A DNA stretch of 64,000 bases from Flavivirga spongiicola. Lineage in GTDB: Bacteria; Bacteroidota; Bacteroidia; Flavobacteriales; Flavobacteriaceae. This document shows, one piece after another, positions 1 to 64,000 of this stretch; positions within the stretch are counted from its first letter, which is position 1, and the number at the start of each line of letters is the position of its first letter. Under the pieces are notes generated by a model, which had not been told where the DNA came from, searched no databases, and saw nothing but the letters and a program-made list of their open reading frames with translations. Location of the stretch: positions 3,485,001 to 3,549,000 of the forward strand of contig NZ_JAUOEO010000001.1 of assembly GCF_030540825.1 (NCBI RefSeq). The letters run 5' to 3'. The position numbers and the translations under genes were made by a program.

Positions 1-1277
1 GAGATCCTTATGCAAGGCAATATATTGATTTAGGAAAAAAATTAGGAACTCCAGAAACAAGAGGGATTCGAAAGGCATCCGATGAAGAAAGTAGATTACC
101 TATGGGATTGGATGAGAACGGGAACCTGTTTTGGTATATGTACCAACCATTGCCTCTAAATGCTAAAAGGAATCATCAGACAGATTTTTCACGTAGCAAA
201 GTTTTTGCAGATGTGGGAACAGTGACAACACACACTGATTTATTAAATCCTGATCGTAACTTGATGTTTTCCTTTAGATCGTCTCCATTTGGTATGGTAG
301 GTCATTCACAAGCGAGTCAGAATACGTTTAATATCCAATATGGGGGAGAGCCCTTGTTTTTTCGAACGGGATATTATTCAAGCTGGGCAGATCATCATTC
401 ATTACAAAGTTATAAGCATACACGTGCCCATAACGGTGTATTGGCTGATGGTATAGGGCAAGCCTATACAACAGAAGGATATGGATGGGTTGCTAGGTTT
501 GCCACTGGTGAAAAGATAAGCTACGCCTTAGGTGATGCCAGTAATGCATATAATGGTACGATGAGAGACCAGCTTATTAAGATGTTTAAAAAATGGGATG
601 TACATCATACGCCTGAAAATGGATTTGGTAACCCGGGAGTAACGCGTTTTAGAAGACATACTATGATGTTGGAAGATCATATTATTGTAATTTATGATGA
701 ACTTGAAGCTAATAAACCAGTAACATGGTCATGGTTAATACATAGTAAAGATACATTGGCCGGAAGTGAAAATTCATATTATACGGAAAACAAAAAAGGT
801 AAAGGAACACTTCATTTATATAATAGTAATAATGATTTGAAAAATACAGTTACCAATAAGTTTCATGCGCCAGCTGTGGATTGGTTAGGTAACGGTTGGA
901 AGAGAGGAATAACATATAAGAATCATTGGCACGGAAAAACAGATACAGAGAAATTGCCCAAAACACGCTTTTTAGCCATCTTACAAGTTACAGCAAAAGA
1001 AAATGAATTTATGCCTATGAGTTATTTAGGGGGTGGTAAGTTACAGATTGATGGTTGGCAAATTAGTGTTGAGCTAGATGAAAACAAACCAGCTAGCTTT
1101 ATATGCAAAAAGGAAGGTGCTGGGGCGATAAGCTTTAATAATAGAAGTATTGAAATGAATGCTAAAAAGTATGTGCACCAAACTCCTGGGAGTACGATGT
1201 TAATTGAAATAATAAATGATAAGATTGAAAAGCAGGAGGTTATTGATACATTACCCGATGAAGTTATTTATTATTAA
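1..1277 (+). CDS. Heparinase II/III-like polysaccharide lyase, C-terminal part (5' end outside window)
   Basis: The reading frame is open from base 3 and runs past the first internal Met at 102, so the gene is cut by the window edge. About 425 residues remain. They match the beta-sandwich C-terminal part of heparinase II/III-fold lyases: the stretch with GEPLFFRTGYYSSWADHHS, the HTRAHNGVLADG segment and the later HTMMLEDHIIVIYDELEA strand are typical of that domain. The catalytic (alpha/alpha) toroid lies upstream. Such enzymes cleave uronic-acid-containing polysaccharides by beta-elimination in the periplasm or at the surface. It lies 198 bp upstream of susC on the same strand, but a promoter and operator sit between them. 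The exact PL family cannot be assigned from the C-terminus alone. Confidence 0.75.
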   Translation, partial: DPYARQYIDLGKKLGTPETRGIRKASDEESRLPMGLDENGNLFWYMYQPLPLNAKRNHQTDFSRSKVFADVGTVTTHTDLLNPDRNLMFSFRSSPFGMVGHSQASQNTFNIQYGGEPLFFRTGYYSSWADHHSLQSYKHTRAHNGVLADGIGQAYTTEGYGWVARFATGEKISYALGDASNAYNGTMRDQLIKMFKKWDVHHTPENGFGNPGVTRFRRHTMMLEDHIIVIYDELEANKPVTWSWLIHSKDTLAGSENSYYTENKKGKGTLHLYNSNNDLKNTVTNKFHAPAVDWLGNGWKRGITYKNHWHGKTDTEKLPKTRFLAILQVTAKENEFMPMSYLGGGKLQIDGWQISVELDENKPASFICKKEGAGAISFNNRSIEMNAKKYVHQTPGSTMLIEIINDKIEKQEVIDTLPDEVIYY

Positions 1278-1361
1278 AGAAGCATAGGTTTCCTTTTTTG
1301 TTACAAGCCTCAAATAATTAAAGCTCTTTTTAATGATATTTAAGTATTATATTGATTAACA

Positions 1362-1448
1362 CTAACATTTCATCGCGAAAAAGTAACATTTAAACCTTTA
1401 TAAAGAAACATTTGTTAGCACGTTTTTTTAAGCCCGCTCTTAAATTTA
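1362..1448 (+). promoter_or_regulatory. Putative hybrid-regulator operator and promoter of susC
   Basis: Three tandem half-sites, CTAACATTT (1362), GTAACATTT (1383) and GAAACATTT (1405), are spaced 21 and 22 bp. They are followed by TAAATTTA at 1441-1448, a 7/8 match to the Bacteroidota -7 box TAnnTTTG. The proximal half-site starts 36 bp before the -7 box, and no -33 TTTG lies at the right distance, which suits an activator-dependent promoter. The same geometry recurs at 28024-28089 and 32383-32448. Assignment to the regulator encoded at 28190 is inference. Confidence 0.6.
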
Positions 1449-1475
1449 CAGAATAAACTTTTAAATATAAATTTT

Positions 1476-4400
1476 ATGCAAAAGAAGTACAAAAACTTGT
1501 TTAAACCCTTAAAAGAAAAGTGGACTTTAGCTTTTTTTATTTTGTTTCTGGGATTTTCATCCTATGCACAGGAAATAGGGCAAATAATAAAAGTAACTGG
1601 AACTGTAACGGACACTAGTGGAGCACCCCTTTTAGGTGTGAATGTTATTGAAGAAGGAAGTACATCTAATGGGGGTACAACAGATTTTGACGGGAATTAT
1701 AATATAAATGTCAAAAAGGGTAGTGTTTTAACGTTTAGTTATATTGGTTTTTTAACTCAAAAGGTGACTATTGACACTAAATCAGTCGTCAATATTGTTA
1801 TGTCTGAAGATTCACAGAAACTTGATGAGATTGTTGTTATAGGATATGGTACTCAAAAGCGAAGAGACCTTACAGGTTCTGTTAGCTCGGTTGATGTTGG
1901 AGATTTAAATGTGGCTCCTGTAGGATCGGTAGATGGTGCTTTAGCAGGTCGTATTTCTGGTGTGCAAGTTACTTCATCGCAAGGTAGACCAGGAGCGCCT
2001 ACAAGTATTAAAATTAGAGGAACAGGATCTTTAACCCAATCTAGTGATCCATTGTATGTTATAGATGGATTTCCAATTGAAGATTTCGATTTGTCATCTA
2101 TAGACCAATCAGATATTGGATCATTTCAAATATTAAAAGGACCTTCGGCTGTTGCAATTTATGGAGCTAGAGGGGGGAATGGTGTTGTATTAATTACTAC
2201 CAAAGATGGAACTTCTGGAAAAACAGAAGTTAAATATAATGGCTTTATTGGTTATGAGAAAATTACAACTAAGATAGATGTGCTCTCACCGTATGATTTT
2301 GTAGATTTAAGATATGAAGTAGATCCAGATGAAGCAGCGAATAGGTATGGGCCATTAAGCGCATATCAAAGACCAGATGGTTCGAGTATTGAAGGTATTG
2401 ATTGGCAAGAAGAAGCATATAGAGAAACAGAAGTACAAAGTCATAGCTTATCTGTAACTGGTGGTTCTAAAGAAACTAAATACAATTTGTCATTATCTAA
2501 ATATGATGGTGAGGGGCTTTTAGAGAATAGTGCATTTAACCGGACTTATGCGAAAGTAAAACTCAACCAAAAAATTTCTGATAAGTTAAAAGTGGGTGTA
2601 AACATATCATATACCACTTCTAGAATTTCGGGAACAAGTACATCATCAAATATTTTGAATCCTGATACAGATGGTGGAAGCACGAGTTCAGCCAGATTTA
2701 ATTTGTTAAAAGATATAGTGCAAGGTAGACCAACAGGCGGGCTATTTATATCTAATGAAGAATTATTAGGACTTCCTGAAGATCCAGATACAGAAGAAGG
2801 TGCGCCAATAACCAATCCTTTAGTAAATGCAAGGACGCAAATTAGAGAAGATGAAAGAAGTACATTGTTATTTAATGGATTTTTAGAATATGAAATTATT
2901 GATGATCTTAAACTAAAAGTTAGCGGAGGTATTCAAAAATTGAACCAAAGAAGAGAATCTTTTGATAAGGTAAATAGTGCTTTTGAAAGAAGGAATGGAT
3001 TTACTCGTGGAGAGATTAGAAACAGAGAAAGAATTAATAAATTGTTTACGTCTACATTGACCTTTAAAAAAACAATTTTAGACAATCATAATTTTACAAC
3101 CTTACTTGGTTTTGATTATCAAGATATAACCGACGAAACAAGTGCTGCATCAGGTAGTGTTTTTCCAGAACCAAATCTGGGTATAGACAACTTAGGAGCT
3201 GCTACCGAGGCTGGTTTTCCATTTTCAGTACGTGTGCCAACAAACAGGTTAATATCACTGTTTTATAGAATTAACTATGACTATGCCGGTAAATATTTTT
3301 TAACAGGTACGATAAGAAGAGATGGATCTTCTAGGTTTGGTGCCAATAATAAATTTGGAGTATTCCCTTCTGTTTCGGCAGCATGGCGATTTTCTGATGA
3401 ATCTTTTTTGAATGATTCTAATGTCATTTCTAATGGGAAACTAAGGTTCGAGTGGGGAGAAGTTGGAAATAATAGAATTCCAGCTTTCGTTTCTACCGCA
3501 CTCTTAAATACAACTACTTATGGATTAGAAAATGCTATAGCTGCAGGTGTCTTTCCGGCTAATTTAGCAAACCCGGATATAAAATGGGAAACTCAAAGAC
3601 AAATTAATTTAGGTTTAGATTTAGGATTGTTTAATGGTAATGTGTCAATTACTGCAGATGTTTACAGAAAAGAATCTGACGATTTACTACTTCAAGCACC
3701 AACGCCAGCGAATACAGGGTTTACTACTGTATTTAGAAACATTGGAAAGATTCGCAACGAGGGTATCGAGTTAGGCTTAAATACTGTAAATGTTGACAAA
3801 GGCGTTAAATGGACCACCGATTTTAATATAACGTTTCCAAGTAATAAAACATTATCCCTAGTTGAAGACGATATTTTATTTAGTAGTTCATCATGGTCAA
3901 CATCGACTGTAAGTCAGGATCCTTATGCAAATGATTTTATAACTCAAGTAGGTCAGCCTTTTGGATTAATGTATGGCTATATTGATGATGGTTTGTATAG
4001 AGCTGAAGATTTTGATACCAATGGAGATGCATTAATAAATGTTTCATTTGGAGATGAAGAACTCGGTTACAGAAAATATGTTGATCTAAATGGTGATAAT
4101 ATTATTGATGAAGACGATAAAGCAGTACTTGGTAATCCTAATCCTAAATTTTTTGGAGGACTTACAAATAATTTTTCTTATAAAGGATTTGATTTAAGTG
4201 TTTTTCTACAATGGTCTTATGGCAATGATATTTACAATGCCAATAGAGCATTATGGACATCAGGACTAAACTCTCATAGAAATTTTGTTCCTGAAATAAT
4301 AAACCGTTGGAGAGATACTAATACAGACGAACAAAATGCTGCTGCGACTTTCCGTAGTATCAATGATAATACAGAGGTGCTTACAAGTCAGTATATTGAA

Positions 4401-4646
4401 GATGGTTCATATATAAGACTAAAAACAGTTTCTCTAGGATACACTTTTCCTAAGCAGTTAGTTGAAAAATTGAAGATTCAGAAGCTTAGAATATATGCTA
4501 CGGGTCAAAATTTGGTGACCTGGACGGACTATACAGGATACGATCCGGAAGTGAGTACAAGAGGTAGTGGACTTACTTCAGGAGTTGATTTTGGAGCCTA
4601 CCCAAGAAGTAGAACTATTATTGGAGGCTTATCTGTTTCATTTTAA
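1476..4646 (+). CDS. SusC/RagA-type TonB-linked outer membrane transporter
   Basis: This 1056-residue protein imports oligosaccharides across the outer membrane using TonB energy. It has an N-terminal signal peptide ending near SSYAQ, then a carboxypeptidase-regulatory-like domain (about 38-110, VTGTVTDTSGAPLLGVNV). A DEIVVIGYGTQKRRDLTGSV segment opens the plug domain (about 118-245). The long beta-barrel ends in GGLSVSF with the terminal Phe expected for outer membrane insertion. Length is normal for the family. The SusD partner starts 33 bp downstream. The gene is preceded by the tandem half-site operator at 1362-1448. Confidence 0.95.
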   Translation: MQKKYKNLFKPLKEKWTLAFFILFLGFSSYAQEIGQIIKVTGTVTDTSGAPLLGVNVIEEGSTSNGGTTDFDGNYNINVKKGSVLTFSYIGFLTQKVTIDTKSVVNIVMSEDSQKLDEIVVIGYGTQKRRDLTGSVSSVDVGDLNVAPVGSVDGALAGRISGVQVTSSQGRPGAPTSIKIRGTGSLTQSSDPLYVIDGFPIEDFDLSSIDQSDIGSFQILKGPSAVAIYGARGGNGVVLITTKDGTSGKTEVKYNGFIGYEKITTKIDVLSPYDFVDLRYEVDPDEAANRYGPLSAYQRPDGSSIEGIDWQEEAYRETEVQSHSLSVTGGSKETKYNLSLSKYDGEGLLENSAFNRTYAKVKLNQKISDKLKVGVNISYTTSRISGTSTSSNILNPDTDGGSTSSARFNLLKDIVQGRPTGGLFISNEELLGLPEDPDTEEGAPITNPLVNARTQIREDERSTLLFNGFLEYEIIDDLKLKVSGGIQKLNQRRESFDKVNSAFERRNGFTRGEIRNRERINKLFTSTLTFKKTILDNHNFTTLLGFDYQDITDETSAASGSVFPEPNLGIDNLGAATEAGFPFSVRVPTNRLISLFYRINYDYAGKYFLTGTIRRDGSSRFGANNKFGVFPSVSAAWRFSDESFLNDSNVISNGKLRFEWGEVGNNRIPAFVSTALLNTTTYGLENAIAAGVFPANLANPDIKWETQRQINLGLDLGLFNGNVSITADVYRKESDDLLLQAPTPANTGFTTVFRNIGKIRNEGIELGLNTVNVDKGVKWTTDFNITFPSNKTLSLVEDDILFSSSSWSTSTVSQDPYANDFITQVGQPFGLMYGYIDDGLYRAEDFDTNGDALINVSFGDEELGYRKYVDLNGDNIIDEDDKAVLGNPNPKFFGGLTNNFSYKGFDLSVFLQWSYGNDIYNANRALWTSGLNSHRNFVPEIINRWRDTNTDEQNAAATFRSINDNTEVLTSQYIEDGSYIRLKTVSLGYTFPKQLVEKLKIQKLRIYATGQNLVTWTDYTGYDPEVSTRGSGLTSGVDFGAYPRSRTIIGGLSVSF

Positions 4647-4679
4647 TAAAACATCTGTTCACTTAAAAAAATATATAAT

Positions 4680-6398
4680 ATGAAAACCAAATTTAAAAAC
4701 ACATATTGGTTGACGCAAATAAATCAACAATACAAGTTTGTGCTTTGCGCTATAATACTAGGATTGCTATCAGTATCCTGTGAAAAAGAACTGGAAGAAG
4801 AAGTCTTTTCTGCCTTTACTGGTGATAATTTTTATACAGATGTTGCATCTGCAGAACTTGGTCTATTTGGAGTATATGATGTTCTAGGGACTGAAGATCT
4901 TTATGGACGTGGTTACCTCCTATATTATCATACGAGTACAGATCAAGAACGCTATTGGAGACAAGGTCGTGGTCAAGACGATGATTTATTATCAAATTAT
5001 CAGATCCAAGAATCTAATGCTTGGGTAGGGCGTGTATGGAGCAGGTTTTATGATGGTATTAATCGAGTAAACTTACTTATTGATAGAGTGATACCGCTGC
5101 GTGATCAAGCAGAAGAAAATCAGATTACTTCAGATTTAGATGCCTATAACACGGTATTAGGAGATGCCTATTTTTTAAGAGCATTCATGTATTTTCAACT
5201 CGTAAAAAATTGGGGAGATGTTCCATTGAGGCTAGAATCAGATATTACTTTAGCAGATTTGCAAATTGAGCGGTCTCCAAAAGTAAATGTTTACCAACAA
5301 ATAGAATCAGATATGTTAAAAGCTATTCCGCTTTTACCAAACGCTTCACAAGTAAGTACACCAGGTAGAATAAATAAGGGAGCAGCTCAGGCAATACTAG
5401 CAAGAATTTATCTTACATGGGCAGGACACCCTATACAAGATACATCTAAATATGAAAAAGCAGCAGAACAAGCGTGGGCAGTGATTAGTAGTGGTGAACA
5501 TGAACTAAACTCGGTCATTGAAAATCCTGCAGTTGGAGCTCCATTCGATCATCCGTTTCCAGAAGTATTCAAAAACTTATCAGAAAATGTATATGACCTT
5601 AAAGAGAGTATGTGGGAAATTCACTTTTCTTATATAGGTGATGATAGATTTGATGCCAGTACGGTAGGTGTTTGGCATGGAATAACCCAGCATACAAGAT
5701 CAACCTTTAAACGAGGAGCACCAAGAAGACACCCCTTACCTACGTTTTTGGCTTCTTTTGAAGCTGATGATACGGCAAGAAGGGATTGGTCTATTGCACA
5801 ATTTGAAATAAATAGTAGCGATAACTTTATAGCAGAAACGAATGAATTAACTTATGGTGTAGGAAAATTTAGAAGATATTTGATTCCTACTTTATCTCCC
5901 AATAATAATTATGATGTTATGAACTGGCCTATTGTTCGTTATGCAGATGTTCTCTTAATGTTGGCAGAAAGTGTTAATGAAACTTTAGAAAACGGAGGGG
6001 CGTTACCAGGAGGAATCTCTTTATCCTCAGCTTATGATGCTATAAATCAGGTAAGACGTAGAGCTAGAATGCTTGATCCGAATTCTCCAGATGTATCTGT
6101 GGATTTAACAGGAGGAGCAGGTGAGACTTTTAGACAGCAAATACGTAACGAAAGAAGCTGGGAGTTATGCTTTGAAAACCAAAGACGTCCGGACCTAGTT
6201 CGATGGGGAATATTAGAAGAAACTGTTAGACAGGCAGGTGTAGATTTAGCAGCTGATGGTGTTGATGTCGCTGCTGATTATTTTCCAGCAGCTGAGGTTC
6301 AGTCAAAACACGTATTATTTCCTATTCCTTTTGCGGCTGAAATTAGTCAAAACCCAGCTATTCTTAATACAGATCCTACTAATAACGGGTATAGGTAG
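4680..6398 (+). CDS. SusD/RagB-type surface glycan-binding lipoprotein
   Basis: This 572-residue partner of the upstream SusC forms the lid of the transporter and binds glycan at the cell surface. A signal peptide with lipobox LSVSC gives a lipidated Cys34, followed by acidic residues (EKELEEE) typical of surface export in this phylum. Family signatures include the TPR-rich N-terminal half (GDAYFLRAFMYFQLVKNWGD, AAQAILARIYLTW) and the C-terminal signature RNERSWELCFENQRRPDLVRWG. The gene is complete and follows susC in the same operon. Confidence 0.95.
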   Translation: MKTKFKNTYWLTQINQQYKFVLCAIILGLLSVSCEKELEEEVFSAFTGDNFYTDVASAELGLFGVYDVLGTEDLYGRGYLLYYHTSTDQERYWRQGRGQDDDLLSNYQIQESNAWVGRVWSRFYDGINRVNLLIDRVIPLRDQAEENQITSDLDAYNTVLGDAYFLRAFMYFQLVKNWGDVPLRLESDITLADLQIERSPKVNVYQQIESDMLKAIPLLPNASQVSTPGRINKGAAQAILARIYLTWAGHPIQDTSKYEKAAEQAWAVISSGEHELNSVIENPAVGAPFDHPFPEVFKNLSENVYDLKESMWEIHFSYIGDDRFDASTVGVWHGITQHTRSTFKRGAPRRHPLPTFLASFEADDTARRDWSIAQFEINSSDNFIAETNELTYGVGKFRRYLIPTLSPNNNYDVMNWPIVRYADVLLMLAESVNETLENGGALPGGISLSSAYDAINQVRRRARMLDPNSPDVSVDLTGGAGETFRQQIRNERSWELCFENQRRPDLVRWGILEETVRQAGVDLAADGVDVAADYFPAAEVQSKHVLFPIPFAAEISQNPAILNTDPTNNGYR

Positions 6399-6430
6399 AC
6401 AAAATTATTATTATTTTAAATCGAAATAAA

Positions 6431-7873
6431 ATGAAAAATAAATATTTTAAGTTTAATAAAAAGAGGGCTAATTTTAGTGTTTTTTTAGGTATTCTGATAA
6501 CATTTTTTTTAATTTCATGTGAAGAAGATGAAACTAATTTGGGGATAGATCATGAGCCAAGTGCAGCAGTAGGATTTCTCAATACAGACACAGAAGCTAC
6601 AGAAGGTGGAGCGGCAGGTGTGTTAGAAATAATTGCTACCAAAAATGTTTTTAATGATGTATCTTTTGATATTGTCGTTTTGGAAGGAGATGGGAGTGAA
6701 GTTACTATAACAGATTCTGACGGTAATTCTGGAACTAGTTTTAAGATCTCTAAAGGTACTAAGCAAACTAATTTAAGCTTTGTAATTAGTAATAATTCTG
6801 ACTTCACAGGAGATAGAGAGGTTAAATATGGTTTAACTAATTTAGTAGGAGATGGTGTATTTCTGGCTGAAGAAGAAATAGGGTCGGGAAGTGATAAAGT
6901 ATATGCTGAGTTTGCACTTTCTGTACTTGATGATGAACAAGCACCCCCAACAGTTAGCTTTGATGTAGCTTCAGCTTCAATAAGTGAAAATGCAAATACA
7001 ATGCATACTATTACACTTCAATTTGCTGAGCCAACCCCTTATGCAGGAACCTTTGATTTAGCTTTATCAGGAACGGCAGTAGCAGGAGATGATTTTACCT
7101 CTGATGCTGTAGCTGGAATTATTCCAATAAGTTTTGGCGTAGGCGTAGAAGAAATTATAGTAAATATTATGCCTGTAGATGATGCGGTAGCAGAAACTGA
7201 TAAAACTGTAATTTTAACCATGACTAATCTTGGTACAGATATTTTATCTGGAGCAATTACCGAATATACTCTGACTATTACTGAAGATGATTTACCAACA
7301 GTAGAGTTGATTGCTGAAGCTGATGGTATTATTAGAGCAGGAAGTGGTAGCGGAGATATAATAGGAGGAGGAATTGGTAGTTCTACCCAGATGAGCTCAG
7401 GAAGCGATCCATTAGATAATGGCGATAAAAATAATCGTCATAGTTTATCTCGTTGGGATATAAGTGGTGTGGATCTTTCAAAAGTAATTTCTGCTAAGCT
7501 TGTTTTTACAGCTACTGACGATTGGACAGATGCAGAAACAAATGCTGGTGGTACAACAACGCAAAATATACATCACATCACAGGAGATGATAGTTGGGAT
7601 GAAACTGTACTTACATGGGATAATGCTCCGGTTTTTGATGCTACACCATTCGTTACTGGTACTTTCGCTGCTGTTGGTGCTGCACCTGCACCACCAAGTG
7701 CTACTATACATGAATATGATGTAACTGATACATTGAAAAATGATAGCGATGGTAAATTTTCCATTCGTATGACGGTTTCTGCTGATACGTCAGGAAAAAG
7801 AATTAGGTATAGTTCTAAAGATACAGGGACTCCAGAAAACCTTCCTAAGTTGATAATAGTGTCAACGTTATAA
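6431..7873 (+). CDS. Calx-beta / DNRLRE-type surface lipoprotein, probable glycan-binding protein
   Basis: The 480-residue lipoprotein (lipobox FLISC, Cys30) sits directly after SusD, where surface glycan-binding proteins (SusE/F-like) are usually encoded. Two Calx-beta-like segments occupy about 45-290 (SISENANTMHTITLQF, GTAVAGDDFTS, NIMPVDDAVAETDKTVILTM). The C-terminal 190 residues resemble the DNRLRE/CBM96-type module: NRHSLSRWDISGV, the DDSWDETVLTWDNAP signature and a final YSSKDTGTPENLPKLII strand. No catalytic residues are evident. Glycan binding is inferred from position and the C-terminal module. Confidence 0.75.
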   Translation: MKNKYFKFNKKRANFSVFLGILITFFLISCEEDETNLGIDHEPSAAVGFLNTDTEATEGGAAGVLEIIATKNVFNDVSFDIVVLEGDGSEVTITDSDGNSGTSFKISKGTKQTNLSFVISNNSDFTGDREVKYGLTNLVGDGVFLAEEEIGSGSDKVYAEFALSVLDDEQAPPTVSFDVASASISENANTMHTITLQFAEPTPYAGTFDLALSGTAVAGDDFTSDAVAGIIPISFGVGVEEIIVNIMPVDDAVAETDKTVILTMTNLGTDILSGAITEYTLTITEDDLPTVELIAEADGIIRAGSGSGDIIGGGIGSSTQMSSGSDPLDNGDKNNRHSLSRWDISGVDLSKVISAKLVFTATDDWTDAETNAGGTTTQNIHHITGDDSWDETVLTWDNAPVFDATPFVTGTFAAVGAAPAPPSATIHEYDVTDTLKNDSDGKFSIRMTVSADTSGKRIRYSSKDTGTPENLPKLIIVSTL

Positions 7874-7887
7874 AAATATGATCCACG

Positions 7888-7914
7888 GCCTCAAATAACG
7901 AGAATTTTTGAGGC
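7888..7914 (+). terminator. Intergenic hairpin between binding-protein gene and GH88
   Basis: GCCTCAAA (7888-7895) pairs with TTTGAGGC (7907-7914) around an 11-nt loop, and a T-rich run follows. It lies 14 bp after the lipoprotein stop and 32 bp before the GH88 start. It could attenuate transcription from the susCD part into the enzyme part, or protect the upstream mRNA 3' end. Confidence 0.55.
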
Positions 7915-7945
7915 TGTTTGGATTTTTAAATAATTCATTAATTTT

Positions 7946-9190
7946 ATGATGAAAAACAACAACCGTGCTAATTTAGTATGTATTTTATTATGCACCATCT
8001 TCCTATGGTCTTGCAAGAAAACCTCATCAGGAGCTAAAGAAGCATCACTAGAAAAGCCTGATATAACAAGAAGTTTGTCAAAAACAGACGTTGACAATCT
8101 TTTTAAAAAAACAGTTTTACACCTAAATAACGCTTGGGATTCTATAGAGCAAACCAAAAGATTGCCTCGATCCATCGAAAGAGGTTTTAGACATATTGGA
8201 GACTGGACGAGCGGATTTTATCCTGGTAATCTTTGGATAGCCTATGAGAAAACTGGAAATCAAAATCTGTTAGAAAAGGCAAAATTTGCAACAGAACTAC
8301 TTGATGAAGAAAAGTACAATATTCGTGACCATGATATCGGTTTCAGGATTTATTGTAGTTATGGAAGAGGCTATGAGTTGACAAAAAAGCCTGAATACAA
8401 AGACGTTATCGTTCAGGCAGCCAAATCGGCTATACAGCGATACAATCCAAAAGTAAAGGCAATCATGTCTTGGGAACCCAGACCAGATAGAGATTGGCAG
8501 TATCCGGTAATTATTGACAATATGATGAATTTAGAGCTGCTATTTGCTGCTACAAAATTTACTGGAGATTCTAAGTTTTATGACATTGCTGTAAATCATG
8601 CCATTAAAACGATGGAGCATCAGTATAGAGAAGATTTTAGTTGCTCGCATGTCGTTGATTTTGATGCGCAAACTGGTGAATTTCGAAAAAGAGACTGGAA
8701 TAATGGGAACAACGATCCGAGTACTGCAGCATGGAGTAGAGGACAAAGTTGGGGATTATATGGGTTTACTATGGTTTATAGAGAAACAAAGGATAAACAA
8801 TTTTTAGAGCAAGCCGAAAAAATTGCAGGGTTTATTTTGAACCATCCTAACATGCCTAAAGATATGATACCCTATTGGGATTATAATGCACCTGAAATAC
8901 CTACTCTTAGAGATGCATCTGCAGCTGCTATTTTAGCTTCTGGATTGATAGAGTTATCACAATTATCAGAAGATGGGGAAAAGTATTTTGAAGCAGGAGA
9001 AAAAATCCTTAATAGCCTTGCTTCGCCGGAATATTTTGCAGAACCTGGTACAAATGGAGACTTTGTTCTTAAACATGCTACAGGTAATTATATAAGAAAA
9101 TCGGAAAGAGATGGAACATTAATTTATGCTGATTACTATTTTCTTGAGGGACTCATGAGATACACCAAAATTAAGAATCAGTTAATGTAA
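7946..9190 (+). CDS. GH88 unsaturated uronyl hydrolase, lipoprotein
   Basis: The 414-residue enzyme (lipobox LWSC, Cys23) hydrates the 4,5-unsaturated uronic acid left at the non-reducing end by polysaccharide lyases, releasing it as a keto sugar. The sequence follows GH88: GDWTSGFYPGNLWIAYE, DHDIGFRIYCSYGRGYEL, IIDNMMNLELLF, TAAWSRGQSWGLYGF and RDASAAAILASGLIEL. Asp130 in HDIGF and Asp191 in IDNMMN are 61 residues apart, the same spacing as Asp88 and Asp149 of the Bacillus GL1 enzyme. Its product would be 5-keto-4-deoxyuronate, which fits the uronate catabolism signs at 32 kb. Confidence 0.93.
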   Translation: MMKNNNRANLVCILLCTIFLWSCKKTSSGAKEASLEKPDITRSLSKTDVDNLFKKTVLHLNNAWDSIEQTKRLPRSIERGFRHIGDWTSGFYPGNLWIAYEKTGNQNLLEKAKFATELLDEEKYNIRDHDIGFRIYCSYGRGYELTKKPEYKDVIVQAAKSAIQRYNPKVKAIMSWEPRPDRDWQYPVIIDNMMNLELLFAATKFTGDSKFYDIAVNHAIKTMEHQYREDFSCSHVVDFDAQTGEFRKRDWNNGNNDPSTAAWSRGQSWGLYGFTMVYRETKDKQFLEQAEKIAGFILNHPNMPKDMIPYWDYNAPEIPTLRDASAAAILASGLIELSQLSEDGEKYFEAGEKILNSLASPEYFAEPGTNGDFVLKHATGNYIRKSERDGTLIYADYYFLEGLMRYTKIKNQLM

Positions 9191-9235
9191 TTACTGGTGA
9201 ATGCAGATAACCAATTATTAAATCAAAGTAGACAT

Positions 9236-9351
9236 ATGAGAAAATCAATAGTTTTACTTCCATGCTTGCTTGCATGTACTTATATATGTGTTCAAAGTAT
9301 TTTAAAACAATCGAAACCGAATATCATTATACTATTCACAAAAGTGGAAAT
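9236..9351 (+). repeat. Duplicated 5' end of the following sulfatase gene
   Basis: These 116 bp are a diverged tandem copy of the first 116 bp of the sulfatase gene at 9352. From ATG at 9236 it encodes a 39-residue peptide beginning MRKSIVLLPCLLACTY and continuing SKPNIIILFT, nearly the same as the real N-terminus. The unit is not a multiple of 3, so its frame ends at TGA 9353-9355, overlapping the real ATG (9352-9354) as ATGA. It could be a dead relic or a translated leader peptide coupled to the sulfatase. Confidence 0.85.
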
Positions 9352-10746
9352 ATGAGAAAATCAATAGTTTTACTTTCATGCTTGCTGGCATGTACTTATT
9401 TATATGCCCAAAATACGTTAAAACAATCGAAACCCAATATCATTATATTATTCACAGATGATCAAGGGTATGGAGATGTAGGAAGTTATGGAGCGAAAGA
9501 CATTAAAACACCTAATCTAGACAAGATGGCTGCTGAAGGTGTAAGATTTACTAACTTTTATGTAGCAGCTTCATCCTGTACACCATCTAGAGCAGCATTG
9601 CTTACAGGGTGTTATCCTCAACGAGTTGGATTACCGGCTGTTGTCGACGACTTGTCTAATAAAGGCCTTAGTTCTGCAGAGTTTACTATAGCCGATTATC
9701 TTAAACAGAATGGCTATGCAACAGGTATGTTTGGCAAATGGCACTTAGGACATCATCCAGAATTTATGCCAACAAGACACGGTTTTACCGAGTTTTATGG
9801 TATCCCTTATTCTATGGATATGTGGCCATTTCATCCCAAACCAAGCCATCAATATCCCCAAGTTCCTGTGTATTCTAATGAAACTGTGGTGGAATATAAT
9901 CCAAATGTCAATCAAATGACAACAGTTTTTACAGAAAAATCAGTTGATTTTATAAAGAGAAATAGTAACCAGCCCTTTATGTTATACCTTCCCTACTCTC
10001 AACCACATGTACCATTAGGGGTTTCTGATAAATTTAAAGGAAAATCTGATGGAGGACTTTACGGGGATGTTATTATGGAAATAGATTGGTCTGTTGGAGA
10101 AATTATTAAAGCGGTTGATGCTGCTGGAATTTCTGAAAACACGCTTATTTTATTTACGTCAGACAATGGACCATGGCTTACCTACGGAAATCATGCTGGA
10201 TCTTCAGGAGGATTACGAGAAGGTAAAGGGACTGTATTTGGTGGCGGACAAAAAGTACCATTTTTGGCAAGAATGCCAGGAAGCATTCCTGCAGGTAGAG
10301 TGGAAAATCAAATGGCTACGGCTATGGATATTTTGCCAACAGTATTAGGAATAACCAATACTTCAATGCCAAGAATGAATCCTATGGATGGACAGGATAT
10401 ATGGCCATTATTAACAAAAAAAGATAAGATAACAAGCAAGCCTTTTTTCTTTGTAAAAGGTAATGAAGTACAGGCAGTAAGAGATGGAAAGTGGAAATTG
10501 CACCTACCACACAAATATCGTGTTACACTAGTTAAAGGCAATAATGGGCTGGTAGGCAAACAGGATAATTTTGGAGGGACTATAGAATTGTCACTTTATA
10601 ACATAGAAAAAGATCCTGCTGAATCTAGAAATCTGGCAGGAAAAAATCCTAAAATAGTAAAGCGATTAAGAGGTTTAATAGAGGCATTTAAAGAAGATCT
10701 AGAACAGAATAGCCGACCAGCGGGTATTGTGAAAAAGAAACTTTAA
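9352..10746 (+). CDS. Sulfatase, S1 family (formylglycine type), ARSA-like
   Basis: The 464-residue secreted hydrolase removes sulfate esters. The formylglycine motif is CTPSR with Cys76; metal-binding DDQGYGD follows the signal peptide MRKSIVLLSCLLACTYLYAQ. Other conserved parts are GKWHLG and TSDNGPW, then HAGSSGGLREGKGTVFGGG as in arylsulfatase-A-like enzymes. I chose ATG 9352 because a full signal peptide begins there; an upstream in-frame ATG at 9262 would read through the duplicated 5' end in the wrong frame. Sulfated substrate and position are unknown. Maturation needs a formylglycine-generating enzyme, which is not in the window. Confidence 0.92.
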   Translation: MRKSIVLLSCLLACTYLYAQNTLKQSKPNIIILFTDDQGYGDVGSYGAKDIKTPNLDKMAAEGVRFTNFYVAASSCTPSRAALLTGCYPQRVGLPAVVDDLSNKGLSSAEFTIADYLKQNGYATGMFGKWHLGHHPEFMPTRHGFTEFYGIPYSMDMWPFHPKPSHQYPQVPVYSNETVVEYNPNVNQMTTVFTEKSVDFIKRNSNQPFMLYLPYSQPHVPLGVSDKFKGKSDGGLYGDVIMEIDWSVGEIIKAVDAAGISENTLILFTSDNGPWLTYGNHAGSSGGLREGKGTVFGGGQKVPFLARMPGSIPAGRVENQMATAMDILPTVLGITNTSMPRMNPMDGQDIWPLLTKKDKITSKPFFFVKGNEVQAVRDGKWKLHLPHKYRVTLVKGNNGLVGKQDNFGGTIELSLYNIEKDPAESRNLAGKNPKIVKRLRGLIEAFKEDLEQNSRPAGIVKKKL

Positions 10747-10786
10747 ATAAATTAAATAGTAGTTATTACTATGATAATAAGTTTTT

Positions 10787-10869
10787 TGTCATGTCGACAG
10801 AGCGAAGTATGAGCGACGAGACATCTCAGAAAGATGAGATCCCTCCTCGTTCCTCGTTCGGAATGACAA
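10787..10869. repeat. Palindromic GTCAT...ATGAC element (copy A)
   Basis: This 83-bp intergenic palindrome has outer arms TTGTCAT (10787-10793) and ATGACAA (10863-10869) and an inner hairpin CATCT/AGATG. It belongs to the same loose family as the elements near 12.6, 16.2, 43.2 and 53.2 kb. It lies between two sulfatase genes and would form a long hairpin in the transcript. Confidence 0.6.
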
Positions 10870-10974
10870 GAATAATACTTAATTTATCTATTATGAATGT
10901 GTCATAATTCGAGCTCAGGTTAATATTAAGAAAGCCAATTATATAAAATCGTTATAAAAAATAAAAGTAAACAT

Positions 10975-12564
10975 ATGGAAAGCCCCTTTTTTAAATTTTA
11001 CATTTTATTTGCCCTTGTTGTTTTTCAATGGTCTTGTACTTCAGTTAAAAAAGAAGTAAAAACGGCCATTGAAAAAAAACCTAACATTATATTTATCATG
11101 TCAGATGACCATGCTACAAATGCTATTTCAGCATATGGTTCTAGATTGGCATCAGTATCACAAACACCAAATATAGATCGTTTAGCAAAAGAAGGCGCTA
11201 TTCTTAATAATTGTTTTACGTCAAATTCAATCTGTACACCAAGTAGAGCATCGATCCTTACGGGAGAATATAGCCATAATAATGGTGTTAAAACTTTAAA
11301 TGACGATTTAGATCCCAATAAAAAGCATTTAGCGCACTATTTTCAGGAAGCAGGTTATCATACCGCTGTCATAGGTAAATGGCATTTGCATACAGAACCT
11401 CAGGGATTTGATCATTGGCAAGTTTTACCGCGTCAGGGCTTATATTTTAATCCGGAATTTAAGTTGAAAGGGCTTGACGAGAAGCGTCATTATAATCAGA
11501 GAGAGAAAAAAAAATATGAAGGTTATGTAACCGATGTTATTACTGACCTCTCTCTTGATTGGATGAAAAATAGAAATGATGATAAACCTTTCATGTTAAT
11601 GATGCACCATAAAGCACCACATGCACTATGGGAATATCATCCAAAATACGAACATTTGTTTGATGGGCAGATTATACCTGAACCAGAGAGTCTGTTTGAA
11701 GATAAATCCCATCGGGCACAAGAGACTGTTAAGAAAGAGAATACCTTAGTAAGGTTAGGTCAACGTATGAGTGGCCAGATAAAAATATCTTCAGTACACG
11801 ATTATAAAGAATGGCCTACAGGTAAATTGGATGTAGAAGGGTTGAGCAAAGAAGACATTATAAAAGCAACCTACCAAAAGTATTTAAAGGACTATTTAAG
11901 AGTCATAGCATCAGTAGATGAAAGTATTGGACGTGTATTAGAGTATTTAGATAAAAATGGTCTGGCAGAAAACACGATTGTAATCTATACTTCAGATCAG
12001 GGAATGTTTCTTGGGGAACACCAATATCTTGATAAACGTTGGATTTTTGAAGAATCTTTACGCATGCCATTTTTAGTACGTTGGCCAGGTAAAATAACAC
12101 CAAACAATAAGGTTGACGAATTAGTTAGTAATGTCGATTTTGCACCAACCTTATTAGATGCTATCAATCAGAAAATACCAGAGAATATGCAGGGAAGTAG
12201 TTTTTTACCTATTCTGAAAGATGAAAAAGTGGAGCATTGGCAAGCATCTATTTATTATAGATATTGGATGCATAGAGATATGACTCCAGCTCATTTTGGT
12301 ATTAGAACAAATGATTATAAGCTTATTTTTTACTACGGAATGAATTTAGATACCAATAGTTATAACCATGCCAATTCGCAACCTACTTGGGAACTTTACG
12401 ATTTAAAAAAAGATCCTTTGGAAATGAATAATGTATATGGAGATAAAACATACGCTTCGGTAATTTCTGATTTGAAAAAACAAATGCTTAAAAAAAGAGA
12501 AGCCATTGGTGATGTTGACAGCAAGTTTCCAGAAGTTACTGAAGAGTTGATAAAAGACTATTAA
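10975..12564 (+). CDS. Sulfatase, S1 family, N-acetylglucosamine-6-sulfatase-like
   Basis: This 529-residue lipoprotein sulfatase (Cys21 after FQWS) has the formylglycine motif CTPSR at Cys87, metal ligands in SDDHATNAISAYG, GKWHLHTEPQGFDHW and the C-terminal metal site TSDQGMFLGEH. The order and wording of these blocks resemble S1 subfamily 11 (GlcNAc-6-O-sulfatases), but I assign that only tentatively. It is one of three similar sulfatases here, with those at 38747 and 47689. It is co-directional with the lyase at 12834, and each gap on either side of it carries a palindromic element. Confidence 0.9.
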   Translation: MESPFFKFYILFALVVFQWSCTSVKKEVKTAIEKKPNIIFIMSDDHATNAISAYGSRLASVSQTPNIDRLAKEGAILNNCFTSNSICTPSRASILTGEYSHNNGVKTLNDDLDPNKKHLAHYFQEAGYHTAVIGKWHLHTEPQGFDHWQVLPRQGLYFNPEFKLKGLDEKRHYNQREKKKYEGYVTDVITDLSLDWMKNRNDDKPFMLMMHHKAPHALWEYHPKYEHLFDGQIIPEPESLFEDKSHRAQETVKKENTLVRLGQRMSGQIKISSVHDYKEWPTGKLDVEGLSKEDIIKATYQKYLKDYLRVIASVDESIGRVLEYLDKNGLAENTIVIYTSDQGMFLGEHQYLDKRWIFEESLRMPFLVRWPGKITPNNKVDELVSNVDFAPTLLDAINQKIPENMQGSSFLPILKDEKVEHWQASIYYRYWMHRDMTPAHFGIRTNDYKLIFYYGMNLDTNSYNHANSQPTWELYDLKKDPLEMNNVYGDKTYASVISDLKKQMLKKREAIGDVDSKFPEVTEELIKDY

Positions 12565-12595
12565 ATTGTCAATGAATTAGAGAGTAAAAGAAAAC

Positions 12596-12725
12596 GAAGC
12601 TGTCTAAAAAGTGTCATCCTATGTTTGTAAAAGGGAAGAATCTTATATCCCTATACATCATTATATTTTTAAGAGATTCTTCGCTACGCTCTGAATGACA
12701 AAATATATTACTTTTTAGACAACCT
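12596..12725. mobile_element. MITE-like palindromic element (copy B)
   Basis: The ends are imperfect inverted repeats: GCTGTCTAAAAAGT on the left and ACTTTTTAGACAACCT on the right. Inside, GAAGAATCTTATAT (12635) and AAGAGATTCTTC (ending 12682) form a second inverted pair. No ORF is present. The arrangement is that of a non-autonomous miniature element with terminal repeats. Copy C at 16149 shares both arms and core. Confidence 0.6.
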
Positions 12726-12751
12726 ATAGGTTTCTCTTTAAAGCGCATGTT

Positions 12752-12785
12752 ATGAGTTTAACCTATTAAGATAAATAAAACTCAT
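12752..12785 (+). promoter_or_regulatory. Inverted repeat upstream of the secreted lyase gene
   Basis: ATGAGTTT (12752-12759) pairs with AAACTCAT (12778-12785) across an 18-nt loop, 48 bp before the lyase ATG. It may be a leader hairpin or chance in AT-rich sequence; no function is evident. Confidence 0.25.
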
Positions 12786-12833
12786 GCTAAAATAATTATT
12801 GAACCTACAAATAACTAACCTACACAATATAAA

Positions 12834-15800
12834 ATGGAAGCAATAAAAAAAATAATATTACTCGTAATATGTTTGGTCAGCTTAAATTTAATACAAGCCC
12901 AAGAAGTCTTATTTGCCAATTATTTTGATATTGAAACCAATCAAAGCGAAGGTACTACTGTAACTGGAAAAATCAATTTAAAAAGTAATAAAGATGTTGA
13001 TATTAGTCCAATTCCTGGTACCTATCAATTTTCTATCGATACTGGAGATACAGATATTTTTGAAATAGAAACCCATTTTGATAATAAAGGAAGGGTTTTT
13101 GGAGTATTAAAAGTGGCTACTGGTAAAAATTCAGGAAGCGCACAAGATTATAATTTGACCATTGTGCTAAAAGATGGAACGACTACTAAGGCTACAAAAA
13201 GCATCATTGTTCATGTGGTGTCTAAGACCTTATGGACAGAATTGGTAGAACACTATACTCCAATTACAATTTCGGAATCCAGATTGTATGGACGAACAAA
13301 GTTTTCAGAAAGCGAGTTGACTACTTACATTACAGAGCTCGAGAATAATAATGGGCAGTTTACAGTTTTCTCTTTTTATGGAGCCCATCCATCATCTTTT
13401 AGTGGTAAAGATTTAGAAAAAGAATGGCAAGATGCCTCAGAATTAATTGGCGGATTAGGATACGCTTATGCCAAATCTACCGTTTATGGTATTCCGAGTG
13501 GGAATAGCACTAATATGGAGCGTTTAAAGCGCGTTATCTATAAAGCATTATTACAATATATGAGTAATGTGCCTGTTTATGGTGATGATGTGCTTGTTGG
13601 AGGAAATCCAATAGGAACGGAATTAGGAGATGGCTTTAGTAGAATGAACGAATATGGATATGTAAGTCATAGTTTTTTAACCCATCAATGGCGTGCTATT
13701 GATGCTTTGGGAGCTCCTTTATTACATGTTTGGCCAGAATTGTTGCAAGATATAGAGAATAGTGATACCGAAGCACAAAACGTGTTTGATGGTGTCATGC
13801 GCTTTCATCAATTATTTTTCTCTATTGTTCATGATTTAAGAGACATGAATAACGACTTTGGAAGATGGAGAACGATTTCTGATTTAAACTATTCTGAAGG
13901 CGCATTTTCTGATGCCAATATAGGGCACCGTATGCGTACTTTAATGACCATGCCAATACTTTGGGCAGATTATAACAGACCTATAACATATGTACCTTAT
14001 TGGTATGATGATTATTATGATGGCACTGCATTTGATGGAAAGACCTTTGGACATGATTGGTCGCCTAATGGCGTGCTTGCAGATGTAAGGCATTGGTGTA
14101 ATAGACTGTCCACACCAACTCATGATTATAATCAATCAGGCTTTCATCCAGATGGTACAGTCACCCATCACTTAGGTCATGATGCTTCTGATGTTGCTAT
14201 GTTTGCTTATGGTTTTGAATGGCTTACTACTAATAATGAAGCCTTCAAATATTTTAAAAATACACCTTTTCCAATAGCGGATAAAAACTATCAATTTGTG
14301 TCTGATCGTCTGGATTATTCTTATAGAAGAATGCTGTATAAAAACTCCTTGGACTTTTTAGTTACAGGGCGTAGTTTCTTTTCAGATTTATCCAATTTTG
14401 GAACTAAGCATGTAAAAAAAGCAATTTCAAATATGATTGCAGAAAAAGGATCGTCAACAGTTATTACTAATGAATCGGAACTTTTAAGTTTAGAAACGAA
14501 TTTAAACAATGGGTCACATACCCATACCGAAACGACTTCATTTTGGAATGCCGATTATTTAGTACACCGAAACGAAACAGGTGCAAATAATTATTATTTT
14601 TCTGTAAAACATAAATCAATAAGAACTTCAGGAGCTGAAGATTTTAGTAAAATACGAAAATCATGGCATGCAGGAAGTGGCCCTTTTTTATTGCGTGTGG
14701 ATGGCGATGAATATGATGTAAATGTCCTGAAGAATTTTGATTGGCATGTTGTACCAGGTGTTACTGAAGCTTGGCGTACTGATGCTATGCCAACTGGTGC
14801 GGCATCTGATGCAAAACCAGGGGGGAATGATTTCTCTGGTGTTTTAGCAGATGGAAGCTATGGCATGTCAGGTTATCATCATAAGCCCATAGATACTTAT
14901 ACTACTGCCGAAGCACTAAAATCCTATCATTTAATAGGGAATTCAGGTACGGCCTTAGGGAGTGTTATAAAGAGAAAAAGCACATCATCCGGAACTAACG
15001 AAATTGTAACCACTATAGACCAATCTGAACAATTAGGAACAATTACCTATAATATTAACGGAACAACAAAGACGATTACCGATGGTACAAGTGTTAATTT
15101 AGTGGAACCTTTAACGGGCTCAACGTGGATTCATCATAACAATAAGGGGTATTTAATAATTCCTAAAACTGGTCAGAATTTATTAATAAAAACAGGAAGC
15201 CATATTAATATCACAGCAACTGATTTAGGGCTTTCTCAAAGTATAAATTATATTTTGGCTCTAGATCATGGAGTAAATCCGGCTTTAGAAGCTAAAGATG
15301 GTTATGAATATGTGATGGTTGCTAATGCAGACTTAGCAGATATGCCTAATATTTTATCATCCTATATGGTAAATACTAAAAGCTATATTTCCGAAGGAAA
15401 TTATCATGCCATAACCAATACTAGCGAAAATGTTAAGCAGGTTTCTTTTTATCAGGCTACACGTGCTAATTTGGATGGAGGTGAATTCATAGAAGTAGAT
15501 AAACCTGCTTTGGTAATGATTAAAGAGCTGACAGATGATATTCGTTTAACTATAGTAGATCCTCTACATGATTTAAATACTTCTGAGATAACAGTGAAGA
15601 TTTCTGAAATACTTGAAGAAGATACTTATAGCTATAATTTGGCGGGAATAGCACCCGTAGCTGGAGAATCTGTTGTAGTGACTTCAAATGGAACAACTGA
15701 ATCTACTATTGTAATTTCCCTTCCTGATACAGGCGACGGTCTTTTGTATAATTACCAAGAGCAAATGTATGCTGGTTCACCAATTGTATTGACTTTAAAG

Positions 15801-16088
15801 AAGAATGATTCCCTTTCGGTAAATAGCCCAGATGAGGTGACAAATTCAAAAGTTAAAATTTACCCCATTCCAATAAAGGACTATAGTGTAGTTGAAACAA
15901 ATGATGGCAGTTTTATTCAAAAAATTGATACCTATGATGTATTAGGAAAGCAGTTGTTTTCTAAAACGTATGATGGTCAGAGCTCTAAAGTTAAATTAGT
16001 ACATAATAATCAGTTGTTACATCAAAACCAAATGCTTATTCATTGCATTGAAACAACAAAAGCAACGGTATTTATAAAAACGTTTTGA
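12834..16088 (+). CDS. Polysaccharide lyase family 8-like, secreted by type IX system
   Basis: The 1084-residue protein has a signal peptide (to about residue 22, LNLIQAQ), a beta-sandwich-like N-terminal region (about 25-130), an alpha-toroid resembling chondroitin AC/hyaluronate-type lyases (about 140-530), and a beta-rich C-terminal region. The block GFHPDGTVTHHLGHDASDVAMF followed by AYGFEW near residues 440-460 holds the candidate catalytic His and Tyr. The last 80 residues (KVKIYPIPIKDYSVVE, YDVLGKQLFSKTY) are a type A sorting domain for type IX secretion, so the enzyme is released or anchored outside the cell. It should produce unsaturated oligomers for SusC import. Substrate could be a chondroitin- or hyaluronan-like polymer; family is inferred, not computed. 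Confidence 0.75.
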   Translation: MEAIKKIILLVICLVSLNLIQAQEVLFANYFDIETNQSEGTTVTGKINLKSNKDVDISPIPGTYQFSIDTGDTDIFEIETHFDNKGRVFGVLKVATGKNSGSAQDYNLTIVLKDGTTTKATKSIIVHVVSKTLWTELVEHYTPITISESRLYGRTKFSESELTTYITELENNNGQFTVFSFYGAHPSSFSGKDLEKEWQDASELIGGLGYAYAKSTVYGIPSGNSTNMERLKRVIYKALLQYMSNVPVYGDDVLVGGNPIGTELGDGFSRMNEYGYVSHSFLTHQWRAIDALGAPLLHVWPELLQDIENSDTEAQNVFDGVMRFHQLFFSIVHDLRDMNNDFGRWRTISDLNYSEGAFSDANIGHRMRTLMTMPILWADYNRPITYVPYWYDDYYDGTAFDGKTFGHDWSPNGVLADVRHWCNRLSTPTHDYNQSGFHPDGTVTHHLGHDASDVAMFAYGFEWLTTNNEAFKYFKNTPFPIADKNYQFVSDRLDYSYRRMLYKNSLDFLVTGRSFFSDLSNFGTKHVKKAISNMIAEKGSSTVITNESELLSLETNLNNGSHTHTETTSFWNADYLVHRNETGANNYYFSVKHKSIRTSGAEDFSKIRKSWHAGSGPFLLRVDGDEYDVNVLKNFDWHVVPGVTEAWRTDAMPTGAASDAKPGGNDFSGVLADGSYGMSGYHHKPIDTYTTAEALKSYHLIGNSGTALGSVIKRKSTSSGTNEIVTTIDQSEQLGTITYNINGTTKTITDGTSVNLVEPLTGSTWIHHNNKGYLIIPKTGQNLLIKTGSHINITATDLGLSQSINYILALDHGVNPALEAKDGYEYVMVANADLADMPNILSSYMVNTKSYISEGNYHAITNTSENVKQVSFYQATRANLDGGEFIEVDKPALVMIKELTDDIRLTIVDPLHDLNTSEITVKISEILEEDTYSYNLAGIAPVAGESVVVTSNGTTESTIVISLPDTGDGLLYNYQEQMYAGSPIVLTLKKNDSLSVNSPDEVTNSKVKIYPIPIKDYSVVETNDGSFIQKIDTYDVLGKQLFSKTYDGQSSKVKLVHNNQLLHQNQMLIHCIETTKATVFIKTF

Positions 16089-16148
16089 GTCAACACATAA
16101 TGCCATCTCTATCATAAGAATGAGGTATATAATTCTATTAATTCATTG

Positions 16149-16292
16149 AAAAATGAGGCTGTATAAAAAAGTAATATATTTTGTCATTCAGAGCATAGCG
16201 AAGAATCTTATATTCGTATAAATAAACACATTATATTTTTAAGAGATTCTTCATTGCATTCTGAATGACACTTTTTAGGCAGCCTCATTTTT
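16149..16292. mobile_element. MITE-like palindromic element (copy C)
   Basis: The terminal arms AAAAATGAGGCTGT and GCAGCCTCATTTTT are near-perfect inverted repeats, with a long internal palindrome. The core GAAGAATCTTATAT...AAGAGATTCTTC (16200-16252) is in the same orientation as in copy B, but the flanking arms are swapped: AATATATTTTGTCATTCAGAG is on the left here and its complement is on the right in copy B. It occupies most of the 358-bp gap between two convergent lyase genes and may serve both as a terminator. Confidence 0.65.
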
Positions 16293-16344
16293 ATGCTTTG
16301 AACTAGTAGAAACTAATTCAAATTATTTATATCGTATTTTATAA

Positions 16345-16360
16345 CAGAACAGGGATAAGA
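16345..16360. promoter_or_regulatory. Sequence shared with the CBM9 gene upstream region
   Basis: CAGAACAGGGATAAGA here and CAGAACAGGTATAAGA at 22562-22577 match at 15 of 16 bases. The rest of this gap (16293-16446) holds only a weak hairpin, GACAC/GTGTC at 16374-16389, beyond the stop of the - strand lyase. The role of the shared 16-mer is unknown. Confidence 0.3.
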
Positions 16361-16446
16361 CGTTAGGGTATCAGACACTTTTTCGTGTCATGGATTTGAT
16401 ATATATCCTGATAAAAAATAGAAACCATTCCTGAATCAATCAAGTT

Positions 16447-18951
16447 TTAAAGCATACTGGAAAGGCTTATTTTTAATCCTTTTCCATCAAAGCACTCAAA
16501 ACGAATTTTAGTTTCTTCGGTCGAAGACGAAACAACAGTCGCTCCTTTTCCTGAAACGATTTCCCATTTACCAACCAATGTTAATACTACAGGTTGTACT
16601 GTGGATTTAGCATGTAAGGTTTCTTTAGTAGAAAGATCTCTATACTTAAATGATCCCTCAATTTTACCTAATTCTGGATTCATCACAGTCAGATTTATTT
16701 TATTTTCACTCAGTTTCTTTACCATGGCCATACAAGGCACATCTGTTTTATCTATTAACTGCCCAGTAGAAGTATTAGCGCTCATCATTGCATAGCCAGT
16801 CACTTTATTAGGTGTGTATTCTACAATATGAGCTTTACCATCATGTTTATGAATGTTGAATAATGTTGTCGAGTTCTTTTTTAAATTGTTAGCGCCTTCC
16901 TGTCCGCCATTCACTTCAATATAGTATTCGTATTTCTCATCAGATGGGTTTTTACCATGCAAAAATCTGGCCGAAATATAGTTTTTACTAAATTCCTTTA
17001 GACCTGTGTGGTCGGGCATTGTTTGTTCTTTTCTTTCTATACTAAAACGGCCATTATTAGGTGTGTAAAAAGCATTACCAACAGCATCGGTTACTGAAAC
17101 TGGTTCTCCTTTTTTAATGATAGTTCGATCTACCCTCGTAATAGTTTGCCCATTTAGATATGTTACAGTCGATTCACTTTCCATAGCTGTTTGAAAAACA
17201 GTCGTGTGCATATCATAGTTTTCCCCACTTGATCTTATTCCAGAACCTATTCCTACAATATAATTCTCAAAATAGAACACCGATTTATCAGCTTCCATAG
17301 AATTTCTGTTATCTCTATATTGCATGGAGGATAAAGCGTGGCTCTCATCTATATTAACGCCACCTACAAACACGTTTTTGGAAAATATCCTTTGTTGTTT
17401 TGAAGGCACGTCTGCTATCGGCTCATTTAAGGCTGTGGTGCCTGGTACACGTCGCCAATCCCATCCTTTTTTTGAAATTCCACTTGATTCTTCACTTACA
17501 GGAGTGCCACCATTTAAAATGGTTAATGCTCCAGCTCCGGAATATTTACCATAGATATTTTCATGTTTATCCACAGGACCTTCATAATCCCATAAATATT
17601 TACCTAAGCCTTTCCATATGACAGCCCATTCACCTTTTCTATGAACCGACATTCCTGCATAATTAAAATACCAGTGCCCATTAGGAGCGGGTTCGGCCTG
17701 ACCACCCGCCTGTAATTGATTTACCATATGTTCTAAAGCTCCCATTGTGTGCATATAACCTTTGGCAGGACTTGATCGCTCTATTAATTCATTAAACTTA
17801 TAATAAGAAGGATCCCAATATCTTAAAAAAGCCCCCTGTAATTCATCACTATAAGGGCTTTTAATTTTAGCCATTTGTGCAAAAGAAGACGTTAAAAATA
17901 AAGCTTTATCAAAATGTGCTGCTCTACCGGAAACACCTCTGTGACAATCATACTTATTGGTGTAAATTCTAGCTGCTAATAATGCTTTGGAAATGTTTTT
18001 AATACTCATTTTATTTGGGCTGTAATGTGTTCCAGCCAAGGCATATACCATCGCTGAAGCTCCTTGTAAGGCTTCATTGCCATAACTGGATACATAGGGG
18101 TTTTTATGATGGTTGGTTGTAAAGTCAGATTTTATGAAATCAGCAAAGCCGTCTGCAATAGTCAAGGCTTTATTAACAAGCTTTAATATATAATCCATTT
18201 CCTTTTCACGCTTTGGTCCAGATGGTAAAGACAGTACATAACAAAGTCTACTTTGTAAAAGCCCAATGACCATATCTGAATTTAAACCTCCAACTTCCCA
18301 TAAAGCGGGCGTATCGAACTTTGGACCGAGAACTTCAGTGGCATGATCTAAAGTACTTAACTCTCTCTCTAAAATCCCTGCTTCGGCCAATACGTCACGA
18401 AGCATAAATACAGCAACTCCATAGGGGCCTAATCTATTACCATAAGTGCCGCCTAAACCTATCACACCTGTTGTTTTATAATGTTTTAGGTCTTTCCACC
18501 CCATGTCTGTAGATGCATTCCACCCAGTTTTATTTAATTGATTGAAAATATTTAAAATGTCTTTTTTGAGGGTAGGTGATTTGTAATCTGGATTGGGATC
18601 GTTTTTTGGACCTTCTAGGTTATAACTTAATGTCATTGGAAATAGAACATTACGCCATATTCTACTTCTACTACTTAGAGTTGATGTGTTTTTCAATGAT
18701 TTTGCAAATTGTCTACGGGCAATTTTGGCGAGTTTTAATATACTTTTGTAGCGCTGATTTATATATTTATTAGTGTAATCCATAGAAGAACTTCCCAGCA
18801 ACCAATTATAATATTTCACTTCGATTTCATCTACTTTGTCATTTACTTTATCATTATGCGGAACCCTACTTGTATTACAGGCCAAACATAATAGTAACAA
18901 AATATAGAAGCATTTCTTTTTAACAATGGTTTTATAATGTACTTTCTTCAT
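16447..18951 (-). CDS. Polysaccharide lyase family 8-like lipoprotein (chondroitin ABC lyase type)
   Basis: This 834-residue lipoprotein (CLAC, Cys25) resembles the toroid and beta-sandwich parts of chondroitin ABC-type lyases. Around residues 275-310 KSDFTTNHHKNPYVSSYGNE carries His and Tyr in the position expected for catalysis. CHRGVSGRAAHF may contain the conserved Arg. The central beta-domain has WYFNYAGMSVHRKGEWAVIW and GAGALTILNGGTPVSEESSG, and the end has a small beta domain. It lacks a type IX tail, so it probably works on the surface or in the periplasm, downstream of the secreted lyase. It is the last gene of the CBM9 - GH63-like - lyase run. Substrate is not proven. Confidence 0.72.
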   Translation of the reverse strand: MKKVHYKTIVKKKCFYILLLLCLACNTSRVPHNDKVNDKVDEIEVKYYNWLLGSSSMDYTNKYINQRYKSILKLAKIARRQFAKSLKNTSTLSSRSRIWRNVLFPMTLSYNLEGPKNDPNPDYKSPTLKKDILNIFNQLNKTGWNASTDMGWKDLKHYKTTGVIGLGGTYGNRLGPYGVAVFMLRDVLAEAGILERELSTLDHATEVLGPKFDTPALWEVGGLNSDMVIGLLQSRLCYVLSLPSGPKREKEMDYILKLVNKALTIADGFADFIKSDFTTNHHKNPYVSSYGNEALQGASAMVYALAGTHYSPNKMSIKNISKALLAARIYTNKYDCHRGVSGRAAHFDKALFLTSSFAQMAKIKSPYSDELQGAFLRYWDPSYYKFNELIERSSPAKGYMHTMGALEHMVNQLQAGGQAEPAPNGHWYFNYAGMSVHRKGEWAVIWKGLGKYLWDYEGPVDKHENIYGKYSGAGALTILNGGTPVSEESSGISKKGWDWRRVPGTTALNEPIADVPSKQQRIFSKNVFVGGVNIDESHALSSMQYRDNRNSMEADKSVFYFENYIVGIGSGIRSSGENYDMHTTVFQTAMESESTVTYLNGQTITRVDRTIIKKGEPVSVTDAVGNAFYTPNNGRFSIERKEQTMPDHTGLKEFSKNYISARFLHGKNPSDEKYEYYIEVNGGQEGANNLKKNSTTLFNIHKHDGKAHIVEYTPNKVTGYAMMSANTSTGQLIDKTDVPCMAMVKKLSENKINLTVMNPELGKIEGSFKYRDLSTKETLHAKSTVQPVVLTLVGKWEIVSGKGATVVSSSTEETKIRFECFDGKGLKISLSSML

Positions 18952-19031
18952 AGTTGCTATCTTTTAATTTTATTGTGACAATGGTCTTTATTCATTTTTT
19001 TGTTAGTCTTCGAAGTTCGTCTGATACATGT

Positions 19032-21794
19032 TTAGCCTCTTTTTAAAATTCTTATTGTATTGTTTTTGTCAATAGACGGAACGGAAATTAATAAAGCCGT
19101 TTCTGTTATTCTTTTATGGTTTATTTCTTTGCCATTTAAATACACTACATAGCTGTAGTTCTTATTTAAGGACACTAGGAAGTCTTTATTTTTACTACGA
19201 TGTAAATCTTCTAGTTTGAAGCTTATTTCAGCACCCGAAAAATCATTCTCCATATGAGTGGATTTTATCCAAAAATCAAAACCAGCATAAATACTGCCGG
19301 GCTTAAAGTAAGCAGCATACCAATTAACCAAAGGCGCATTCAATCCAGAAAACTGATGCCAACCAGATCCTAAAAGACTTTCTTGTGTGTAGTGCTCCCA
19401 ACAATGATAGGTGCGATTTGTTTCATCGCTAAAGACTTTTAAGGCTGTATTAGCCAAATCCCATGCCTCTTGGCCATAGCCAAGATCAAGCAGGGTTTTC
19501 CAAAAAAACCATTGATGTGATATCCAGACGGTCTCATTATCGTAAGCATTCGTATTAAAAAATGGCGCTTTTTTATCGACGGATATCCCTAATTTAGTCC
19601 ATAGTCTATTCTTATCAAGTAGCTTGTCTATAATAACATCTCGCTGTTTGTCATTACAGGCACCCGCAATAATGGGACTGGCTCCATCCATACCCATATT
19701 CATATTATTTCCGTCTTTTGAACGTAATATACCAGTTACATCGCCTGCTTTATTGTGTTTCACATAAGAGAAATAACCTGAAGGTTCATCCCAAGAGTAT
19801 TTTTGAAGTGCTGCACTGACCGCTCTTATATCCGAATCATACATTTTTATGTCTTTTGATAATCCCAACTCAATAGCCGCCCCTTTTAATATTTTGGCAC
19901 TTCTAATAACATGCGTAGAACTTATGGCCGGGGCAATAAGGTTTTCAGGATCATGATGTTCTACCCATCTTTGTGGTGGATAGTCATCCCAACCAGCAGA
20001 ATTATAAAAATAGTCCCATGTTTTAATTAAATTCGAAGGCATTCTGGTAATTGAACTTCCATACGTTCCTGCTAAAAATTGATAATATTTTTTAAGTCGC
20101 GGATAAAAATGTTTTAAAAATGTTTTGTTGTTTGTTTTGTTCCAGATTTCAAGATATTGATAAATTTGTGTTGGTGCTGGAGTACCATGATGGACAAAAG
20201 CATTAGGCGCTTCGGCAGGAAAAGTATACGTATTTAAAATATTTATAGATTTATTCAAATCCATTTCCAGCATTCCGATTCCTATCATTCCTACATCCCA
20301 AGTATAAAGGCTGTTCCACCTTCTTCCCGGAGTATAATGTTTAATATATTCATTATCACAAATAATTGGAAAAACCAGATTATTTGCCATAACAGATTTC
20401 ATTCTGTTCATAGCAAAGTCATATTCTGAATCTAAAGTATTAGAATGTAGTGCTTTGTAAAGATCGTTTTTATGATTATTGTATACTTTTTTATTTTCTG
20501 AAAACGATTGCAATTGTTCTGTTACTTCTGCTTTTGTGCCAACGCATACCAATCCATTGAGTTCTTTTTTTGAAAAAGGCATCACTTCAATCCCATACAC
20601 TAAAATATCGGTAAAATGGCCTCTATTGTTTTCAAAATGTGAGGAAACATCAATATTACGATTGTTATAAGCAGGTAAGTTTTCAAGCCCGTCTGAATGA
20701 ATTTCTACTTGATAATGCTCTGCACCTTCCCACAGAATTCCATAAAATAAGTCTGTATTATTATATTTTATAATTTTACTATTGTGAACGGGACCGTTCT
20801 CCAATATAGGGATAGGTTGAAATTTTTCCTGAACAAATTTTAACTCGTCGTATGTAGTATCAGGAACAAGAGCAAATCCATCTAAAATAAATACTTCATT
20901 ACCTTTAGATGTTAGTATGAGTTCAGAAACATGTCTTTTAGATGGGTTTATTTTTACGCGTTTTATACCAAAATCGCTTGTAGGTTCAAAAGTAAGTTCT
21001 CCATCAATAATACCTCTGGCATCCAATCTTACAACGGTATTTCCTTTTGTTTTATAGCGAAAAACGATTTCGTCTTTATTAACAACATGATTAAGATCGT
21101 AAGTAACCTTATCTCCTTTATCTTTGGCAAAAGATGCTCCTAAAGCACGTGAGTTAACCATGCCAGATCCATATATTTCTCCTTTAGAAAAAGCGTTGTA
21201 TATTAAATTATCATCATATCGTGGATGTGCATAATTTAAAGTTTTATAATCCATGCCGTCAATCCAAGTTCCATAATTAGGAAGCTCCACTTTAACAGGT
21301 AAAACTGGCTTTTTTTCTTTTTTAACTTGCTTTATTGGATAATTTATGGAAGCCAATAAATTGTACACAACATCTTGTCTGGATACTGTATTATTGGAAT
21401 AAGTAATAGATATTAATCTTTTATTTTTATCGATTTCAGAAAAAACAACGTCGCACGTTACTTTATCTTTCCATTCTAGTTGGTAATTATAACCCAGATA
21501 TTTTAGACTGGGATCTACATCCCATACGAAATAATCACGTTCTTGAATGACATCTGGAATAATCATTTTTGAACGATGAAAAAAACCAACGGCCAGGCTA
21601 AGGTCAAACCGATAACCTTTTTCTTTATTGGTAATATGCGATATGCCATTATATTTTTTTGAATAAGGTCCCCAATCTGATAATTCAAGATCATGAGAAT
21701 ATTCATATTTCTTAATTAAACTTAAATCTAGTGAGGCTTTTTGAGCTATAAGTGATATGGGTAATAAGAAAACTAATATTAATAGATTTTGCAT
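19032..21794 (-). CDS. GH63/MGH1-like (alpha/alpha)6 glycoside hydrolase
   Basis: The 920-residue exported protein (signal peptide MQNLLILVFLLPISLIAQ) has a long beta-rich N-terminal half (about 20-430). Its C-terminal (alpha/alpha)6 catalytic half (about 450-850) resembles MGH1-type/GH63 hydrolases: YTPGRRWNSLYTWDVGM, PSNLIKTWDYFYNSAGWDDY, NMNMGMDGASPIIAGA and NETVWISHQWFFWKTLLDLG. Acidic candidates are the Asp in TWDVGM, those in GWDDY and the Glu in HCWEHY. These fit an inverting hydrolase but are not demonstrated. It follows the CBM9-like gene by 6 bp. A GAG-derived or side-chain sugar as substrate is guesswork. Confidence 0.65.
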   Translation of the reverse strand: MQNLLILVFLLPISLIAQKASLDLSLIKKYEYSHDLELSDWGPYSKKYNGISHITNKEKGYRFDLSLAVGFFHRSKMIIPDVIQERDYFVWDVDPSLKYLGYNYQLEWKDKVTCDVVFSEIDKNKRLISITYSNNTVSRQDVVYNLLASINYPIKQVKKEKKPVLPVKVELPNYGTWIDGMDYKTLNYAHPRYDDNLIYNAFSKGEIYGSGMVNSRALGASFAKDKGDKVTYDLNHVVNKDEIVFRYKTKGNTVVRLDARGIIDGELTFEPTSDFGIKRVKINPSKRHVSELILTSKGNEVFILDGFALVPDTTYDELKFVQEKFQPIPILENGPVHNSKIIKYNNTDLFYGILWEGAEHYQVEIHSDGLENLPAYNNRNIDVSSHFENNRGHFTDILVYGIEVMPFSKKELNGLVCVGTKAEVTEQLQSFSENKKVYNNHKNDLYKALHSNTLDSEYDFAMNRMKSVMANNLVFPIICDNEYIKHYTPGRRWNSLYTWDVGMIGIGMLEMDLNKSINILNTYTFPAEAPNAFVHHGTPAPTQIYQYLEIWNKTNNKTFLKHFYPRLKKYYQFLAGTYGSSITRMPSNLIKTWDYFYNSAGWDDYPPQRWVEHHDPENLIAPAISSTHVIRSAKILKGAAIELGLSKDIKMYDSDIRAVSAALQKYSWDEPSGYFSYVKHNKAGDVTGILRSKDGNNMNMGMDGASPIIAGACNDKQRDVIIDKLLDKNRLWTKLGISVDKKAPFFNTNAYDNETVWISHQWFFWKTLLDLGYGQEAWDLANTALKVFSDETNRTYHCWEHYTQESLLGSGWHQFSGLNAPLVNWYAAYFKPGSIYAGFDFWIKSTHMENDFSGAEISFKLEDLHRSKNKDFLVSLNKNYSYVVYLNGKEINHKRITETALLISVPSIDKNNTIRILKRG

Positions 21795-21800
21795 AATAAG

Positions 21801-22529
21801 TTATTTATTAAAAATCAATTTACCGTATGACATAGGAAAATGTGTTGATGGTGGTAACCAAGAAGATTTTTGTAGAGTGCCATTTTCCTCAGTGCCTTCT
21901 CTTCTTGTTAAATCGAAACGCCAGATATCTCCATTTTTTGGTGGAATATTCTCTGCAGATTGGATTTCGGAAAAGGGTATAGCCACTTCAAGGAACCAGC
22001 CTTTATCATTGTCTTTAGAATTGTTTATCGTACCTTGAACGCTTACAGCAGATAAAAGACCTTCACAATCCCAATTCCACCACTGACGGATAACATCTCT
22101 ATTTAAATTTGGGTTGAGTACATATAAATCTAGTATGGTATTAAGGGCGTTCCATTCAAATTCATAATAAGTTTTGGGGTTAGAATCAGCATCAATAAAA
22201 ATTTCCATCACTTCTTCTAACCATAAGTGGTCATCACGATTAGTCATTTGGGCTTGTATGTCCTTATCTTCTAACCAAAAGTAAAATAGTAAATACTCAC
22301 TATTCCAAGTAATTTTAAACCATGATTTTGCTTTTAGTTTTTCTTTTTCATTTGGAATAAACCAAATAGGGTCAATGCTTTTCCAAATGCTTTCATGCTG
22401 CTTTCCATCAATTTTGATGGCTACATCTGTAAAAATACAAGTATAACTCTGTTGTCGTTCCTGACCCACAGCGCAACTATTAATAATCATTTGAGTAAGA
22501 AAAAAATAAATAAATTTAGTTTTCATCAC
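21801..22529 (-). CDS. CBM9-like carbohydrate-binding lipoprotein
   Basis: The 242-residue lipoprotein (INSC, Cys19) is almost entirely one CBM9-like beta-sandwich: DVAIKIDGKQHESIW at the start, WNSEYLLFYFWLEDKDIQA, WLEEVMEIFIDADSN, YYEFEWNALNTILDL and GWFLEVAIPFSEI. Such free-standing modules are common in Bacteroidota utilization loci and bind sugars at chain ends. It heads the short - strand run followed by the GH63-like and lyase genes. No catalytic domain is attached. Confidence 0.82.
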   Translation of the reverse strand: MMKTKFIYFFLTQMIINSCAVGQERQQSYTCIFTDVAIKIDGKQHESIWKSIDPIWFIPNEKEKLKAKSWFKITWNSEYLLFYFWLEDKDIQAQMTNRDDHLWLEEVMEIFIDADSNPKTYYEFEWNALNTILDLYVLNPNLNRDVIRQWWNWDCEGLLSAVSVQGTINNSKDNDKGWFLEVAIPFSEIQSAENIPPKNGDIWRFDLTRREGTEENGTLQKSSWLPPSTHFPMSYGKLIFNK

Positions 22530-22561
22530 ATTTAATTTTAATATTTTTAAACTTTTAATAC

Positions 22562-22577
22562 CAGAACAGGTATAAGA
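22562..22577 (-). promoter_or_regulatory. Possible operator in the CBM9 gene leader
   Basis: CAGAACAGGTATAAGA lies 33 bp upstream of the CBM9 start and repeats a 16-mer at 16345 with one mismatch; a looser version lies at 40489-40506, upstream of the sulfatase at 38747. The 318-bp gap 22530-22847 otherwise contains only the terminator at 22789. I could not find a clear TAnnTTTG box for this operon. Confidence 0.3.
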
Positions 22578-22788
22578 ACCTTAAATGATTTGTTAATAGG
22601 TATATAAAGAATGTGCGTTCCCTTATTATAGAAGGTCTTTAATTGTTCATACTATATACAGTATTTCTAATTTTTAAGAGCAATATGCCTTAAAAAAGGG
22701 CAGTACCTTTTATTTTTACCCAATCTTGTGTAGTGTTAAATTCAATTAGTATAATTCTATGATTTAAGAGTAGCATTATTAAGGGAAA

Positions 22789-22819
22789 GATAAAGCCAGT
22801 TTTATACTCTGACTTTATC
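22789..22819 (-). terminator. Hairpin terminator after sulfamidase-like gene
   Basis: GATAAAG-C-CAG (from 22789) pairs with CTG-A-CTTTATC (to 22819), a 10-bp stem with one mismatch. It sits 28 bp beyond the stop of the - strand sulfatase. Reading the - strand, it is followed by TTTCCCTTAATAA. It separates the upstream sulfatase/ROK/MFS operon from the CBM9 operon. Confidence 0.55.
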
Positions 22820-22847
22820 AAGCCTCGCCATATAACACTAAAACAAA

Positions 22848-24374
22848 TTAATGGCTCAAATAATCATATTCTTCTTCTAAACCAAGGGCTTCAATGGCTT
22901 TTTGCCCTGGTCTTGGTCTTTTATCCCCTTCCATATAATATGTTGCAGCATCCCAATCAAAAGAGGCATCTGTTTCTCTAGGATCTCCTGAGCTTACTAA
23001 ATAATCTGTAAGTTGTTTAGAGAGTTCGGATTTAATCTCTGCATAGTCTGGAGATTGCGCTATGTTATTCAATTGATCTGGATCTTTAGATAAATCAAAC
23101 AATTCTTCTGCAGGTCTTTTTCCAAAAGCCATACTAAAAAGAGGTTTTACTTTCTCATCGTTTCTATGAGTTAGCATATAGAACTTACTTGGAGCCGGGT
23201 ACTGCAGCATGTGTGCATCTACATCTCCATATAATGGAGGGTCTCCAGCCGGCCATCTACTTGGTTCGTAATTTCTTATATACAAATAGTCTTTTGTACG
23301 AATGGCTCTACCAGGATATCCAGCTCCATTTTGTCTTACAAAGGCATGGCGTTCTCTACCTGTTACTACAAAATCTCTTCCTGCTTCAATCTTTCCACTT
23401 TCTTTAGATTTTAAAATATTGACTAAACTTTTTGCATTCATTTCCTCGGGAATATCTATACCAGCAAGCTCAAGAAAGGTGGGAGCAAAATCATTTAGAG
23501 TCACAAAATCTTCAATTTTTCTATCTCCTTTAAAGTGCTTTGGCCAAGAGATAATTAATGGAATTTTGGTGCCAAAATCATATAAATTAGCTAAACCTCG
23601 AGGCATTTGCCATCCATTATCACTGCAAATTACAATGATAGTATTTTCTAATTGCCCCATTTCTCCTATAAGCGCCATATATGAAGAAACTTCTCTGTCG
23701 AACAATTGTATTTCGTTATAATAATCGGCAATATCTTTTCTAACTTCTTCGGTGTCTGGTAAATAAGAAGGTACTACAATGTCTTCAAGTTTGATGTTAG
23801 ATTTTTTCCAGCCATCTTTTCTAAAAGGCCTGTGAGGATCTCTACTACTATACCAATACATCCATGGCTTTCCCTTTTCTATTTCATTATAAAATTCCTC
23901 AAAAGAATCGTAACGTTCGCCACCCGGATTATTTTCCCAGCCATTTGCTTCTGCATTTCCCGGTCCCCAACCTTTACCTTCTATGCCAACATGATACCCG
24001 GCATTAGCCATAAGTTCTGTATACACTTTTTCTTTTGGAAAGCCGCCCCACAGATTTGCTCCTTCTCCTAACCTCCAAATATCTTGACCAGTTAGCATAG
24101 CTGCTCTGGCAGGAGAACAAGAAGGAGATGCACAAAAAGCGTTATTAAATTGTATACCTTCTTTGGCTACACGATCTATATTAGGTGTTTTAACTACTTT
24201 ATCTCCATAACTACCCAGATGATTCCAAGAATGATTATCAGACATAAGTATTAAAATATTAGGCTTCTTTTTTTGCGTAGTATCTTTCTGTTTAGTGCCT
24301 TTATCATTACCACAGCTTACGTTTGAAATGGCTATGACAAGAAGGATGATCCAATAATTTTTAAGAATATTCAT
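22848..24374 (-). CDS. Sulfatase, S1 family, sulfamidase (heparan N-sulfatase)-like
   Basis: This 508-residue lipoprotein sulfatase (Cys21) carries the CSPAR formylglycine motif at Cys86 and metal-binding SDNHSWNHLGSYG. Two blocks recall human N-sulfoglucosamine sulfohydrolase: SSRDPHRPFR and SDNGWQMPRGLANLYDFGTK followed by IPLIISWP. In the human enzyme the second block reads similarly around PSGRTNLY. This suggests S1 subfamily 8 and possibly N-sulfate removal from glucosamine. It is the last gene of the sulfatase-ROK-MFS-sulfatase operon and ends in a hairpin. Confidence 0.85.
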   Translation of the reverse strand: MNILKNYWIILLVIAISNVSCGNDKGTKQKDTTQKKKPNILILMSDNHSWNHLGSYGDKVVKTPNIDRVAKEGIQFNNAFCASPSCSPARAAMLTGQDIWRLGEGANLWGGFPKEKVYTELMANAGYHVGIEGKGWGPGNAEANGWENNPGGERYDSFEEFYNEIEKGKPWMYWYSSRDPHRPFRKDGWKKSNIKLEDIVVPSYLPDTEEVRKDIADYYNEIQLFDREVSSYMALIGEMGQLENTIIVICSDNGWQMPRGLANLYDFGTKIPLIISWPKHFKGDRKIEDFVTLNDFAPTFLELAGIDIPEEMNAKSLVNILKSKESGKIEAGRDFVVTGRERHAFVRQNGAGYPGRAIRTKDYLYIRNYEPSRWPAGDPPLYGDVDAHMLQYPAPSKFYMLTHRNDEKVKPLFSMAFGKRPAEELFDLSKDPDQLNNIAQSPDYAEIKSELSKQLTDYLVSSGDPRETDASFDWDAATYYMEGDKRPRPGQKAIEALGLEEEYDYLSH

Positions 24375-24406
24375 TACTTTCTTTTTATTTATATAGTTGT
24401 TTATTT

Positions 24407-25699
24407 TTAATTTAAAGATTTGAATTCAATAATGTCATCACTTGTACTTTTCATTGTGTCTTTTTTTGTTTTTAATGTTTTGTTTTTAACCAAAGGGTTT
24501 GCCCAAATACCAATACTTAATATATAAGCTAGCATGATATAGTTAAAGAACATGCCGGCTTTGAGACCAAAAAGGTCACTTAATCCGCCAACAATAAATG
24601 GAGCAATGGCTCCACCAACAATGCCTGTACAAAGAATACCTGCTATCGAACCATGATGCGCTTTTACCGAATTTAGAGCTAAAGAAAAGATTATAGACCA
24701 CATCACGGAAGCAAAGAAACCTACTGCTGGAAATGCAAGCAACGCCATGTTTTTAGATCCAAACAATGCTAAAGAGAGGGAAATAAATGCTAGGCTAGAA
24801 AATATAAGCAACACTTTTTTACTATCTATAAACTTAAGTAATACCAATCCTAAAAGGCACCCCAGTGTTAAAAGCCCCCAGAAATGACCAACAGAAGCTG
24901 CTCCTTCCGTATTTGGATCTACACCATGATATGTTTCTAAAAATTGTGATATCCAAAAAGAGACACCTTGTTCGAACCCAACGTAGCAAAAAATTCCAAT
25001 GAAAAATGCTAAAACAGTTTTGTTTTTGAATAATGATTTAAGTAATGACAAGTCTGCAGGCTTTTCATCTTCTTTTAATTCTACTTTTGGAAATTTAAAT
25101 AAAGTGATAACAATGACCATCAAAAGGGCAATAGCTCCAAACACCCAATAAATAGAAACCCAAGACATATCGGAAGGAATCAAAGAGCTAATAAAACTTA
25201 TAAACTTATCTGATGCATTATTCTTTCCAATGTTTTGTACTAAATAGGTAAATAGAAAGGGACCAACGACACCTGCAGCTCCAAAAAATAATTGCCCCAT
25301 AACAGAGTAAAAAGCAAAATGTTCTTCACCACCAGCTTCTCTCAATAATGGGTTAATAGCAACTTGTAACATGGCCATACCAGTACCAATTAGAAATAAA
25401 GAAAAAAGAAAGACCGGGAAAGTTGGGAAAACAGCAAATGAAAAAGCACCAATTGTAGCTAAGGAGAATGCCAATAGCATCATTTTTTTTTCCTTATACT
25501 TTTCTAAAAGTATACCGGAGGGTATGGACATGATGCCATATGCAGAAAAAAATGCTAGGGTCATAAAGCCTAGAGAAGAAAATTCTAAATTAAAACTTTC
25601 TTTAATTCCAGGATTTAGTGCTCCAAGAATATTTGTTAATAAAGATATTACGAAGAATACTAGTAATACTAACCCAACTATTAAATGTTTGCTATTCAC
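24407..25699 (-). CDS. MFS sugar transporter
   Basis: The 430-residue inner membrane protein has about 12 hydrophobic segments and the FucP/glucose-galactose-type layout. Examples are GLVLLVFFVISLLTNILG at the start, FFSAYGIMSIPSGILLEKY with the loop following helix 2, and GGAIAPFIVGGLSDLFG in the C-terminal half. It is 11 bp downstream of the ROK kinase, so the likely role is import of a monosaccharide or small product that the kinase phosphorylates. Specificity cannot be read from the sequence. Confidence 0.85.
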   Translation of the reverse strand: MNSKHLIVGLVLLVFFVISLLTNILGALNPGIKESFNLEFSSLGFMTLAFFSAYGIMSIPSGILLEKYKEKKMMLLAFSLATIGAFSFAVFPTFPVFLFSLFLIGTGMAMLQVAINPLLREAGGEEHFAFYSVMGQLFFGAAGVVGPFLFTYLVQNIGKNNASDKFISFISSLIPSDMSWVSIYWVFGAIALLMVIVITLFKFPKVELKEDEKPADLSLLKSLFKNKTVLAFFIGIFCYVGFEQGVSFWISQFLETYHGVDPNTEGAASVGHFWGLLTLGCLLGLVLLKFIDSKKVLLIFSSLAFISLSLALFGSKNMALLAFPAVGFFASVMWSIIFSLALNSVKAHHGSIAGILCTGIVGGAIAPFIVGGLSDLFGLKAGMFFNYIMLAYILSIGIWANPLVKNKTLKTKKDTMKSTSDDIIEFKSLN

Positions 25700-25710
25700 G
25701 TTAATTATAT

Positions 25711-26637
25711 TTATAAATTATTTTTTCTATTAAGGGCATAAATTCCTGCGCCTATAAAACCTGCTTTATTGCCTAATTTTGCGGATAAAATCTGTACATT
25801 TTCGAAGCTCTCTTTAATGGCATATTGTTGTGCTGATTCTTTTATCTTTTCTATAAAAAAACCTCCTGCCATAGATATTCCACCACCAATAATGATTTTT
25901 TTTGGATTGAAAACATTGATATAGCCAGATATGCCTAGTCCAACTAGTTTTGAGGTATCATTCACAACTTTTTGTGCTAGTGCTTCATTTTCAAAATATT
26001 TTTTTACAATGTATTCACCATTCATTTTTATATTTGAAGGTTTGTTTTTGCAAGAATCTTTATACTTTTTTACCATAGCTGCGGTTGATGCCACTTCTTC
26101 CCAATACAATACGTCATTATTAATAATCATAGGAAACAAGCCATACTCTCCTCCAAATCCGTAATGTCCTTGAAATAGCTTTCCATCAACAAATAAAGCA
26201 CCTCCAATACCAGTTCCTAATGTTAGAAATAGTGCTGTTCCAATAGCATCGCTATTTGAAAAATAAAGCTCACCCATGGCCATCATATCAGCATCATTAG
26301 CAACGTAAGCCGAAAGCTTTGTGTTGCTTTTAATCAATTGCCCCATAGGAACATTAATCCAGTCTATAATGTTTTCGGCACCACCTACAATGACATCTTC
26401 ATTATCGACTAGCCCTGGAGTTCCTAAACCAATAGTTGCAACATGGATATTTTTTTGACTGGCAGCACTCATGGCTTCATCACATACATCAAGAATATTT
26501 TGAATAACTTCGTTTTGAGAGGTATTTGCTTTTGTTGGCCTTTTTGATTCCCATAAAATTTTTCCTGTAGAACTAACAAGTCCTGATTTTATTGAGGTGC
26601 CTCCTAAATCAATTCCAATGCCTATATTTTCATTCAT
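25711..26637 (-). CDS. ROK-family sugar kinase without the zinc motif
   Basis: The 308-residue cytoplasmic kinase has the phosphate-binding motif GIDLGGTSIKSGLV at residues 8-21. It also has AYVANDADMMAMGE with the likely catalytic Asp, LGTGIGGALFVDGK, and the C-terminal KKIIIGGGISMAGGFF. The usual ROK zinc motif is absent: where ExGH is expected it has GGEYGLFPM, and no CxCGxxGCxE follows. Many Bacteroidota kinases of this type lack it. It probably phosphorylates a hexose or amino sugar brought in by the adjacent MFS protein. The gap to the upstream sulfatase gene is 3 bp. Confidence 0.88.
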   Translation of the reverse strand: MNENIGIGIDLGGTSIKSGLVSSTGKILWESKRPTKANTSQNEVIQNILDVCDEAMSAASQKNIHVATIGLGTPGLVDNEDVIVGGAENIIDWINVPMGQLIKSNTKLSAYVANDADMMAMGELYFSNSDAIGTALFLTLGTGIGGALFVDGKLFQGHYGFGGEYGLFPMIINNDVLYWEEVASTAAMVKKYKDSCKNKPSNIKMNGEYIVKKYFENEALAQKVVNDTSKLVGLGISGYINVFNPKKIIIGGGISMAGGFFIEKIKESAQQYAIKESFENVQILSAKLGNKAGFIGAGIYALNRKNNL

Positions 26638-26640
26638 ATT

Positions 26641-27993
26641 TTAATAGATTAGTAGTCTTTTAAACGCTGCTTTGTCATTGTTTTCAACACACCAATTATA
26701 GAGTTGTTTTCGCATCGTTTTTATTTGATTTTTATATTTAGAGCTTGCTGCTAGATTTGATATTTCAAAAGGATCGTTTTCAAGATCAAAAAGTTGTTCT
26801 CTATTTTTGCCTTGTTCATAAATAACATATTTATATTTTTTGGTTACCAAAGCTCTTCCCTTTGTTTGAATAGAGTTTCCGCCATCAAACATAGTTTCAA
26901 TAACAACATATTCTCTTTCTCTTTTTTGTTCTTTACCTTGTAAAACGGGTAATATGGAATGGCCTTTTAAGTTACTAGGAACTTTTACCGAACCCATTTC
27001 TAGTATAGTTGGCATTAAATCAAGGCCATTAGAAACCAAAATGTTAGATTTTTTTGACTTGGTGTTTTTTTGTGGATACTTTACGATTAATGGCACATTA
27101 ACAGACTCTTCAAAAAGGACTGTTTTTTGATTCCAATGATGAGCAGACATTCCATCTCCATGATCTGAAGTGAAAATGACTATGGTATTTTTATCCAAAC
27201 CATTTTTTTCTAGACCGTCCAATATTTTTCCTATTTCCAGATCAACTTTTTCGATTAATTTATAGTAGGCGGATAAATATTGTCTCCAATCGTTATCATT
27301 ATAAGAAACAGTTGGATATACTTTAGAATTTAATTTTTGTTCTATACGTAAAACCTCAGCATCATAAGCGCCAATGGCATGATTAATAGGTAACATAGGA
27401 GCTTCTTCTGGAGATTTAACTTCTATCGCTCCATTCGGCAGTCTCTGACCTCTGGCATATTCGCAAATATCATGTGGGTTCACATACGATGCAACCATAA
27501 AAAAGGGACTCTTATCTTTTTTACCATCTAAATAGGCTACACAACTTTCAGCTAAACCATGATCTCTAGAGTCTGCGATTTTTTTAAATCCAACATTATC
27601 GGGGATATTAATCTCTGGAATATGCCATTTCCCTCCATAAACACAATCATATCCACTGTCAGACATCAATTGTCCTAATCCCTCCTTAAAGCTTCCTTTT
27701 GGGATATTAATTTTGAAGTTGGAGTAAACCCCTAATTCGTGAGGCATTTTACCTAAAAACATACTTGCTCGCGAAGGTGAGCATATAGGATACGAAACAT
27801 ATGTTTTTTTGAATAACGTACCTTGCTCGGCAATTCTATCAATATTAGGAGTTTTTAAATCTGTATTTCCCATACAACTTAAAGCTGAAGAAGTGTGCTG
27901 GTCAGTTATAATTAGTAAAATATTTGGACGCTCTACTTGTGATAAAGCTGAGGTGCAAATAAGGAAAAAGACTATCTTATAAAATATTTTCAT
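26641..27993 (-). CDS. Sulfatase, S1 family
   Basis: The start is set at ATG 27993, giving 450 residues with signal peptide MKIFYKIVFFLICTSALSQ; a longer frame to 28062 adds 23 residues before it that do not look like a signal peptide and overlap the -7 box. The formylglycine motif is CSPSR at Cys71; metal ligands lie in TDQHTSSALSCMG and TSDHGDGMSAHHWNQK. GKWHIPE replaces the common GKWHLG. It is first in the sulfatase-ROK-MFS-sulfatase operon. The promoter is the operator at 28024-28089. Subfamily and substrate are unknown. Confidence 0.9.
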   Translation of the reverse strand: MKIFYKIVFFLICTSALSQVERPNILLIITDQHTSSALSCMGNTDLKTPNIDRIAEQGTLFKKTYVSYPICSPSRASMFLGKMPHELGVYSNFKINIPKGSFKEGLGQLMSDSGYDCVYGGKWHIPEINIPDNVGFKKIADSRDHGLAESCVAYLDGKKDKSPFFMVASYVNPHDICEYARGQRLPNGAIEVKSPEEAPMLPINHAIGAYDAEVLRIEQKLNSKVYPTVSYNDNDWRQYLSAYYKLIEKVDLEIGKILDGLEKNGLDKNTIVIFTSDHGDGMSAHHWNQKTVLFEESVNVPLIVKYPQKNTKSKKSNILVSNGLDLMPTILEMGSVKVPSNLKGHSILPVLQGKEQKREREYVVIETMFDGGNSIQTKGRALVTKKYKYVIYEQGKNREQLFDLENDPFEISNLAASSKYKNQIKTMRKQLYNWCVENNDKAAFKRLLIY

Positions 27994-28023
27994 ATTGAAA
28001 TCTTTAAAATTATTATTGTAACC

Positions 28024-28089
28024 CAAATATATGAAGGTGGCGTCATAGCAAGAGATTAGCATGTTACTTTTTTAAAGGTTAGATGATAC
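28024..28089 (-). promoter_or_regulatory. Putative hybrid-regulator operator and promoter of the sulfatase-ROK-MFS operon
   Basis: Read on the - strand, GTATCAT (28089-28083) and GTAACAT (28067-28061) are 22 bp apart with a TAACCTTTA-type spacer. TATATTTG, a perfect TAnnTTTG, lies at 28031-28024. The proximal half-site starts 36 bp from the -7 box, exactly as upstream of susC. The distance from the -7 box to the ATG is about 30 bp. The site lies between the operon and the regulator gene and might also affect the regulator's own expression. Confidence 0.65.
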
Positions 28090-28189
28090 ATTTGAGAAAA
28101 AAGCTTGAAAATTGTATTTAAAAATTGATTCTAATGACTTAAATTTAATTTCTATCAATTAATACGCGAGTATATAAGAATAATTAAAA

Positions 28190-31100
28190 ATGAAAACCCT
28201 AAGCATGAAACATATTTATATATTAAACCATAAGCGTTTTTTCCTTTTACTATGGTTTTGCTGTATAGGCGTTTTTTCTCAAAACCAAGATATATCTTTT
28301 ACTCGCCTCTCTGTTAAAGATGGTTTATCACAAAACGGTGTTATGTCTATTTTTAAAGACAGCAAAGGCTATGTTTGGTTAGGAACAAGAGATGGTCTTA
28401 ATAGATATGATGGTTATAATTTCAAAGTTTTTAGGCATAACCCACATGATTTTAACTCTTTAAGTAATAATTATATTAATACAATTGTCGAAGATAAAGA
28501 TGGTGTTTTATGGGTTGGAACTCAAAATGGTCTAAATGCCTTTAATCAAAAAGACCAAACTTTTAAGTGTTACAAAAATATACCAACTAATGATAAATCT
28601 ATATCTGATAATAAAATCCTCTCTATTTTAATTAGCGACAATGGGGATCTTTGGGTTGGAACCGAAAATGGACTTAATGTAAAAAAGAGGCACGAAAATA
28701 CTTTTACAACATTTTACAATCTTGAAGAAGATCCAAATTCTATAAGTGGTAATGAAGTATTTGCTTTATTCGAGGACTCTAAAAATAATATTTGGGTAGG
28801 TACTAGATACAATGGATTGAATAAGTTTTTGGGTGAAAGTCAAAAGTTTAGAAGGTTTCTTAATGAACCTTCAAATCCTATGAGTATTAGAGATGATCAA
28901 ATCACGTCAATTGCAGAAAGTGAAGATGGAAAATTATGGATAGGTACAAAGGATAATGGCATTAGTATTTTAGATAAGAATGATACTTTTACGCACATTG
29001 TAGCAGATGTTGGGGCTTCTAATACGTTATCACATAATAGAATTCGATCTTTGGTTTTTGATGAAGATTCGAATGTGTGGATTGCAACGTATAATGGGCT
29101 TAGCCATTATAATACCAGTACAGGCAACTTTACAGTATATAAAAATGTTACTGATGACTCAAATAGTATTAGTCATAACTCAATACGCTCTTTGTTTTTA
29201 GACAACTCGGGGCTTTTATGGGCAGGAACATATTTTGGAGGCGTCAATATTATTAATCTAACTTCAAATGAATTTATACATTTTCAGCATAGTAATACTA
29301 ATAAAAATAGTTTAAGCTATAATGTTGTTGGTCCCATGGTAGAAGATCAAAATAAAGATATTTGGATAGGGACTGAAGGAGGTGGGCTTAACTTTTTTGA
29401 TCATTCAAAGCAAACTGTTTCAAGAATTACTTTTTTTAATAATAAACCAATTATAGACAAAACAATAAAATCCCTTTTAGTAGATGGAAAAGGGAATTTG
29501 TGGATTGGAACATTTCAAGAAGGATTATTAGTAGTAAATTTAGATAATAATAAACTTGAGAAATTTACTTATGACATTGGTGCTCAAAGCGGTTTAAAAA
29601 GTAATTCCATTTTGTCATTACTAGAAGACCATATAGGTAAAATTTGGATAGGTACAGATAATGGGCTGTGTGTGTATAACCCCAAGACAAAAGAAATAGG
29701 TAATATTCAACTCCCAAAAATAAAGAGTGCAGCAAAAAATATTAGCATTACTTGTATTTGTGAAGATTCTAATAATATTGTTTGGATAGGAACTAAAACT
29801 AATGGGTTGCTTGCTTTTGATGGTGATACTATAAAACAATATACACATACAATAAATAATGACAATAGTATTAGTCATAATTATATTAATGAAATTTTTG
29901 AAGACTCTAAAAACCGTATCTGGATAGGAACTTATGGTGCTGGGCTCGATTTAATCAATCCAGAAGAAGAAACTTTTAAACACTATACTTTAAAAGATGG
30001 TTTAGTAAACGATATTATATACAGTATTGAAGAAGACAGTGAAAAAAAACTATGGGTTGCTACTCCTACAGGAATATCAAAAATGAACCCAGAAGAGAAT
30101 AGTTTTAAAAACTATACATATTCAAACGGTATCCCTATAGATGAGCTTAACAATAATTCGTCATTACACCATTCCAGTGGATTACTTTTTTTTGGAGGAT
30201 TTAACGGTTTTATGGGGTTTATACCAGATCATATTAAAGACAACCCAAATGTTCCGGACATTACTTTACTACAATTAAAATTATTTAATAAAACGGTTAA
30301 ACCAAACGATAAAAGTGGTCTTTTAAAAACTCCTCTTGATGAAACTAAATCAATAACTTTTTCTCATGAGCAAAATATATTTTCAATAGACTATATTGCT
30401 TTAAATTATTTTCAGCCAGGGCAAAACCAATATGCCTATAAATTGGAAGGATTAGAGTCTGATTGGAATTATGTTGGAAATAGAACATCAGCTACCTATA
30501 CGAATTTAAGCCCAGGAGACTATACTTTTAAAGTAAAAGCTGCAAATATTGATGGCATTTGGAATGATAAAGTTATCAGCTTAAATATTATCAAGCGCCC
30601 TCCTTTTTGGAAAACAATTTGGGCTTACCTCATTTATTTAACTTTTGCTTTTATTTTATTTTTTATAATACGAAAATACTTTTTAATAAAACTTGGTCTA
30701 GAAAATAATTTAAAGCTAGAAAAGCTAGAAAAAAATCAAATAGAAAAATTAACAAAACTTAAGCTAAAGTTTTTTACAAATATTTCACATGAGTTCAGAA
30801 CCCCTCTTACACTTATTCATGCTCCTTTACAAGAACTTATTAGTACGCTAAAAGAATCTAAATACCATAATCAGCTTTTACTAATCAAAAAAAATGCTGA
30901 TTTAATGTTGCGACTTATAAACCAATTAATGGATTTTAGAAGTATTGAAAGTGGTCAAGTTTCCTTAAAAGTGTCAAAAAAACCATTCGTGCCTTTTGTT
31001 AAAGAGGTGGTGTCGTCATTTAAAGAATATGCTAAGTCTAGTGATATTCGTTTTTCTTTTACTTCTAGTGTTTCGAATGACAATTTTTTATTTGATAAAA

Positions 31101-32320
31101 ATAAAATTGAAAAAGTATTATATAATTTACTTTCTAATGCATTTAAAAATACTCCGGAAAAAGGGAAAGTATCTGTGAAAATATCAAAAAACATTTCAAC
31201 GTCCGACATAAACTTTATTGAAGTAAGTATTTATAACTCTGGTGTGGGTATAGAAAAAAAGGATATAGAACGCATATTTGATAGGTTTTACCAAACAACT
31301 CATTCGCACGAAAATGATAAATTAGGATCAGGTGTTGGACTTACTATGGCAAAGAATTTAATTGAATTGCATAAAGGATATATTCATGTAAACAGCAAAG
31401 TAAACCAATATGCGGAGTTCACCATCGGAATCCCTATGGAAGATGTCTATTCAAAAGAAGAGAAGGAAAGTGCTAGTTTAAGTATGGAAAGTGAAAAAAG
31501 TAGCTCGTCTAGTTCTTCTGTAAATGTTGAAGATACCCCTCTTGATAAGGAATTTACTTTGCTAATTGTAGAAGATAGTCATGATTTAAGAAACTTTTTG
31601 GCACAAAGCTTTTCAGCTGATTATAATATTAAAGTTGCTGAAAATGGAGAGTTAGGTTTACAGATAGCTAGTGAGGATCATATAGACATCATTATTTCTG
31701 ATATCATGATGCCCAAACTCTCTGGTATTGAAATGTGTAAAAAGATTAAATCAAATCCTAGAACAAAGCATATTCCAGTTATTTTGTTAACCGCCAGAAC
31801 GGCGTCAACATTGGAATTAGAAAGTTATGACACTGGTGCTGATGATTTTATTTCGAAACCTTTTAACATTGACGTTTTAAAATCTAAAGTTAGAAATAAT
31901 ATTAAATCGAAAATTGATATTGATAGTCATGCCAGACAGGAAATTTTTCTGGAAGATTCTGAAATAAATAATTCTCCAGCAAATGAAAAGTTCTTAAAAA
32001 AACTTTCTGATTATATAAGAGATCATATCAGTGATCCAAATCTTAATGTTAATTCTGTTAGTAAAGAATTGGGGCTAAGTAGAGTGCATTTATATAGGAA
32101 AACCAAAGAGATAACGGGGAAAAGTCCTGTAACATTTATTAGAGATTTTAGATTATCCGTAGCAACTAAGTTAATAGAAAAGGAAAACTATAATATTAAT
32201 GAGATTTGTTATAAAATCGGATTTCAAGATGCAAGTTATTTTAGGAAATGTTTTAAGAAAAAGTATAAAGTTTCACCTTCGGCATATTTAGAAAAAATAA
32301 AGACAGAAGAGATTAATTAA
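28190..32320 (+). CDS. Hybrid two-component system regulator (HTCS): propeller sensor, kinase, receiver, AraC domain
   Basis: In this 1376-residue membrane protein sensor, kinase and DNA-binding output are one chain. After a signal peptide (to about residue 30) come repeated propeller blades such as GYVWLGTRDGLNRYDGYNF (about 35-700). A Y_Y_Y domain ends in YTNLSPGDYTFKVKAANIDG, and a membrane helix follows at about 805-830. The HisKA domain has SHEFRTPLTLIH (His867). The ATPase has NLLSNAFKNTPEKG and GSGVGLTMAKNLIELHKG. The receiver has SDIMMPK with Asp1171. The C-terminal AraC-type HTH is ELGLSRVHLYRKTKEITGKS. A periplasmic oligosaccharide should activate it. It sits in the middle of the locus between two copies of the candidate operator. 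Confidence 0.95.
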   Translation: MKTLSMKHIYILNHKRFFLLLWFCCIGVFSQNQDISFTRLSVKDGLSQNGVMSIFKDSKGYVWLGTRDGLNRYDGYNFKVFRHNPHDFNSLSNNYINTIVEDKDGVLWVGTQNGLNAFNQKDQTFKCYKNIPTNDKSISDNKILSILISDNGDLWVGTENGLNVKKRHENTFTTFYNLEEDPNSISGNEVFALFEDSKNNIWVGTRYNGLNKFLGESQKFRRFLNEPSNPMSIRDDQITSIAESEDGKLWIGTKDNGISILDKNDTFTHIVADVGASNTLSHNRIRSLVFDEDSNVWIATYNGLSHYNTSTGNFTVYKNVTDDSNSISHNSIRSLFLDNSGLLWAGTYFGGVNIINLTSNEFIHFQHSNTNKNSLSYNVVGPMVEDQNKDIWIGTEGGGLNFFDHSKQTVSRITFFNNKPIIDKTIKSLLVDGKGNLWIGTFQEGLLVVNLDNNKLEKFTYDIGAQSGLKSNSILSLLEDHIGKIWIGTDNGLCVYNPKTKEIGNIQLPKIKSAAKNISITCICEDSNNIVWIGTKTNGLLAFDGDTIKQYTHTINNDNSISHNYINEIFEDSKNRIWIGTYGAGLDLINPEEETFKHYTLKDGLVNDIIYSIEEDSEKKLWVATPTGISKMNPEENSFKNYTYSNGIPIDELNNNSSLHHSSGLLFFGGFNGFMGFIPDHIKDNPNVPDITLLQLKLFNKTVKPNDKSGLLKTPLDETKSITFSHEQNIFSIDYIALNYFQPGQNQYAYKLEGLESDWNYVGNRTSATYTNLSPGDYTFKVKAANIDGIWNDKVISLNIIKRPPFWKTIWAYLIYLTFAFILFFIIRKYFLIKLGLENNLKLEKLEKNQIEKLTKLKLKFFTNISHEFRTPLTLIHAPLQELISTLKESKYHNQLLLIKKNADLMLRLINQLMDFRSIESGQVSLKVSKKPFVPFVKEVVSSFKEYAKSSDIRFSFTSSVSNDNFLFDKNKIEKVLYNLLSNAFKNTPEKGKVSVKISKNISTSDINFIEVSIYNSGVGIEKKDIERIFDRFYQTTHSHENDKLGSGVGLTMAKNLIELHKGYIHVNSKVNQYAEFTIGIPMEDVYSKEEKESASLSMESEKSSSSSSSVNVEDTPLDKEFTLLIVEDSHDLRNFLAQSFSADYNIKVAENGELGLQIASEDHIDIIISDIMMPKLSGIEMCKKIKSNPRTKHIPVILLTARTASTLELESYDTGADDFISKPFNIDVLKSKVRNNIKSKIDIDSHARQEIFLEDSEINNSPANEKFLKKLSDYIRDHISDPNLNVNSVSKELGLSRVHLYRKTKEITGKSPVTFIRDFRLSVATKLIEKENYNINEICYKIGFQDASYFRKCFKKKYKVSPSAYLEKIKTEEIN

Positions 32321-32382
32321 TAGCACTTTTCCTGTAAAATAGAATACACTACATGTTATGCACTCAATTGTTTATCTAGAAA

Positions 32383-32448
32383 GTAACATTTAGACCTATA
32401 AAATGAAACATATACAAAGTGGTTTAATGTGGCTTCTAGCTAACTTTG
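32383..32448 (+). promoter_or_regulatory. Putative hybrid-regulator operator and promoter of the eda-remnant/TRAP operon
   Basis: GTAACATTT (32383) and GAAACATAT (32405) are spaced 22 bp. The -7 box TAACTTTG (32441-32448) is a perfect TAnnTTTG, starting 36 bp after the start of the proximal half-site. The site matches the susC copy closely: GTAACATTTAGACCTATAAA here, against GTAACATTTAAACCTTTATA there. The next intact gene starts 252 bp downstream; a decayed aldolase remnant lies between. Confidence 0.65.
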
Positions 32449-32531
32449 AAGTACTGAAATTTCTATAAACTTGATTGTACATAAATTTATTGGATTATTT
32501 AAAACATAGCTAAAATCACATAATATAGATG

Positions 32532-32680
32532 AGCCAAGTTATGGAAATATGCCGATGTAACTTGAGTAGGTATGGGATCTAAACTTGTACCAAAAGATAT
32601 TATTGATAATTAAAGATTATAATAAATTAGAGTAAGGTGTACAATCTGCTTTAGAAATTATTAAGTCTGTTAGAAAATAA
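32532..32680 (+). pseudogene. eda: Remnant of KDPG aldolase (3' end only)
   Basis: Translating the + strand gives AKLWKYADVT-stop-VGMGSKLVPKDIIDN. After a one-base shift at about 32611 it continues KDYNKLE-stop-GVQSALEIIKSVRK, ending at TAA 32678-32680. This is the C-terminal end of 2-keto-3-deoxy-6-phosphogluconate aldolase as found in flavobacteria (AGVTCVGMGSKL...). TGA stands where TGT (Cys) is expected and TAA interrupts later. The N-terminal three quarters are gone. The remnant is 19 bp before dctP and behind an intact operator/promoter, so the operon once began with this gene. Confidence 0.75.
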
Positions 32681-32699
32681 TTAAAGAATTCAACCATTT

Positions 32700-33680
32700 A
32701 TGAAGAGACTTCCAATAGTCCTTAGCTTTTTACTTTTTTTACTCTTGTTTAGTTCTTGTGATACTTTACAGAAACAAAAGACAATCAAATTAGCACACGG
32801 ATTAGACATGAGCCATCCTGTCCATAAAGCTATGATGCTTATGGGCGAGGAATTGGATAAAAATTCTAAAGGAGCATTGAAATTAGAAATTTATCCAAAC
32901 CAACAACTCGGATCAGAACGGCAATGCCTAGAACTATTACAGATTGGTAGTTTGGGGATGACCAAAGTATCGGCAGCAGTCATGGAGAATTTCTCACCAA
33001 ATATGAAAGTATTTGGGTTACCATTTTTGTTCAAAGACCGTGCCCATACGTTTAATGTACTAGATGGAGATATTGGTAAAGAACTGTTGGATGGGGGGCA
33101 AAAATACTGGCTGAAGGGTTTAGGGTATTATGATTCAGGAAGTCGAAGCTTTTATACTAAAGAAAAGCCAATACAAACACCAAAAGATTTGGAAGGACTT
33201 AAAATTAGGGTCATGGAGAGTGTCACAGCTATGAATATGGTTAACAAATTAGGGGGTTCACCAACACCTATTTCATGGGGCGAACTATACACGTCCTTGC
33301 AGCAAGGCGTCGTAGATGGGGCAGAAAATAACCCTCCCAGTTTCTACCTTTCAAGGCATTATGAAGTATGCAAATATTATACATTAGATGAGCACACAAC
33401 GATACCGGACGTTTTGATTATTAGCACTCATTTATGGAAGGATCTATCTGATGAAGAGCAAGGTTGGTTGCAGTCGGCAGTTGATACCTCTGTTCAATAT
33501 CAAAGAGAACTATGGGCAACCTCGGAGCTAGAAGCATTAGAGGCTGTAAAGAAAGCTGGTGTTGAAGTGGTAAGGCCAGATAAATCATCTTTTAAAAATA
33601 AAGTAAAGTCTATATATGAGGAATATAAAGACGATATACCCGTGTACAATTTGATTAAAAGAATTCAAGAAGTTCAATAA
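32700..33680 (+). CDS. TRAP transporter substrate-binding lipoprotein (DctP family)
   Basis: The 326-residue periplasmic receptor captures an organic acid or sugar acid for TRAP import. It is a lipoprotein (FSSC, Cys20), not a free periplasmic protein. DctP signatures are IKLAHGLDMSHPVHKAM, EIYPNQQLGSERQCLELLQIG, the substrate-carboxylate Arg in LEGLKIRVMES, and WGELYTSLQQGVVDGAENNP. Its neighbours DctQ and DctM follow with gaps of 2 and 3 bp. In this context an uronate or unsaturated uronate derivative is the likeliest ligand, supported by the preceding aldolase remnant. Confidence 0.92.
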   Translation: MKRLPIVLSFLLFLLLFSSCDTLQKQKTIKLAHGLDMSHPVHKAMMLMGEELDKNSKGALKLEIYPNQQLGSERQCLELLQIGSLGMTKVSAAVMENFSPNMKVFGLPFLFKDRAHTFNVLDGDIGKELLDGGQKYWLKGLGYYDSGSRSFYTKEKPIQTPKDLEGLKIRVMESVTAMNMVNKLGGSPTPISWGELYTSLQQGVVDGAENNPPSFYLSRHYEVCKYYTLDEHTTIPDVLIISTHLWKDLSDEEQGWLQSAVDTSVQYQRELWATSELEALEAVKKAGVEVVRPDKSSFKNKVKSIYEEYKDDIPVYNLIKRIQEVQ

Positions 33681-33682
33681 AT

Positions 33683-34144
33683 ATGATATTAAGAAATAAA
33701 ATAGATCGGATTTTGAGTACTGTACTAGTCATTATTATGGCTGTTATGGTCGTTAATGTATTGTGGCAAGTTTTTACAAGGTTTGTGATTGGTACTCCAA
33801 GCTCATTTACAGATGAGCTTGCAAGATATCTCATGATTTGGGTTGGTGTTCTTGGGGCTGCATATATTTCTGGTAGAAGAATGCATGTTGCTATAGATTT
33901 ACTGCCTACTAGATTAAACAAAGAAGGACAGCAAAAGCTTAAAATAATTTCAAATAGCATTATTATATTGTTTTGTTTTTTTGCTATGGTTATTGGTGGG
34001 GTAAGATTAGTGTATATAACTTTTACATTAGAACAATATTCCCCTGCACTGCAAATTCCTTTAGCAGTCGTTTATTTGGTAATCCCTATTAGTGGTTTAT
34101 TAATTATCTATTACAAAATTTCGGACATATTAAACAAGCAATAA
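33683..34144 (+). CDS. TRAP transporter small permease (DctQ family)
   Basis: This 153-residue protein has four hydrophobic segments: about 12-32, 45-65, 88-108 and 122-146. It has the family patterns FVIGTPSSFTDELARYLMIWVGVLGAAY and RRMHVAIDLLPTRLN. It forms the inner-membrane complex with the large permease next to it. Length and gene order are normal for the family. Confidence 0.92.
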   Translation: MILRNKIDRILSTVLVIIMAVMVVNVLWQVFTRFVIGTPSSFTDELARYLMIWVGVLGAAYISGRRMHVAIDLLPTRLNKEGQQKLKIISNSIIILFCFFAMVIGGVRLVYITFTLEQYSPALQIPLAVVYLVIPISGLLIIYYKISDILNKQ

Positions 34145-34147
34145 AGA

Positions 34148-35443
34148 ATGGAATACTTACCAATACTCGTTTTAGTTATTAGTTTTATAGGATTATTGTT
34201 TATAGGTGTTCCAGTGGCATGGAGTATTGCTATTTCATCGTTATTAACAATGATGACAAGCATTTCGATGCTTCCAGCGCTAACAACCGTGTCTCAAAGA
34301 ATAGCTACGGGATTAGATAGTTTTGCACTACTGGCTATTCCATTTTTTGTGCTTTCTGGACAACTCATGAACAAAGGAGGTATTGCGCATCGCCTTATTG
34401 ATTTTGCTAAAACCCTAGTAGGTTCACTTCCAGGAGGCTTAGCACTTATAAATGTTATTGCAGCCATGTTAATGGGAGCCATTGCTGGTTCTGCAATGGC
34501 ATCAGCTTCAGCAATGGGAAGTATTTTAGGACCAGAAATGGAAAAAGAAGGCTATTCAAAAGAATTTGGAGCGGCCGTAAACATAACATCATCAACAACT
34601 GGTTTGATCATTCCCCCAAGTAATGTGCTTATTGTGTATTCATTGGCAAGTGGTGGCGTTTCTATAGCAGCGTTATTTTTAGCTGGTTATATTCCAGGGA
34701 TTCTAACAGGTTTATTTCTTATGATAGTGGCCTCATTTTGGGCTAAAAAGAAAGGTTATAAAATAGGAAAAAGAAGCTCATTAAAGGATGTAGCTAGAAC
34801 TTTTGTAAGTGCATTTCCTAGTTTAATGTTACTTGTTGTCGTAATAGGGGGAATAGTTGTCGGTATTTTTACGGCCACAGAAGCTTCAGCTATAGCGGTA
34901 TTATATACACTAATATTAGGGTTTTGGTATAAAGAAATTAAAAGTAAAGATCTACCTCAAATATTATTAGAATCTTGTGGTACTACAGCTATTGTAATGC
35001 TATTAATTGGTGCTTCCATGAGTATGTCTTGGGTCATGTCTTATGAAAACATCCCACAAGATATTAGTAATTTATTATTAGGAGCTAGTGATAATCCAAT
35101 TGTTATTCTTTTAATTATCAATTTATTATTATTGTTTGTTGGTATCTTTATGGATATGACACCAGCCGTATTAATTTTTACACCTATATTTTTACCAATT
35201 ATTACTAAACTAGGTATGGATCCTGTGCAATTCGGAATTATTATGGTCATGAATTTAAGTGTAGGACTCTGTACACCTCCGGTAGGCTCCGTGCTGTTTG
35301 TAGGAGTAGGTATTGCAAACACAACTATTGAAAAAGTAATTAAACCCTTATTACCTTTGTTCATTGCTATGATAGTTGCTTTGTTTTTAGTGACCTATTT
35401 CCCGCAATTGAGTTTGTGGTTACCTAGTTTGTTTGATTTATAA
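34148..35443 (+). CDS. TRAP transporter large permease (DctM family)
   Basis: The 431-residue permease of the TRAP complex has about 12 hydrophobic segments. Conserved stretches include LLAIPFFVLSGQLMNKGGIA, AAMLMGAIAGSAMASASAMG, the substrate-path motif IIPPSNVLIVYSLASGGVS and NLSVGLCTPPVGSVLFVGVG near the end. It drives sodium-coupled uptake of the ligand bound by the upstream DctP. The next gene is the NagB fusion 94 bp downstream, with a possible separate promoter. Confidence 0.93.
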   Translation: MEYLPILVLVISFIGLLFIGVPVAWSIAISSLLTMMTSISMLPALTTVSQRIATGLDSFALLAIPFFVLSGQLMNKGGIAHRLIDFAKTLVGSLPGGLALINVIAAMLMGAIAGSAMASASAMGSILGPEMEKEGYSKEFGAAVNITSSTTGLIIPPSNVLIVYSLASGGVSIAALFLAGYIPGILTGLFLMIVASFWAKKKGYKIGKRSSLKDVARTFVSAFPSLMLLVVVIGGIVVGIFTATEASAIAVLYTLILGFWYKEIKSKDLPQILLESCGTTAIVMLLIGASMSMSWVMSYENIPQDISNLLLGASDNPIVILLIINLLLLFVGIFMDMTPAVLIFTPIFLPIITKLGMDPVQFGIIMVMNLSVGLCTPPVGSVLFVGVGIANTTIEKVIKPLLPLFIAMIVALFLVTYFPQLSLWLPSLFDL

Positions 35444-35484
35444 TTTTATTTGAATACATTGGAAAAAATAATCACATTATAAAA

Positions 35485-35513
35485 GTATCATATAACCATT
35501 ATAATAGTAATGA
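35485..35513 (+). promoter_or_regulatory. Weaker operator-like site before nagB
   Basis: GTATCATATAACCATTATAA followed by TAGTAATGA resembles the - strand site at 28089-28061 (GTATCATCTAACCTTTAAAA), with 22 bp between GTATCAT and GTAATGA. The spacing rule fails here: a -7 box 36 bp after the second half-site would fall inside the gene. Only TAAAATTA at 35521 fits, and then only from the first half-site. Confidence 0.3.
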
Positions 35514-35537
35514 GATACATTAAAATTAAAGTTTAGT

Positions 35538-37460
35538 ATGAAAACAATTCTAGATGTAAAGGACATAAAACACAAACCTGTTGGTCAATTTGAAGAGACG
35601 CGTTTTGAAAAAATTCATAATGTGATTTTTAATGATTCAAAAGTGGCTTCAATAGTTATAGCAGAAGAGATTGCTAGCTTGATACAAGCAAAAGCTGAAA
35701 AAAATGAGATGTGTGTTTTGGGGCTGGCTACGGGTTCATCGCCAATTAAAGTTTATGAAGAACTGGTAAGAATGCATAAAGAAGAAGGGTTGAGTTTTTC
35801 TAACGTAATTACTTTTAATCTGGATGAATATTTTCCAATGGAAAAAGAAAACATCCAGAGTTATTACTACTTCATGCATCAACACCTTTTTGATCACGTT
35901 GATATAGATCCAAAGCATATTAACATTCCTAATGGTATGGTTGCTTCAAAAGATCTTAATGCTTATTGTCAAGCCTATGATGATAAAATTTTATCGTCTG
36001 GAGGACTAGATTTTCAGCTGTTAGGTATTGGTAGAACAGGGCATATAGGATTTAATGAACCAGGTTCACATATTAATTCCGGTACAAGAAGTATTACGCT
36101 TGATCACATAACAAGAGTAGATGCCGGACCTGCATTTCAAGGCATAGAGAATGTTCCAAGGAAAGCAATAACCATGGGTATTGGTACTATTAAAAAAGCC
36201 AAACGTATAGTTTTACTTGCTTGGGGACAAAATAAAGCTGAAATTGTTAAAAAGGCTATAGAAGGAGACATACTTTCTCATATTCCAGCAACTTATTTAC
36301 AGGAACATTCTAATACAACATTTGTACTAGATAATGAAGCTGCTACTAACTTAATAAGAATTGGTACACCTTGGCTAGTAGGTTCTGTAAAATGGAACCC
36401 AACACTCATGCATAAGGCCATTATATGGTTATGTGATCGAAAAAACAAACCCATATTGCAACTTACGGATAAAGATTATAATGATTCAGGGATGTCTGAA
36501 CTTTTAAACCAAGAAACGACATCTTACGATCTTAATATACAGGCCTTTAATAAATTACAACATACTATTACAGGGTGGCCGGGAGGTAAGCCTAATGCAG
36601 ATGATAGTCATAGACCTGAAAGAGAAAAACCAATAAAAAAACGAGTTATTATTTTTAGCCCTCACCCTGATGATGATGTCATTTCGATGGGAGGTACAAT
36701 AGACCGCTTAATTTCTCAAGGACATGATGTGCACATAGCTTATCAGACTTCCGGAAATATTGCTGTACCAGATTATGAAGCTTTAAAGGTTGCAGAAATA
36801 GCCGATAGTATCTCTGGCGAAGAGGCTTTTAAAGATATAATCAGTTCCTTAAAAGAGAAAACGACGAATGATTACGATTCTTTAGAGATTAGAAAATTAA
36901 AGGCTAATATTAGAAGAAGTGAAAGTTTTGGAGCTACTAGGTTTTTGGGATTACCAGACGAAAATGTTCATTTCCTCGATTTACCATTTTATGAAACGGG
37001 TATCATTAAGAAAAACCCAATAGATAAGCATGATATCTCAATAATGAATGCTATTATTGATAAAATTAAGCCCCATCAGATTTATGCTGCCGGAGATTTA
37101 GATGACCCACACGGAACACGTAGAATGTGTTTAAATGTTTTGTTTCAGTCACTAAGTCAGCTTAAATCGAAGGACTATATGAAAGATTGCTGGGTATGGC
37201 TATATAGAGGCGCTTGGAACTCTTGGAGTACCCACGAAATAGAAATGGCAGTCCCTATGAGCCCTACACAAATATTGAGAAAAAGAAAAGCCATTTTTTT
37301 CCATCAAACACAAAAAGATGATGTGATGTTTCAAGGAGAAGATTCAAGAGAATTTTGGGTACGAGCAGAAGATATAAATAAAGATACAGCAGAAAAATAT
37401 AACAAACTTGGTTTAGCTAATTATGCAGCTATGGAAGCCTTTGTTCGTTATCATTTTTAG
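35538..37460 (+). CDS. nagB: Glucosamine-6-phosphate deaminase fused to a PIG-L/LmbE-type deacetylase domain
   Basis: The 640-residue cytoplasmic protein has two domains. Residues about 30-300 are NagB: GLATGSSPIKVYEELVRMH, FNLDEYFPM and LLGIGRTGHIGFNEPGS, with the catalytic-site Asp and His region. This domain converts glucosamine-6-phosphate to fructose-6-phosphate and ammonia. Residues about 365-640 are PIG-L-like, with the metal motif FSPHPDDDVISMGG and DLDDPHGTRRMCLN. The same fusion is known in Bacteroides NagB proteins. It links the locus to amino-sugar catabolism; GalN-6-P as substrate cannot be excluded. Confidence 0.9.
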   Translation: MKTILDVKDIKHKPVGQFEETRFEKIHNVIFNDSKVASIVIAEEIASLIQAKAEKNEMCVLGLATGSSPIKVYEELVRMHKEEGLSFSNVITFNLDEYFPMEKENIQSYYYFMHQHLFDHVDIDPKHINIPNGMVASKDLNAYCQAYDDKILSSGGLDFQLLGIGRTGHIGFNEPGSHINSGTRSITLDHITRVDAGPAFQGIENVPRKAITMGIGTIKKAKRIVLLAWGQNKAEIVKKAIEGDILSHIPATYLQEHSNTTFVLDNEAATNLIRIGTPWLVGSVKWNPTLMHKAIIWLCDRKNKPILQLTDKDYNDSGMSELLNQETTSYDLNIQAFNKLQHTITGWPGGKPNADDSHRPEREKPIKKRVIIFSPHPDDDVISMGGTIDRLISQGHDVHIAYQTSGNIAVPDYEALKVAEIADSISGEEAFKDIISSLKEKTTNDYDSLEIRKLKANIRRSESFGATRFLGLPDENVHFLDLPFYETGIIKKNPIDKHDISIMNAIIDKIKPHQIYAAGDLDDPHGTRRMCLNVLFQSLSQLKSKDYMKDCWVWLYRGAWNSWSTHEIEMAVPMSPTQILRKRKAIFFHQTQKDDVMFQGEDSREFWVRAEDINKDTAEKYNKLGLANYAAMEAFVRYHF

Positions 37461-37511
37461 GCGCATATAAATCTTAACGCTGCACTCGGTGGGACAATTT
37501 TTAGTTCCTAA

Positions 37512-37536
37512 CACTTTTTAGACCGTCTCATTTTCG
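37512..37536. repeat. Solo end of the MITE-like element
   Basis: CACTTTTTAGACCGTCTCAT matches the right terminal arm of copy C (CACTTTTTAGGCAGCCTCAT), but no left arm or palindrome is present. It is probably a deletion remnant in the 246-bp gap after nagB. Confidence 0.45.
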
Positions 37537-37653
37537 TTGTTTTATCTAACAATAAAAAAATCTATTTAAAGAATCATTTTAAAGTAGACAATGAACTCAT
37601 CAATTTCTTAATAATTGCAGAACCGAAGTTTATACCGATTTAGTGTTTAACTG

Positions 37654-37685
37654 TTTGAATCATGTACTTATAATTACTAAATTTG
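37654..37685 (+). promoter_or_regulatory. Bacteroidota-type promoter of the phosphoesterase gene
   Basis: TTTG at 37654-37657 and TAAATTTG at 37678-37685 are separated by 20 bp. This is a perfect fit to the -33 TTTG / -7 TAnnTTTG consensus, 21 bp before the ATG at 37707. Unlike the operator-linked promoters in this window, it has a proper -33 box, suggesting constitutive expression. Confidence 0.55.
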
Positions 37686-37706
37686 GAGTTAAATGGCGAA
37701 TAAAGT

Positions 37707-38702
37707 ATGAAAAGAAGAAAATTCATTAGTCAGATAAGTGCTGGAATGGCAGCAACCATGTTGCCATCAACTTTATTATCTTTTACGCCAGGTATTTCAT
37801 CAGACAAAAAAACTGAAAAGTTAAGTTTTGGGATTGTTAGTGATGTTCATAAAGATTTGATGCCAGACGCAGACCAACGCCTTGAGACGTTTATTGATGA
37901 AGCTCAAAAGCGAAAAGTTGATTTTATTATTCAGATGGGAGATTTTTGTTTTGGAGAAACAAAGAATAAAGCGTTTTTGAAAATATGGGAAACATTTGAA
38001 GGTACTAAATATCATATTTTGGGAAATCATGATATGGATAGACAGTCTAAACAAGAAATAATGAATTTTTGGGGCATGCCAAAAGCTTATTATTCGTATG
38101 ATTTAGGTGGTTATCACTTTATAGTTTTAGATGCCAATTTTTTATTTCAAGACGGCAAGTTTATTGATTATGAAAGGGCTAATTTTTATGTAGATTCGAA
38201 ATTTAGAACTTATATAGACAATGAACAAATAGAATGGTTTAAAGCCGATTTAGAGGCTACAAGATTACCGACTATTGTATTTTCACATCAAAGTTTATGG
38301 CATAGTGTAAATAACCGTTTGATCTTACAAAGAATAATAGAAAAACAAAAAGAAAAAGTAATTAGCTGCATAAGTGGCCATAGTCATATAGATTTCCACC
38401 ATCAGAAAAATGATATAAACTATATTGGTATAAATAGCATGTCTTACCAATGGTCACAGAATTATACAACGACCGAACGATTTCCAAAGGAGTTGTACAA
38501 ACAGTATGGTAATCTTCATCATATTGCTGGCTATAAAGATCCCCTATATGCGTTTGCAACTTTAAAGCCAAAGGGAACTATGAAAATTGAAGGCGTAAAA
38601 AGTGAGTGGATGCCTCCTTCTCCGTATGATTTAGGAATGCCACGAAAAAAAGAAGGAGAAATTAATTCACCACAAATATCCAATTATCAAGTAAACTATT
38701 AA
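37707..38702 (+). CDS. Calcineurin-like metallophosphoesterase, Tat-type leader
   Basis: The 331-residue protein begins MKRRKFISQISAGMAATMLP, a twin-arginine-like leader. The dinuclear metal site is visible in order: DVHKD (about 47), MGDFCFGETKN, LGNHDMDRQ, FSHQS and ISGHSHIDFH. Such proteins hydrolyse phosphomonoesters or phosphodiesters outside the cytoplasm. It has its own promoter and converges with the - strand sulfatase at 38747. It resembles the other phosphoesterase at 56388 only in the metal motifs. Its role in glycan use is unknown. Confidence 0.82.
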   Translation: MKRRKFISQISAGMAATMLPSTLLSFTPGISSDKKTEKLSFGIVSDVHKDLMPDADQRLETFIDEAQKRKVDFIIQMGDFCFGETKNKAFLKIWETFEGTKYHILGNHDMDRQSKQEIMNFWGMPKAYYSYDLGGYHFIVLDANFLFQDGKFIDYERANFYVDSKFRTYIDNEQIEWFKADLEATRLPTIVFSHQSLWHSVNNRLILQRIIEKQKEKVISCISGHSHIDFHHQKNDINYIGINSMSYQWSQNYTTTERFPKELYKQYGNLHHIAGYKDPLYAFATLKPKGTMKIEGVKSEWMPPSPYDLGMPRKKEGEINSPQISNYQVNY

Positions 38703-38721
38703 TCTAAATATTTTATTAGTT

Positions 38722-38740
38722 GCTTAAATAGGCTTTAAGC
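38722..38740. terminator. Hairpin between convergent phosphoesterase and sulfatase genes
   Basis: GCTTAAA (38722-38728) pairs with TTTAAGC (38734-38740) with a 5-nt loop. It sits in the middle of a 44-bp convergent gap and probably acts in both directions. Confidence 0.45.
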
Positions 38741-38746
38741 ATTGTA

Positions 38747-40465
38747 TCATTTTTGAAAAAACTTTATTTTCTGCTCTGTGGGATCTAAATCTTTATATTC
38801 TATTTGAAGTTCTTTTAACTGATCTTTGAGAGCATCTATTAAAGCCTTATTTTCTGGTTGATGGTAAATATTATCGAGTTCTTGAGAATCATTTTCCAAA
38901 TCATATAATTCCCATTCATCAACATCATTATAAAAATGGATGAGTTTATACCGTTCTGTTCTAATACCGTAATGTCTTTTTACAGAATGCCATGATGGAT
39001 ATTCATAATAATGATAATAAGTCGCTTTTCTCCAATTGCTATTTACGGTTCCATTGTTTTCTAAAATAGGTGTCAGAGATGCTCCTTGAATATCTTCAGG
39101 GATTTCAATGCCTGCTAAATCCAGTAGAGTAGGGGACAAATCAATATTCATGGCAAGCGCTTTACTAACAGTTTCTTTTTTTATCTTTTTGGGATACCTG
39201 ATAATTAATGGGGTACCATAACTTTGTTCGTACATAAATCGTTTGTCAAACCATCCATGTTCGCCCAAATAAAACCCTTGATCGGATGTGTATACAATAA
39301 TAGTATTGTCTAATTCACCTGTTTCTTCAAGATGTTTAATCATTTTTCCTATGTTTTCATCTACTGCGGCTACAGAGCGTAGATAATCTTTAACATAACG
39401 TTGATATTTCCATTCAAGCCTTTCTTTTTCATTCAAATTAGCTTCTCTATAGGCTTTTGTTTTTGGGTCGTATGCTTTATGCCACGCTTTCCTCTGTTCC
39501 ACGGTCATTTTTTCGTAAACTCTTAAAAACTTGGCCAAATCTGCACTTTTATCATTAGCTTCCAGCATGTTTTTGCTTTTGGAATCCAGACCGTTATCGT
39601 TTTTGTTTTTATATCTGTTGGATGCAATATATGCATCCATTTCCGCAAGTGTAGCTAGTTTAAAATCCCAAATAGGATACATGTGTCTATCAATTTCCAT
39701 TTCTTGTGTCCTAGCTGCTGTACCTCTATTTTTATAATCGTCGAATAAAGATTCTGGAACAGGGAAATTTATAGAGTCATAAAGATTTAAATGTCTGGGA
39801 GCTGGCATCCAATTTCTGTGAGGTGCTTTGTGATGATAGAGTAGGCAGAATGGTTTATTGGCATCTCTTTTCTTTAACCATTTAAGAGATATATCTGTAA
39901 TGACATCTGTTACATAGCCTTTTACAACAGTTGTGTCCCCCATTTCAATAAACTCAGGATTATAATAATCACCTTGCCCAGGCAGGACATTCCAATAGTC
40001 AAAACCAGAAGGTTGAGATCCCAAATGCCATTTACCAACAACGGCTGTTGAATATCCGGCTTGTTGTAAAAGTTTTGGAAAAGTTACCTGAGTATTATCA
40101 AATTTTATCCCATTATCTGTTAATCCATTGATATGACTAAATTTGCCAGTAAGTATGGCTGCTCTACTTGGACCACAAATAGAATTATTGACAAAACATC
40201 TATCAAAACGGATACCTTCATTTGCTAATCGATCTATATTTGGGGTTTCATTTAATCCACCACCATAAGCGCTAATGGCCTTAGAAGCATGATCATCTGT
40301 TAGTATAAACAGTATATTGGGTTGTTTTGCAATATCAACTACTTTAGATTCTTTCGTGTGTTTACCAACACATGCGATAGGAGATATAAATAGTAGACAT
40401 ATCCCCACAAGATAAAATCTGTTTAATCCTATAATACTCAATTTGTAACTCTTTTTTAAGTTCAT
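38747..40465 (-). CDS. Sulfatase, S1 family, lipoprotein
   Basis: This 572-residue lipoprotein (SPIAC, Cys32) has formylglycine motif CGPSR at Cys97. Metal ligands lie in TDDHASKAISAYGG and TSDQGFYLGEHGWFDKRFMYE. GKWHLGSQPSGFDYW and YHHKAPHRNWMPAPRHLNLYD are shared closely with the sulfatase at 47689, so the two are paralogues. Both carry an insertion rich in charged residues (about 240-350) before the second metal site. It is transcribed alone from a TAATTTTG -7 box on the - strand at 40522-40515. Position specificity is unknown; similarity to the enzyme at 10975 suggests a 6-O-sulfatase group. Confidence 0.9.
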   Translation of the reverse strand: MNLKKSYKLSIIGLNRFYLVGICLLFISPIACVGKHTKESKVVDIAKQPNILFILTDDHASKAISAYGGGLNETPNIDRLANEGIRFDRCFVNNSICGPSRAAILTGKFSHINGLTDNGIKFDNTQVTFPKLLQQAGYSTAVVGKWHLGSQPSGFDYWNVLPGQGDYYNPEFIEMGDTTVVKGYVTDVITDISLKWLKKRDANKPFCLLYHHKAPHRNWMPAPRHLNLYDSINFPVPESLFDDYKNRGTAARTQEMEIDRHMYPIWDFKLATLAEMDAYIASNRYKNKNDNGLDSKSKNMLEANDKSADLAKFLRVYEKMTVEQRKAWHKAYDPKTKAYREANLNEKERLEWKYQRYVKDYLRSVAAVDENIGKMIKHLEETGELDNTIIVYTSDQGFYLGEHGWFDKRFMYEQSYGTPLIIRYPKKIKKETVSKALAMNIDLSPTLLDLAGIEIPEDIQGASLTPILENNGTVNSNWRKATYYHYYEYPSWHSVKRHYGIRTERYKLIHFYNDVDEWELYDLENDSQELDNIYHQPENKALIDALKDQLKELQIEYKDLDPTEQKIKFFQK

Positions 40466-40825
40466 TTATTTTATATGCTAGTAGTTAATAGAACTGGTAT
40501 GACACCTATACATACAAAATTACCTTAACACTATAAATAGTTATAAAAAATCAGTTACCATTTATATAGACATTTGATACTTTTAGAGTTTTTGAAGCAG
40601 TTTCTTAAATGAGCTCTACATATATTCTGTAACATTTGCCACTCATGATAGTATTATTAATTCAGATACATTTGCTATTTTAAAAAGATATTTGTTGAAA
40701 TAATCGAATATGCATTAAAATTACCATGTAGATAAAAAAGTGATGGTCAATTTTTGTTTACTTTTGAAATCCTATATCTACTTCAAAGTGTAAAAGGCTT
40801 TTTGTGGAATTAAGAAATAAAAAAT
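40466..40825. other. Divergent intergenic region
   Basis: This 360-bp gap separates the - strand sulfatase from the cytochrome gene. It contains a - strand -7 box (TAATTTTG, 40522-40515) and a loose CAGAACAGG-like site at 40489-40506. A + strand TACTTTTG, matching TAnnTTTG, lies about 60 bp before the cytochrome start. Half-site-like GTAACATTTG (40629) and GATACATTTG (40665) occur but lack the -7 spacing of the true sites. No gene was found. Confidence 0.4.
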
Positions 40826-43078
40826 ATGAAAAACATCAGTCCTAAAACAATTGGTCTGTTATTGACTTATATGATAATTATCCTTTCATGTAAGGATAAG
40901 CTAAAGTCTGAGTATATCAACCAAAAGGATACTGTTTTTATATCTGCCAATGTCATCCCAGATGAACATTTTTTAGGAGATGTTGCGTGTAAAAAATGTC
41001 ATGAGGATCAGTTTAAATCATGGGAAGGGTCTCACCATGATAAAGCGATGCAAACCATTTCTGATTCTACAGTTCTAGCTAATTTTAATACCACATTTAA
41101 AAGTCAGGGCGTCCTATCGAAATTCTTTAAAAAAGATGGGGATTACTATGTTAATACAGAAGGGCCTGATGGGAAAAATCACGATTATAAAATTGAATAT
41201 ACCTTTGGAATAACACCGCTACAACAGTACATTGTTAAATTTCCCGATGGACATTACCAGTGTTTAAGAACTGCTTGGGATTCTGAAAAAAATAAATGGT
41301 TCGACTTATACCCGGACTTTAAAGTGGTACATTCTGAATGGCTGCATTGGTCTCGAGGCGGATTAAATTGGAATAATATGTGTTCCGATTGCCATTCGAC
41401 TAATGTCAGAGAGAATTATAACGAAACAACACATAGCTACGATACTAAGTTTGCAATAATCAATGTGAATTGTGAAGCCTGTCATGGACCAGGAAAGAAT
41501 CATGTAGCTGATGTTAGTAGGCTAGGAGATGCTTACAAAAATTCTGGGAAAATGAAAATGACTTTGGATACTAGTCCAAAGGAATTGGTTGATCAATGTG
41601 CTAGATGTCATATGAGAAGAGAGCAGATTTCTGGGAATTACAACTTCGAAGGGACTATGCTCGATCACTATTATCCGCAATTAATCACCGAAGGAATCTA
41701 TCATCCTGACGGTCAAATCTTGGATGAGGATTATGTTTATGGATCATTCGTGCAAAGTAAGATGTATCACAATGATGTCACCTGTACAAATTGTCATGAT
41801 GCACATTCGCTTGAACTTAAATTTAAAGGTAATAATTTGTGCGCTCAATGTCACGTTCCAGAGGATTATGATACACCAAAGCACCACTTTCATAGTCAAA
41901 ATTCGGAAGGGTCACAATGTATTAATTGCCATATGACAGGGAAGTACTATATGGGTAATGATTTTAGACGCGATCATAGTTTTAGAATTCCACGACCAGA
42001 TTTAAGCCTTAAATATAATGTACCAAATGCATGTACTCAATGTCATCAAGATAAAAGTGACGATTGGGCTTGGGAAAATTTTAAAATCCAATATGGTGTG
42101 CCCGACTATACCCATTTTTCAGAGTTATTAGCTCCGGGTCTCACTGGAGCAGAGAATGGAATGACCGCTTTACAAACGTTGGCCAAAGACACTATTTATC
42201 CTGAAATAGCAAGAGCTTCAGCGGTAAGAGCTATGAGTAATTATTTAACTTCAGAGTCTATTGATGCCCTTCTAAGTTTTTTAAATGATGAGTCTTCATT
42301 AGTTAAAGGTGCTTCCATTGATGTATTGAGTGAAATCAACACGACCGATTATGTGAATTACTTTTTACCTTTATTAAAGGACAGTAAACGATCGGTTAGA
42401 GTGAAGGCTTTTTTCGCTATAAGTGCGTTGGATGCACTTCAAATCCCTGCTGAATATAAAGGTGTTTATCATAGTGTTAAAAGTGAATTTGAAGCCTATT
42501 TGAATATCAACGCTGATTTTGTTGGAGGACGTATAAAACGGGCCAATCATTTTCTTAAAAAGGGTGATTTACAAAAAGCTATTCAAGGTTATGAAAGTGC
42601 TTTAGCTATAGATAACATCAATAATAATGTAAGAATCAATTTAGCGAACCTTTATTACACGAATCAACAGTATACAGAAGCCGAAAATGCTTTTAAAATG
42701 ATTATTGAACAAGAGCCGGAATACGGTCCGACCTATTATTCTTATGCTTTATTGCTGGCAGAATTAAATAGAACTGAGGACGCTATTGAGAACATTAAAA
42801 AAGCTATACGATATATGCCCCAAAACATTAGATGTTACTATAATTTAAGTTTGTTATATGACAAAATGAATAATTTTAAAGAGGCAGAAAAAGCATTGGT
42901 TAATGGTTTAAAAATAGATCATCGAAATGAAAGTTTGTTATACACGCTAGCATATTTATATTCAAAGAATAAAGATATAGAGAAGGCGAAAAATATCGCT
43001 TCAAGATTATTAGAAATTAACCCTCAAAATACCCAATATATTAATTTTTATAAGCAATTAGGCAATACTGATTTATGA
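40826..43078 (+). CDS. Octaheme c-type cytochrome lipoprotein with HEAT-like and TPR repeats
   Basis: The 750-residue lipoprotein (LSC, Cys22) has eight CxxCH heme-binding motifs, at Cys55, 186, 216, 258, 320, 339, 365 and 403. The first (CKKCHEDQFKSWEGSHHDKAM) is followed by a long heme-free stretch, as in cytochrome c-554-like proteins. Residues about 450-560 form HEAT-like helical repeats (RASAVRAMSNYLTSESIDAL, LVKGASIDVLSEI). About 580-745 are TPRs (AIQGYESALAIDNINNNVRI, EPEYGPTYYSYALLLAELNR). It should be periplasmic or at the outer surface. It may transfer electrons or act on a small nitrogen or sulfur compound; the TPR part may bind a partner. It stands alone between sugar-use genes. 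Confidence 0.85.
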   Translation: MKNISPKTIGLLLTYMIIILSCKDKLKSEYINQKDTVFISANVIPDEHFLGDVACKKCHEDQFKSWEGSHHDKAMQTISDSTVLANFNTTFKSQGVLSKFFKKDGDYYVNTEGPDGKNHDYKIEYTFGITPLQQYIVKFPDGHYQCLRTAWDSEKNKWFDLYPDFKVVHSEWLHWSRGGLNWNNMCSDCHSTNVRENYNETTHSYDTKFAIINVNCEACHGPGKNHVADVSRLGDAYKNSGKMKMTLDTSPKELVDQCARCHMRREQISGNYNFEGTMLDHYYPQLITEGIYHPDGQILDEDYVYGSFVQSKMYHNDVTCTNCHDAHSLELKFKGNNLCAQCHVPEDYDTPKHHFHSQNSEGSQCINCHMTGKYYMGNDFRRDHSFRIPRPDLSLKYNVPNACTQCHQDKSDDWAWENFKIQYGVPDYTHFSELLAPGLTGAENGMTALQTLAKDTIYPEIARASAVRAMSNYLTSESIDALLSFLNDESSLVKGASIDVLSEINTTDYVNYFLPLLKDSKRSVRVKAFFAISALDALQIPAEYKGVYHSVKSEFEAYLNINADFVGGRIKRANHFLKKGDLQKAIQGYESALAIDNINNNVRINLANLYYTNQQYTEAENAFKMIIEQEPEYGPTYYSYALLLAELNRTEDAIENIKKAIRYMPQNIRCYYNLSLLYDKMNNFKEAEKALVNGLKIDHRNESLLYTLAYLYSKNKDIEKAKNIASRLLEINPQNTQYINFYKQLGNTDL

Positions 43079-43223
43079 TATAAAGAAGGTTTTAAGGAAA
43101 TGATTTTTTAACCATTTGGTATCACAAATGATCCTGAGTTTCTTTTTTTATTTTCCAGTTAAAGGTTAAAACCCTGCAATTTTATTGCAGTTACTTTAGT
43201 TTCTATAAATTTTAAAGATAGTT

Positions 43224-43293
43224 TTGTCATTCCGCACTTGATGCGGAATCCACTCTTTTCTAGTATGGATTCCTGCTTTCGCAGGAATGACAA
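43224..43293. repeat. Palindromic GTCATTCC...GGAATGAC element (copy D)
   Basis: TTGTCATTCC at the left and GGAATGACAA at the right enclose two smaller hairpins (CCGCACTTGATGCGG and CCTGCTTTCGCAGG). This is a dispersed repeat type seen in many bacterial genomes. It lies between the convergent cytochrome and sugar porter genes. Confidence 0.6.
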
Positions 43294-43329
43294 GTAATCG
43301 CAAAAAAAGAATTTTATTCTTTACTTAAA

Positions 43330-43352
43330 ACTATGGATTTCCAATCCATAGT
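43330..43352 (-). terminator. Terminator of the sugar porter operon
   Basis: ACTATGGATT pairs with AATCCATAGT, a perfect 10-bp stem with a 3-nt loop, 3 bp beyond the - strand stop codon. On the - strand TTTTAAG follows. It ends the GH2-to-porter transcript. Confidence 0.7.
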
Positions 43353-43355
43353 GGT

Positions 43356-44735
43356 TTATTCTTGCCAGAATCCTTCAATTTCTTCAAGGGATTTTCCTTT
43401 TGTTTCGGGAATGTATTTGTAAGTTACAACCATAATAATCATAATAAATGCGATAAATATAAAATATGGTAAAGAACCATTCCAGATGGCGCTATTATTT
43501 GTGTCACTATCCATAACTATTGGAAAAGACTGTGAAACCACATAGTTTGCTGCCCATTGTGCTGCCACTGCAACAGACATGGCTACACTACGTATTTTAT
43601 TTGGAAACATTTCTGAAAGTAAAACCCAAACAACAGGCCCCATAGAAAGCGCGAATGAAGCTATAAAAATTAACACACCAAGCAACGATAGAATACCTAC
43701 AGATTGTTGTTGCAACGTGATTCCTAATAATAAGAAACCAACGATCATACCTATAGATCCAATATATATTAATGGTTTTCTACCAAATTTATCTACAGTA
43801 AACATCGCCACAAAAGTGAATATCAGATTAACAAAAGCTAGAAGTATTTGTTGTGCTAAAATGTCTTCTTTACCAAAACCTAGTGCTTTTTCAAAAATAT
43901 CTGCACCATAGTACAATACGGCATTTATTCCAGTAAACTGTTGCAATACAGATAATGTGGTACCTATAGCAATGATTCCTAGTATTATTTTTGAAAAATA
44001 ATTTACCTTAATATGCTTATCATCTACTTTAAGAGAGTCTTTTATTTCTATAATTTCTTTATTTGCTTGATATGCACCATGTATCTTAGTTAAAATTATT
44101 AAAGCATCGTCATCTTTTCCTTTAAGAGTTAACCATCGTGGACTTTTAGGTACAAAGAATAACAGTATTAAAAATAAACAGCTGGGAATTAATTCTGACC
44201 AAAACATACGCTTCCATCCAAACGCAATATTTTGTGTTTCTGATAAACTATTTCCAATAAAATAAGTTGCCAAAAACACTACAAAAAAACCAATAACTAT
44301 TGCCAATTGGTAATAGGTAACCATTTTTCCTCGTATGTTACTCGGTGCAATTTCAGCAATGTACATAGGAGCATTCATAGAGGCAATACCAATACCAAGA
44401 CCTCCAATGATTCTAAAAACGACGAGTAAAGAAACCGACTCAGGAAAAATGGATGGTAAACCAGAACCATAGGCTGAAACTGAAAATAATACAGCAGAAA
44501 CTATTAAAGAATGTTTCCGGCCAAATTTTATACTTAGTGGACCAGCGGCAATAGCACCAATCAAACAACCCAGAAGTGCACTTCCTACAACCCAACCTTT
44601 CATTGCTGAATCTAAATCGAAATGTTTACTTAAATAAAATTGAGCGCCATTAATAACACCTGTGTCATAGCCAAATAGTAATCCACCTAATGCAGATACT
44701 GCTGTTATTAGTAATAGAAAAGTTTTTTTATTCAT
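43356..44735 (-). CDS. MFS sugar:proton symporter (XylE/GalP-like sugar porter)
   Basis: The 459-residue inner membrane protein has 12 hydrophobic segments. Sugar porter motifs are GYDTGVINGAQFYL in helix 1, FGRKHSLI after helix 2, RIIGGLGIGIASMNAPMYIAE and VPKSPRWLTLKGK. QQFTGINAVLYYG, DKFGRKPLIYIG and the C-terminal PETKGKSLEEIE complete the set. It imports a hexose or pentose released by the GH97, GH2 and GH3 enzymes encoded upstream. It is the last gene of that - strand operon. Confidence 0.93.
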   Translation of the reverse strand: MNKKTFLLLITAVSALGGLLFGYDTGVINGAQFYLSKHFDLDSAMKGWVVGSALLGCLIGAIAAGPLSIKFGRKHSLIVSAVLFSVSAYGSGLPSIFPESVSLLVVFRIIGGLGIGIASMNAPMYIAEIAPSNIRGKMVTYYQLAIVIGFFVVFLATYFIGNSLSETQNIAFGWKRMFWSELIPSCLFLILLFFVPKSPRWLTLKGKDDDALIILTKIHGAYQANKEIIEIKDSLKVDDKHIKVNYFSKIILGIIAIGTTLSVLQQFTGINAVLYYGADIFEKALGFGKEDILAQQILLAFVNLIFTFVAMFTVDKFGRKPLIYIGSIGMIVGFLLLGITLQQQSVGILSLLGVLIFIASFALSMGPVVWVLLSEMFPNKIRSVAMSVAVAAQWAANYVVSQSFPIVMDSDTNNSAIWNGSLPYFIFIAFIMIIMVVTYKYIPETKGKSLEEIEGFWQE

Positions 44736-44745
44736 AATTTAAATC

Positions 44746-45594
44746 TTAGTTAGTTTTTATTAGCTGTATTTCTATATAAACAGGTAAATGATCTGAAGGA
44801 TATTTACAATCTTTAGAATCACTTAATACTGCATATTTGTTTACCCTGATGCTATTATCACTTACAAAAATGTAATCAATGCGTCTTGTTACAGGTTCAT
44901 TGAAATGAAAACCATTAAAAGTTCCAGACGGCCCAAAAGAAGTCGTTTTTGAAGCTTCTTTTGAATCCTTTAAGTGTTTCTTGATAAATTGTATTTGTTC
45001 CGTTTTGGGCTCCAAATTAAAATCGCCCATTAATATTACAGGCCAATTTTCAGTGTTCAATTCGTTTATTTTTTGAAGAATGAGTTTAGGGCTTTCAGTA
45101 CGCGCTAACTTCCCAACATGATCAAAATGAGTATTGAATACCCAAAAACGGGTATGCGTCTTTTTATTTTCTAAAAGCGAGTATGTACAAACACGGTTGC
45201 AAACAGCATCCCAACCCATAGATACCTTTTCTGGAGTTTCAGACAACCAAAACGTAGCGCCTTTTACTATCCTAAATGTTTCTTTTTTATAAAAAATGGC
45301 TGAATACTCGCCGGCATTTTTACCATCATCACGACCTACGCCCACATAATTATAATCTATGAGTGTGCTGTCCATATATGTCATCTGATTTGGTAAAGCT
45401 TCTTGTACGCCAAAAACATCCGGTTCATAAAAATTAATTTGCTTCATCATAAAACTTTTGCGGTTGTCCCAGCTGTTTTTACCTTCTTTGGGGTGATCTA
45501 ACTTAATATTGTAGGTCATTATTTTGGTTTCTTCTTGGGCAAAAAGCACTCCGAAGTAGCAAAATAGAATCATTAAAAAACTCATTTTTTTCAT
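44746..45594 (-). CDS. Endonuclease/exonuclease/phosphatase family protein, secreted
   Basis: This 282-residue protein has a signal peptide (MKKMSFLMILFCYFGVLFAQ). EEP-fold motifs follow in order: MTYNIKLD, FGVQEALPNQM, FNTHFDHVGKLAR, LMGDFNLEP and SDHLPVYIEI at the end. Members hydrolyse phosphodiesters (DNase, sphingomyelinase or sugar-linked phosphates). Its place between GH97 and a sugar porter suggests removal of phosphate substituents from a glycan, or simple phosphate scavenging; neither is proven. The gap to GH97 is 10 bp. Confidence 0.85.
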   Translation of the reverse strand: MKKMSFLMILFCYFGVLFAQEETKIMTYNIKLDHPKEGKNSWDNRKSFMMKQINFYEPDVFGVQEALPNQMTYMDSTLIDYNYVGVGRDDGKNAGEYSAIFYKKETFRIVKGATFWLSETPEKVSMGWDAVCNRVCTYSLLENKKTHTRFWVFNTHFDHVGKLARTESPKLILQKINELNTENWPVILMGDFNLEPKTEQIQFIKKHLKDSKEASKTTSFGPSGTFNGFHFNEPVTRRIDYIFVSDNSIRVNKYAVLSDSKDCKYPSDHLPVYIEIQLIKTN

Positions 45595-45604
45595 AGTGTT
45601 TAAT

Positions 45605-47677
45605 TTATTCTTTAGGTATTAATGATATGGCGCATCCTCCTCCAGGAGCTAGTTTAAGTTCTAAAACTGTTTTATTGCTTACTTCCTGTTCTGAAATGTC
45701 ATAAACTTCAGGGTTGTTCATATAGTGTGAATCCTGAGTGTCTTTGTATAGCTTAGCAACGTATACTTGGTCTTCATCTAAAAAATTCAGACCTACTTTG
45801 ATTACTCTGGCATTTTCATCTGTAATACATCCAACAAACCAGTTTTTTGTTCCTTTTTCTTGTCGCGCAACAGTAATAAAATCACCTATTTCGGCATTCA
45901 AAACTTTAGAAGCGTTCCAATCCACACCAACATCTTTGATAAATTGAAAAGCCGAGTGGTTTTTGTAGTGTACTATTAAATCCGGAACCATTTGTACTGG
46001 GCTGTATAAAATAACGTACAAAGCCAACTGATGGGCTAATGTTGTATTAATTTGATTATCTGTTTTATAAGGGCTCAAGGAGGTGTTAAAAATCCCTGGT
46101 GTATAATCTATGGGGCCCCCCAACATTCTTGTAAAAGGCACAATAGTTAAATGCTCTGGTGGATTGCCTCCATCTTTAGACCAAGCATTATATTCTTGAC
46201 CGCGAACGCCTTCACGAGAAATAGCAACTGGATAAGTGCGTCTTTTTCCTGTCGCTTTAATAGGTTCGTGAGCGTTTATTGCTACATGGGTTTCTACGCC
46301 TTTTTCTAAAACTTTTTGATAATGATTTACCATATACTGCCCGTGATGATATTCGCCTTTAGGAATAATGCTACCTACGTAACCTGTTTTAACCGAATGG
46401 ATATCAAGTTTTTTCATTAATGCAAAAGCGGTATCTAATTGAGTTTCGTAACGCGTAATATCTGCTGAGGTTTCATGATGCATGATCAACTCAACACCTT
46501 TAGATTTTCCGTAGTTTACGATAGCTTCCAAATTATAATCCGGATAAGGTGTTACAAAATCGAAAGGTACTTTTTTATTCTTTTTATCCCACCATTTTTC
46601 CCAACCAATATTCCAGCCTTCTACCAACATACCATGTATATTATGTTCTGATGCAAAATCAATCATTTCTTTGGCATATTTGGTGTTGGCAGCATGATAT
46701 TTACCGGAGTAATCCCAATTTCCTGTACCAATATGCATATCCCACCAAATACCAACATACTTTGTGGGTTTAAAATATGGCATATCACCGATCGTATTTG
46801 GATCGTTAAGATTTACAATGAGTTTAGACTCTATTAAACCGCCAGCTCTATCTGAAATTTGAATGGTGCGCCAAGGTGTTTTAAAAGGTGTTTGACGCTT
46901 GACTTTTATATTTTCATTATTGCCAACCAATTCGCTTTTCATTTTTAAGTCTGCCGTATTAACTGCTAAAGTCATACCTGCATAATTGGTTAAATCTGCT
47001 TCGTGAAAACTTAAATAAACCCCAGAATTTGTTTTCATTGTTACGGGCGTATTTACAGCATTTTCGGGAACATAAGTCTGCCCTAAATGTGTTCCAGGTT
47101 CGTAATATTTTAAAGCATCTATTTCTGAAAACTTGGTGGTATTGTATAAATACTCGTAAATATCCCAATCTCCGGGAATCCACCATACTTTATGGTCTTC
47201 CGTGAGATTAAACTCGGTATTTTCATCCGTAATAACGGCGTTATTTAAATGGTCTTGTTTTGGAAATTCGTATCTAAAGCCTATTCCATCGTTATACACC
47301 TTAAAGATGATATTTAACTGCCTTTTAAGTTCTGAGGTTTCTTCTAGCTCAATTTTAAGTTCGTTATAATGATTACGTACTTGTGCATCTTCACCCCAAA
47401 CCATATCCCAAGTTTCATCAGTTGTTGATTCCTGAACATTTACTATTTTAAAATTTGAATTTAATGGTAAGGCCTCTTTTAATTCAAATCCCATTTTAGA
47501 CGAATCAATAATAGTTTTATTTTTAAAGTTGACTCTATATGATGGCTCGTTTTTTTTAGAAAGAAAGAAGGAAACTTTTATTTGTTCATCTGGAGAGACT
47601 ACTGTAGTTTCAATTACTTTTTCAGAACAGGAAAAGAATACACATATTGTTATAAATAGACTTATAAATTTGTACAT
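45605..47677 (-). CDS. GH97 glycoside hydrolase, inverting (SusB-like) type
   Basis: The 690-residue lipoprotein (FFSC, Cys17) has the N-terminal beta-super-sandwich (about 20-290), a TIM barrel (about 300-590) and a C-terminal beta domain, as in family GH97. In the barrel it has MLVEGWNIGWEKWW, MHHETSADITRYE, VAINAHEPIKATGKRRTYP and REGVRGQEYNAW, carrying the Glu residues used by inverting members. At the position where retaining alpha-galactosidases have a nucleophile Asp, it has VKTGYVG as in SusB. It should therefore be an alpha-glucosidase-like inverting enzyme in the periplasm. Gaps on both sides are about 10 bp. Confidence 0.93.
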   Translation of the reverse strand: MYKFISLFITICVFFSCSEKVIETTVVSPDEQIKVSFFLSKKNEPSYRVNFKNKTIIDSSKMGFELKEALPLNSNFKIVNVQESTTDETWDMVWGEDAQVRNHYNELKIELEETSELKRQLNIIFKVYNDGIGFRYEFPKQDHLNNAVITDENTEFNLTEDHKVWWIPGDWDIYEYLYNTTKFSEIDALKYYEPGTHLGQTYVPENAVNTPVTMKTNSGVYLSFHEADLTNYAGMTLAVNTADLKMKSELVGNNENIKVKRQTPFKTPWRTIQISDRAGGLIESKLIVNLNDPNTIGDMPYFKPTKYVGIWWDMHIGTGNWDYSGKYHAANTKYAKEMIDFASEHNIHGMLVEGWNIGWEKWWDKKNKKVPFDFVTPYPDYNLEAIVNYGKSKGVELIMHHETSADITRYETQLDTAFALMKKLDIHSVKTGYVGSIIPKGEYHHGQYMVNHYQKVLEKGVETHVAINAHEPIKATGKRRTYPVAISREGVRGQEYNAWSKDGGNPPEHLTIVPFTRMLGGPIDYTPGIFNTSLSPYKTDNQINTTLAHQLALYVILYSPVQMVPDLIVHYKNHSAFQFIKDVGVDWNASKVLNAEIGDFITVARQEKGTKNWFVGCITDENARVIKVGLNFLDEDQVYVAKLYKDTQDSHYMNNPEVYDISEQEVSNKTVLELKLAPGGGCAISLIPKE

Positions 47678-47688
47678 GGTTTTAAATA

Positions 47689-49356
47689 TTAATGTTCATA
47701 AGCTTCCATCGGTTGACCTCTTAAGCGTTCAAAACCTTTATAGCTTTTTTTTATTTGTTCAGGATTAGCACGCTCAAATTCTTTGTTTGTTACATGATAT
47801 TGAGTTTGTAACGTTTTTAATTTTACTCTAAGGTTTTGTTCAATATTATTATAATCAACATCATTTATCAAATTATGAATCTCATTGGGATCCTTTTTTA
47901 AATCATACAACTCCCATTCGTCGATATCATCATATACATGAATTAACTTATAACGCTTAGTTCTTACGCCATACATTTTTTTAACCATGTGAAACGCAGG
48001 AAAGTCATAATAATGATAATATATGGCATCTCTAAAATCATCATCTTCAATAGTGTTTACGAGCAAAGGCTTTAAAGATTTTCCTTGCATATCTTTTGGA
48101 ATTTCTACTTGAGCAAAATCAAGAAAAGTTTCTGCAAAATCAAGATTTTGTGTTAAGGCCGTAATCTCAGACTCTGGTTTTATAACGCCGGGGTATTTTA
48201 TCAACATAGGCATTGCTAAGGATTCTTCGTACATAAAACGTTTATCAAACCACCCTTTTTCGCCCAGATAAAATCCTTGGTCTGTGGTGTAAACTACCAT
48301 GGTGTTTTTTGCCAAATGATTAGCTTCCAAATAATCCAGAATTTTACCAACACCTTCATCAACAGCCTTTATGGTTGCCAAATAATCTTGTAAATAGCGT
48401 TGCAATTTCCATAAATCCAAATCCTTTCCAGATAGATTAGCATCATGAAATGCATCATTTTTAGGCTGATAGGCTTCATTCCAAGTTGTTCGTTGCTCTG
48501 GTGTCATACGATCAAAATCTGTTTTCCAGGGATTGTGTGCTAATTCTGGATTTCCTTTTTTCTTGGCCATCTTTAAATCATGGCCTTCATACATATCTCT
48601 GTAAATAGTTTGATATTGTTCTTTTGATGCAGAAGAACCTTCATGATTTGTAAAATAGGTATCTGGTATTGGAAACTGAATGGTGTCATATAAATTTAAA
48701 TGCCGTAAAGCAGGCATCCAGTTTCTATGAGGTGCTTTGTGTTGCACCATAAGCATAAATGGTTGGTCACTACCTTTGATTTCCTCTAAATACTGTATGG
48801 CGTCTTCGGTTACAATATCTGTTGCATAACCAATAACTCTAGTGGTATCTATTTTTTTTGTTTGTTGGTTTAACGATATAAAATCCGGATTGTAATAATT
48901 ACCCTGATCTTGAAGTATCTTCCAATAATCGAAACCTTCCGGATGACCATGCAAATGCCATTTCCCAAACATCGCCGTTTTATATCCCGCTTTTTGTAAA
49001 AGTTTTGGGTAGGTTTGTTGGCTGCCATCAAAACGATTTCCGTTCATTCTAAAGCCATTAATGTGGCTATGTTTTCCTGTTAAAATAACCGCACGACTGG
49101 GGCCACAGATAGAGTTTGTGCAAAAATTATTTCTAAAAATAGTACCTTCTGTAGCTATTCTATCAATGTTTGGTGTCGGTGCCAACTGACTAATTGGATG
49201 TGCATATGCACTAATGGCTTGTGTTGCATGGTCATCTGCCATGATGAAAATAATGTTGGGTCTTTTTTTAGGTGCATCAACAATAGTTTCTTTTTTTTCA
49301 TGCTTACAGGAATGAAATATACTTGCAATTAAAATGAAGACTAGTAGTTTTTTCAT
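47689..49356 (-). CDS. Sulfatase, S1 family, lipoprotein
   Basis: The 555-residue lipoprotein (FHSC, Cys17) has formylglycine motif CGPSR at Cys84. MADDHATQAISAYAHP carries metal ligands, as does TTDQGFYLGEKGWFDKRFMYE. It is a paralogue of the sulfatase at 38747: QHKAPHRNWMPALRHLNLYD and LHGHPEGFDYW are nearly the same in both. Its ATG overlaps the stop of the upstream esterase gene by one base (TAATG), so translation is probably coupled. Its presence with GH2 and GH97 indicates that this operon's glycan is also sulfated. Confidence 0.92.
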   Translation of the reverse strand: MKKLLVFILIASIFHSCKHEKKETIVDAPKKRPNIIFIMADDHATQAISAYAHPISQLAPTPNIDRIATEGTIFRNNFCTNSICGPSRAVILTGKHSHINGFRMNGNRFDGSQQTYPKLLQKAGYKTAMFGKWHLHGHPEGFDYWKILQDQGNYYNPDFISLNQQTKKIDTTRVIGYATDIVTEDAIQYLEEIKGSDQPFMLMVQHKAPHRNWMPALRHLNLYDTIQFPIPDTYFTNHEGSSASKEQYQTIYRDMYEGHDLKMAKKKGNPELAHNPWKTDFDRMTPEQRTTWNEAYQPKNDAFHDANLSGKDLDLWKLQRYLQDYLATIKAVDEGVGKILDYLEANHLAKNTMVVYTTDQGFYLGEKGWFDKRFMYEESLAMPMLIKYPGVIKPESEITALTQNLDFAETFLDFAQVEIPKDMQGKSLKPLLVNTIEDDDFRDAIYYHYYDFPAFHMVKKMYGVRTKRYKLIHVYDDIDEWELYDLKKDPNEIHNLINDVDYNNIEQNLRVKLKTLQTQYHVTNKEFERANPEQIKKSYKGFERLRGQPMEAYEH

Positions 49357-50240
49357 TAATTCTTTGTTATTATTTTTTTTGTTTGAATGATTTCAGAATT
49401 AAATACTGTTTTTTCAAAAAACTGCATGATCGTATCTAATTGGTCAAAAGGAATGGCACATAATTCATGCTTTCCACCAATAACTTTATTGAAATAGTAA
49501 GGGGTTCCTAAATCATCAAATTTTTTAACAATGGTTTCAGAACCATCCAGTAATAAATACCCTGGTTTTTCAGCTGAGCAATAATGATGAGGTGCGCTTG
49601 CAAATGGAACTAAAGGATCATCTGTTCCATGAAACAAAACCGTTGGTAAGGCATTACTTTTAGAAATATATTCTGCATTCACTAAAGCACCTGCCAAAGA
49701 GATAACACCGGCATACTTTACATCTTTAAATCTTTTTAAATCATCTACAAAATACGCTTTCATATAAACAGCATTTAAAATACTCTCGGCACCAGCACTA
49801 CTACCGCCAGCAATGATTTTCTCTGGGTTTATTTGTAACATTGATTTATTATCAATTATAAATTTGGTAGCATCTAAATAGTCAATGGCGGCTTGTTTAA
49901 ATATTTCCAGCTTGAAAGCTTTTGGACAATCACAACCCGAACCTGTTTTTGAGTTTTTTAGTAACAGCCTGTAAGAGATTGATATACCAATATAGCCTTT
50001 GGTGGTAACATATTCTACTAGTTTTTGCTCTTGTGGATGATCTCTTGTGCCGCCAGCAAACCCTCCTCCGTGCATCCAAAGTAAAACAGGTAAGCTGTCA
50101 TTGGCTTTTATTTCTTTTGGACTATATACATCCAGTTTTAAAGTATCAGAGCCTTTTATGGCATAAGTGTATGTTGTTTTGTTTTGCGAAACCACATAAG
50201 AACTTATGCAAAAGAAGATCATTAAAAGTTTATGCGTCAT
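49356..50240 (-). CDS. Alpha/beta hydrolase, probable carbohydrate esterase
   Basis: This 294-residue exported protein (signal peptide to about residue 19, YVVSQ) has the oxyanion motif MHGGGFAGG and the nucleophile GGSSAG with Ser148. It also has FHGTDDPLVPFAS with the Asp and GGKHELCAIP with the His of the triad. It resembles carboxylesterase/acetyl-xylan-esterase-like enzymes. It may remove acetyl or feruloyl-type groups from the glycan before the GH2 and GH97 enzymes act. It is 2 bp downstream of GH2 and overlaps the sulfatase start. Confidence 0.82.
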   Translation of the reverse strand: MTHKLLMIFFCISSYVVSQNKTTYTYAIKGSDTLKLDVYSPKEIKANDSLPVLLWMHGGGFAGGTRDHPQEQKLVEYVTTKGYIGISISYRLLLKNSKTGSGCDCPKAFKLEIFKQAAIDYLDATKFIIDNKSMLQINPEKIIAGGSSAGAESILNAVYMKAYFVDDLKRFKDVKYAGVISLAGALVNAEYISKSNALPTVLFHGTDDPLVPFASAPHHYCSAEKPGYLLLDGSETIVKKFDDLGTPYYFNKVIGGKHELCAIPFDQLDTIMQFFEKTVFNSEIIQTKKIITKN

Positions 50241-50242
50241 CT

Positions 50243-52867
50243 TTAATTCAATTTTTCAATTAAAATACCACTTATCAGTGGTTTGCCTTCAATAGATTGT
50301 AAGGAAATAGTTAATCCTTCATTATTTTTAATACCTATTATAGCCGATTTTATAATGCCATATTTTTCTGGATATTGCTCTGCCATATTAAAGTGACTTT
50401 CAACTAATGTCTGGTTTAAAAGGATATTAAAAACACGTTGTTCTATTTTGTTTTTAGATATTTGGGTAGATACTTTTAAATTGTAAATATTCTCAGTAGA
50501 TTTTATTTTGGGTTCTACAAAGAATAGATTCACTTTATATCTACCGTTTGGGATGTTTAATTTATAGTTGGTACAGCCTTCCAACATGGTTTGAAATAAA
50601 GGCTCGGAATTTGTTTTCTTTATACCGTACGGAATGCCTTGGTGCTTGTCTTTGCTTAAGTTATATGTTTTCCCGTCAACATGTCCAAACAATCCTTCTT
50701 TATAAGGCTGATCTGGAACAAAAGTGATTTGGTGTTCTTTATCGGTAAAGTAAAAATGCGACCCTATATTGATTCCAAAACGTGAAAATGTTTGAAAATC
50801 TAAAGTTTCAATTTTTAAGACTTCTACTCTTTTTTCTTCTGAAACAGTTGCTGAAACAACTTTAATCGTATTTATGCCATTAATAAAAGGTAAATCAATA
50901 TTTGCCACACCGTTTTCAAATATTACTACCTTTATTTTTTTGCCGTTTAAAAAAAGTTCAGCAGCTTGTTGATTAGAATATATTTGAACAGGATAAGTAT
51001 CATCGCCTAACAATGTTAAACCATCAAAATAGTTTGTGGCAATGTGAACAAAAGGTTGTTCTTTATTTAAAATTGATTTATACCAATAGTAAATGGGTTT
51101 TGGTGTTCGGTCGAATTGTATTAACCCTTTTTGATTAATGTGAGGAATGGCGTCACCACGAAATTCGGAGCCAAAGTCGGCAAAATTCCATGCAGTCATT
51201 CCTGTCATGTAATCTCTTTCCATAATCTGTTGGTAATAGGACTGATGTAGTTTTGCTTGATACTCAATTGAAAAATCAAACTTTTTAGGTGTTTTGGTGA
51301 AAATCCTAATATCTGATCCAGGGCCATATTCAGAAAGCAATAAAGAACGATTTGGATAGCGTTTATGTTGGTCATCTAAAAACACACCTAAATCTGGAAT
51401 ATCTTTGTCGTACCAACCAAAGTATAGGTTCCAACCAAACAGCATAGGCACATCCGCTATTCCCGTTTCATTATACAATTCATTTAAATGACCTGCCATA
51501 ACCGTAATATGGTTTGGGGCTAACTCTCGTGTTAATTGTTCTAATTGTTTGGCTAAATCTAAAGCTGCTCTTTTTTGATTTTCCTTTTCTAATTTGGTTG
51601 ATTTACCGTCAAAAGCTAATCTTAGGTAGATTTCATTCATATAACCAAACATCACTACCGAAGGGTGATTGTAGTACTGTTTTACATGCTCTTTTTGCAT
51701 ATTCAAACTCACATCAAAAAATTCTTTTGTATTGGTTACTTTATTAACTACAGGTATTTCTGTCCAGATCAGAACTCCAAGTTCATCACATACATCGTAT
51801 AACTCTTGTGATTGCGGATAATGTGCATTTCTAAGGACATTAGATCCCATATTCTTTATAAGTTGAATATCCTTCTTTTGAAACTCTATGGGGGCTGCAT
51901 TGCCATAACCCTGATAATCTTGATGGCGATTTACACCAATTAGTTTTATGGGTTTTCCGTTTAAAAAGAAGCCTTTATCGGCATCAACACTTACCCATCT
52001 AAAACCAATATTTTGGTGCTTCTCATCTAAAACGTTTTCTTTTTCATCTAAAAGCAGAATATGCAATTTATATAAATATGGGTTTTCTGGTGACCATAAT
52101 TTAGGATTATATATTTCTGAAAATTTAATATTTAGCGATTCTGAAGCTTCGGCACTGCTTTTAAAATCTAAAGCTTTAGCAAAAATCGTTGTGTTTTTTG
52201 CATCTAAAAGAGTTACTTTAAGCTTATTGTTTATTTGTCTATTTTCAAAATTGTCAATTAATATTTTTACTTCTACACCTGCTTTTTCTTCTGAAATACT
52301 ATAATAATTCACATAAAACCCATCAGATGCAAAGTCTGAAAGCGAGATGTGTTGTTTGGGTTTAGAGATTAATTCAACATCGCGATATATGCCTCCATAA
52401 AATGTAAAATCTGCATCAAGTGGTGGAATGTTTGGGTTATGGCTATTATCAACTTTTACTTCAACTAAGTTGTAAGCATCAAATTTTAACCATTTGGTAA
52501 TGTTGAAATTAAATGCTGTATAACCACCTTTGTGATTACCAATTAGTTGGCCATTTACATAGACATGAGTTTCTTGGTTTACACCTTTAAAATGAATATA
52601 ATGGATTAAGTTTTTGCTTTCAGCAGAAAAATAAAGTTTTTTTTTATACCAGCCAACACCTCTGTGATATCCTTTTTCATCATCAAAAGCATCCTCTTTA
52701 TTCCAAGTATGTGGAATATTTACTGTTTCCCAATTTTGAGACGTTTTATCATCTAAAACAAACTGCCATCCTGAGTTTATAGTGATATTTTGAGCCTCTA
52801 TTTTAAAAGGAGAAAACCCCAAAATTAAAATAAAAAAAGTAAAACTAATTTTGAATTTGTGATTCAT
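50243..52867 (-). CDS. GH2 beta-glycosidase with C-terminal malectin-like domain
   Basis: The start is ATG 52867 (MNHKFKISFTFFILILGFSP, signal peptide), giving 874 residues; an ATG at 52903 adds 12 basic residues that spoil the signal. The order is jelly-roll sugar-binding domain (WYKKKLYFSAE, FKGVNQETHVYVNG), Ig-like domain and TIM barrel. The acid/base is Glu412 in GYMNEI and the nucleophile Glu513 in LLLSEYGPG. A DUF4982-like domain follows, then a malectin-like C-terminus (GRYKVNLFFVEP, SGILIEKLN). The family includes beta-galactosidases and beta-glucuronidases. Exact specificity cannot be given. It is first in the operon running to the sugar porter. Confidence 0.92.
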   Translation of the reverse strand: MNHKFKISFTFFILILGFSPFKIEAQNITINSGWQFVLDDKTSQNWETVNIPHTWNKEDAFDDEKGYHRGVGWYKKKLYFSAESKNLIHYIHFKGVNQETHVYVNGQLIGNHKGGYTAFNFNITKWLKFDAYNLVEVKVDNSHNPNIPPLDADFTFYGGIYRDVELISKPKQHISLSDFASDGFYVNYYSISEEKAGVEVKILIDNFENRQINNKLKVTLLDAKNTTIFAKALDFKSSAEASESLNIKFSEIYNPKLWSPENPYLYKLHILLLDEKENVLDEKHQNIGFRWVSVDADKGFFLNGKPIKLIGVNRHQDYQGYGNAAPIEFQKKDIQLIKNMGSNVLRNAHYPQSQELYDVCDELGVLIWTEIPVVNKVTNTKEFFDVSLNMQKEHVKQYYNHPSVVMFGYMNEIYLRLAFDGKSTKLEKENQKRAALDLAKQLEQLTRELAPNHITVMAGHLNELYNETGIADVPMLFGWNLYFGWYDKDIPDLGVFLDDQHKRYPNRSLLLSEYGPGSDIRIFTKTPKKFDFSIEYQAKLHQSYYQQIMERDYMTGMTAWNFADFGSEFRGDAIPHINQKGLIQFDRTPKPIYYWYKSILNKEQPFVHIATNYFDGLTLLGDDTYPVQIYSNQQAAELFLNGKKIKVVIFENGVANIDLPFINGINTIKVVSATVSEEKRVEVLKIETLDFQTFSRFGINIGSHFYFTDKEHQITFVPDQPYKEGLFGHVDGKTYNLSKDKHQGIPYGIKKTNSEPLFQTMLEGCTNYKLNIPNGRYKVNLFFVEPKIKSTENIYNLKVSTQISKNKIEQRVFNILLNQTLVESHFNMAEQYPEKYGIIKSAIIGIKNNEGLTISLQSIEGKPLISGILIEKLN

Positions 52868-53163
52868 TTTCAAACGTAAGCGGTTAAATTTAAATACCTG
52901 CATGGAATGTCTACATTGTTTTTTTACAATGAACTCATTTAAACTTTTTCAATTGGCTAAAAAAATACCCTTTTATGTCCATTTTTTATCTTTTTTTCCT
53001 TCCGTAACCCTACTATGCAACTCAAAAAAGCCTTCAAGTGGAAATAAAATTGCTAATTTTCGCTACAATCCAAAAAGTTTAAATAAGTTCAATAAAACGA
53101 ATTTAGATTCTTCAGTCGTTCCTCCTTCTGAATGACATTACGATTTCTTTTGTTAAGGTGTCG

Positions 53164-53276
53164 TGTCATTCAGAGTACTTCGACTACGCTCAGTACAGGC
53201 TATAGCGAAGAATCTCATAATTATAAGACTTCTCTTCGTTTATTTTCCACTCTGTCGAAATGACAACTATTTAATA
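53164..53276. repeat. Palindromic GTCATTCAGAG element (copy E)
   Basis: GTGTCATTCAGAG at the left and GAAATGACAAC at the right enclose GCGAAGAATCTCATAATTAT followed by AAGACTTCTC, like the cores of copies B and C. A further fragment ending TTCTGAATGACATT lies at 53107-53138. They fill half of the 451-bp gap 52868-53318 between the GH3 and GH2 genes. The rest shows no gene; a CAAACGTA (- strand TACGTTTG) lies too close to the GH2 start to be a sure -7 box. Confidence 0.5.
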
Positions 53277-53318
53277 ATTAATTAAAATCAAACAGGTTTT
53301 ATATTGAACTCACATTAA

Positions 53319-55574
53319 CTACTCTAAAGTAAAAGTGTGCTCAAAATCAAACTCTGAAGAGCCTTTAATAGCTATTTCAAATTCACCTGGTTCAACGGTA
53401 AATATCTCATTATTATAATACTTTAGATCTTCAGCAGTTAAATTAAAACTCAGGGTCTGACTTTCCCCTTTTTTAAGAAAAACTTTTTTGAAGCCTTTAA
53501 GTTCTTTCACCGGTCGTGTAATGCTACCGACTTTATCATGCACATACAACTGTACCACTTCGTATCCATCATAATCACCAGTATTTGTAATAGAAATTGA
53601 CGCTGTTAACGTATCTGAAAACCCCATAGTGGTTGTCGATAATTTAAAATCAGAATAGTCATAATTAGTATAACTCAAACCGTGTCCAAAAGAGAATAAA
53701 GGTGTGTTTTGTATATCAATATAATTGGATTTATAATCCTCCTTTGGATTATTAGGTGGAATAGGACGTCCCGTATTTTTCATGTTGTAATAAATAGGTA
53801 CTTGCCCTAAAGTCCTTGGAAAGGTAACTGGTAACTTTCCTGAGGGGTTATAGCTACCAAAAAGGACATCAGCAACTCCATGCCCTCCACTGGTGCCTGG
53901 AAACCAGGTTTCTAAAATAGCATCCGCTAGTGTAACTTCTTCAGATAAATCTAACGGGCGACCGTTCATTAAAATCAAAACAATTTTTTTGTTAGGTACC
54001 GCTTTTCTTATTGCTTTTATCAAATCTGTTTGGCGTCCGGGTAGTTTAATATTGGTTCTACTAGCTGCTTCACCACTCATATCGTAATCTTCTCCAACGA
54101 CCATAAGTACTTTATCTGCATGTCTAGCAGCTTTAATGGCGGACTGAAACCCGCTATCATCATCACCTTCAATCTCACAACCTTTAGCGTAAATAACTTT
54201 TGCCTTGTTTAAGTACTCCTGAACACCTTGATATACACTTATGGCTTTTCCTTTTCTATCTCCTGCTGCTGCCCAATTACCAATAATATTTTCTTTGTCT
54301 TTTACTAATGGCCCTATCAATGCAATGGTTTGATTTTTATCTAACGGAAGTGCCTTGTCGTCATTTTTTAATAATACAGAAGACATAGCTGCAGACTTTC
54401 GTGCTGCTTCTAAAAATTCTGGTTTGTAAATCACTTCCTTTTCGCGTTGCTCATTGCAGTACCTATAAGGATCATCAAATAATCCTAATTTGTATTTGGT
54501 TAAGAGAATTCGTCGACATGCATCATCGATAAGCGCTATATCTACTTTACCTTCATTCACTAATGCTTCTAGATATAAACGATTCGCATCACTCATCATA
54601 TCCATATCAATTCCTGCATCGATGGCTAATTTGGTTGCTTCCTTTTCGTCTTTGGCAAATCCATGGGGTACCAATTCATTAATAGCTGTATAATCTGTTA
54701 CGACAAAGCCATTGAAGTCCCATTCGTCTCTCAAAATATCTCTAAAAATGAATTTATTACCTGTTGCAGGGACACCATTAAGCTCATTAAAAGCGGTCAT
54801 AAAAGTTTCAACACCAACATCTACTGCAGCTTCAAAAGGAGGGAGGTACACATTTCTTAATTCATCTTCTCCCATATTTACAGTGTGATAATCGCGTCCT
54901 GCCTGAGCGGCACCATAGCCTACGAAGTGTTTTGCACATGCTAGAATAGTATTGTGCTTTGATAAATCGTCTCCTTGAAAACCTTTTACATAAGCTTTTG
55001 CAATTTCGCTTCCTAAATAGACATCTTCACCTGCACCTTCAGAAATACGACCCCAACGCGGATCTCTTCCTATATCAACCATTGGCGCAAATGTCCAATG
55101 TATACCTTCAGCTGATGCTTCCTCTGCTGCAATACGGGATCCTTTTTCAATATCTTCTAAATCCCAACTTGCTGCCAATCCTAAATTAATTGGAAAAATG
55201 GTTCTAAATCCATGAATCACATCGTACCCAAATAACAATGGAATACCCAAACGGGTTTCTTCAACTGCCATTTTTTGCAAATCTCTTGTGCCTTTTACGG
55301 AATATACATTGAGCATGGCACCTACATTTCCCTCTTTGATATATTTTTTGTTATTTGAACTTACCGTTGGCCCTGTAACCGTCCAGCCACCACTATACAT
55401 TATAGTTTGACCAATTTTTTCCCTTAGAGTCATTAAGCCCATTAACGAATCTACTTTCACATCATAAGGCGTAGGTTCTGATAATTTAGTTGGATTTTTT
55501 TCTGTATTCGAATGACAGCTAAAAACAATGATAATTATTAAAAAAATGCTGAATTTGGTTAGTGTTTTACTCAT
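53319..55574 (-). CDS. GH3 beta-glucosidase, BglX-like
   Basis: The 751-residue lipoprotein (VFSC, Cys20) has the GH3 TIM barrel (about 35-380) with GIPLLFGYDVIHGFRT, RDPRWGRISEGAGEDVYLG, ACAKHFVGYG and the nucleophile Asp294 in FVVTDYTAI. The alpha/beta sandwich follows (about 400-600; VVGEDYDMSGEAASR). A fibronectin-III-like domain ends it. Length is normal. Next to two GH144-type genes, it probably hydrolyses beta-glucan oligomers, for example sophoro-oligosaccharides, in the periplasm. It is the last gene of the susC-led block. Confidence 0.93.
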   Translation of the reverse strand: MSKTLTKFSIFLIIIIVFSCHSNTEKNPTKLSEPTPYDVKVDSLMGLMTLREKIGQTIMYSGGWTVTGPTVSSNNKKYIKEGNVGAMLNVYSVKGTRDLQKMAVEETRLGIPLLFGYDVIHGFRTIFPINLGLAASWDLEDIEKGSRIAAEEASAEGIHWTFAPMVDIGRDPRWGRISEGAGEDVYLGSEIAKAYVKGFQGDDLSKHNTILACAKHFVGYGAAQAGRDYHTVNMGEDELRNVYLPPFEAAVDVGVETFMTAFNELNGVPATGNKFIFRDILRDEWDFNGFVVTDYTAINELVPHGFAKDEKEATKLAIDAGIDMDMMSDANRLYLEALVNEGKVDIALIDDACRRILLTKYKLGLFDDPYRYCNEQREKEVIYKPEFLEAARKSAAMSSVLLKNDDKALPLDKNQTIALIGPLVKDKENIIGNWAAAGDRKGKAISVYQGVQEYLNKAKVIYAKGCEIEGDDDSGFQSAIKAARHADKVLMVVGEDYDMSGEAASRTNIKLPGRQTDLIKAIRKAVPNKKIVLILMNGRPLDLSEEVTLADAILETWFPGTSGGHGVADVLFGSYNPSGKLPVTFPRTLGQVPIYYNMKNTGRPIPPNNPKEDYKSNYIDIQNTPLFSFGHGLSYTNYDYSDFKLSTTTMGFSDTLTASISITNTGDYDGYEVVQLYVHDKVGSITRPVKELKGFKKVFLKKGESQTLSFNLTAEDLKYYNNEIFTVEPGEFEIAIKGSSEFDFEHTFTLE

Positions 55575-55580
55575 CTTTTG

Positions 55581-56378
55581 TTACTTTTTATTAGAAAATA
55601 GCCAGGATAAAAGCTCAGGTTCTGCAAATGCAGAATCCCAACTATTGTGATTGTCTTTGGCATATAGTGTGAAATTGGGTTTACCACCATGTTCTAAAAT
55701 ACCATCAACCATTTTAACTGATGATTGGGGGTTAACAACATGATCATTGGCTCCGTGAAATACCCAAAATGGGGTGGTTTGGGCATATACTTTTGTTGCT
55801 TTAGGGTTTCCTGCACCACAAATAGAAAAAGCGGCAGCAAATAACCCTGGCTTACGGTAAACAATTTCAAAAGTACCCATCCCCCCCATAGATAAACCGC
55901 CGACATAGATTTGTTGTTTGTTCACATAATGTTTTGAAACCATGTCGTCCATTAACTGCATAACCAATTCCATAGGTTTTGTTGGTTGAATATTTAACGG
56001 AAACTCAATTTTTATGGGTTTTGAAGTTCTATCTACCTCAGCACTTGCCCAAAAGGAATTTCGAGGACATTGCGGAAAAATGACGATGGCAGGAAAATCA
56101 TCTCGATTTTCTTTAGAGGCAAACAATTTACTACCATGAACCAATTGTGCTTTGTTGTCATCACCACGTTCTCCTGCGCCGTGAAGAAATAACACCATAG
56201 GATATTGTTTTGCTTCATCGAAGTTTTTAGGTAGCATCATGCGGTACTTCAACGTATCAGCATTATTTATAAATAGCTTAGAATTATATAATTCTTTATG
56301 CTGAGCAAAAGATATGCTAACATAAAAAGCAAGTAATAATCCTGTAATTAATTTTATATAATTTTTACAAATAGCCAT
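55581..56378 (-). CDS. Alpha/beta hydrolase, PHB-depolymerase/prolyl-oligopeptidase-like esterase
   Basis: This 265-residue exported protein (SFAQ cleavage near residue 26) has the oxyanion segment FLHGAGERGDDN, nucleophile motif GLSMGG with Ser163, and WVFHGANDHVVNPQSS with the acid residue. NHNSWDSAF carries the His. Such small esterases are frequent in glycan loci and often sit beside GH3. Natural substrate is unknown; glycan deacylation is the simplest guess. The gap to GH3 is 6 bp. Confidence 0.82.
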   Translation of the reverse strand: MAICKNYIKLITGLLLAFYVSISFAQHKELYNSKLFINNADTLKYRMMLPKNFDEAKQYPMVLFLHGAGERGDDNKAQLVHGSKLFASKENRDDFPAIVIFPQCPRNSFWASAEVDRTSKPIKIEFPLNIQPTKPMELVMQLMDDMVSKHYVNKQQIYVGGLSMGGMGTFEIVYRKPGLFAAAFSICGAGNPKATKVYAQTTPFWVFHGANDHVVNPQSSVKMVDGILEHGGKPNFTLYAKDNHNSWDSAFAEPELLSWLFSNKK

Positions 56379-56387
56379 ATCCTTGAA

Positions 56388-57380
56388 TTAAATATTAACG
56401 TTTTCAAAAATGAATTCATGCTCAGGTTCTTTTTTATAAGCATCTAACCATGGGGAATATGTTTTTACAGAAATGATTTTTGCTTTTTTATCTACTTTAA
56501 TGATTCGCAAATAACCCGAATCCCCTTTTTCAACGCCTTTTACATTTTTTTGATAGTTGGCAAGCATTTGATAAACATTATTTCCATGACTGTTTTTAGA
56601 AACCAATGTACCAACACCAGAACCCAAAACATGTCCAGAAAATACCATGATTGTGTTTTTATTTGGATTTATTAATTTATTCCAAAGTTGACCGCCATCA
56701 TTTACAGCATTTTTGCCTGTCTCTTTTCCAACACCATATTTTTGTGGTAAGTACCAATCTTCACCATCAAGCAATGTATTGTCGTTATACATGTAAGCAT
56801 GCGTATTTATAATTATTTTGTGGTTGGGATGCTTTTCAATTAGATTATTTGCCCATTCGATTGTTTTGTTTTGAGGTCCAAACTCTAATGAAAAAATCAA
56901 CCATTTTTCTCCTATAATGCTATACTCCGCACATGAATTATCTATAGTGTTTTCTGGAAATGTGGCTATTGTTTTAGAGTGTTGAACATATTCTTTTACA
57001 GGAAAAAAAGTATTTGCGAATACTGTATTTCTTGTATCAGCAAATTTGCCTGGTCCGCTTCCCATATCATGATTACCAAGCGCTATATTGTAAGGTGTTT
57101 TTCCATTTAAAAGAGAAAAACCCGCTTCTGCAATTGCCCATTCTTTTTCAGAGTTGTTTTGAGTAACATCTCCTACATGCAAGACAAAAGAAAATCTGTC
57201 ATTTTGATTTGCAATCCATTCCATTTGTTTCATGTAAACTTTAGGGAATTCTTCAACATAGGTTTGTGTATCAGGAAGTACGACGAACTCAAAACTGTTT
57301 TGTGTGCATGAAGAGATATTTAGCACACAACCAATTGCTAGTATTAAGTTTAATATATATGTTTTTTTTAACTTCATCAT
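56388..57380 (-). CDS. Calcineurin-like metallophosphoesterase lipoprotein
   Basis: The 330-residue lipoprotein (ISSC, Cys25) shows the metal-binding order VLPDTQTYVE, HVGDVTQNNSEKEW, ALGNHDMGSGPG, INTHAYMYN and FSGHVLGSG. DTQTY at the first site is typical of a secreted phosphodiesterase-like branch. It is inside the glucan-type operon with gaps of 9 and 3 bp, so it is co-expressed with GH3 and the GH144 genes. A role in removing glycerophosphate or similar phosphate groups from the glycan would fit but is not shown. Confidence 0.8.
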   Translation of the reverse strand: MMKLKKTYILNLILAIGCVLNISSCTQNSFEFVVLPDTQTYVEEFPKVYMKQMEWIANQNDRFSFVLHVGDVTQNNSEKEWAIAEAGFSLLNGKTPYNIALGNHDMGSGPGKFADTRNTVFANTFFPVKEYVQHSKTIATFPENTIDNSCAEYSIIGEKWLIFSLEFGPQNKTIEWANNLIEKHPNHKIIINTHAYMYNDNTLLDGEDWYLPQKYGVGKETGKNAVNDGGQLWNKLINPNKNTIMVFSGHVLGSGVGTLVSKNSHGNNVYQMLANYQKNVKGVEKGDSGYLRIIKVDKKAKIISVKTYSPWLDAYKKEPEHEFIFENVNI

Positions 57381-57383
57381 ATA

Positions 57384-58757
57384 TTAGTAGTTGAACCCTA
57401 GTTTATCCAACCCTTTTTTTATATCCTCATTTTCCATAAATAAATTCCATAGTAAACCTGTTCTATGGTTTTCAATCATCACTATTTGAGGGCCTTGATC
57501 TATAGCTAAATAGGCTTCTGCAACCCAAAAATTATGATGAGGGCTAAACGCATCGTAAAACCCAGCAGGACCTAATAATTTCTCTTTATTTTGATACATA
57601 TAATGCATTACTTTTAGAGATTCATTAGGTGTATAAGGTATAGAGCTTATTGCAGCCGTTGGAGATACAACGCCTTTATCGTTTGATGGACTATGAGCCG
57701 AATATCCAATAGAGCCATCGGCATTTCTTGAATAACTAGCTGTTAACCCCCAACAGTCCTCACCATAATCAATATAATTTTGGGGGTTAATAATGCAATA
57801 TTGACGATTGATTTTTGTATGATTAACAGCTAGATTCCAATAATTTCCATATTGATCGGTTAAGTTTTTAGGGTTTAATCCTAGAAAGGAATAATGGCTA
57901 AAAAACAGAGGTCCTCCTAAGTTTGAACCGCCAGCATGTTTTAAAACTAAAGGAAAACCATATTGTGAGCTAGAAGACACTATATTTCCACTGCCTGCCC
58001 AACCTTTTTCGTAAGTTGTTTTTGTAATGCTATAATCTGGTGAGGCAGCAGCCAAAATATATGTGATTAAAACTTCATTATATCCTGCGAGCTTTAAATT
58101 TATATCGAAACCATGATTAGGGCTCCAATGCCAATATAAAGTCTCTTGGTTTTGTGTGTACCAATTCCATTCAACACCTTTCCAAAGTTCATCAGCTTTT
58201 TCTGCCAGTGATTTTTCGGTATCGGTGCCATTTTTTAAATACTCTTTAACGCAAATTAATCCTTGAACCAAAAATGCGGTCTCCACTAAATCGCCACCAT
58301 CATCTTTAGTACTAAAGGGAATCGTATGGCCTGAATTACCATCAATCCAGTGGGACCATGCCCCATGAAAACGATCTGCATTTTCTAAAAAAGTCAAGAT
58401 TTTACTCAGTCTTGAGACGCCTTGTTCTCTAGTAATAAAACCGCGTTCAACAGCAACGATGATACTCATTAACCCAAAACCTGTTCCGCCAGATGTCACT
58501 ACATTTTGATTTAAAGTAGGATTATTTGGATGGTATCTTTCCTTCGCTGCTCCAGAATTGGTGTTAGCAAAATCCCAAAAATATTTAAAGGTTTCTTTTT
58601 GGGTTAAATCCATCATTTCTTCATCGCTAAGAGGTACAATAACTTCAGGCTCGTCATCTGAGCCTGGAATGTAAGGTTCTTGATACCCTGAACCATTATC
58701 TTTTGAGCATGAAAAAATTATAAAGCCAAGAAAGAGTATGTAAAATTGTCTTACCAT
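57384..58757 (-). CDS. GH144-type glucoamylase-like lipoprotein (copy 1)
   Basis: The 457-residue lipoprotein (FSC, Cys17) belongs to the bacterial glycoamylase domain group that includes GH144 endo-beta-1,2-glucanases. Blocks are KETFKYFWDFANTNSGAAKE, VVTSGGTGFGLMSIIVAVER and FHGAWSHWIDGNSGH. DDGGDLVETAFLVQGLI, WNWYTQNQETLYWHWSP and the final IDQGPQIVMIENHRTGLLW follow. It is a close paralogue of the upstream gene, so the pair is an old tandem duplication. It probably cuts a beta-glucan at the surface or in the periplasm. Substrate is inferred from family. Confidence 0.85.
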   Translation of the reverse strand: MVRQFYILFLGFIIFSCSKDNGSGYQEPYIPGSDDEPEVIVPLSDEEMMDLTQKETFKYFWDFANTNSGAAKERYHPNNPTLNQNVVTSGGTGFGLMSIIVAVERGFITREQGVSRLSKILTFLENADRFHGAWSHWIDGNSGHTIPFSTKDDGGDLVETAFLVQGLICVKEYLKNGTDTEKSLAEKADELWKGVEWNWYTQNQETLYWHWSPNHGFDINLKLAGYNEVLITYILAAASPDYSITKTTYEKGWAGSGNIVSSSSQYGFPLVLKHAGGSNLGGPLFFSHYSFLGLNPKNLTDQYGNYWNLAVNHTKINRQYCIINPQNYIDYGEDCWGLTASYSRNADGSIGYSAHSPSNDKGVVSPTAAISSIPYTPNESLKVMHYMYQNKEKLLGPAGFYDAFSPHHNFWVAEAYLAIDQGPQIVMIENHRTGLLWNLFMENEDIKKGLDKLGFNY

Positions 58758-58761
58758 TTAA

Positions 58762-60135
58762 TTATTTTTTTAAATACTTAAAACCTAATTTGTCTAGTCC
58801 AGTTTGAACATCTTTATTTGCCATAAACAATTTCCACAGCATTCCAGAGCGATAATTTTCAATCATTAAAGGAATAGGCCCTTGGTCTATTGCTAAATAA
58901 CGTGGTAAATACCAGTTATCTTGAAAACTAAAAGCATCGTAAGGGCCATATTCCCCTATTAATGAATCATGATTTTTATATAGTTTCTTTAACATTTTCA
59001 TACTTTCCTTAGGTGTATAAGGAAATGAAGCTAGTGCAGCGGTTGGTGCTATGACACCTATATCTTTATCTGGTCTATGGCCTTTGTACCCTTTTATAGA
59101 ATAACTAGATGTTAAACCCCAAATGCTATCACCATAACCTTCATGATTTTTTGGGTTTTCTACAGCGTGCTTATGGTGAATTTTAGCTTGATTTTGAACT
59201 AATTTCCAATAATCTGCATACTTATCTGATAAACTATTTGGATTTAAACCAACATAAGAATAGTGACCCCAAAACATAGGGCCTATAGGTGATTTATCAT
59301 GTTCATAATAGTCAAGAATGACATCTTCATCATAATATTTTTCAGAAGAAACAATAGCACCATTTCTTGCCCACCCTTTATGATAAACTGAAGCATTAAT
59401 TGGATGCGTTGGTGATGCAGCTGCTAAAACATACATAATTAAACATTCGTTATAACCACCAACAGGAAAATTCATGTCCCATCCATATTCTGGAGACCAA
59501 TGCCAGTATAATACGTCTTCGCCATTTTTTGTATACCAATCCCATTCTACTTCTCTCCAAAGTTTGTCTATTTTATCAACAAGTGCTTGCTCTTTATCAT
59601 TACCATCTTTAAAATATTCGGCTACGGTTAACAAGCCTTGAACTAAAAATGCAGTTTCGACCAAATCTCCTCCATTATCTTTTTTGCTAAAGGGCATCAT
59701 CTTACCCGTTTCACCGTTAAGCCAATGTGGCCATACGCCATGATATCTATCCGCTTTTTCAAGGAAATCTACTATTTTAACAAATCGAGAAAACGCCTGA
59801 TTTTTAGTAATAAAACCCCTTTTCACACCAACCAAAATAGCCATTAAGCCAAAACCACTTCCTCCTGTCGTAACGGTGTGTTTAGGTGATGTCGGATAAA
59901 TATCATCCATATGCAAACGCTCGCGCGCAAGACCAGAAGTAGGCTCTGCGCCTTCCCAAAAATAATTGAAAGTTTGTTTTTGGATTGAATCCAACAAAAC
60001 CTCATCATCTGGTAATACATTGTTACTTACTAATTCATTATTTATTGCAACATCCTTATTGTTTTTACAACTAAAGCTGAAAAACATTATTAGTAGTAAT
60101 AATAAAAATGATTTATTTTTTTGAAAAAACTTCAT
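58762..60135 (-). CDS. GH144-type glucoamylase-like lipoprotein (copy 2)
   Basis: The 457-residue lipoprotein (FSC, Cys23) shares the architecture of copy 1 just downstream (4 bp gap): KQTFNYFWEGAEPTSGLARE, VTTGGSGFGLMAILVGVKRG, YHGVWPHWLNGETGKMMPFS and DNGGDLVETAFLVQGLL, ending with AIDQGPIPLMIENYRSGMLW. The two differ mainly in loop regions, which may mean endo versus exo action or different chain lengths. A 16-bp hairpin separates this gene from the LamG lipoprotein gene upstream. Confidence 0.85.
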   Translation of the reverse strand: MKFFQKNKSFLLLLLIMFFSFSCKNNKDVAINNELVSNNVLPDDEVLLDSIQKQTFNYFWEGAEPTSGLARERLHMDDIYPTSPKHTVTTGGSGFGLMAILVGVKRGFITKNQAFSRFVKIVDFLEKADRYHGVWPHWLNGETGKMMPFSKKDNGGDLVETAFLVQGLLTVAEYFKDGNDKEQALVDKIDKLWREVEWDWYTKNGEDVLYWHWSPEYGWDMNFPVGGYNECLIMYVLAAASPTHPINASVYHKGWARNGAIVSSEKYYDEDVILDYYEHDKSPIGPMFWGHYSYVGLNPNSLSDKYADYWKLVQNQAKIHHKHAVENPKNHEGYGDSIWGLTSSYSIKGYKGHRPDKDIGVIAPTAALASFPYTPKESMKMLKKLYKNHDSLIGEYGPYDAFSFQDNWYLPRYLAIDQGPIPLMIENYRSGMLWKLFMANKDVQTGLDKLGFKYLKK

Positions 60136-60152
60136 AGAAATGCGCTAATTAA

Positions 60153-60187
60153 TTTCATCTGCATTTTCTAAGAAAATGCAGATGAAA
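60153..60187 (-). terminator. Strong hairpin between the LamG gene and GH144 genes
   Basis: TTTCATCTGCATTTTC (60153-60168) and GAAAATGCAGATGAAA (60172-60187) form a perfect 16-bp stem with a 3-nt loop. It lies after the LamG lipoprotein stop and 18 bp before the GH144 start on the - strand. There is no long U tract after it, so it may be an attenuator or mRNA-protecting hairpin rather than a full stop. Confidence 0.65.
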
Positions 60188-60225
60188 ATTCAACTAAATT
60201 AAAAAACTACTCAAATAAATATTTA

Positions 60226-61983
60226 CTAATCAGTCATTGCCATTATAGCTTGAATTTCAATTTGAGACAAAGCTTTACTATACAATGTCAATTCATCCAT
60301 ATAGCTTGAATCATAATTATGACCCCATCCTGTAAAACGAGGCGCTCCTGACATTATAGACATAATATCGCAACCTGTCCAATCTACACCTGCAAAATCA
60401 CCTTCTCTTACTACCTCTCCATCTATGTAAACAGACGCTTGAGACCCAGATATTGAAAAGGCAATATGCACCCATTCATTTGCTGACGGATCTATATCTG
60501 CTAGTGCACCTCCATCAAACCATGAATCTCCACCACCTGTACCAACATTCAATTTAATACGTTGCATTCCTGAAGCATCTTCCCTAAATAACCTAAACCC
60601 TGAAGTTCTGTTGTTTTGACTATCTGGGTTGTCTACATCCGGTGGACCTATAACAAATATTCCTGCTCGATTTGGGTCTGCATTAACTTTATACCAAAAA
60701 GCCGCACTAAATTCATCACCTAACAAACCTGTTGTTGGAAACGTTAAATACGAATCTACCGCTCCAGCATAAGCATCACTACCTGATTTTGACTCTCCTG
60801 CAAAACTAGGACTGCCTACTTCTGTAGCGTCGCTACCACTTACAAATTCAGTGTAATTACCATCAAAAGACATTTTTAAGATTTGACTACTTTGGGCAAT
60901 TAATCCTATAACATCACTTTGTGATATTGATTTGTTAAACAAGCGCAGTTCATCCATATAGCTTGAATCATAATTATGGCCCCATCCTGTAAAACGAGGT
61001 GCTCCTGACATTATAGACATAATATCACAACCTGTCCAATCTACACCTGCAAAATCACCTTCTCTTACTACCTCTCCATCTATGTAAACAGACGCTTGAG
61101 ACCCAGATATTGAAAAGGCAATATGCACCCATTCATTTGCTGACGGATCTATATCTGCTAGTGCACCTCCATCAAACCATGAATCTCCACCACCTGTACC
61201 AACATTCAATTTAATACGTTGCATTCCTGAAGCATCTTCCCTAAATAACCTAAACCCTGAAGTTCTGTTGTTTTGACTATCTGGGTTGTCTACATCCGGT
61301 GGACCTATAACAAATATTCCTGCTCGATTTGGGTCTGCATTAACTTTATACCAAAAAGCCGCACTAAATTCATCACCTAACAAACCTGTTGTTGGAAACG
61401 TTAAATACGAATCTACCGCTCCAGCATAAGCATCACTACCTGATTTTGACTCTCCTGCAAAACTAGGACTGCCTACTTCTGTAGCGTCGCTACCACTTAC
61501 AAATTCAGTGTAATTACCATCAAAGGGCATATAAAATATCTCTCCATCAAATAAGGGAATATATGGTGGTACATCTGCTTTTTCAAATAGTGTTGTTACT
61601 GTAACGACTACACCATTAGTATCGGTGGCAGTAATCACTAATGTATGACTACCAGTGGTTAGTCCATCATAGGTTAAATCATCAACATTAAATAGTGTAC
61701 TGTTTGGAAAATCACTAATATTTGCAATTTCAGAATCATCAATCTCTACAGTGATATTTGCTAATCCTAGATCATCTTCAACTTGAAACTCAATTGTGAT
61801 AGATGCAGTTGGTTCTGTTGATCGAATAACAGTAGAGCCACTTGCACTAGGAGTTAGAAGTGTAATTATAGGTCCATCATAAGGAAAATCACTAAATTCG
61901 AGGCGTTCTAAATCTTGACAACCAAAAAATAAAATGCCTATCAATAGAATACTTAAATATTTTAAATCTTTACTTTTCATCAT
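60226..61983 (-). CDS. Surface lipoprotein with two near-identical LamG domains
   Basis: The start is ATG 61983 (MMKSKDLKYLSILLIGILFF, lipobox FFGC, Cys22), giving 585 residues; the frame extends further upstream but only by reading through the end of susD. After the lipobox there is an Ig/cadherin-like segment (about 40-135; TASITIEFQVEDDLGLANIT). Two LamG/concanavalin-type domains follow (about 140-345 and 360-565), of nearly the same sequence: GLLGDEFSAAFWYKVNADPN, NEWVHIAFSISGSQASVYID, DSSYMDEL. It follows SusD, the usual position for a surface glycan-binding protein. The domain duplication is very recent. Confidence 0.85.
   Translation of the reverse strand: MMKSKDLKYLSILLIGILFFGCQDLERLEFSDFPYDGPIITLLTPSASGSTVIRSTEPTASITIEFQVEDDLGLANITVEIDDSEIANISDFPNSTLFNVDDLTYDGLTTGSHTLVITATDTNGVVVTVTTLFEKADVPPYIPLFDGEIFYMPFDGNYTEFVSGSDATEVGSPSFAGESKSGSDAYAGAVDSYLTFPTTGLLGDEFSAAFWYKVNADPNRAGIFVIGPPDVDNPDSQNNRTSGFRLFREDASGMQRIKLNVGTGGGDSWFDGGALADIDPSANEWVHIAFSISGSQASVYIDGEVVREGDFAGVDWTGCDIMSIMSGAPRFTGWGHNYDSSYMDELRLFNKSISQSDVIGLIAQSSQILKMSFDGNYTEFVSGSDATEVGSPSFAGESKSGSDAYAGAVDSYLTFPTTGLLGDEFSAAFWYKVNADPNRAGIFVIGPPDVDNPDSQNNRTSGFRLFREDASGMQRIKLNVGTGGGDSWFDGGALADIDPSANEWVHIAFSISGSQASVYIDGEVVREGDFAGVDWTGCDIMSIMSGAPRFTGWGHNYDSSYMDELTLYSKALSQIEIQAIMAMTD
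60292..60867 (-). repeat. LamG-encoding direct repeat, 3'-proximal copy
   Basis: This 576-bp segment repeats at 60949-61524 (offset 657 bp = 219 codons). I saw only three base differences between the copies, all near the left end: G/A, C/T and G/A at the gaccccat, ggcgct and atcgcaac positions. Confidence 0.93.
60949..61524 (-). repeat. LamG-encoding direct repeat, 5'-proximal copy
   Basis: This is the second copy of the 576-bp in-frame repeat. The 81-bp spacer between copies encodes the linker with FNKSISQSDVIGLIAQSSQI. Such near-identity points to a recent unequal exchange or replication slippage; an assembly artefact should also be considered. Confidence 0.93.
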
Positions 61984-62017
61984 TTTTATACTTATTTTAT
62001 TTTTTAATAACAACTGA

Positions 62018-63505
62018 TTAATAATCAGGATTTTGAACAATAATCCCTCCTGATTGGTCAATTGCCTCCTGAGGAATTGGGTATAATGCATGCTTAGGTT
62101 GATAGCCCAAACCTCCCAATACCGAAGGAGCATCGCCCCAACGCACTAAATCGTAAAATCTCGATTCTTCTAGAGCAAATTCAACACGTCTCTCCTGTTT
62201 TATTGCATCCCTAAGTGTACTTTGAGAAGAAGCACTTGTATTAGGAAGACCAGCTCTTGAGCGGATTAAGTTTATTAAACTAATTACTTCTGATTGAGGG
62301 GCTGCACCTGACTCATTGCCAGCTTCGGCCGCCATAAGAATAACATCTGCATATCTGATAATTTTAATGTTCTCCCATCTGTTGGCATTTGTTCCAAAAT
62401 CATCACGAGCACTATCCATAGTATAAGCTTTTTTATTCCAATACTTTTGTGCTAGAGGTGGTGAATCGGGTAAAGTTCCACTTCCAAAACCACCGTCATC
62501 CTGCCCAGATTCCAATAAAGTGTTAGCTTTTCTTGAGTCTCCAGCTTCAAAAGCATCAACTAGGTTTTGTGTAGGTGTATTAAAGCCCCAGCCTAAATTC
62601 CAAACCCCTGTTCCTCTAACACCTTGCGAAACAAAATAAATACTAGCAAATCTCTCTCCACTTTCAGTTATGGTTTGTTGAATTTCAAAAATAGACTCTA
62701 CACCATTATTACCACCAATTTCGAACAGATTAACCAAATTAGGGTCTAGGCTATAAGATTGAGAGTCAATAACTTCTTTAGATTTATTATAGGCACTTGT
62801 CCATTGCTCTTGATAGAGATACAATTTGGCCAATAGTGATTTAGCAAACCCAGAAGTAGATCTTCCAGGAAAACTTGCCCAAGTTTGCGGTAAGTTTTTT
62901 TCAGCGATCAGCAAGTCATCCTCAATAAATTTATCTATATCGGCAATAGAAGATTTTGGCGCAAAAGCATCGGATGGGACATCAATTGTAACTGTAATTA
63001 TTGGCACCTCTCCATAATCCCTGCGCAACTCAAAATACATTAATGCTCTAACTACTCTAGCTTCAGCATCGTTGATTAAACTTCCTTCATCTGTAACTCC
63101 AGACTCTTCTATATTGTTTATTACTTCATTACACGCAAAAATAACTTCGTAATGCGAATTCCACCATTGCGTACTCAACCCATTGGTAGCAATATATTCA
63201 AAATCATTAAATGCAGTGCCATTGGCTGCGGAATCACCAGTTGTGCTTCCTTTTTGTGCGTCGTCAGATCTTATACTCCCAAACCAATGCCTGTTCCAAC
63301 TTCCTACATTTGTAGTTCTTAATAATGAATAAATTCCAAATACAGCGGCTTCTTGACCACCAACACCCAATTCTTCATTATTTGCCACTTCTCCTAGCGG
63401 TAATCTGTCTAAAAAGTCGTCATGGCAAGAAAAGGATATTATTGATATTACTAATAAAACTGCCAAGGACCATACTTTTAATTTAATAAATTTTATATTA
63501 TTCAT
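62018..63505 (-). CDS. SusD/RagB-type surface glycan-binding lipoprotein
   Basis: The 495-residue lipoprotein (SFSC, Cys27) pairs with the partial SusC just upstream. SusD signatures are EARVVRALMYFELRRDYGEV, GFAKSLLAKLYLYQEQW, NIKIIRYADVILMAAEAGNE and the C-terminal RRVEFALEESRFYDLVRWGD ending HALYPIPQEAID. Compared with the SusD at 4680 it is 77 residues shorter and diverged, so the two pairs serve different glycans. The gap to SusC is 10 bp. Confidence 0.95.
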   Translation of the reverse strand: MNNIKFIKLKVWSLAVLLVISIISFSCHDDFLDRLPLGEVANNEELGVGGQEAAVFGIYSLLRTTNVGSWNRHWFGSIRSDDAQKGSTTGDSAANGTAFNDFEYIATNGLSTQWWNSHYEVIFACNEVINNIEESGVTDEGSLINDAEARVVRALMYFELRRDYGEVPIITVTIDVPSDAFAPKSSIADIDKFIEDDLLIAEKNLPQTWASFPGRSTSGFAKSLLAKLYLYQEQWTSAYNKSKEVIDSQSYSLDPNLVNLFEIGGNNGVESIFEIQQTITESGERFASIYFVSQGVRGTGVWNLGWGFNTPTQNLVDAFEAGDSRKANTLLESGQDDGGFGSGTLPDSPPLAQKYWNKKAYTMDSARDDFGTNANRWENIKIIRYADVILMAAEAGNESGAAPQSEVISLINLIRSRAGLPNTSASSQSTLRDAIKQERRVEFALEESRFYDLVRWGDAPSVLGGLGYQPKHALYPIPQEAIDQSGGIIVQNPDY

Positions 63506-63515
63506 ATGCTTTTTT

Positions 63516-64000
63516 TTAAAATGTTAAACTAAGTCCAAGTGTGGATATTACAGGAACCGGATAGCCTCCATTATCAACCCCAAAAGAAGTTGGAGAACCA
63601 CCTGCTTCTGGCGTAAAACCAGAGGTGTCCTTCCAAGTATATAAATTCTGAATGTTAGCAAATACTTTTAATTGCTGTATATTCAACCTTTCCAGGATTT
63701 TCTTATCAAGATTGTAACCAAATTGAAGGTTTCGTACTCTAAAGTAACTCCCGTCTTCAATCATATAGGTAGAAGGCTGTCTGTTATAATCTGTTGAAAA
63801 CAGTCTAGGTTCCCAATTTGATGATCCAGAACCGTCCCACCTGCCCGCTCTGTCTGCTCTAAAATTAAATTGTGCAAACGAATTTCCGTTACCCCAATTA
63901 CGGTATATCTCATTGCCGTAAACGCCTTGAAAATCCATATTCAAATAAAAGTTCTTGTATTTTAAATTTGTATAAAACCCATACGTAAAGTCAGGTGTTG
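63516..64000 (-). CDS. SusC/RagA-type TonB-linked transporter, C-terminal part (5' end outside window)
   Basis: The frame is open to the window edge: beyond the Met at 63944 it continues upstream as TPDFTYGFYTNLKYKNFYLN, so about 160 C-terminal residues are present. The beta-barrel end is typical: NMDFQGVYGNEIYRNW, STYMIEDGSYFRVRNLQFGY, QQLKVFANIQNLYTWKDTSG and the terminal LGLSLTF. It heads the - strand operon with SusD, the LamG lipoprotein, the GH144 genes and GH3. Its promoter and any regulator are outside the window. Confidence 0.93.
   Translation of the reverse strand, partial: TPDFTYGFYTNLKYKNFYLNMDFQGVYGNEIYRNWGNGNSFAQFNFRADRAGRWDGSGSSNWEPRLFSTDYNRQPSTYMIEDGSYFRVRNLQFGYNLDKKILERLNIQQLKVFANIQNLYTWKDTSGFTPEAGGSPTSFGVDNGGYPVPVISTLGLSLTF

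Follow-up and report, generated by a model that had tools for sequence, protein, structure and literature searches.

A gene for a hybrid two-component system (HTCS) regulator in Flavivirga spongiicola lies among operons that are preceded by similar direct repeats, which raises the question whether these repeats are a common operator, which protein reads it and how many promoters it serves. The window, i.e. the whole stretch of DNA that was analysed, comprises 64,000 nucleotides (bases 3485001-3549000 of contig 1). The initial annotation had listed three repeats with 22 bp between the half-site starts, and direct reading found them in place and with this distance: GTAACAT-N15-GAAACAT before susC (1383..1411, plus strand) and before the TRAP operon (32383..32411, plus strand), both also detected by the exact pattern and the matrix, and GTATCAT-N15-GTAACAT, which has one mismatch, before the sulfatase operon (28061..28089, minus strand, half-site starts at 28089 and 28067). 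Also the claim that a -7 box follows in each case exactly 36 bp after the start of the proximal half-site is borne out, the boxes being TAAATTTA (1441..1448, plus), TATATTTG (28024..28031, minus, beginning at 28031) and TAACTTTG (32441..32448, plus). The ACCT-like spacer that had been ascribed to each repeat is seen, but the minus-strand copy (28061-28089) has it displaced by 1 bp.

The exact pattern GWAACAT-N15-GWAACAT has five matches in the 5.9-Mb genome, all of them inside one stretch of 53 kb (3464165-3517411) and two of them in the window (1383, 32383), while the reversed pattern that served as control has none. With at most one mismatch there are seven sites in this cluster, four of them upstream of the window at genome positions 3464165, 3472266, 3473277 and 3483470, so that the three sites described before are all real but understate the number. 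A heparinase II/III-like gene, the 3' part of which opens the window, has its listed start 111 bp after the site at 3483470, which has one mismatch. The 164 kb that surround the window contain seven repeats of spacing 22 with at most one mismatch, compared with two or fewer for every other spacing between 14 and 33. A composite pattern with up to three mismatches, devised after the exact matches were known, found five places in the genome, all in the cluster, and none with the control. A leave-one-out matrix separated all seven sites in the 164 kb, where left-out sites were never outscored by non-site positions.

It could be argued that the seven repeats are due to chance, or that they are promoters copied by duplication. 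Pairs of half-sites with one mismatch are indeed common, with 23 matches in the genome versus 15 for the control (all seven cluster sites are among the 22 matches listed), and are uninformative beyond the cluster; in addition, 20 shuffles of the own region yielded maximum matrix scores from 3.9 to as high as 15.8. The seven sites, however, score 27.6-35.8 with a 29-bp matrix built from all of them, the next-best position reaching 15.0, and 31.7-51.4, in-sample, with a 68-bp matrix, for which the best of 2.1 million null positions scored 11.0; only two null scores exceeded 9, both in loci selected because they match the half-site pattern. Against copied promoters stands that the sequence from the half-site to the box is not conserved. 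Chance or duplication is therefore extremely unlikely and, judged by these comparisons, can be regarded as refuted for the seven strong sites. It may hold only for two weak ones, at 3525580 and 3482227, with scores of 14.0 and 13.8, whereas one of the 20 shuffles reached 15.8. The former (GTATCAA-N15-GTAACTG with TAATTTTG at 36 bp; 40552..40580 of the window, minus strand) lies before the sulfatase gene 38747-40465, and both are tentative as operators.

The geometry of the promoters is nearly as strict as had been assumed. The motif TAnnTT, with a background of 1.1% per position in the 164 kb, follows the proximal half-site start in all seven cases, at 36 bp in six and at 37 bp in the seventh, so the fixed distance of 36 bp stands for six sites and fails for one. 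Across 20 aligned sites from three genomes there is no conserved -33 element, in agreement with the earlier statement that none of the promoters has a clear -33 box; the information content is high for the heptamers as well as the box and low throughout the -33 region, with intermediate values for distal half-site positions 9-12, where ACCT lies. Eighteen of these sites were taken at one mismatch or less regardless of a box, and two with two mismatches (43508 of genome G387 and 58443 of genome G169) were admitted because a box is present. Excluded were a palindromic place in G387 (32376-32406), which has at most one mismatch and lacks the box, and G387 55550, which has the box and two mismatches. 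As far as the alignments tell, the promoter phase of the operator is nearly constant in three genera. In Flavobacterium psychrophilum, the -7 box has been described at -12 to -5 (PMC9723704), and on the basis of this description the proximal heptamer would span about -48 to -42, with the distal heptamer at -70 to -64.

Behind the operators, with operon extents taken from gene order, there are mainly genes for polysaccharide degradation. The susC set (1476..16088, plus) encodes SusC, SusD, a CBM96 protein, a GH88 enzyme, two sulfatases and a PL8 lyase, with gaps of 228 bp before 10975 and 269 bp before 12834, and its extent is thus presumed. The minus-strand set (22848..27993) encodes a sulfatase, a ROK kinase, an MFS transporter and another sulfatase, and may continue, after a gap of 318 bp behind 22848, to CBM9, GH and PL8 genes down to 16447. 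The listed start of the sulfatase reading frame at 28062 (minus) is an ATG inside the operator and upstream of the predicted promoter; the true start is likely the ATG at 27993. The third set (32700..37460, plus) consists of the TRAP transporter genes for DctP, DctQ and DctM and a NagB/PIG-L fusion, with 259 bp from box to start, and a metallophosphoesterase gene (37707-38702) may belong to it. The long leader before DctP (32550-32680) contains broken reading frames (VGMGSKLVPKDII..., GVQSALEIIKSVRK) that in our view resemble the end of KDPG aldolase; an aldolase remnant was dropped, as the 38 residues scanned gave no Pfam match. Rfam has no match in the window at gathering thresholds.

Upstream of the window, the site at 3464165 precedes a gene of unclear family, two sulfatase genes and a gene for a PL12-like lyase, the site at 3472266 a gene with a Por-type secretion tail, the site at 3473277 a heparin lyase I-like gene, and the site at 3483470 the heparinase II/III-like gene, whose best PDB match is 6lja. 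The heparin lyase I-like gene is followed after 38 bp by a PL8 gene of the chondroitinase AC-like type under the same operator (L011:13394-17487). The first gene after 3464165 (L011:4431-6344) encodes 637 amino acids with a twin-arginine-looking start, has only a weak GH47 match and no match in the PDB search, and is a candidate for a new enzyme. Of the enzymes, heparinase II belongs to the HepB equivalog (1231 bits versus a cutoff of 600), its own operator being the tentative 3482227, and the heparinase III-like and chondroitinase AC-like matches are below the NCBIfam cutoffs. Glycosaminoglycan lyases, GH88 and sulfatases together with SusCD are what a glycosaminoglycan polysaccharide utilization locus (PUL) is expected to contain, and judged by these gene families the sets are probably used to digest heparin-like and chondroitin-like sugars. 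The operator had been thought to join a lyase/SusCD part, a sulfatase/kinase part and a TRAP/NagB part. It does stand before all three, but the regulon is larger, with seven promoters that take in the upstream block of heparinase-like and sulfatase genes. A second carbohydrate set at 43356-52903 (sugar transporter, endo/exonuclease/phosphatase family protein, GH97, sulfatase, esterase, GH2) has no operator match above background.

The HTCS gene (28190..32320, plus) encodes all domains of such a regulator on one polypeptide, which are, by Pfam, the Reg_prop/Y_Y_Y sensor, HisKA, HATPase_c, Response_reg and an AraC-type HTH_18 domain (residues 1291-1368). The best PDB match of the sensor is 4a2l, which we take to be BT4663, and no repeat faces the HTCS gene itself. 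The own genome has nine further full-length or nearly full-length HTCS relatives, the best with 41% identity, and the best HTCS match in 11 other genomes of the genus is 39%. Orthologues at E<=1e-290 are found in four of 397 genomes of the family, namely the own genome, G387 (54%), G216 (46%) and G169 (43%), while a sample of 395 genomes of the phylum yielded such a match in the own genome alone; in the genus of G387, with four genomes, it is only G387. Homologues from named sources include those of Mariniflexile ostreae (59%), Flavobacterium sp. JAS (50%) and Chryseolinea lacunae (47%). The DNA-binding domain (DBD) is 66, 60 and 50% identical to that of the own protein in the three orthologues, versus 41, 36 and 34% in three own paralogues. 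Among the 35 best homologues, the first recognition helix is SRVHLYRK in 23 and a variant of it in seven, while five, two of them truncated proteins, were not matched by the search expression; the own paralogues have SRSVLYRK, SHSVIYKK or SHSNVYKK instead. The second helix is GFQDASYFRKCFK in the own HTCS versus GFNDLKHFRKSFK, GYSDRKYFSKLFK or GYTDRRHFSQEFK in own paralogues.

If this protein reads the repeat, the operator should be found where orthologues are. In the family as a whole the exact operator is not enriched, with 73 matches in 59 of 397 genomes versus about 100 control matches by hand count. At least four exact matches are found in only two of the 397 genomes, the own one (five) and G169 (four, all on the contig of its HTCS), both of which carry the orthologue; G291 has three on three contigs, and the others have zero to two. 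G387 has 16 matches with at most one mismatch, eight of which fall into the 15-44 kb part of its HTCS contig, where the HTCS itself occupies 28-32 kb. The stretch fetched from this genome contains eight such repeats, with one palindromic place counted on both strands, and six of the eight have TAnnTT at 36 or 37 bp; for G169 the numbers are five and three. The composite pattern recovered none of the G169 sites, and with one match each in G090, G095 and G178 it stays at the level of the control (three genomes versus two control matches in 299 genomes).

The genes behind these sites correspond to those of the own cluster. In G387 the sites stand before the NagB-like fusion (21350), ROK-MFS-sulfatase (32548), GH88 (25147), a heparinase II-like gene (25333) and, with two mismatches and a box, GH88 and sulfatase (43508), and the susC promoter at 6048 (score 28.0, box TACCTTTG at 36) was recovered by the 20-site matrix though it was absent from the training set. 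In G169 they are found before SusC (57563), ROK-MFS-sulfatase (89272, an exact repeat with the box CACCTTTG, which is not TAnnTT), a gene without match followed by the NagB-like fusion (58443, two mismatches, box), a heparinase-like gene (71893) and GH88 (38960), and a further exact repeat at 76266 has no gene facing it. The palindromic repeat of G387 lies just upstream of the HTCS start (32376-32406; L115:12376-12406, G387:C29), without a box at 36 or 37, and perhaps serves autoregulation. In both genomes, the operator is thus placed before PUL operons and conserved together with the orthologue. This is not convincingly so in G216, which has no exact match; its fetched stretch has two repeats with at most one mismatch, neither with a box, and matrix scores did not exceed 7.6 in 100 kb. 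Visual inspection showed diverged repeats before its PL8, MFS and SusC genes, which were left uncounted; the scores are 2.9 (PL8) and 3.8 (MFS), and the SusC one is outside the top scores. G216, which has an orthologue and lacks a convincing site, thus speaks against a universal rule that links operator and orthologue.

The operator (at most one mismatch, spacing 22) is absent from all 36 named loci with HTCS relatives. Of these 36 loci, 31 were used to test whether HTCSs in general follow a rule of a 21-22 bp repeat with the box at 36 bp; such a rule is not claimed. Unmasked, 21 was the commonest spacing (63 of 493 matches), and three of the five fullest cells belonged to this spacing, with the box at 34, 35 and 36, but 18 and 27 were conspicuous spacings as well, and coding repeats therefore contribute; intergenic regions gave too small a sample, with 22 matches, eight of them at spacing 21, and three own paralogue loci gave three matches, none in the expected range.

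As the operator is confined to one cluster, is clustered near the orthologue in two other genera, and as the recognition helices are common to orthologues and not to paralogues, the pairing of operator and adjacent HTCS, which the initial annotation had proposed, is well supported by the sequence comparisons, and the repeat is very probably the operator of the HTCS at 28190-32320, which would act as an activator next to RNA polymerase. Some other regulator may be considered for the repeat, such as a LacI-type protein, as the end of a LacI-family gene lies 76 bp before the 3464165 site. LacI operators are palindromes, though, unlike the direct repeats of the seven own sites; moreover, in 80-100 kb of G387, G169 and G216, the LacI protein was the best hit of no reading frame of at least 130 amino acids, while the HTCS is present in each, which makes another regulator very unlikely.

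For the binding, phosphorylation, activation and ligand of the HTCS we infer the following. A ligand, probably an unsaturated glycosaminoglycan disaccharide, would reach the periplasmic propeller sensor, upon which the dimeric HTCS would phosphorylate its own receiver domains and free two AraC-type DBDs. These would bind in tandem on the same DNA face, two turns (22 bp) apart, one per GWAACAT half-site. With the contacts of AraC-family proteins to their half-sites as a model, one DBD may use its two helix-turn-helix motifs on the distal half-site, while the other touches the proximal half-site chiefly with its first motif and would have its second turned towards the -33 region. The proximal domain would thus adjoin RNA polymerase on the upstream side at a fixed phase (around -48 to -42, given a box at -12 to -5) and compensate for the missing -33 contact, so that transcription would require the bound activator. 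An activator in this position is plausible, as it fits the phase of 36/37 bp and the absence of a conserved -33 element.

It is conceivable that the same HTCS at the same operator represses, or that it binds unphosphorylated and modulates a self-sufficient promoter. The own receiver has KHIP where most HTCSs have S/CHIP, a contact reported to hold the DBD inactive; with altered contact residues, BT4124 and BT4663 could bind DNA unphosphorylated, and BT2391, which deviates as well, is a reported repressor (all PMC11253607). The deviation does not disqualify the protein as an HTCS, because conservation of the first position is reported as only 84% (PMC11253607), and a clade-wide loss of S/CHIP was dropped as an idea, since many close homologues keep SHIP and the KHIP change is no clade trait. 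Sites upstream of the -7 box in nearly fixed phase and without a conserved -33 element argue against repression or mere modulation, which is thus improbable, and activation is preferred.

It is somewhat more probable than not that this one regulator is a pan-glycosaminoglycan switch, with a single operator that turns on heparinase-like and PL8 chondroitin/hyaluronan-type lyases together, and with them the shared SusCD importer, the amino-sugar kinase, the NagB-like fusion and the TRAP transporter. If so, the sensor would recognise something that the two polymer classes share, e.g. the unsaturated uronate end, and the predicted coupling of heparin-type and chondroitin-type degradation by one sensor bears on sensor specificity. 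The sharp motif, the nearly fixed phase and the conserved DNA-reading surface make the regulon readable from sequence, and a distance of 36 bp between the start of the half-site and the -7 box may be a rule for HTCS activation of Bacteroidota promoters that lack a conserved -33 element.

Among known systems, AraC at araBAD has tandem half-sites for AraC domains about two helical turns apart, with the proximal one beside the -35 region, and activates from there. The tandem layout of half-sites is alike, whereas here it is the Bacteroidota -7 box that forms the conserved core element, and the place of AraC is taken by a hybrid two-component regulator that is bound to the membrane. For 16 Bacteroides HTCSs, direct repeats averaging 21 bp have been predicted by Ravcheev et al. 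2013 (PMC3878776), likewise for two monomers on one DNA face, and the 22 bp of the seven sites conform to this. The comparison is one of spacing, without motif letters, and here it is 22 bp with a GWAACAT heptamer; the parts of that study consulted give no fixed distance to a -7 box. Output domains of Bacteroides thetaiotaomicron HTCSs bind promoters with predicted sites in gel shifts, as reported for fragments of BT4124, BT4663 and BT0366 (PMC11253607, PMC5061871). A study of HTCS operators in flavobacteria was not found in the open-licence literature. In B. thetaiotaomicron, separate HTCSs are described for heparin (BT4663) and chondroitin/hyaluronan (BT3334), both with unsaturated disaccharides as ligands (PMC3878776, PMC9067506, PMC6994673). 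As in the case described here, these HTCSs are found beside SusCD, GH88, sulfatases and glycosaminoglycan lyases, but they are two for two polymer classes, whereas here one operator stands before heparinase-like and PL8 lyases. The kind of element is thus already known from the predicted Bacteroides motifs. The motif itself is new, as are its almost constant position relative to the promoter across three genera and an unusually broad regulon that unites heparinase-like and PL8 chondroitinase-like lyases.
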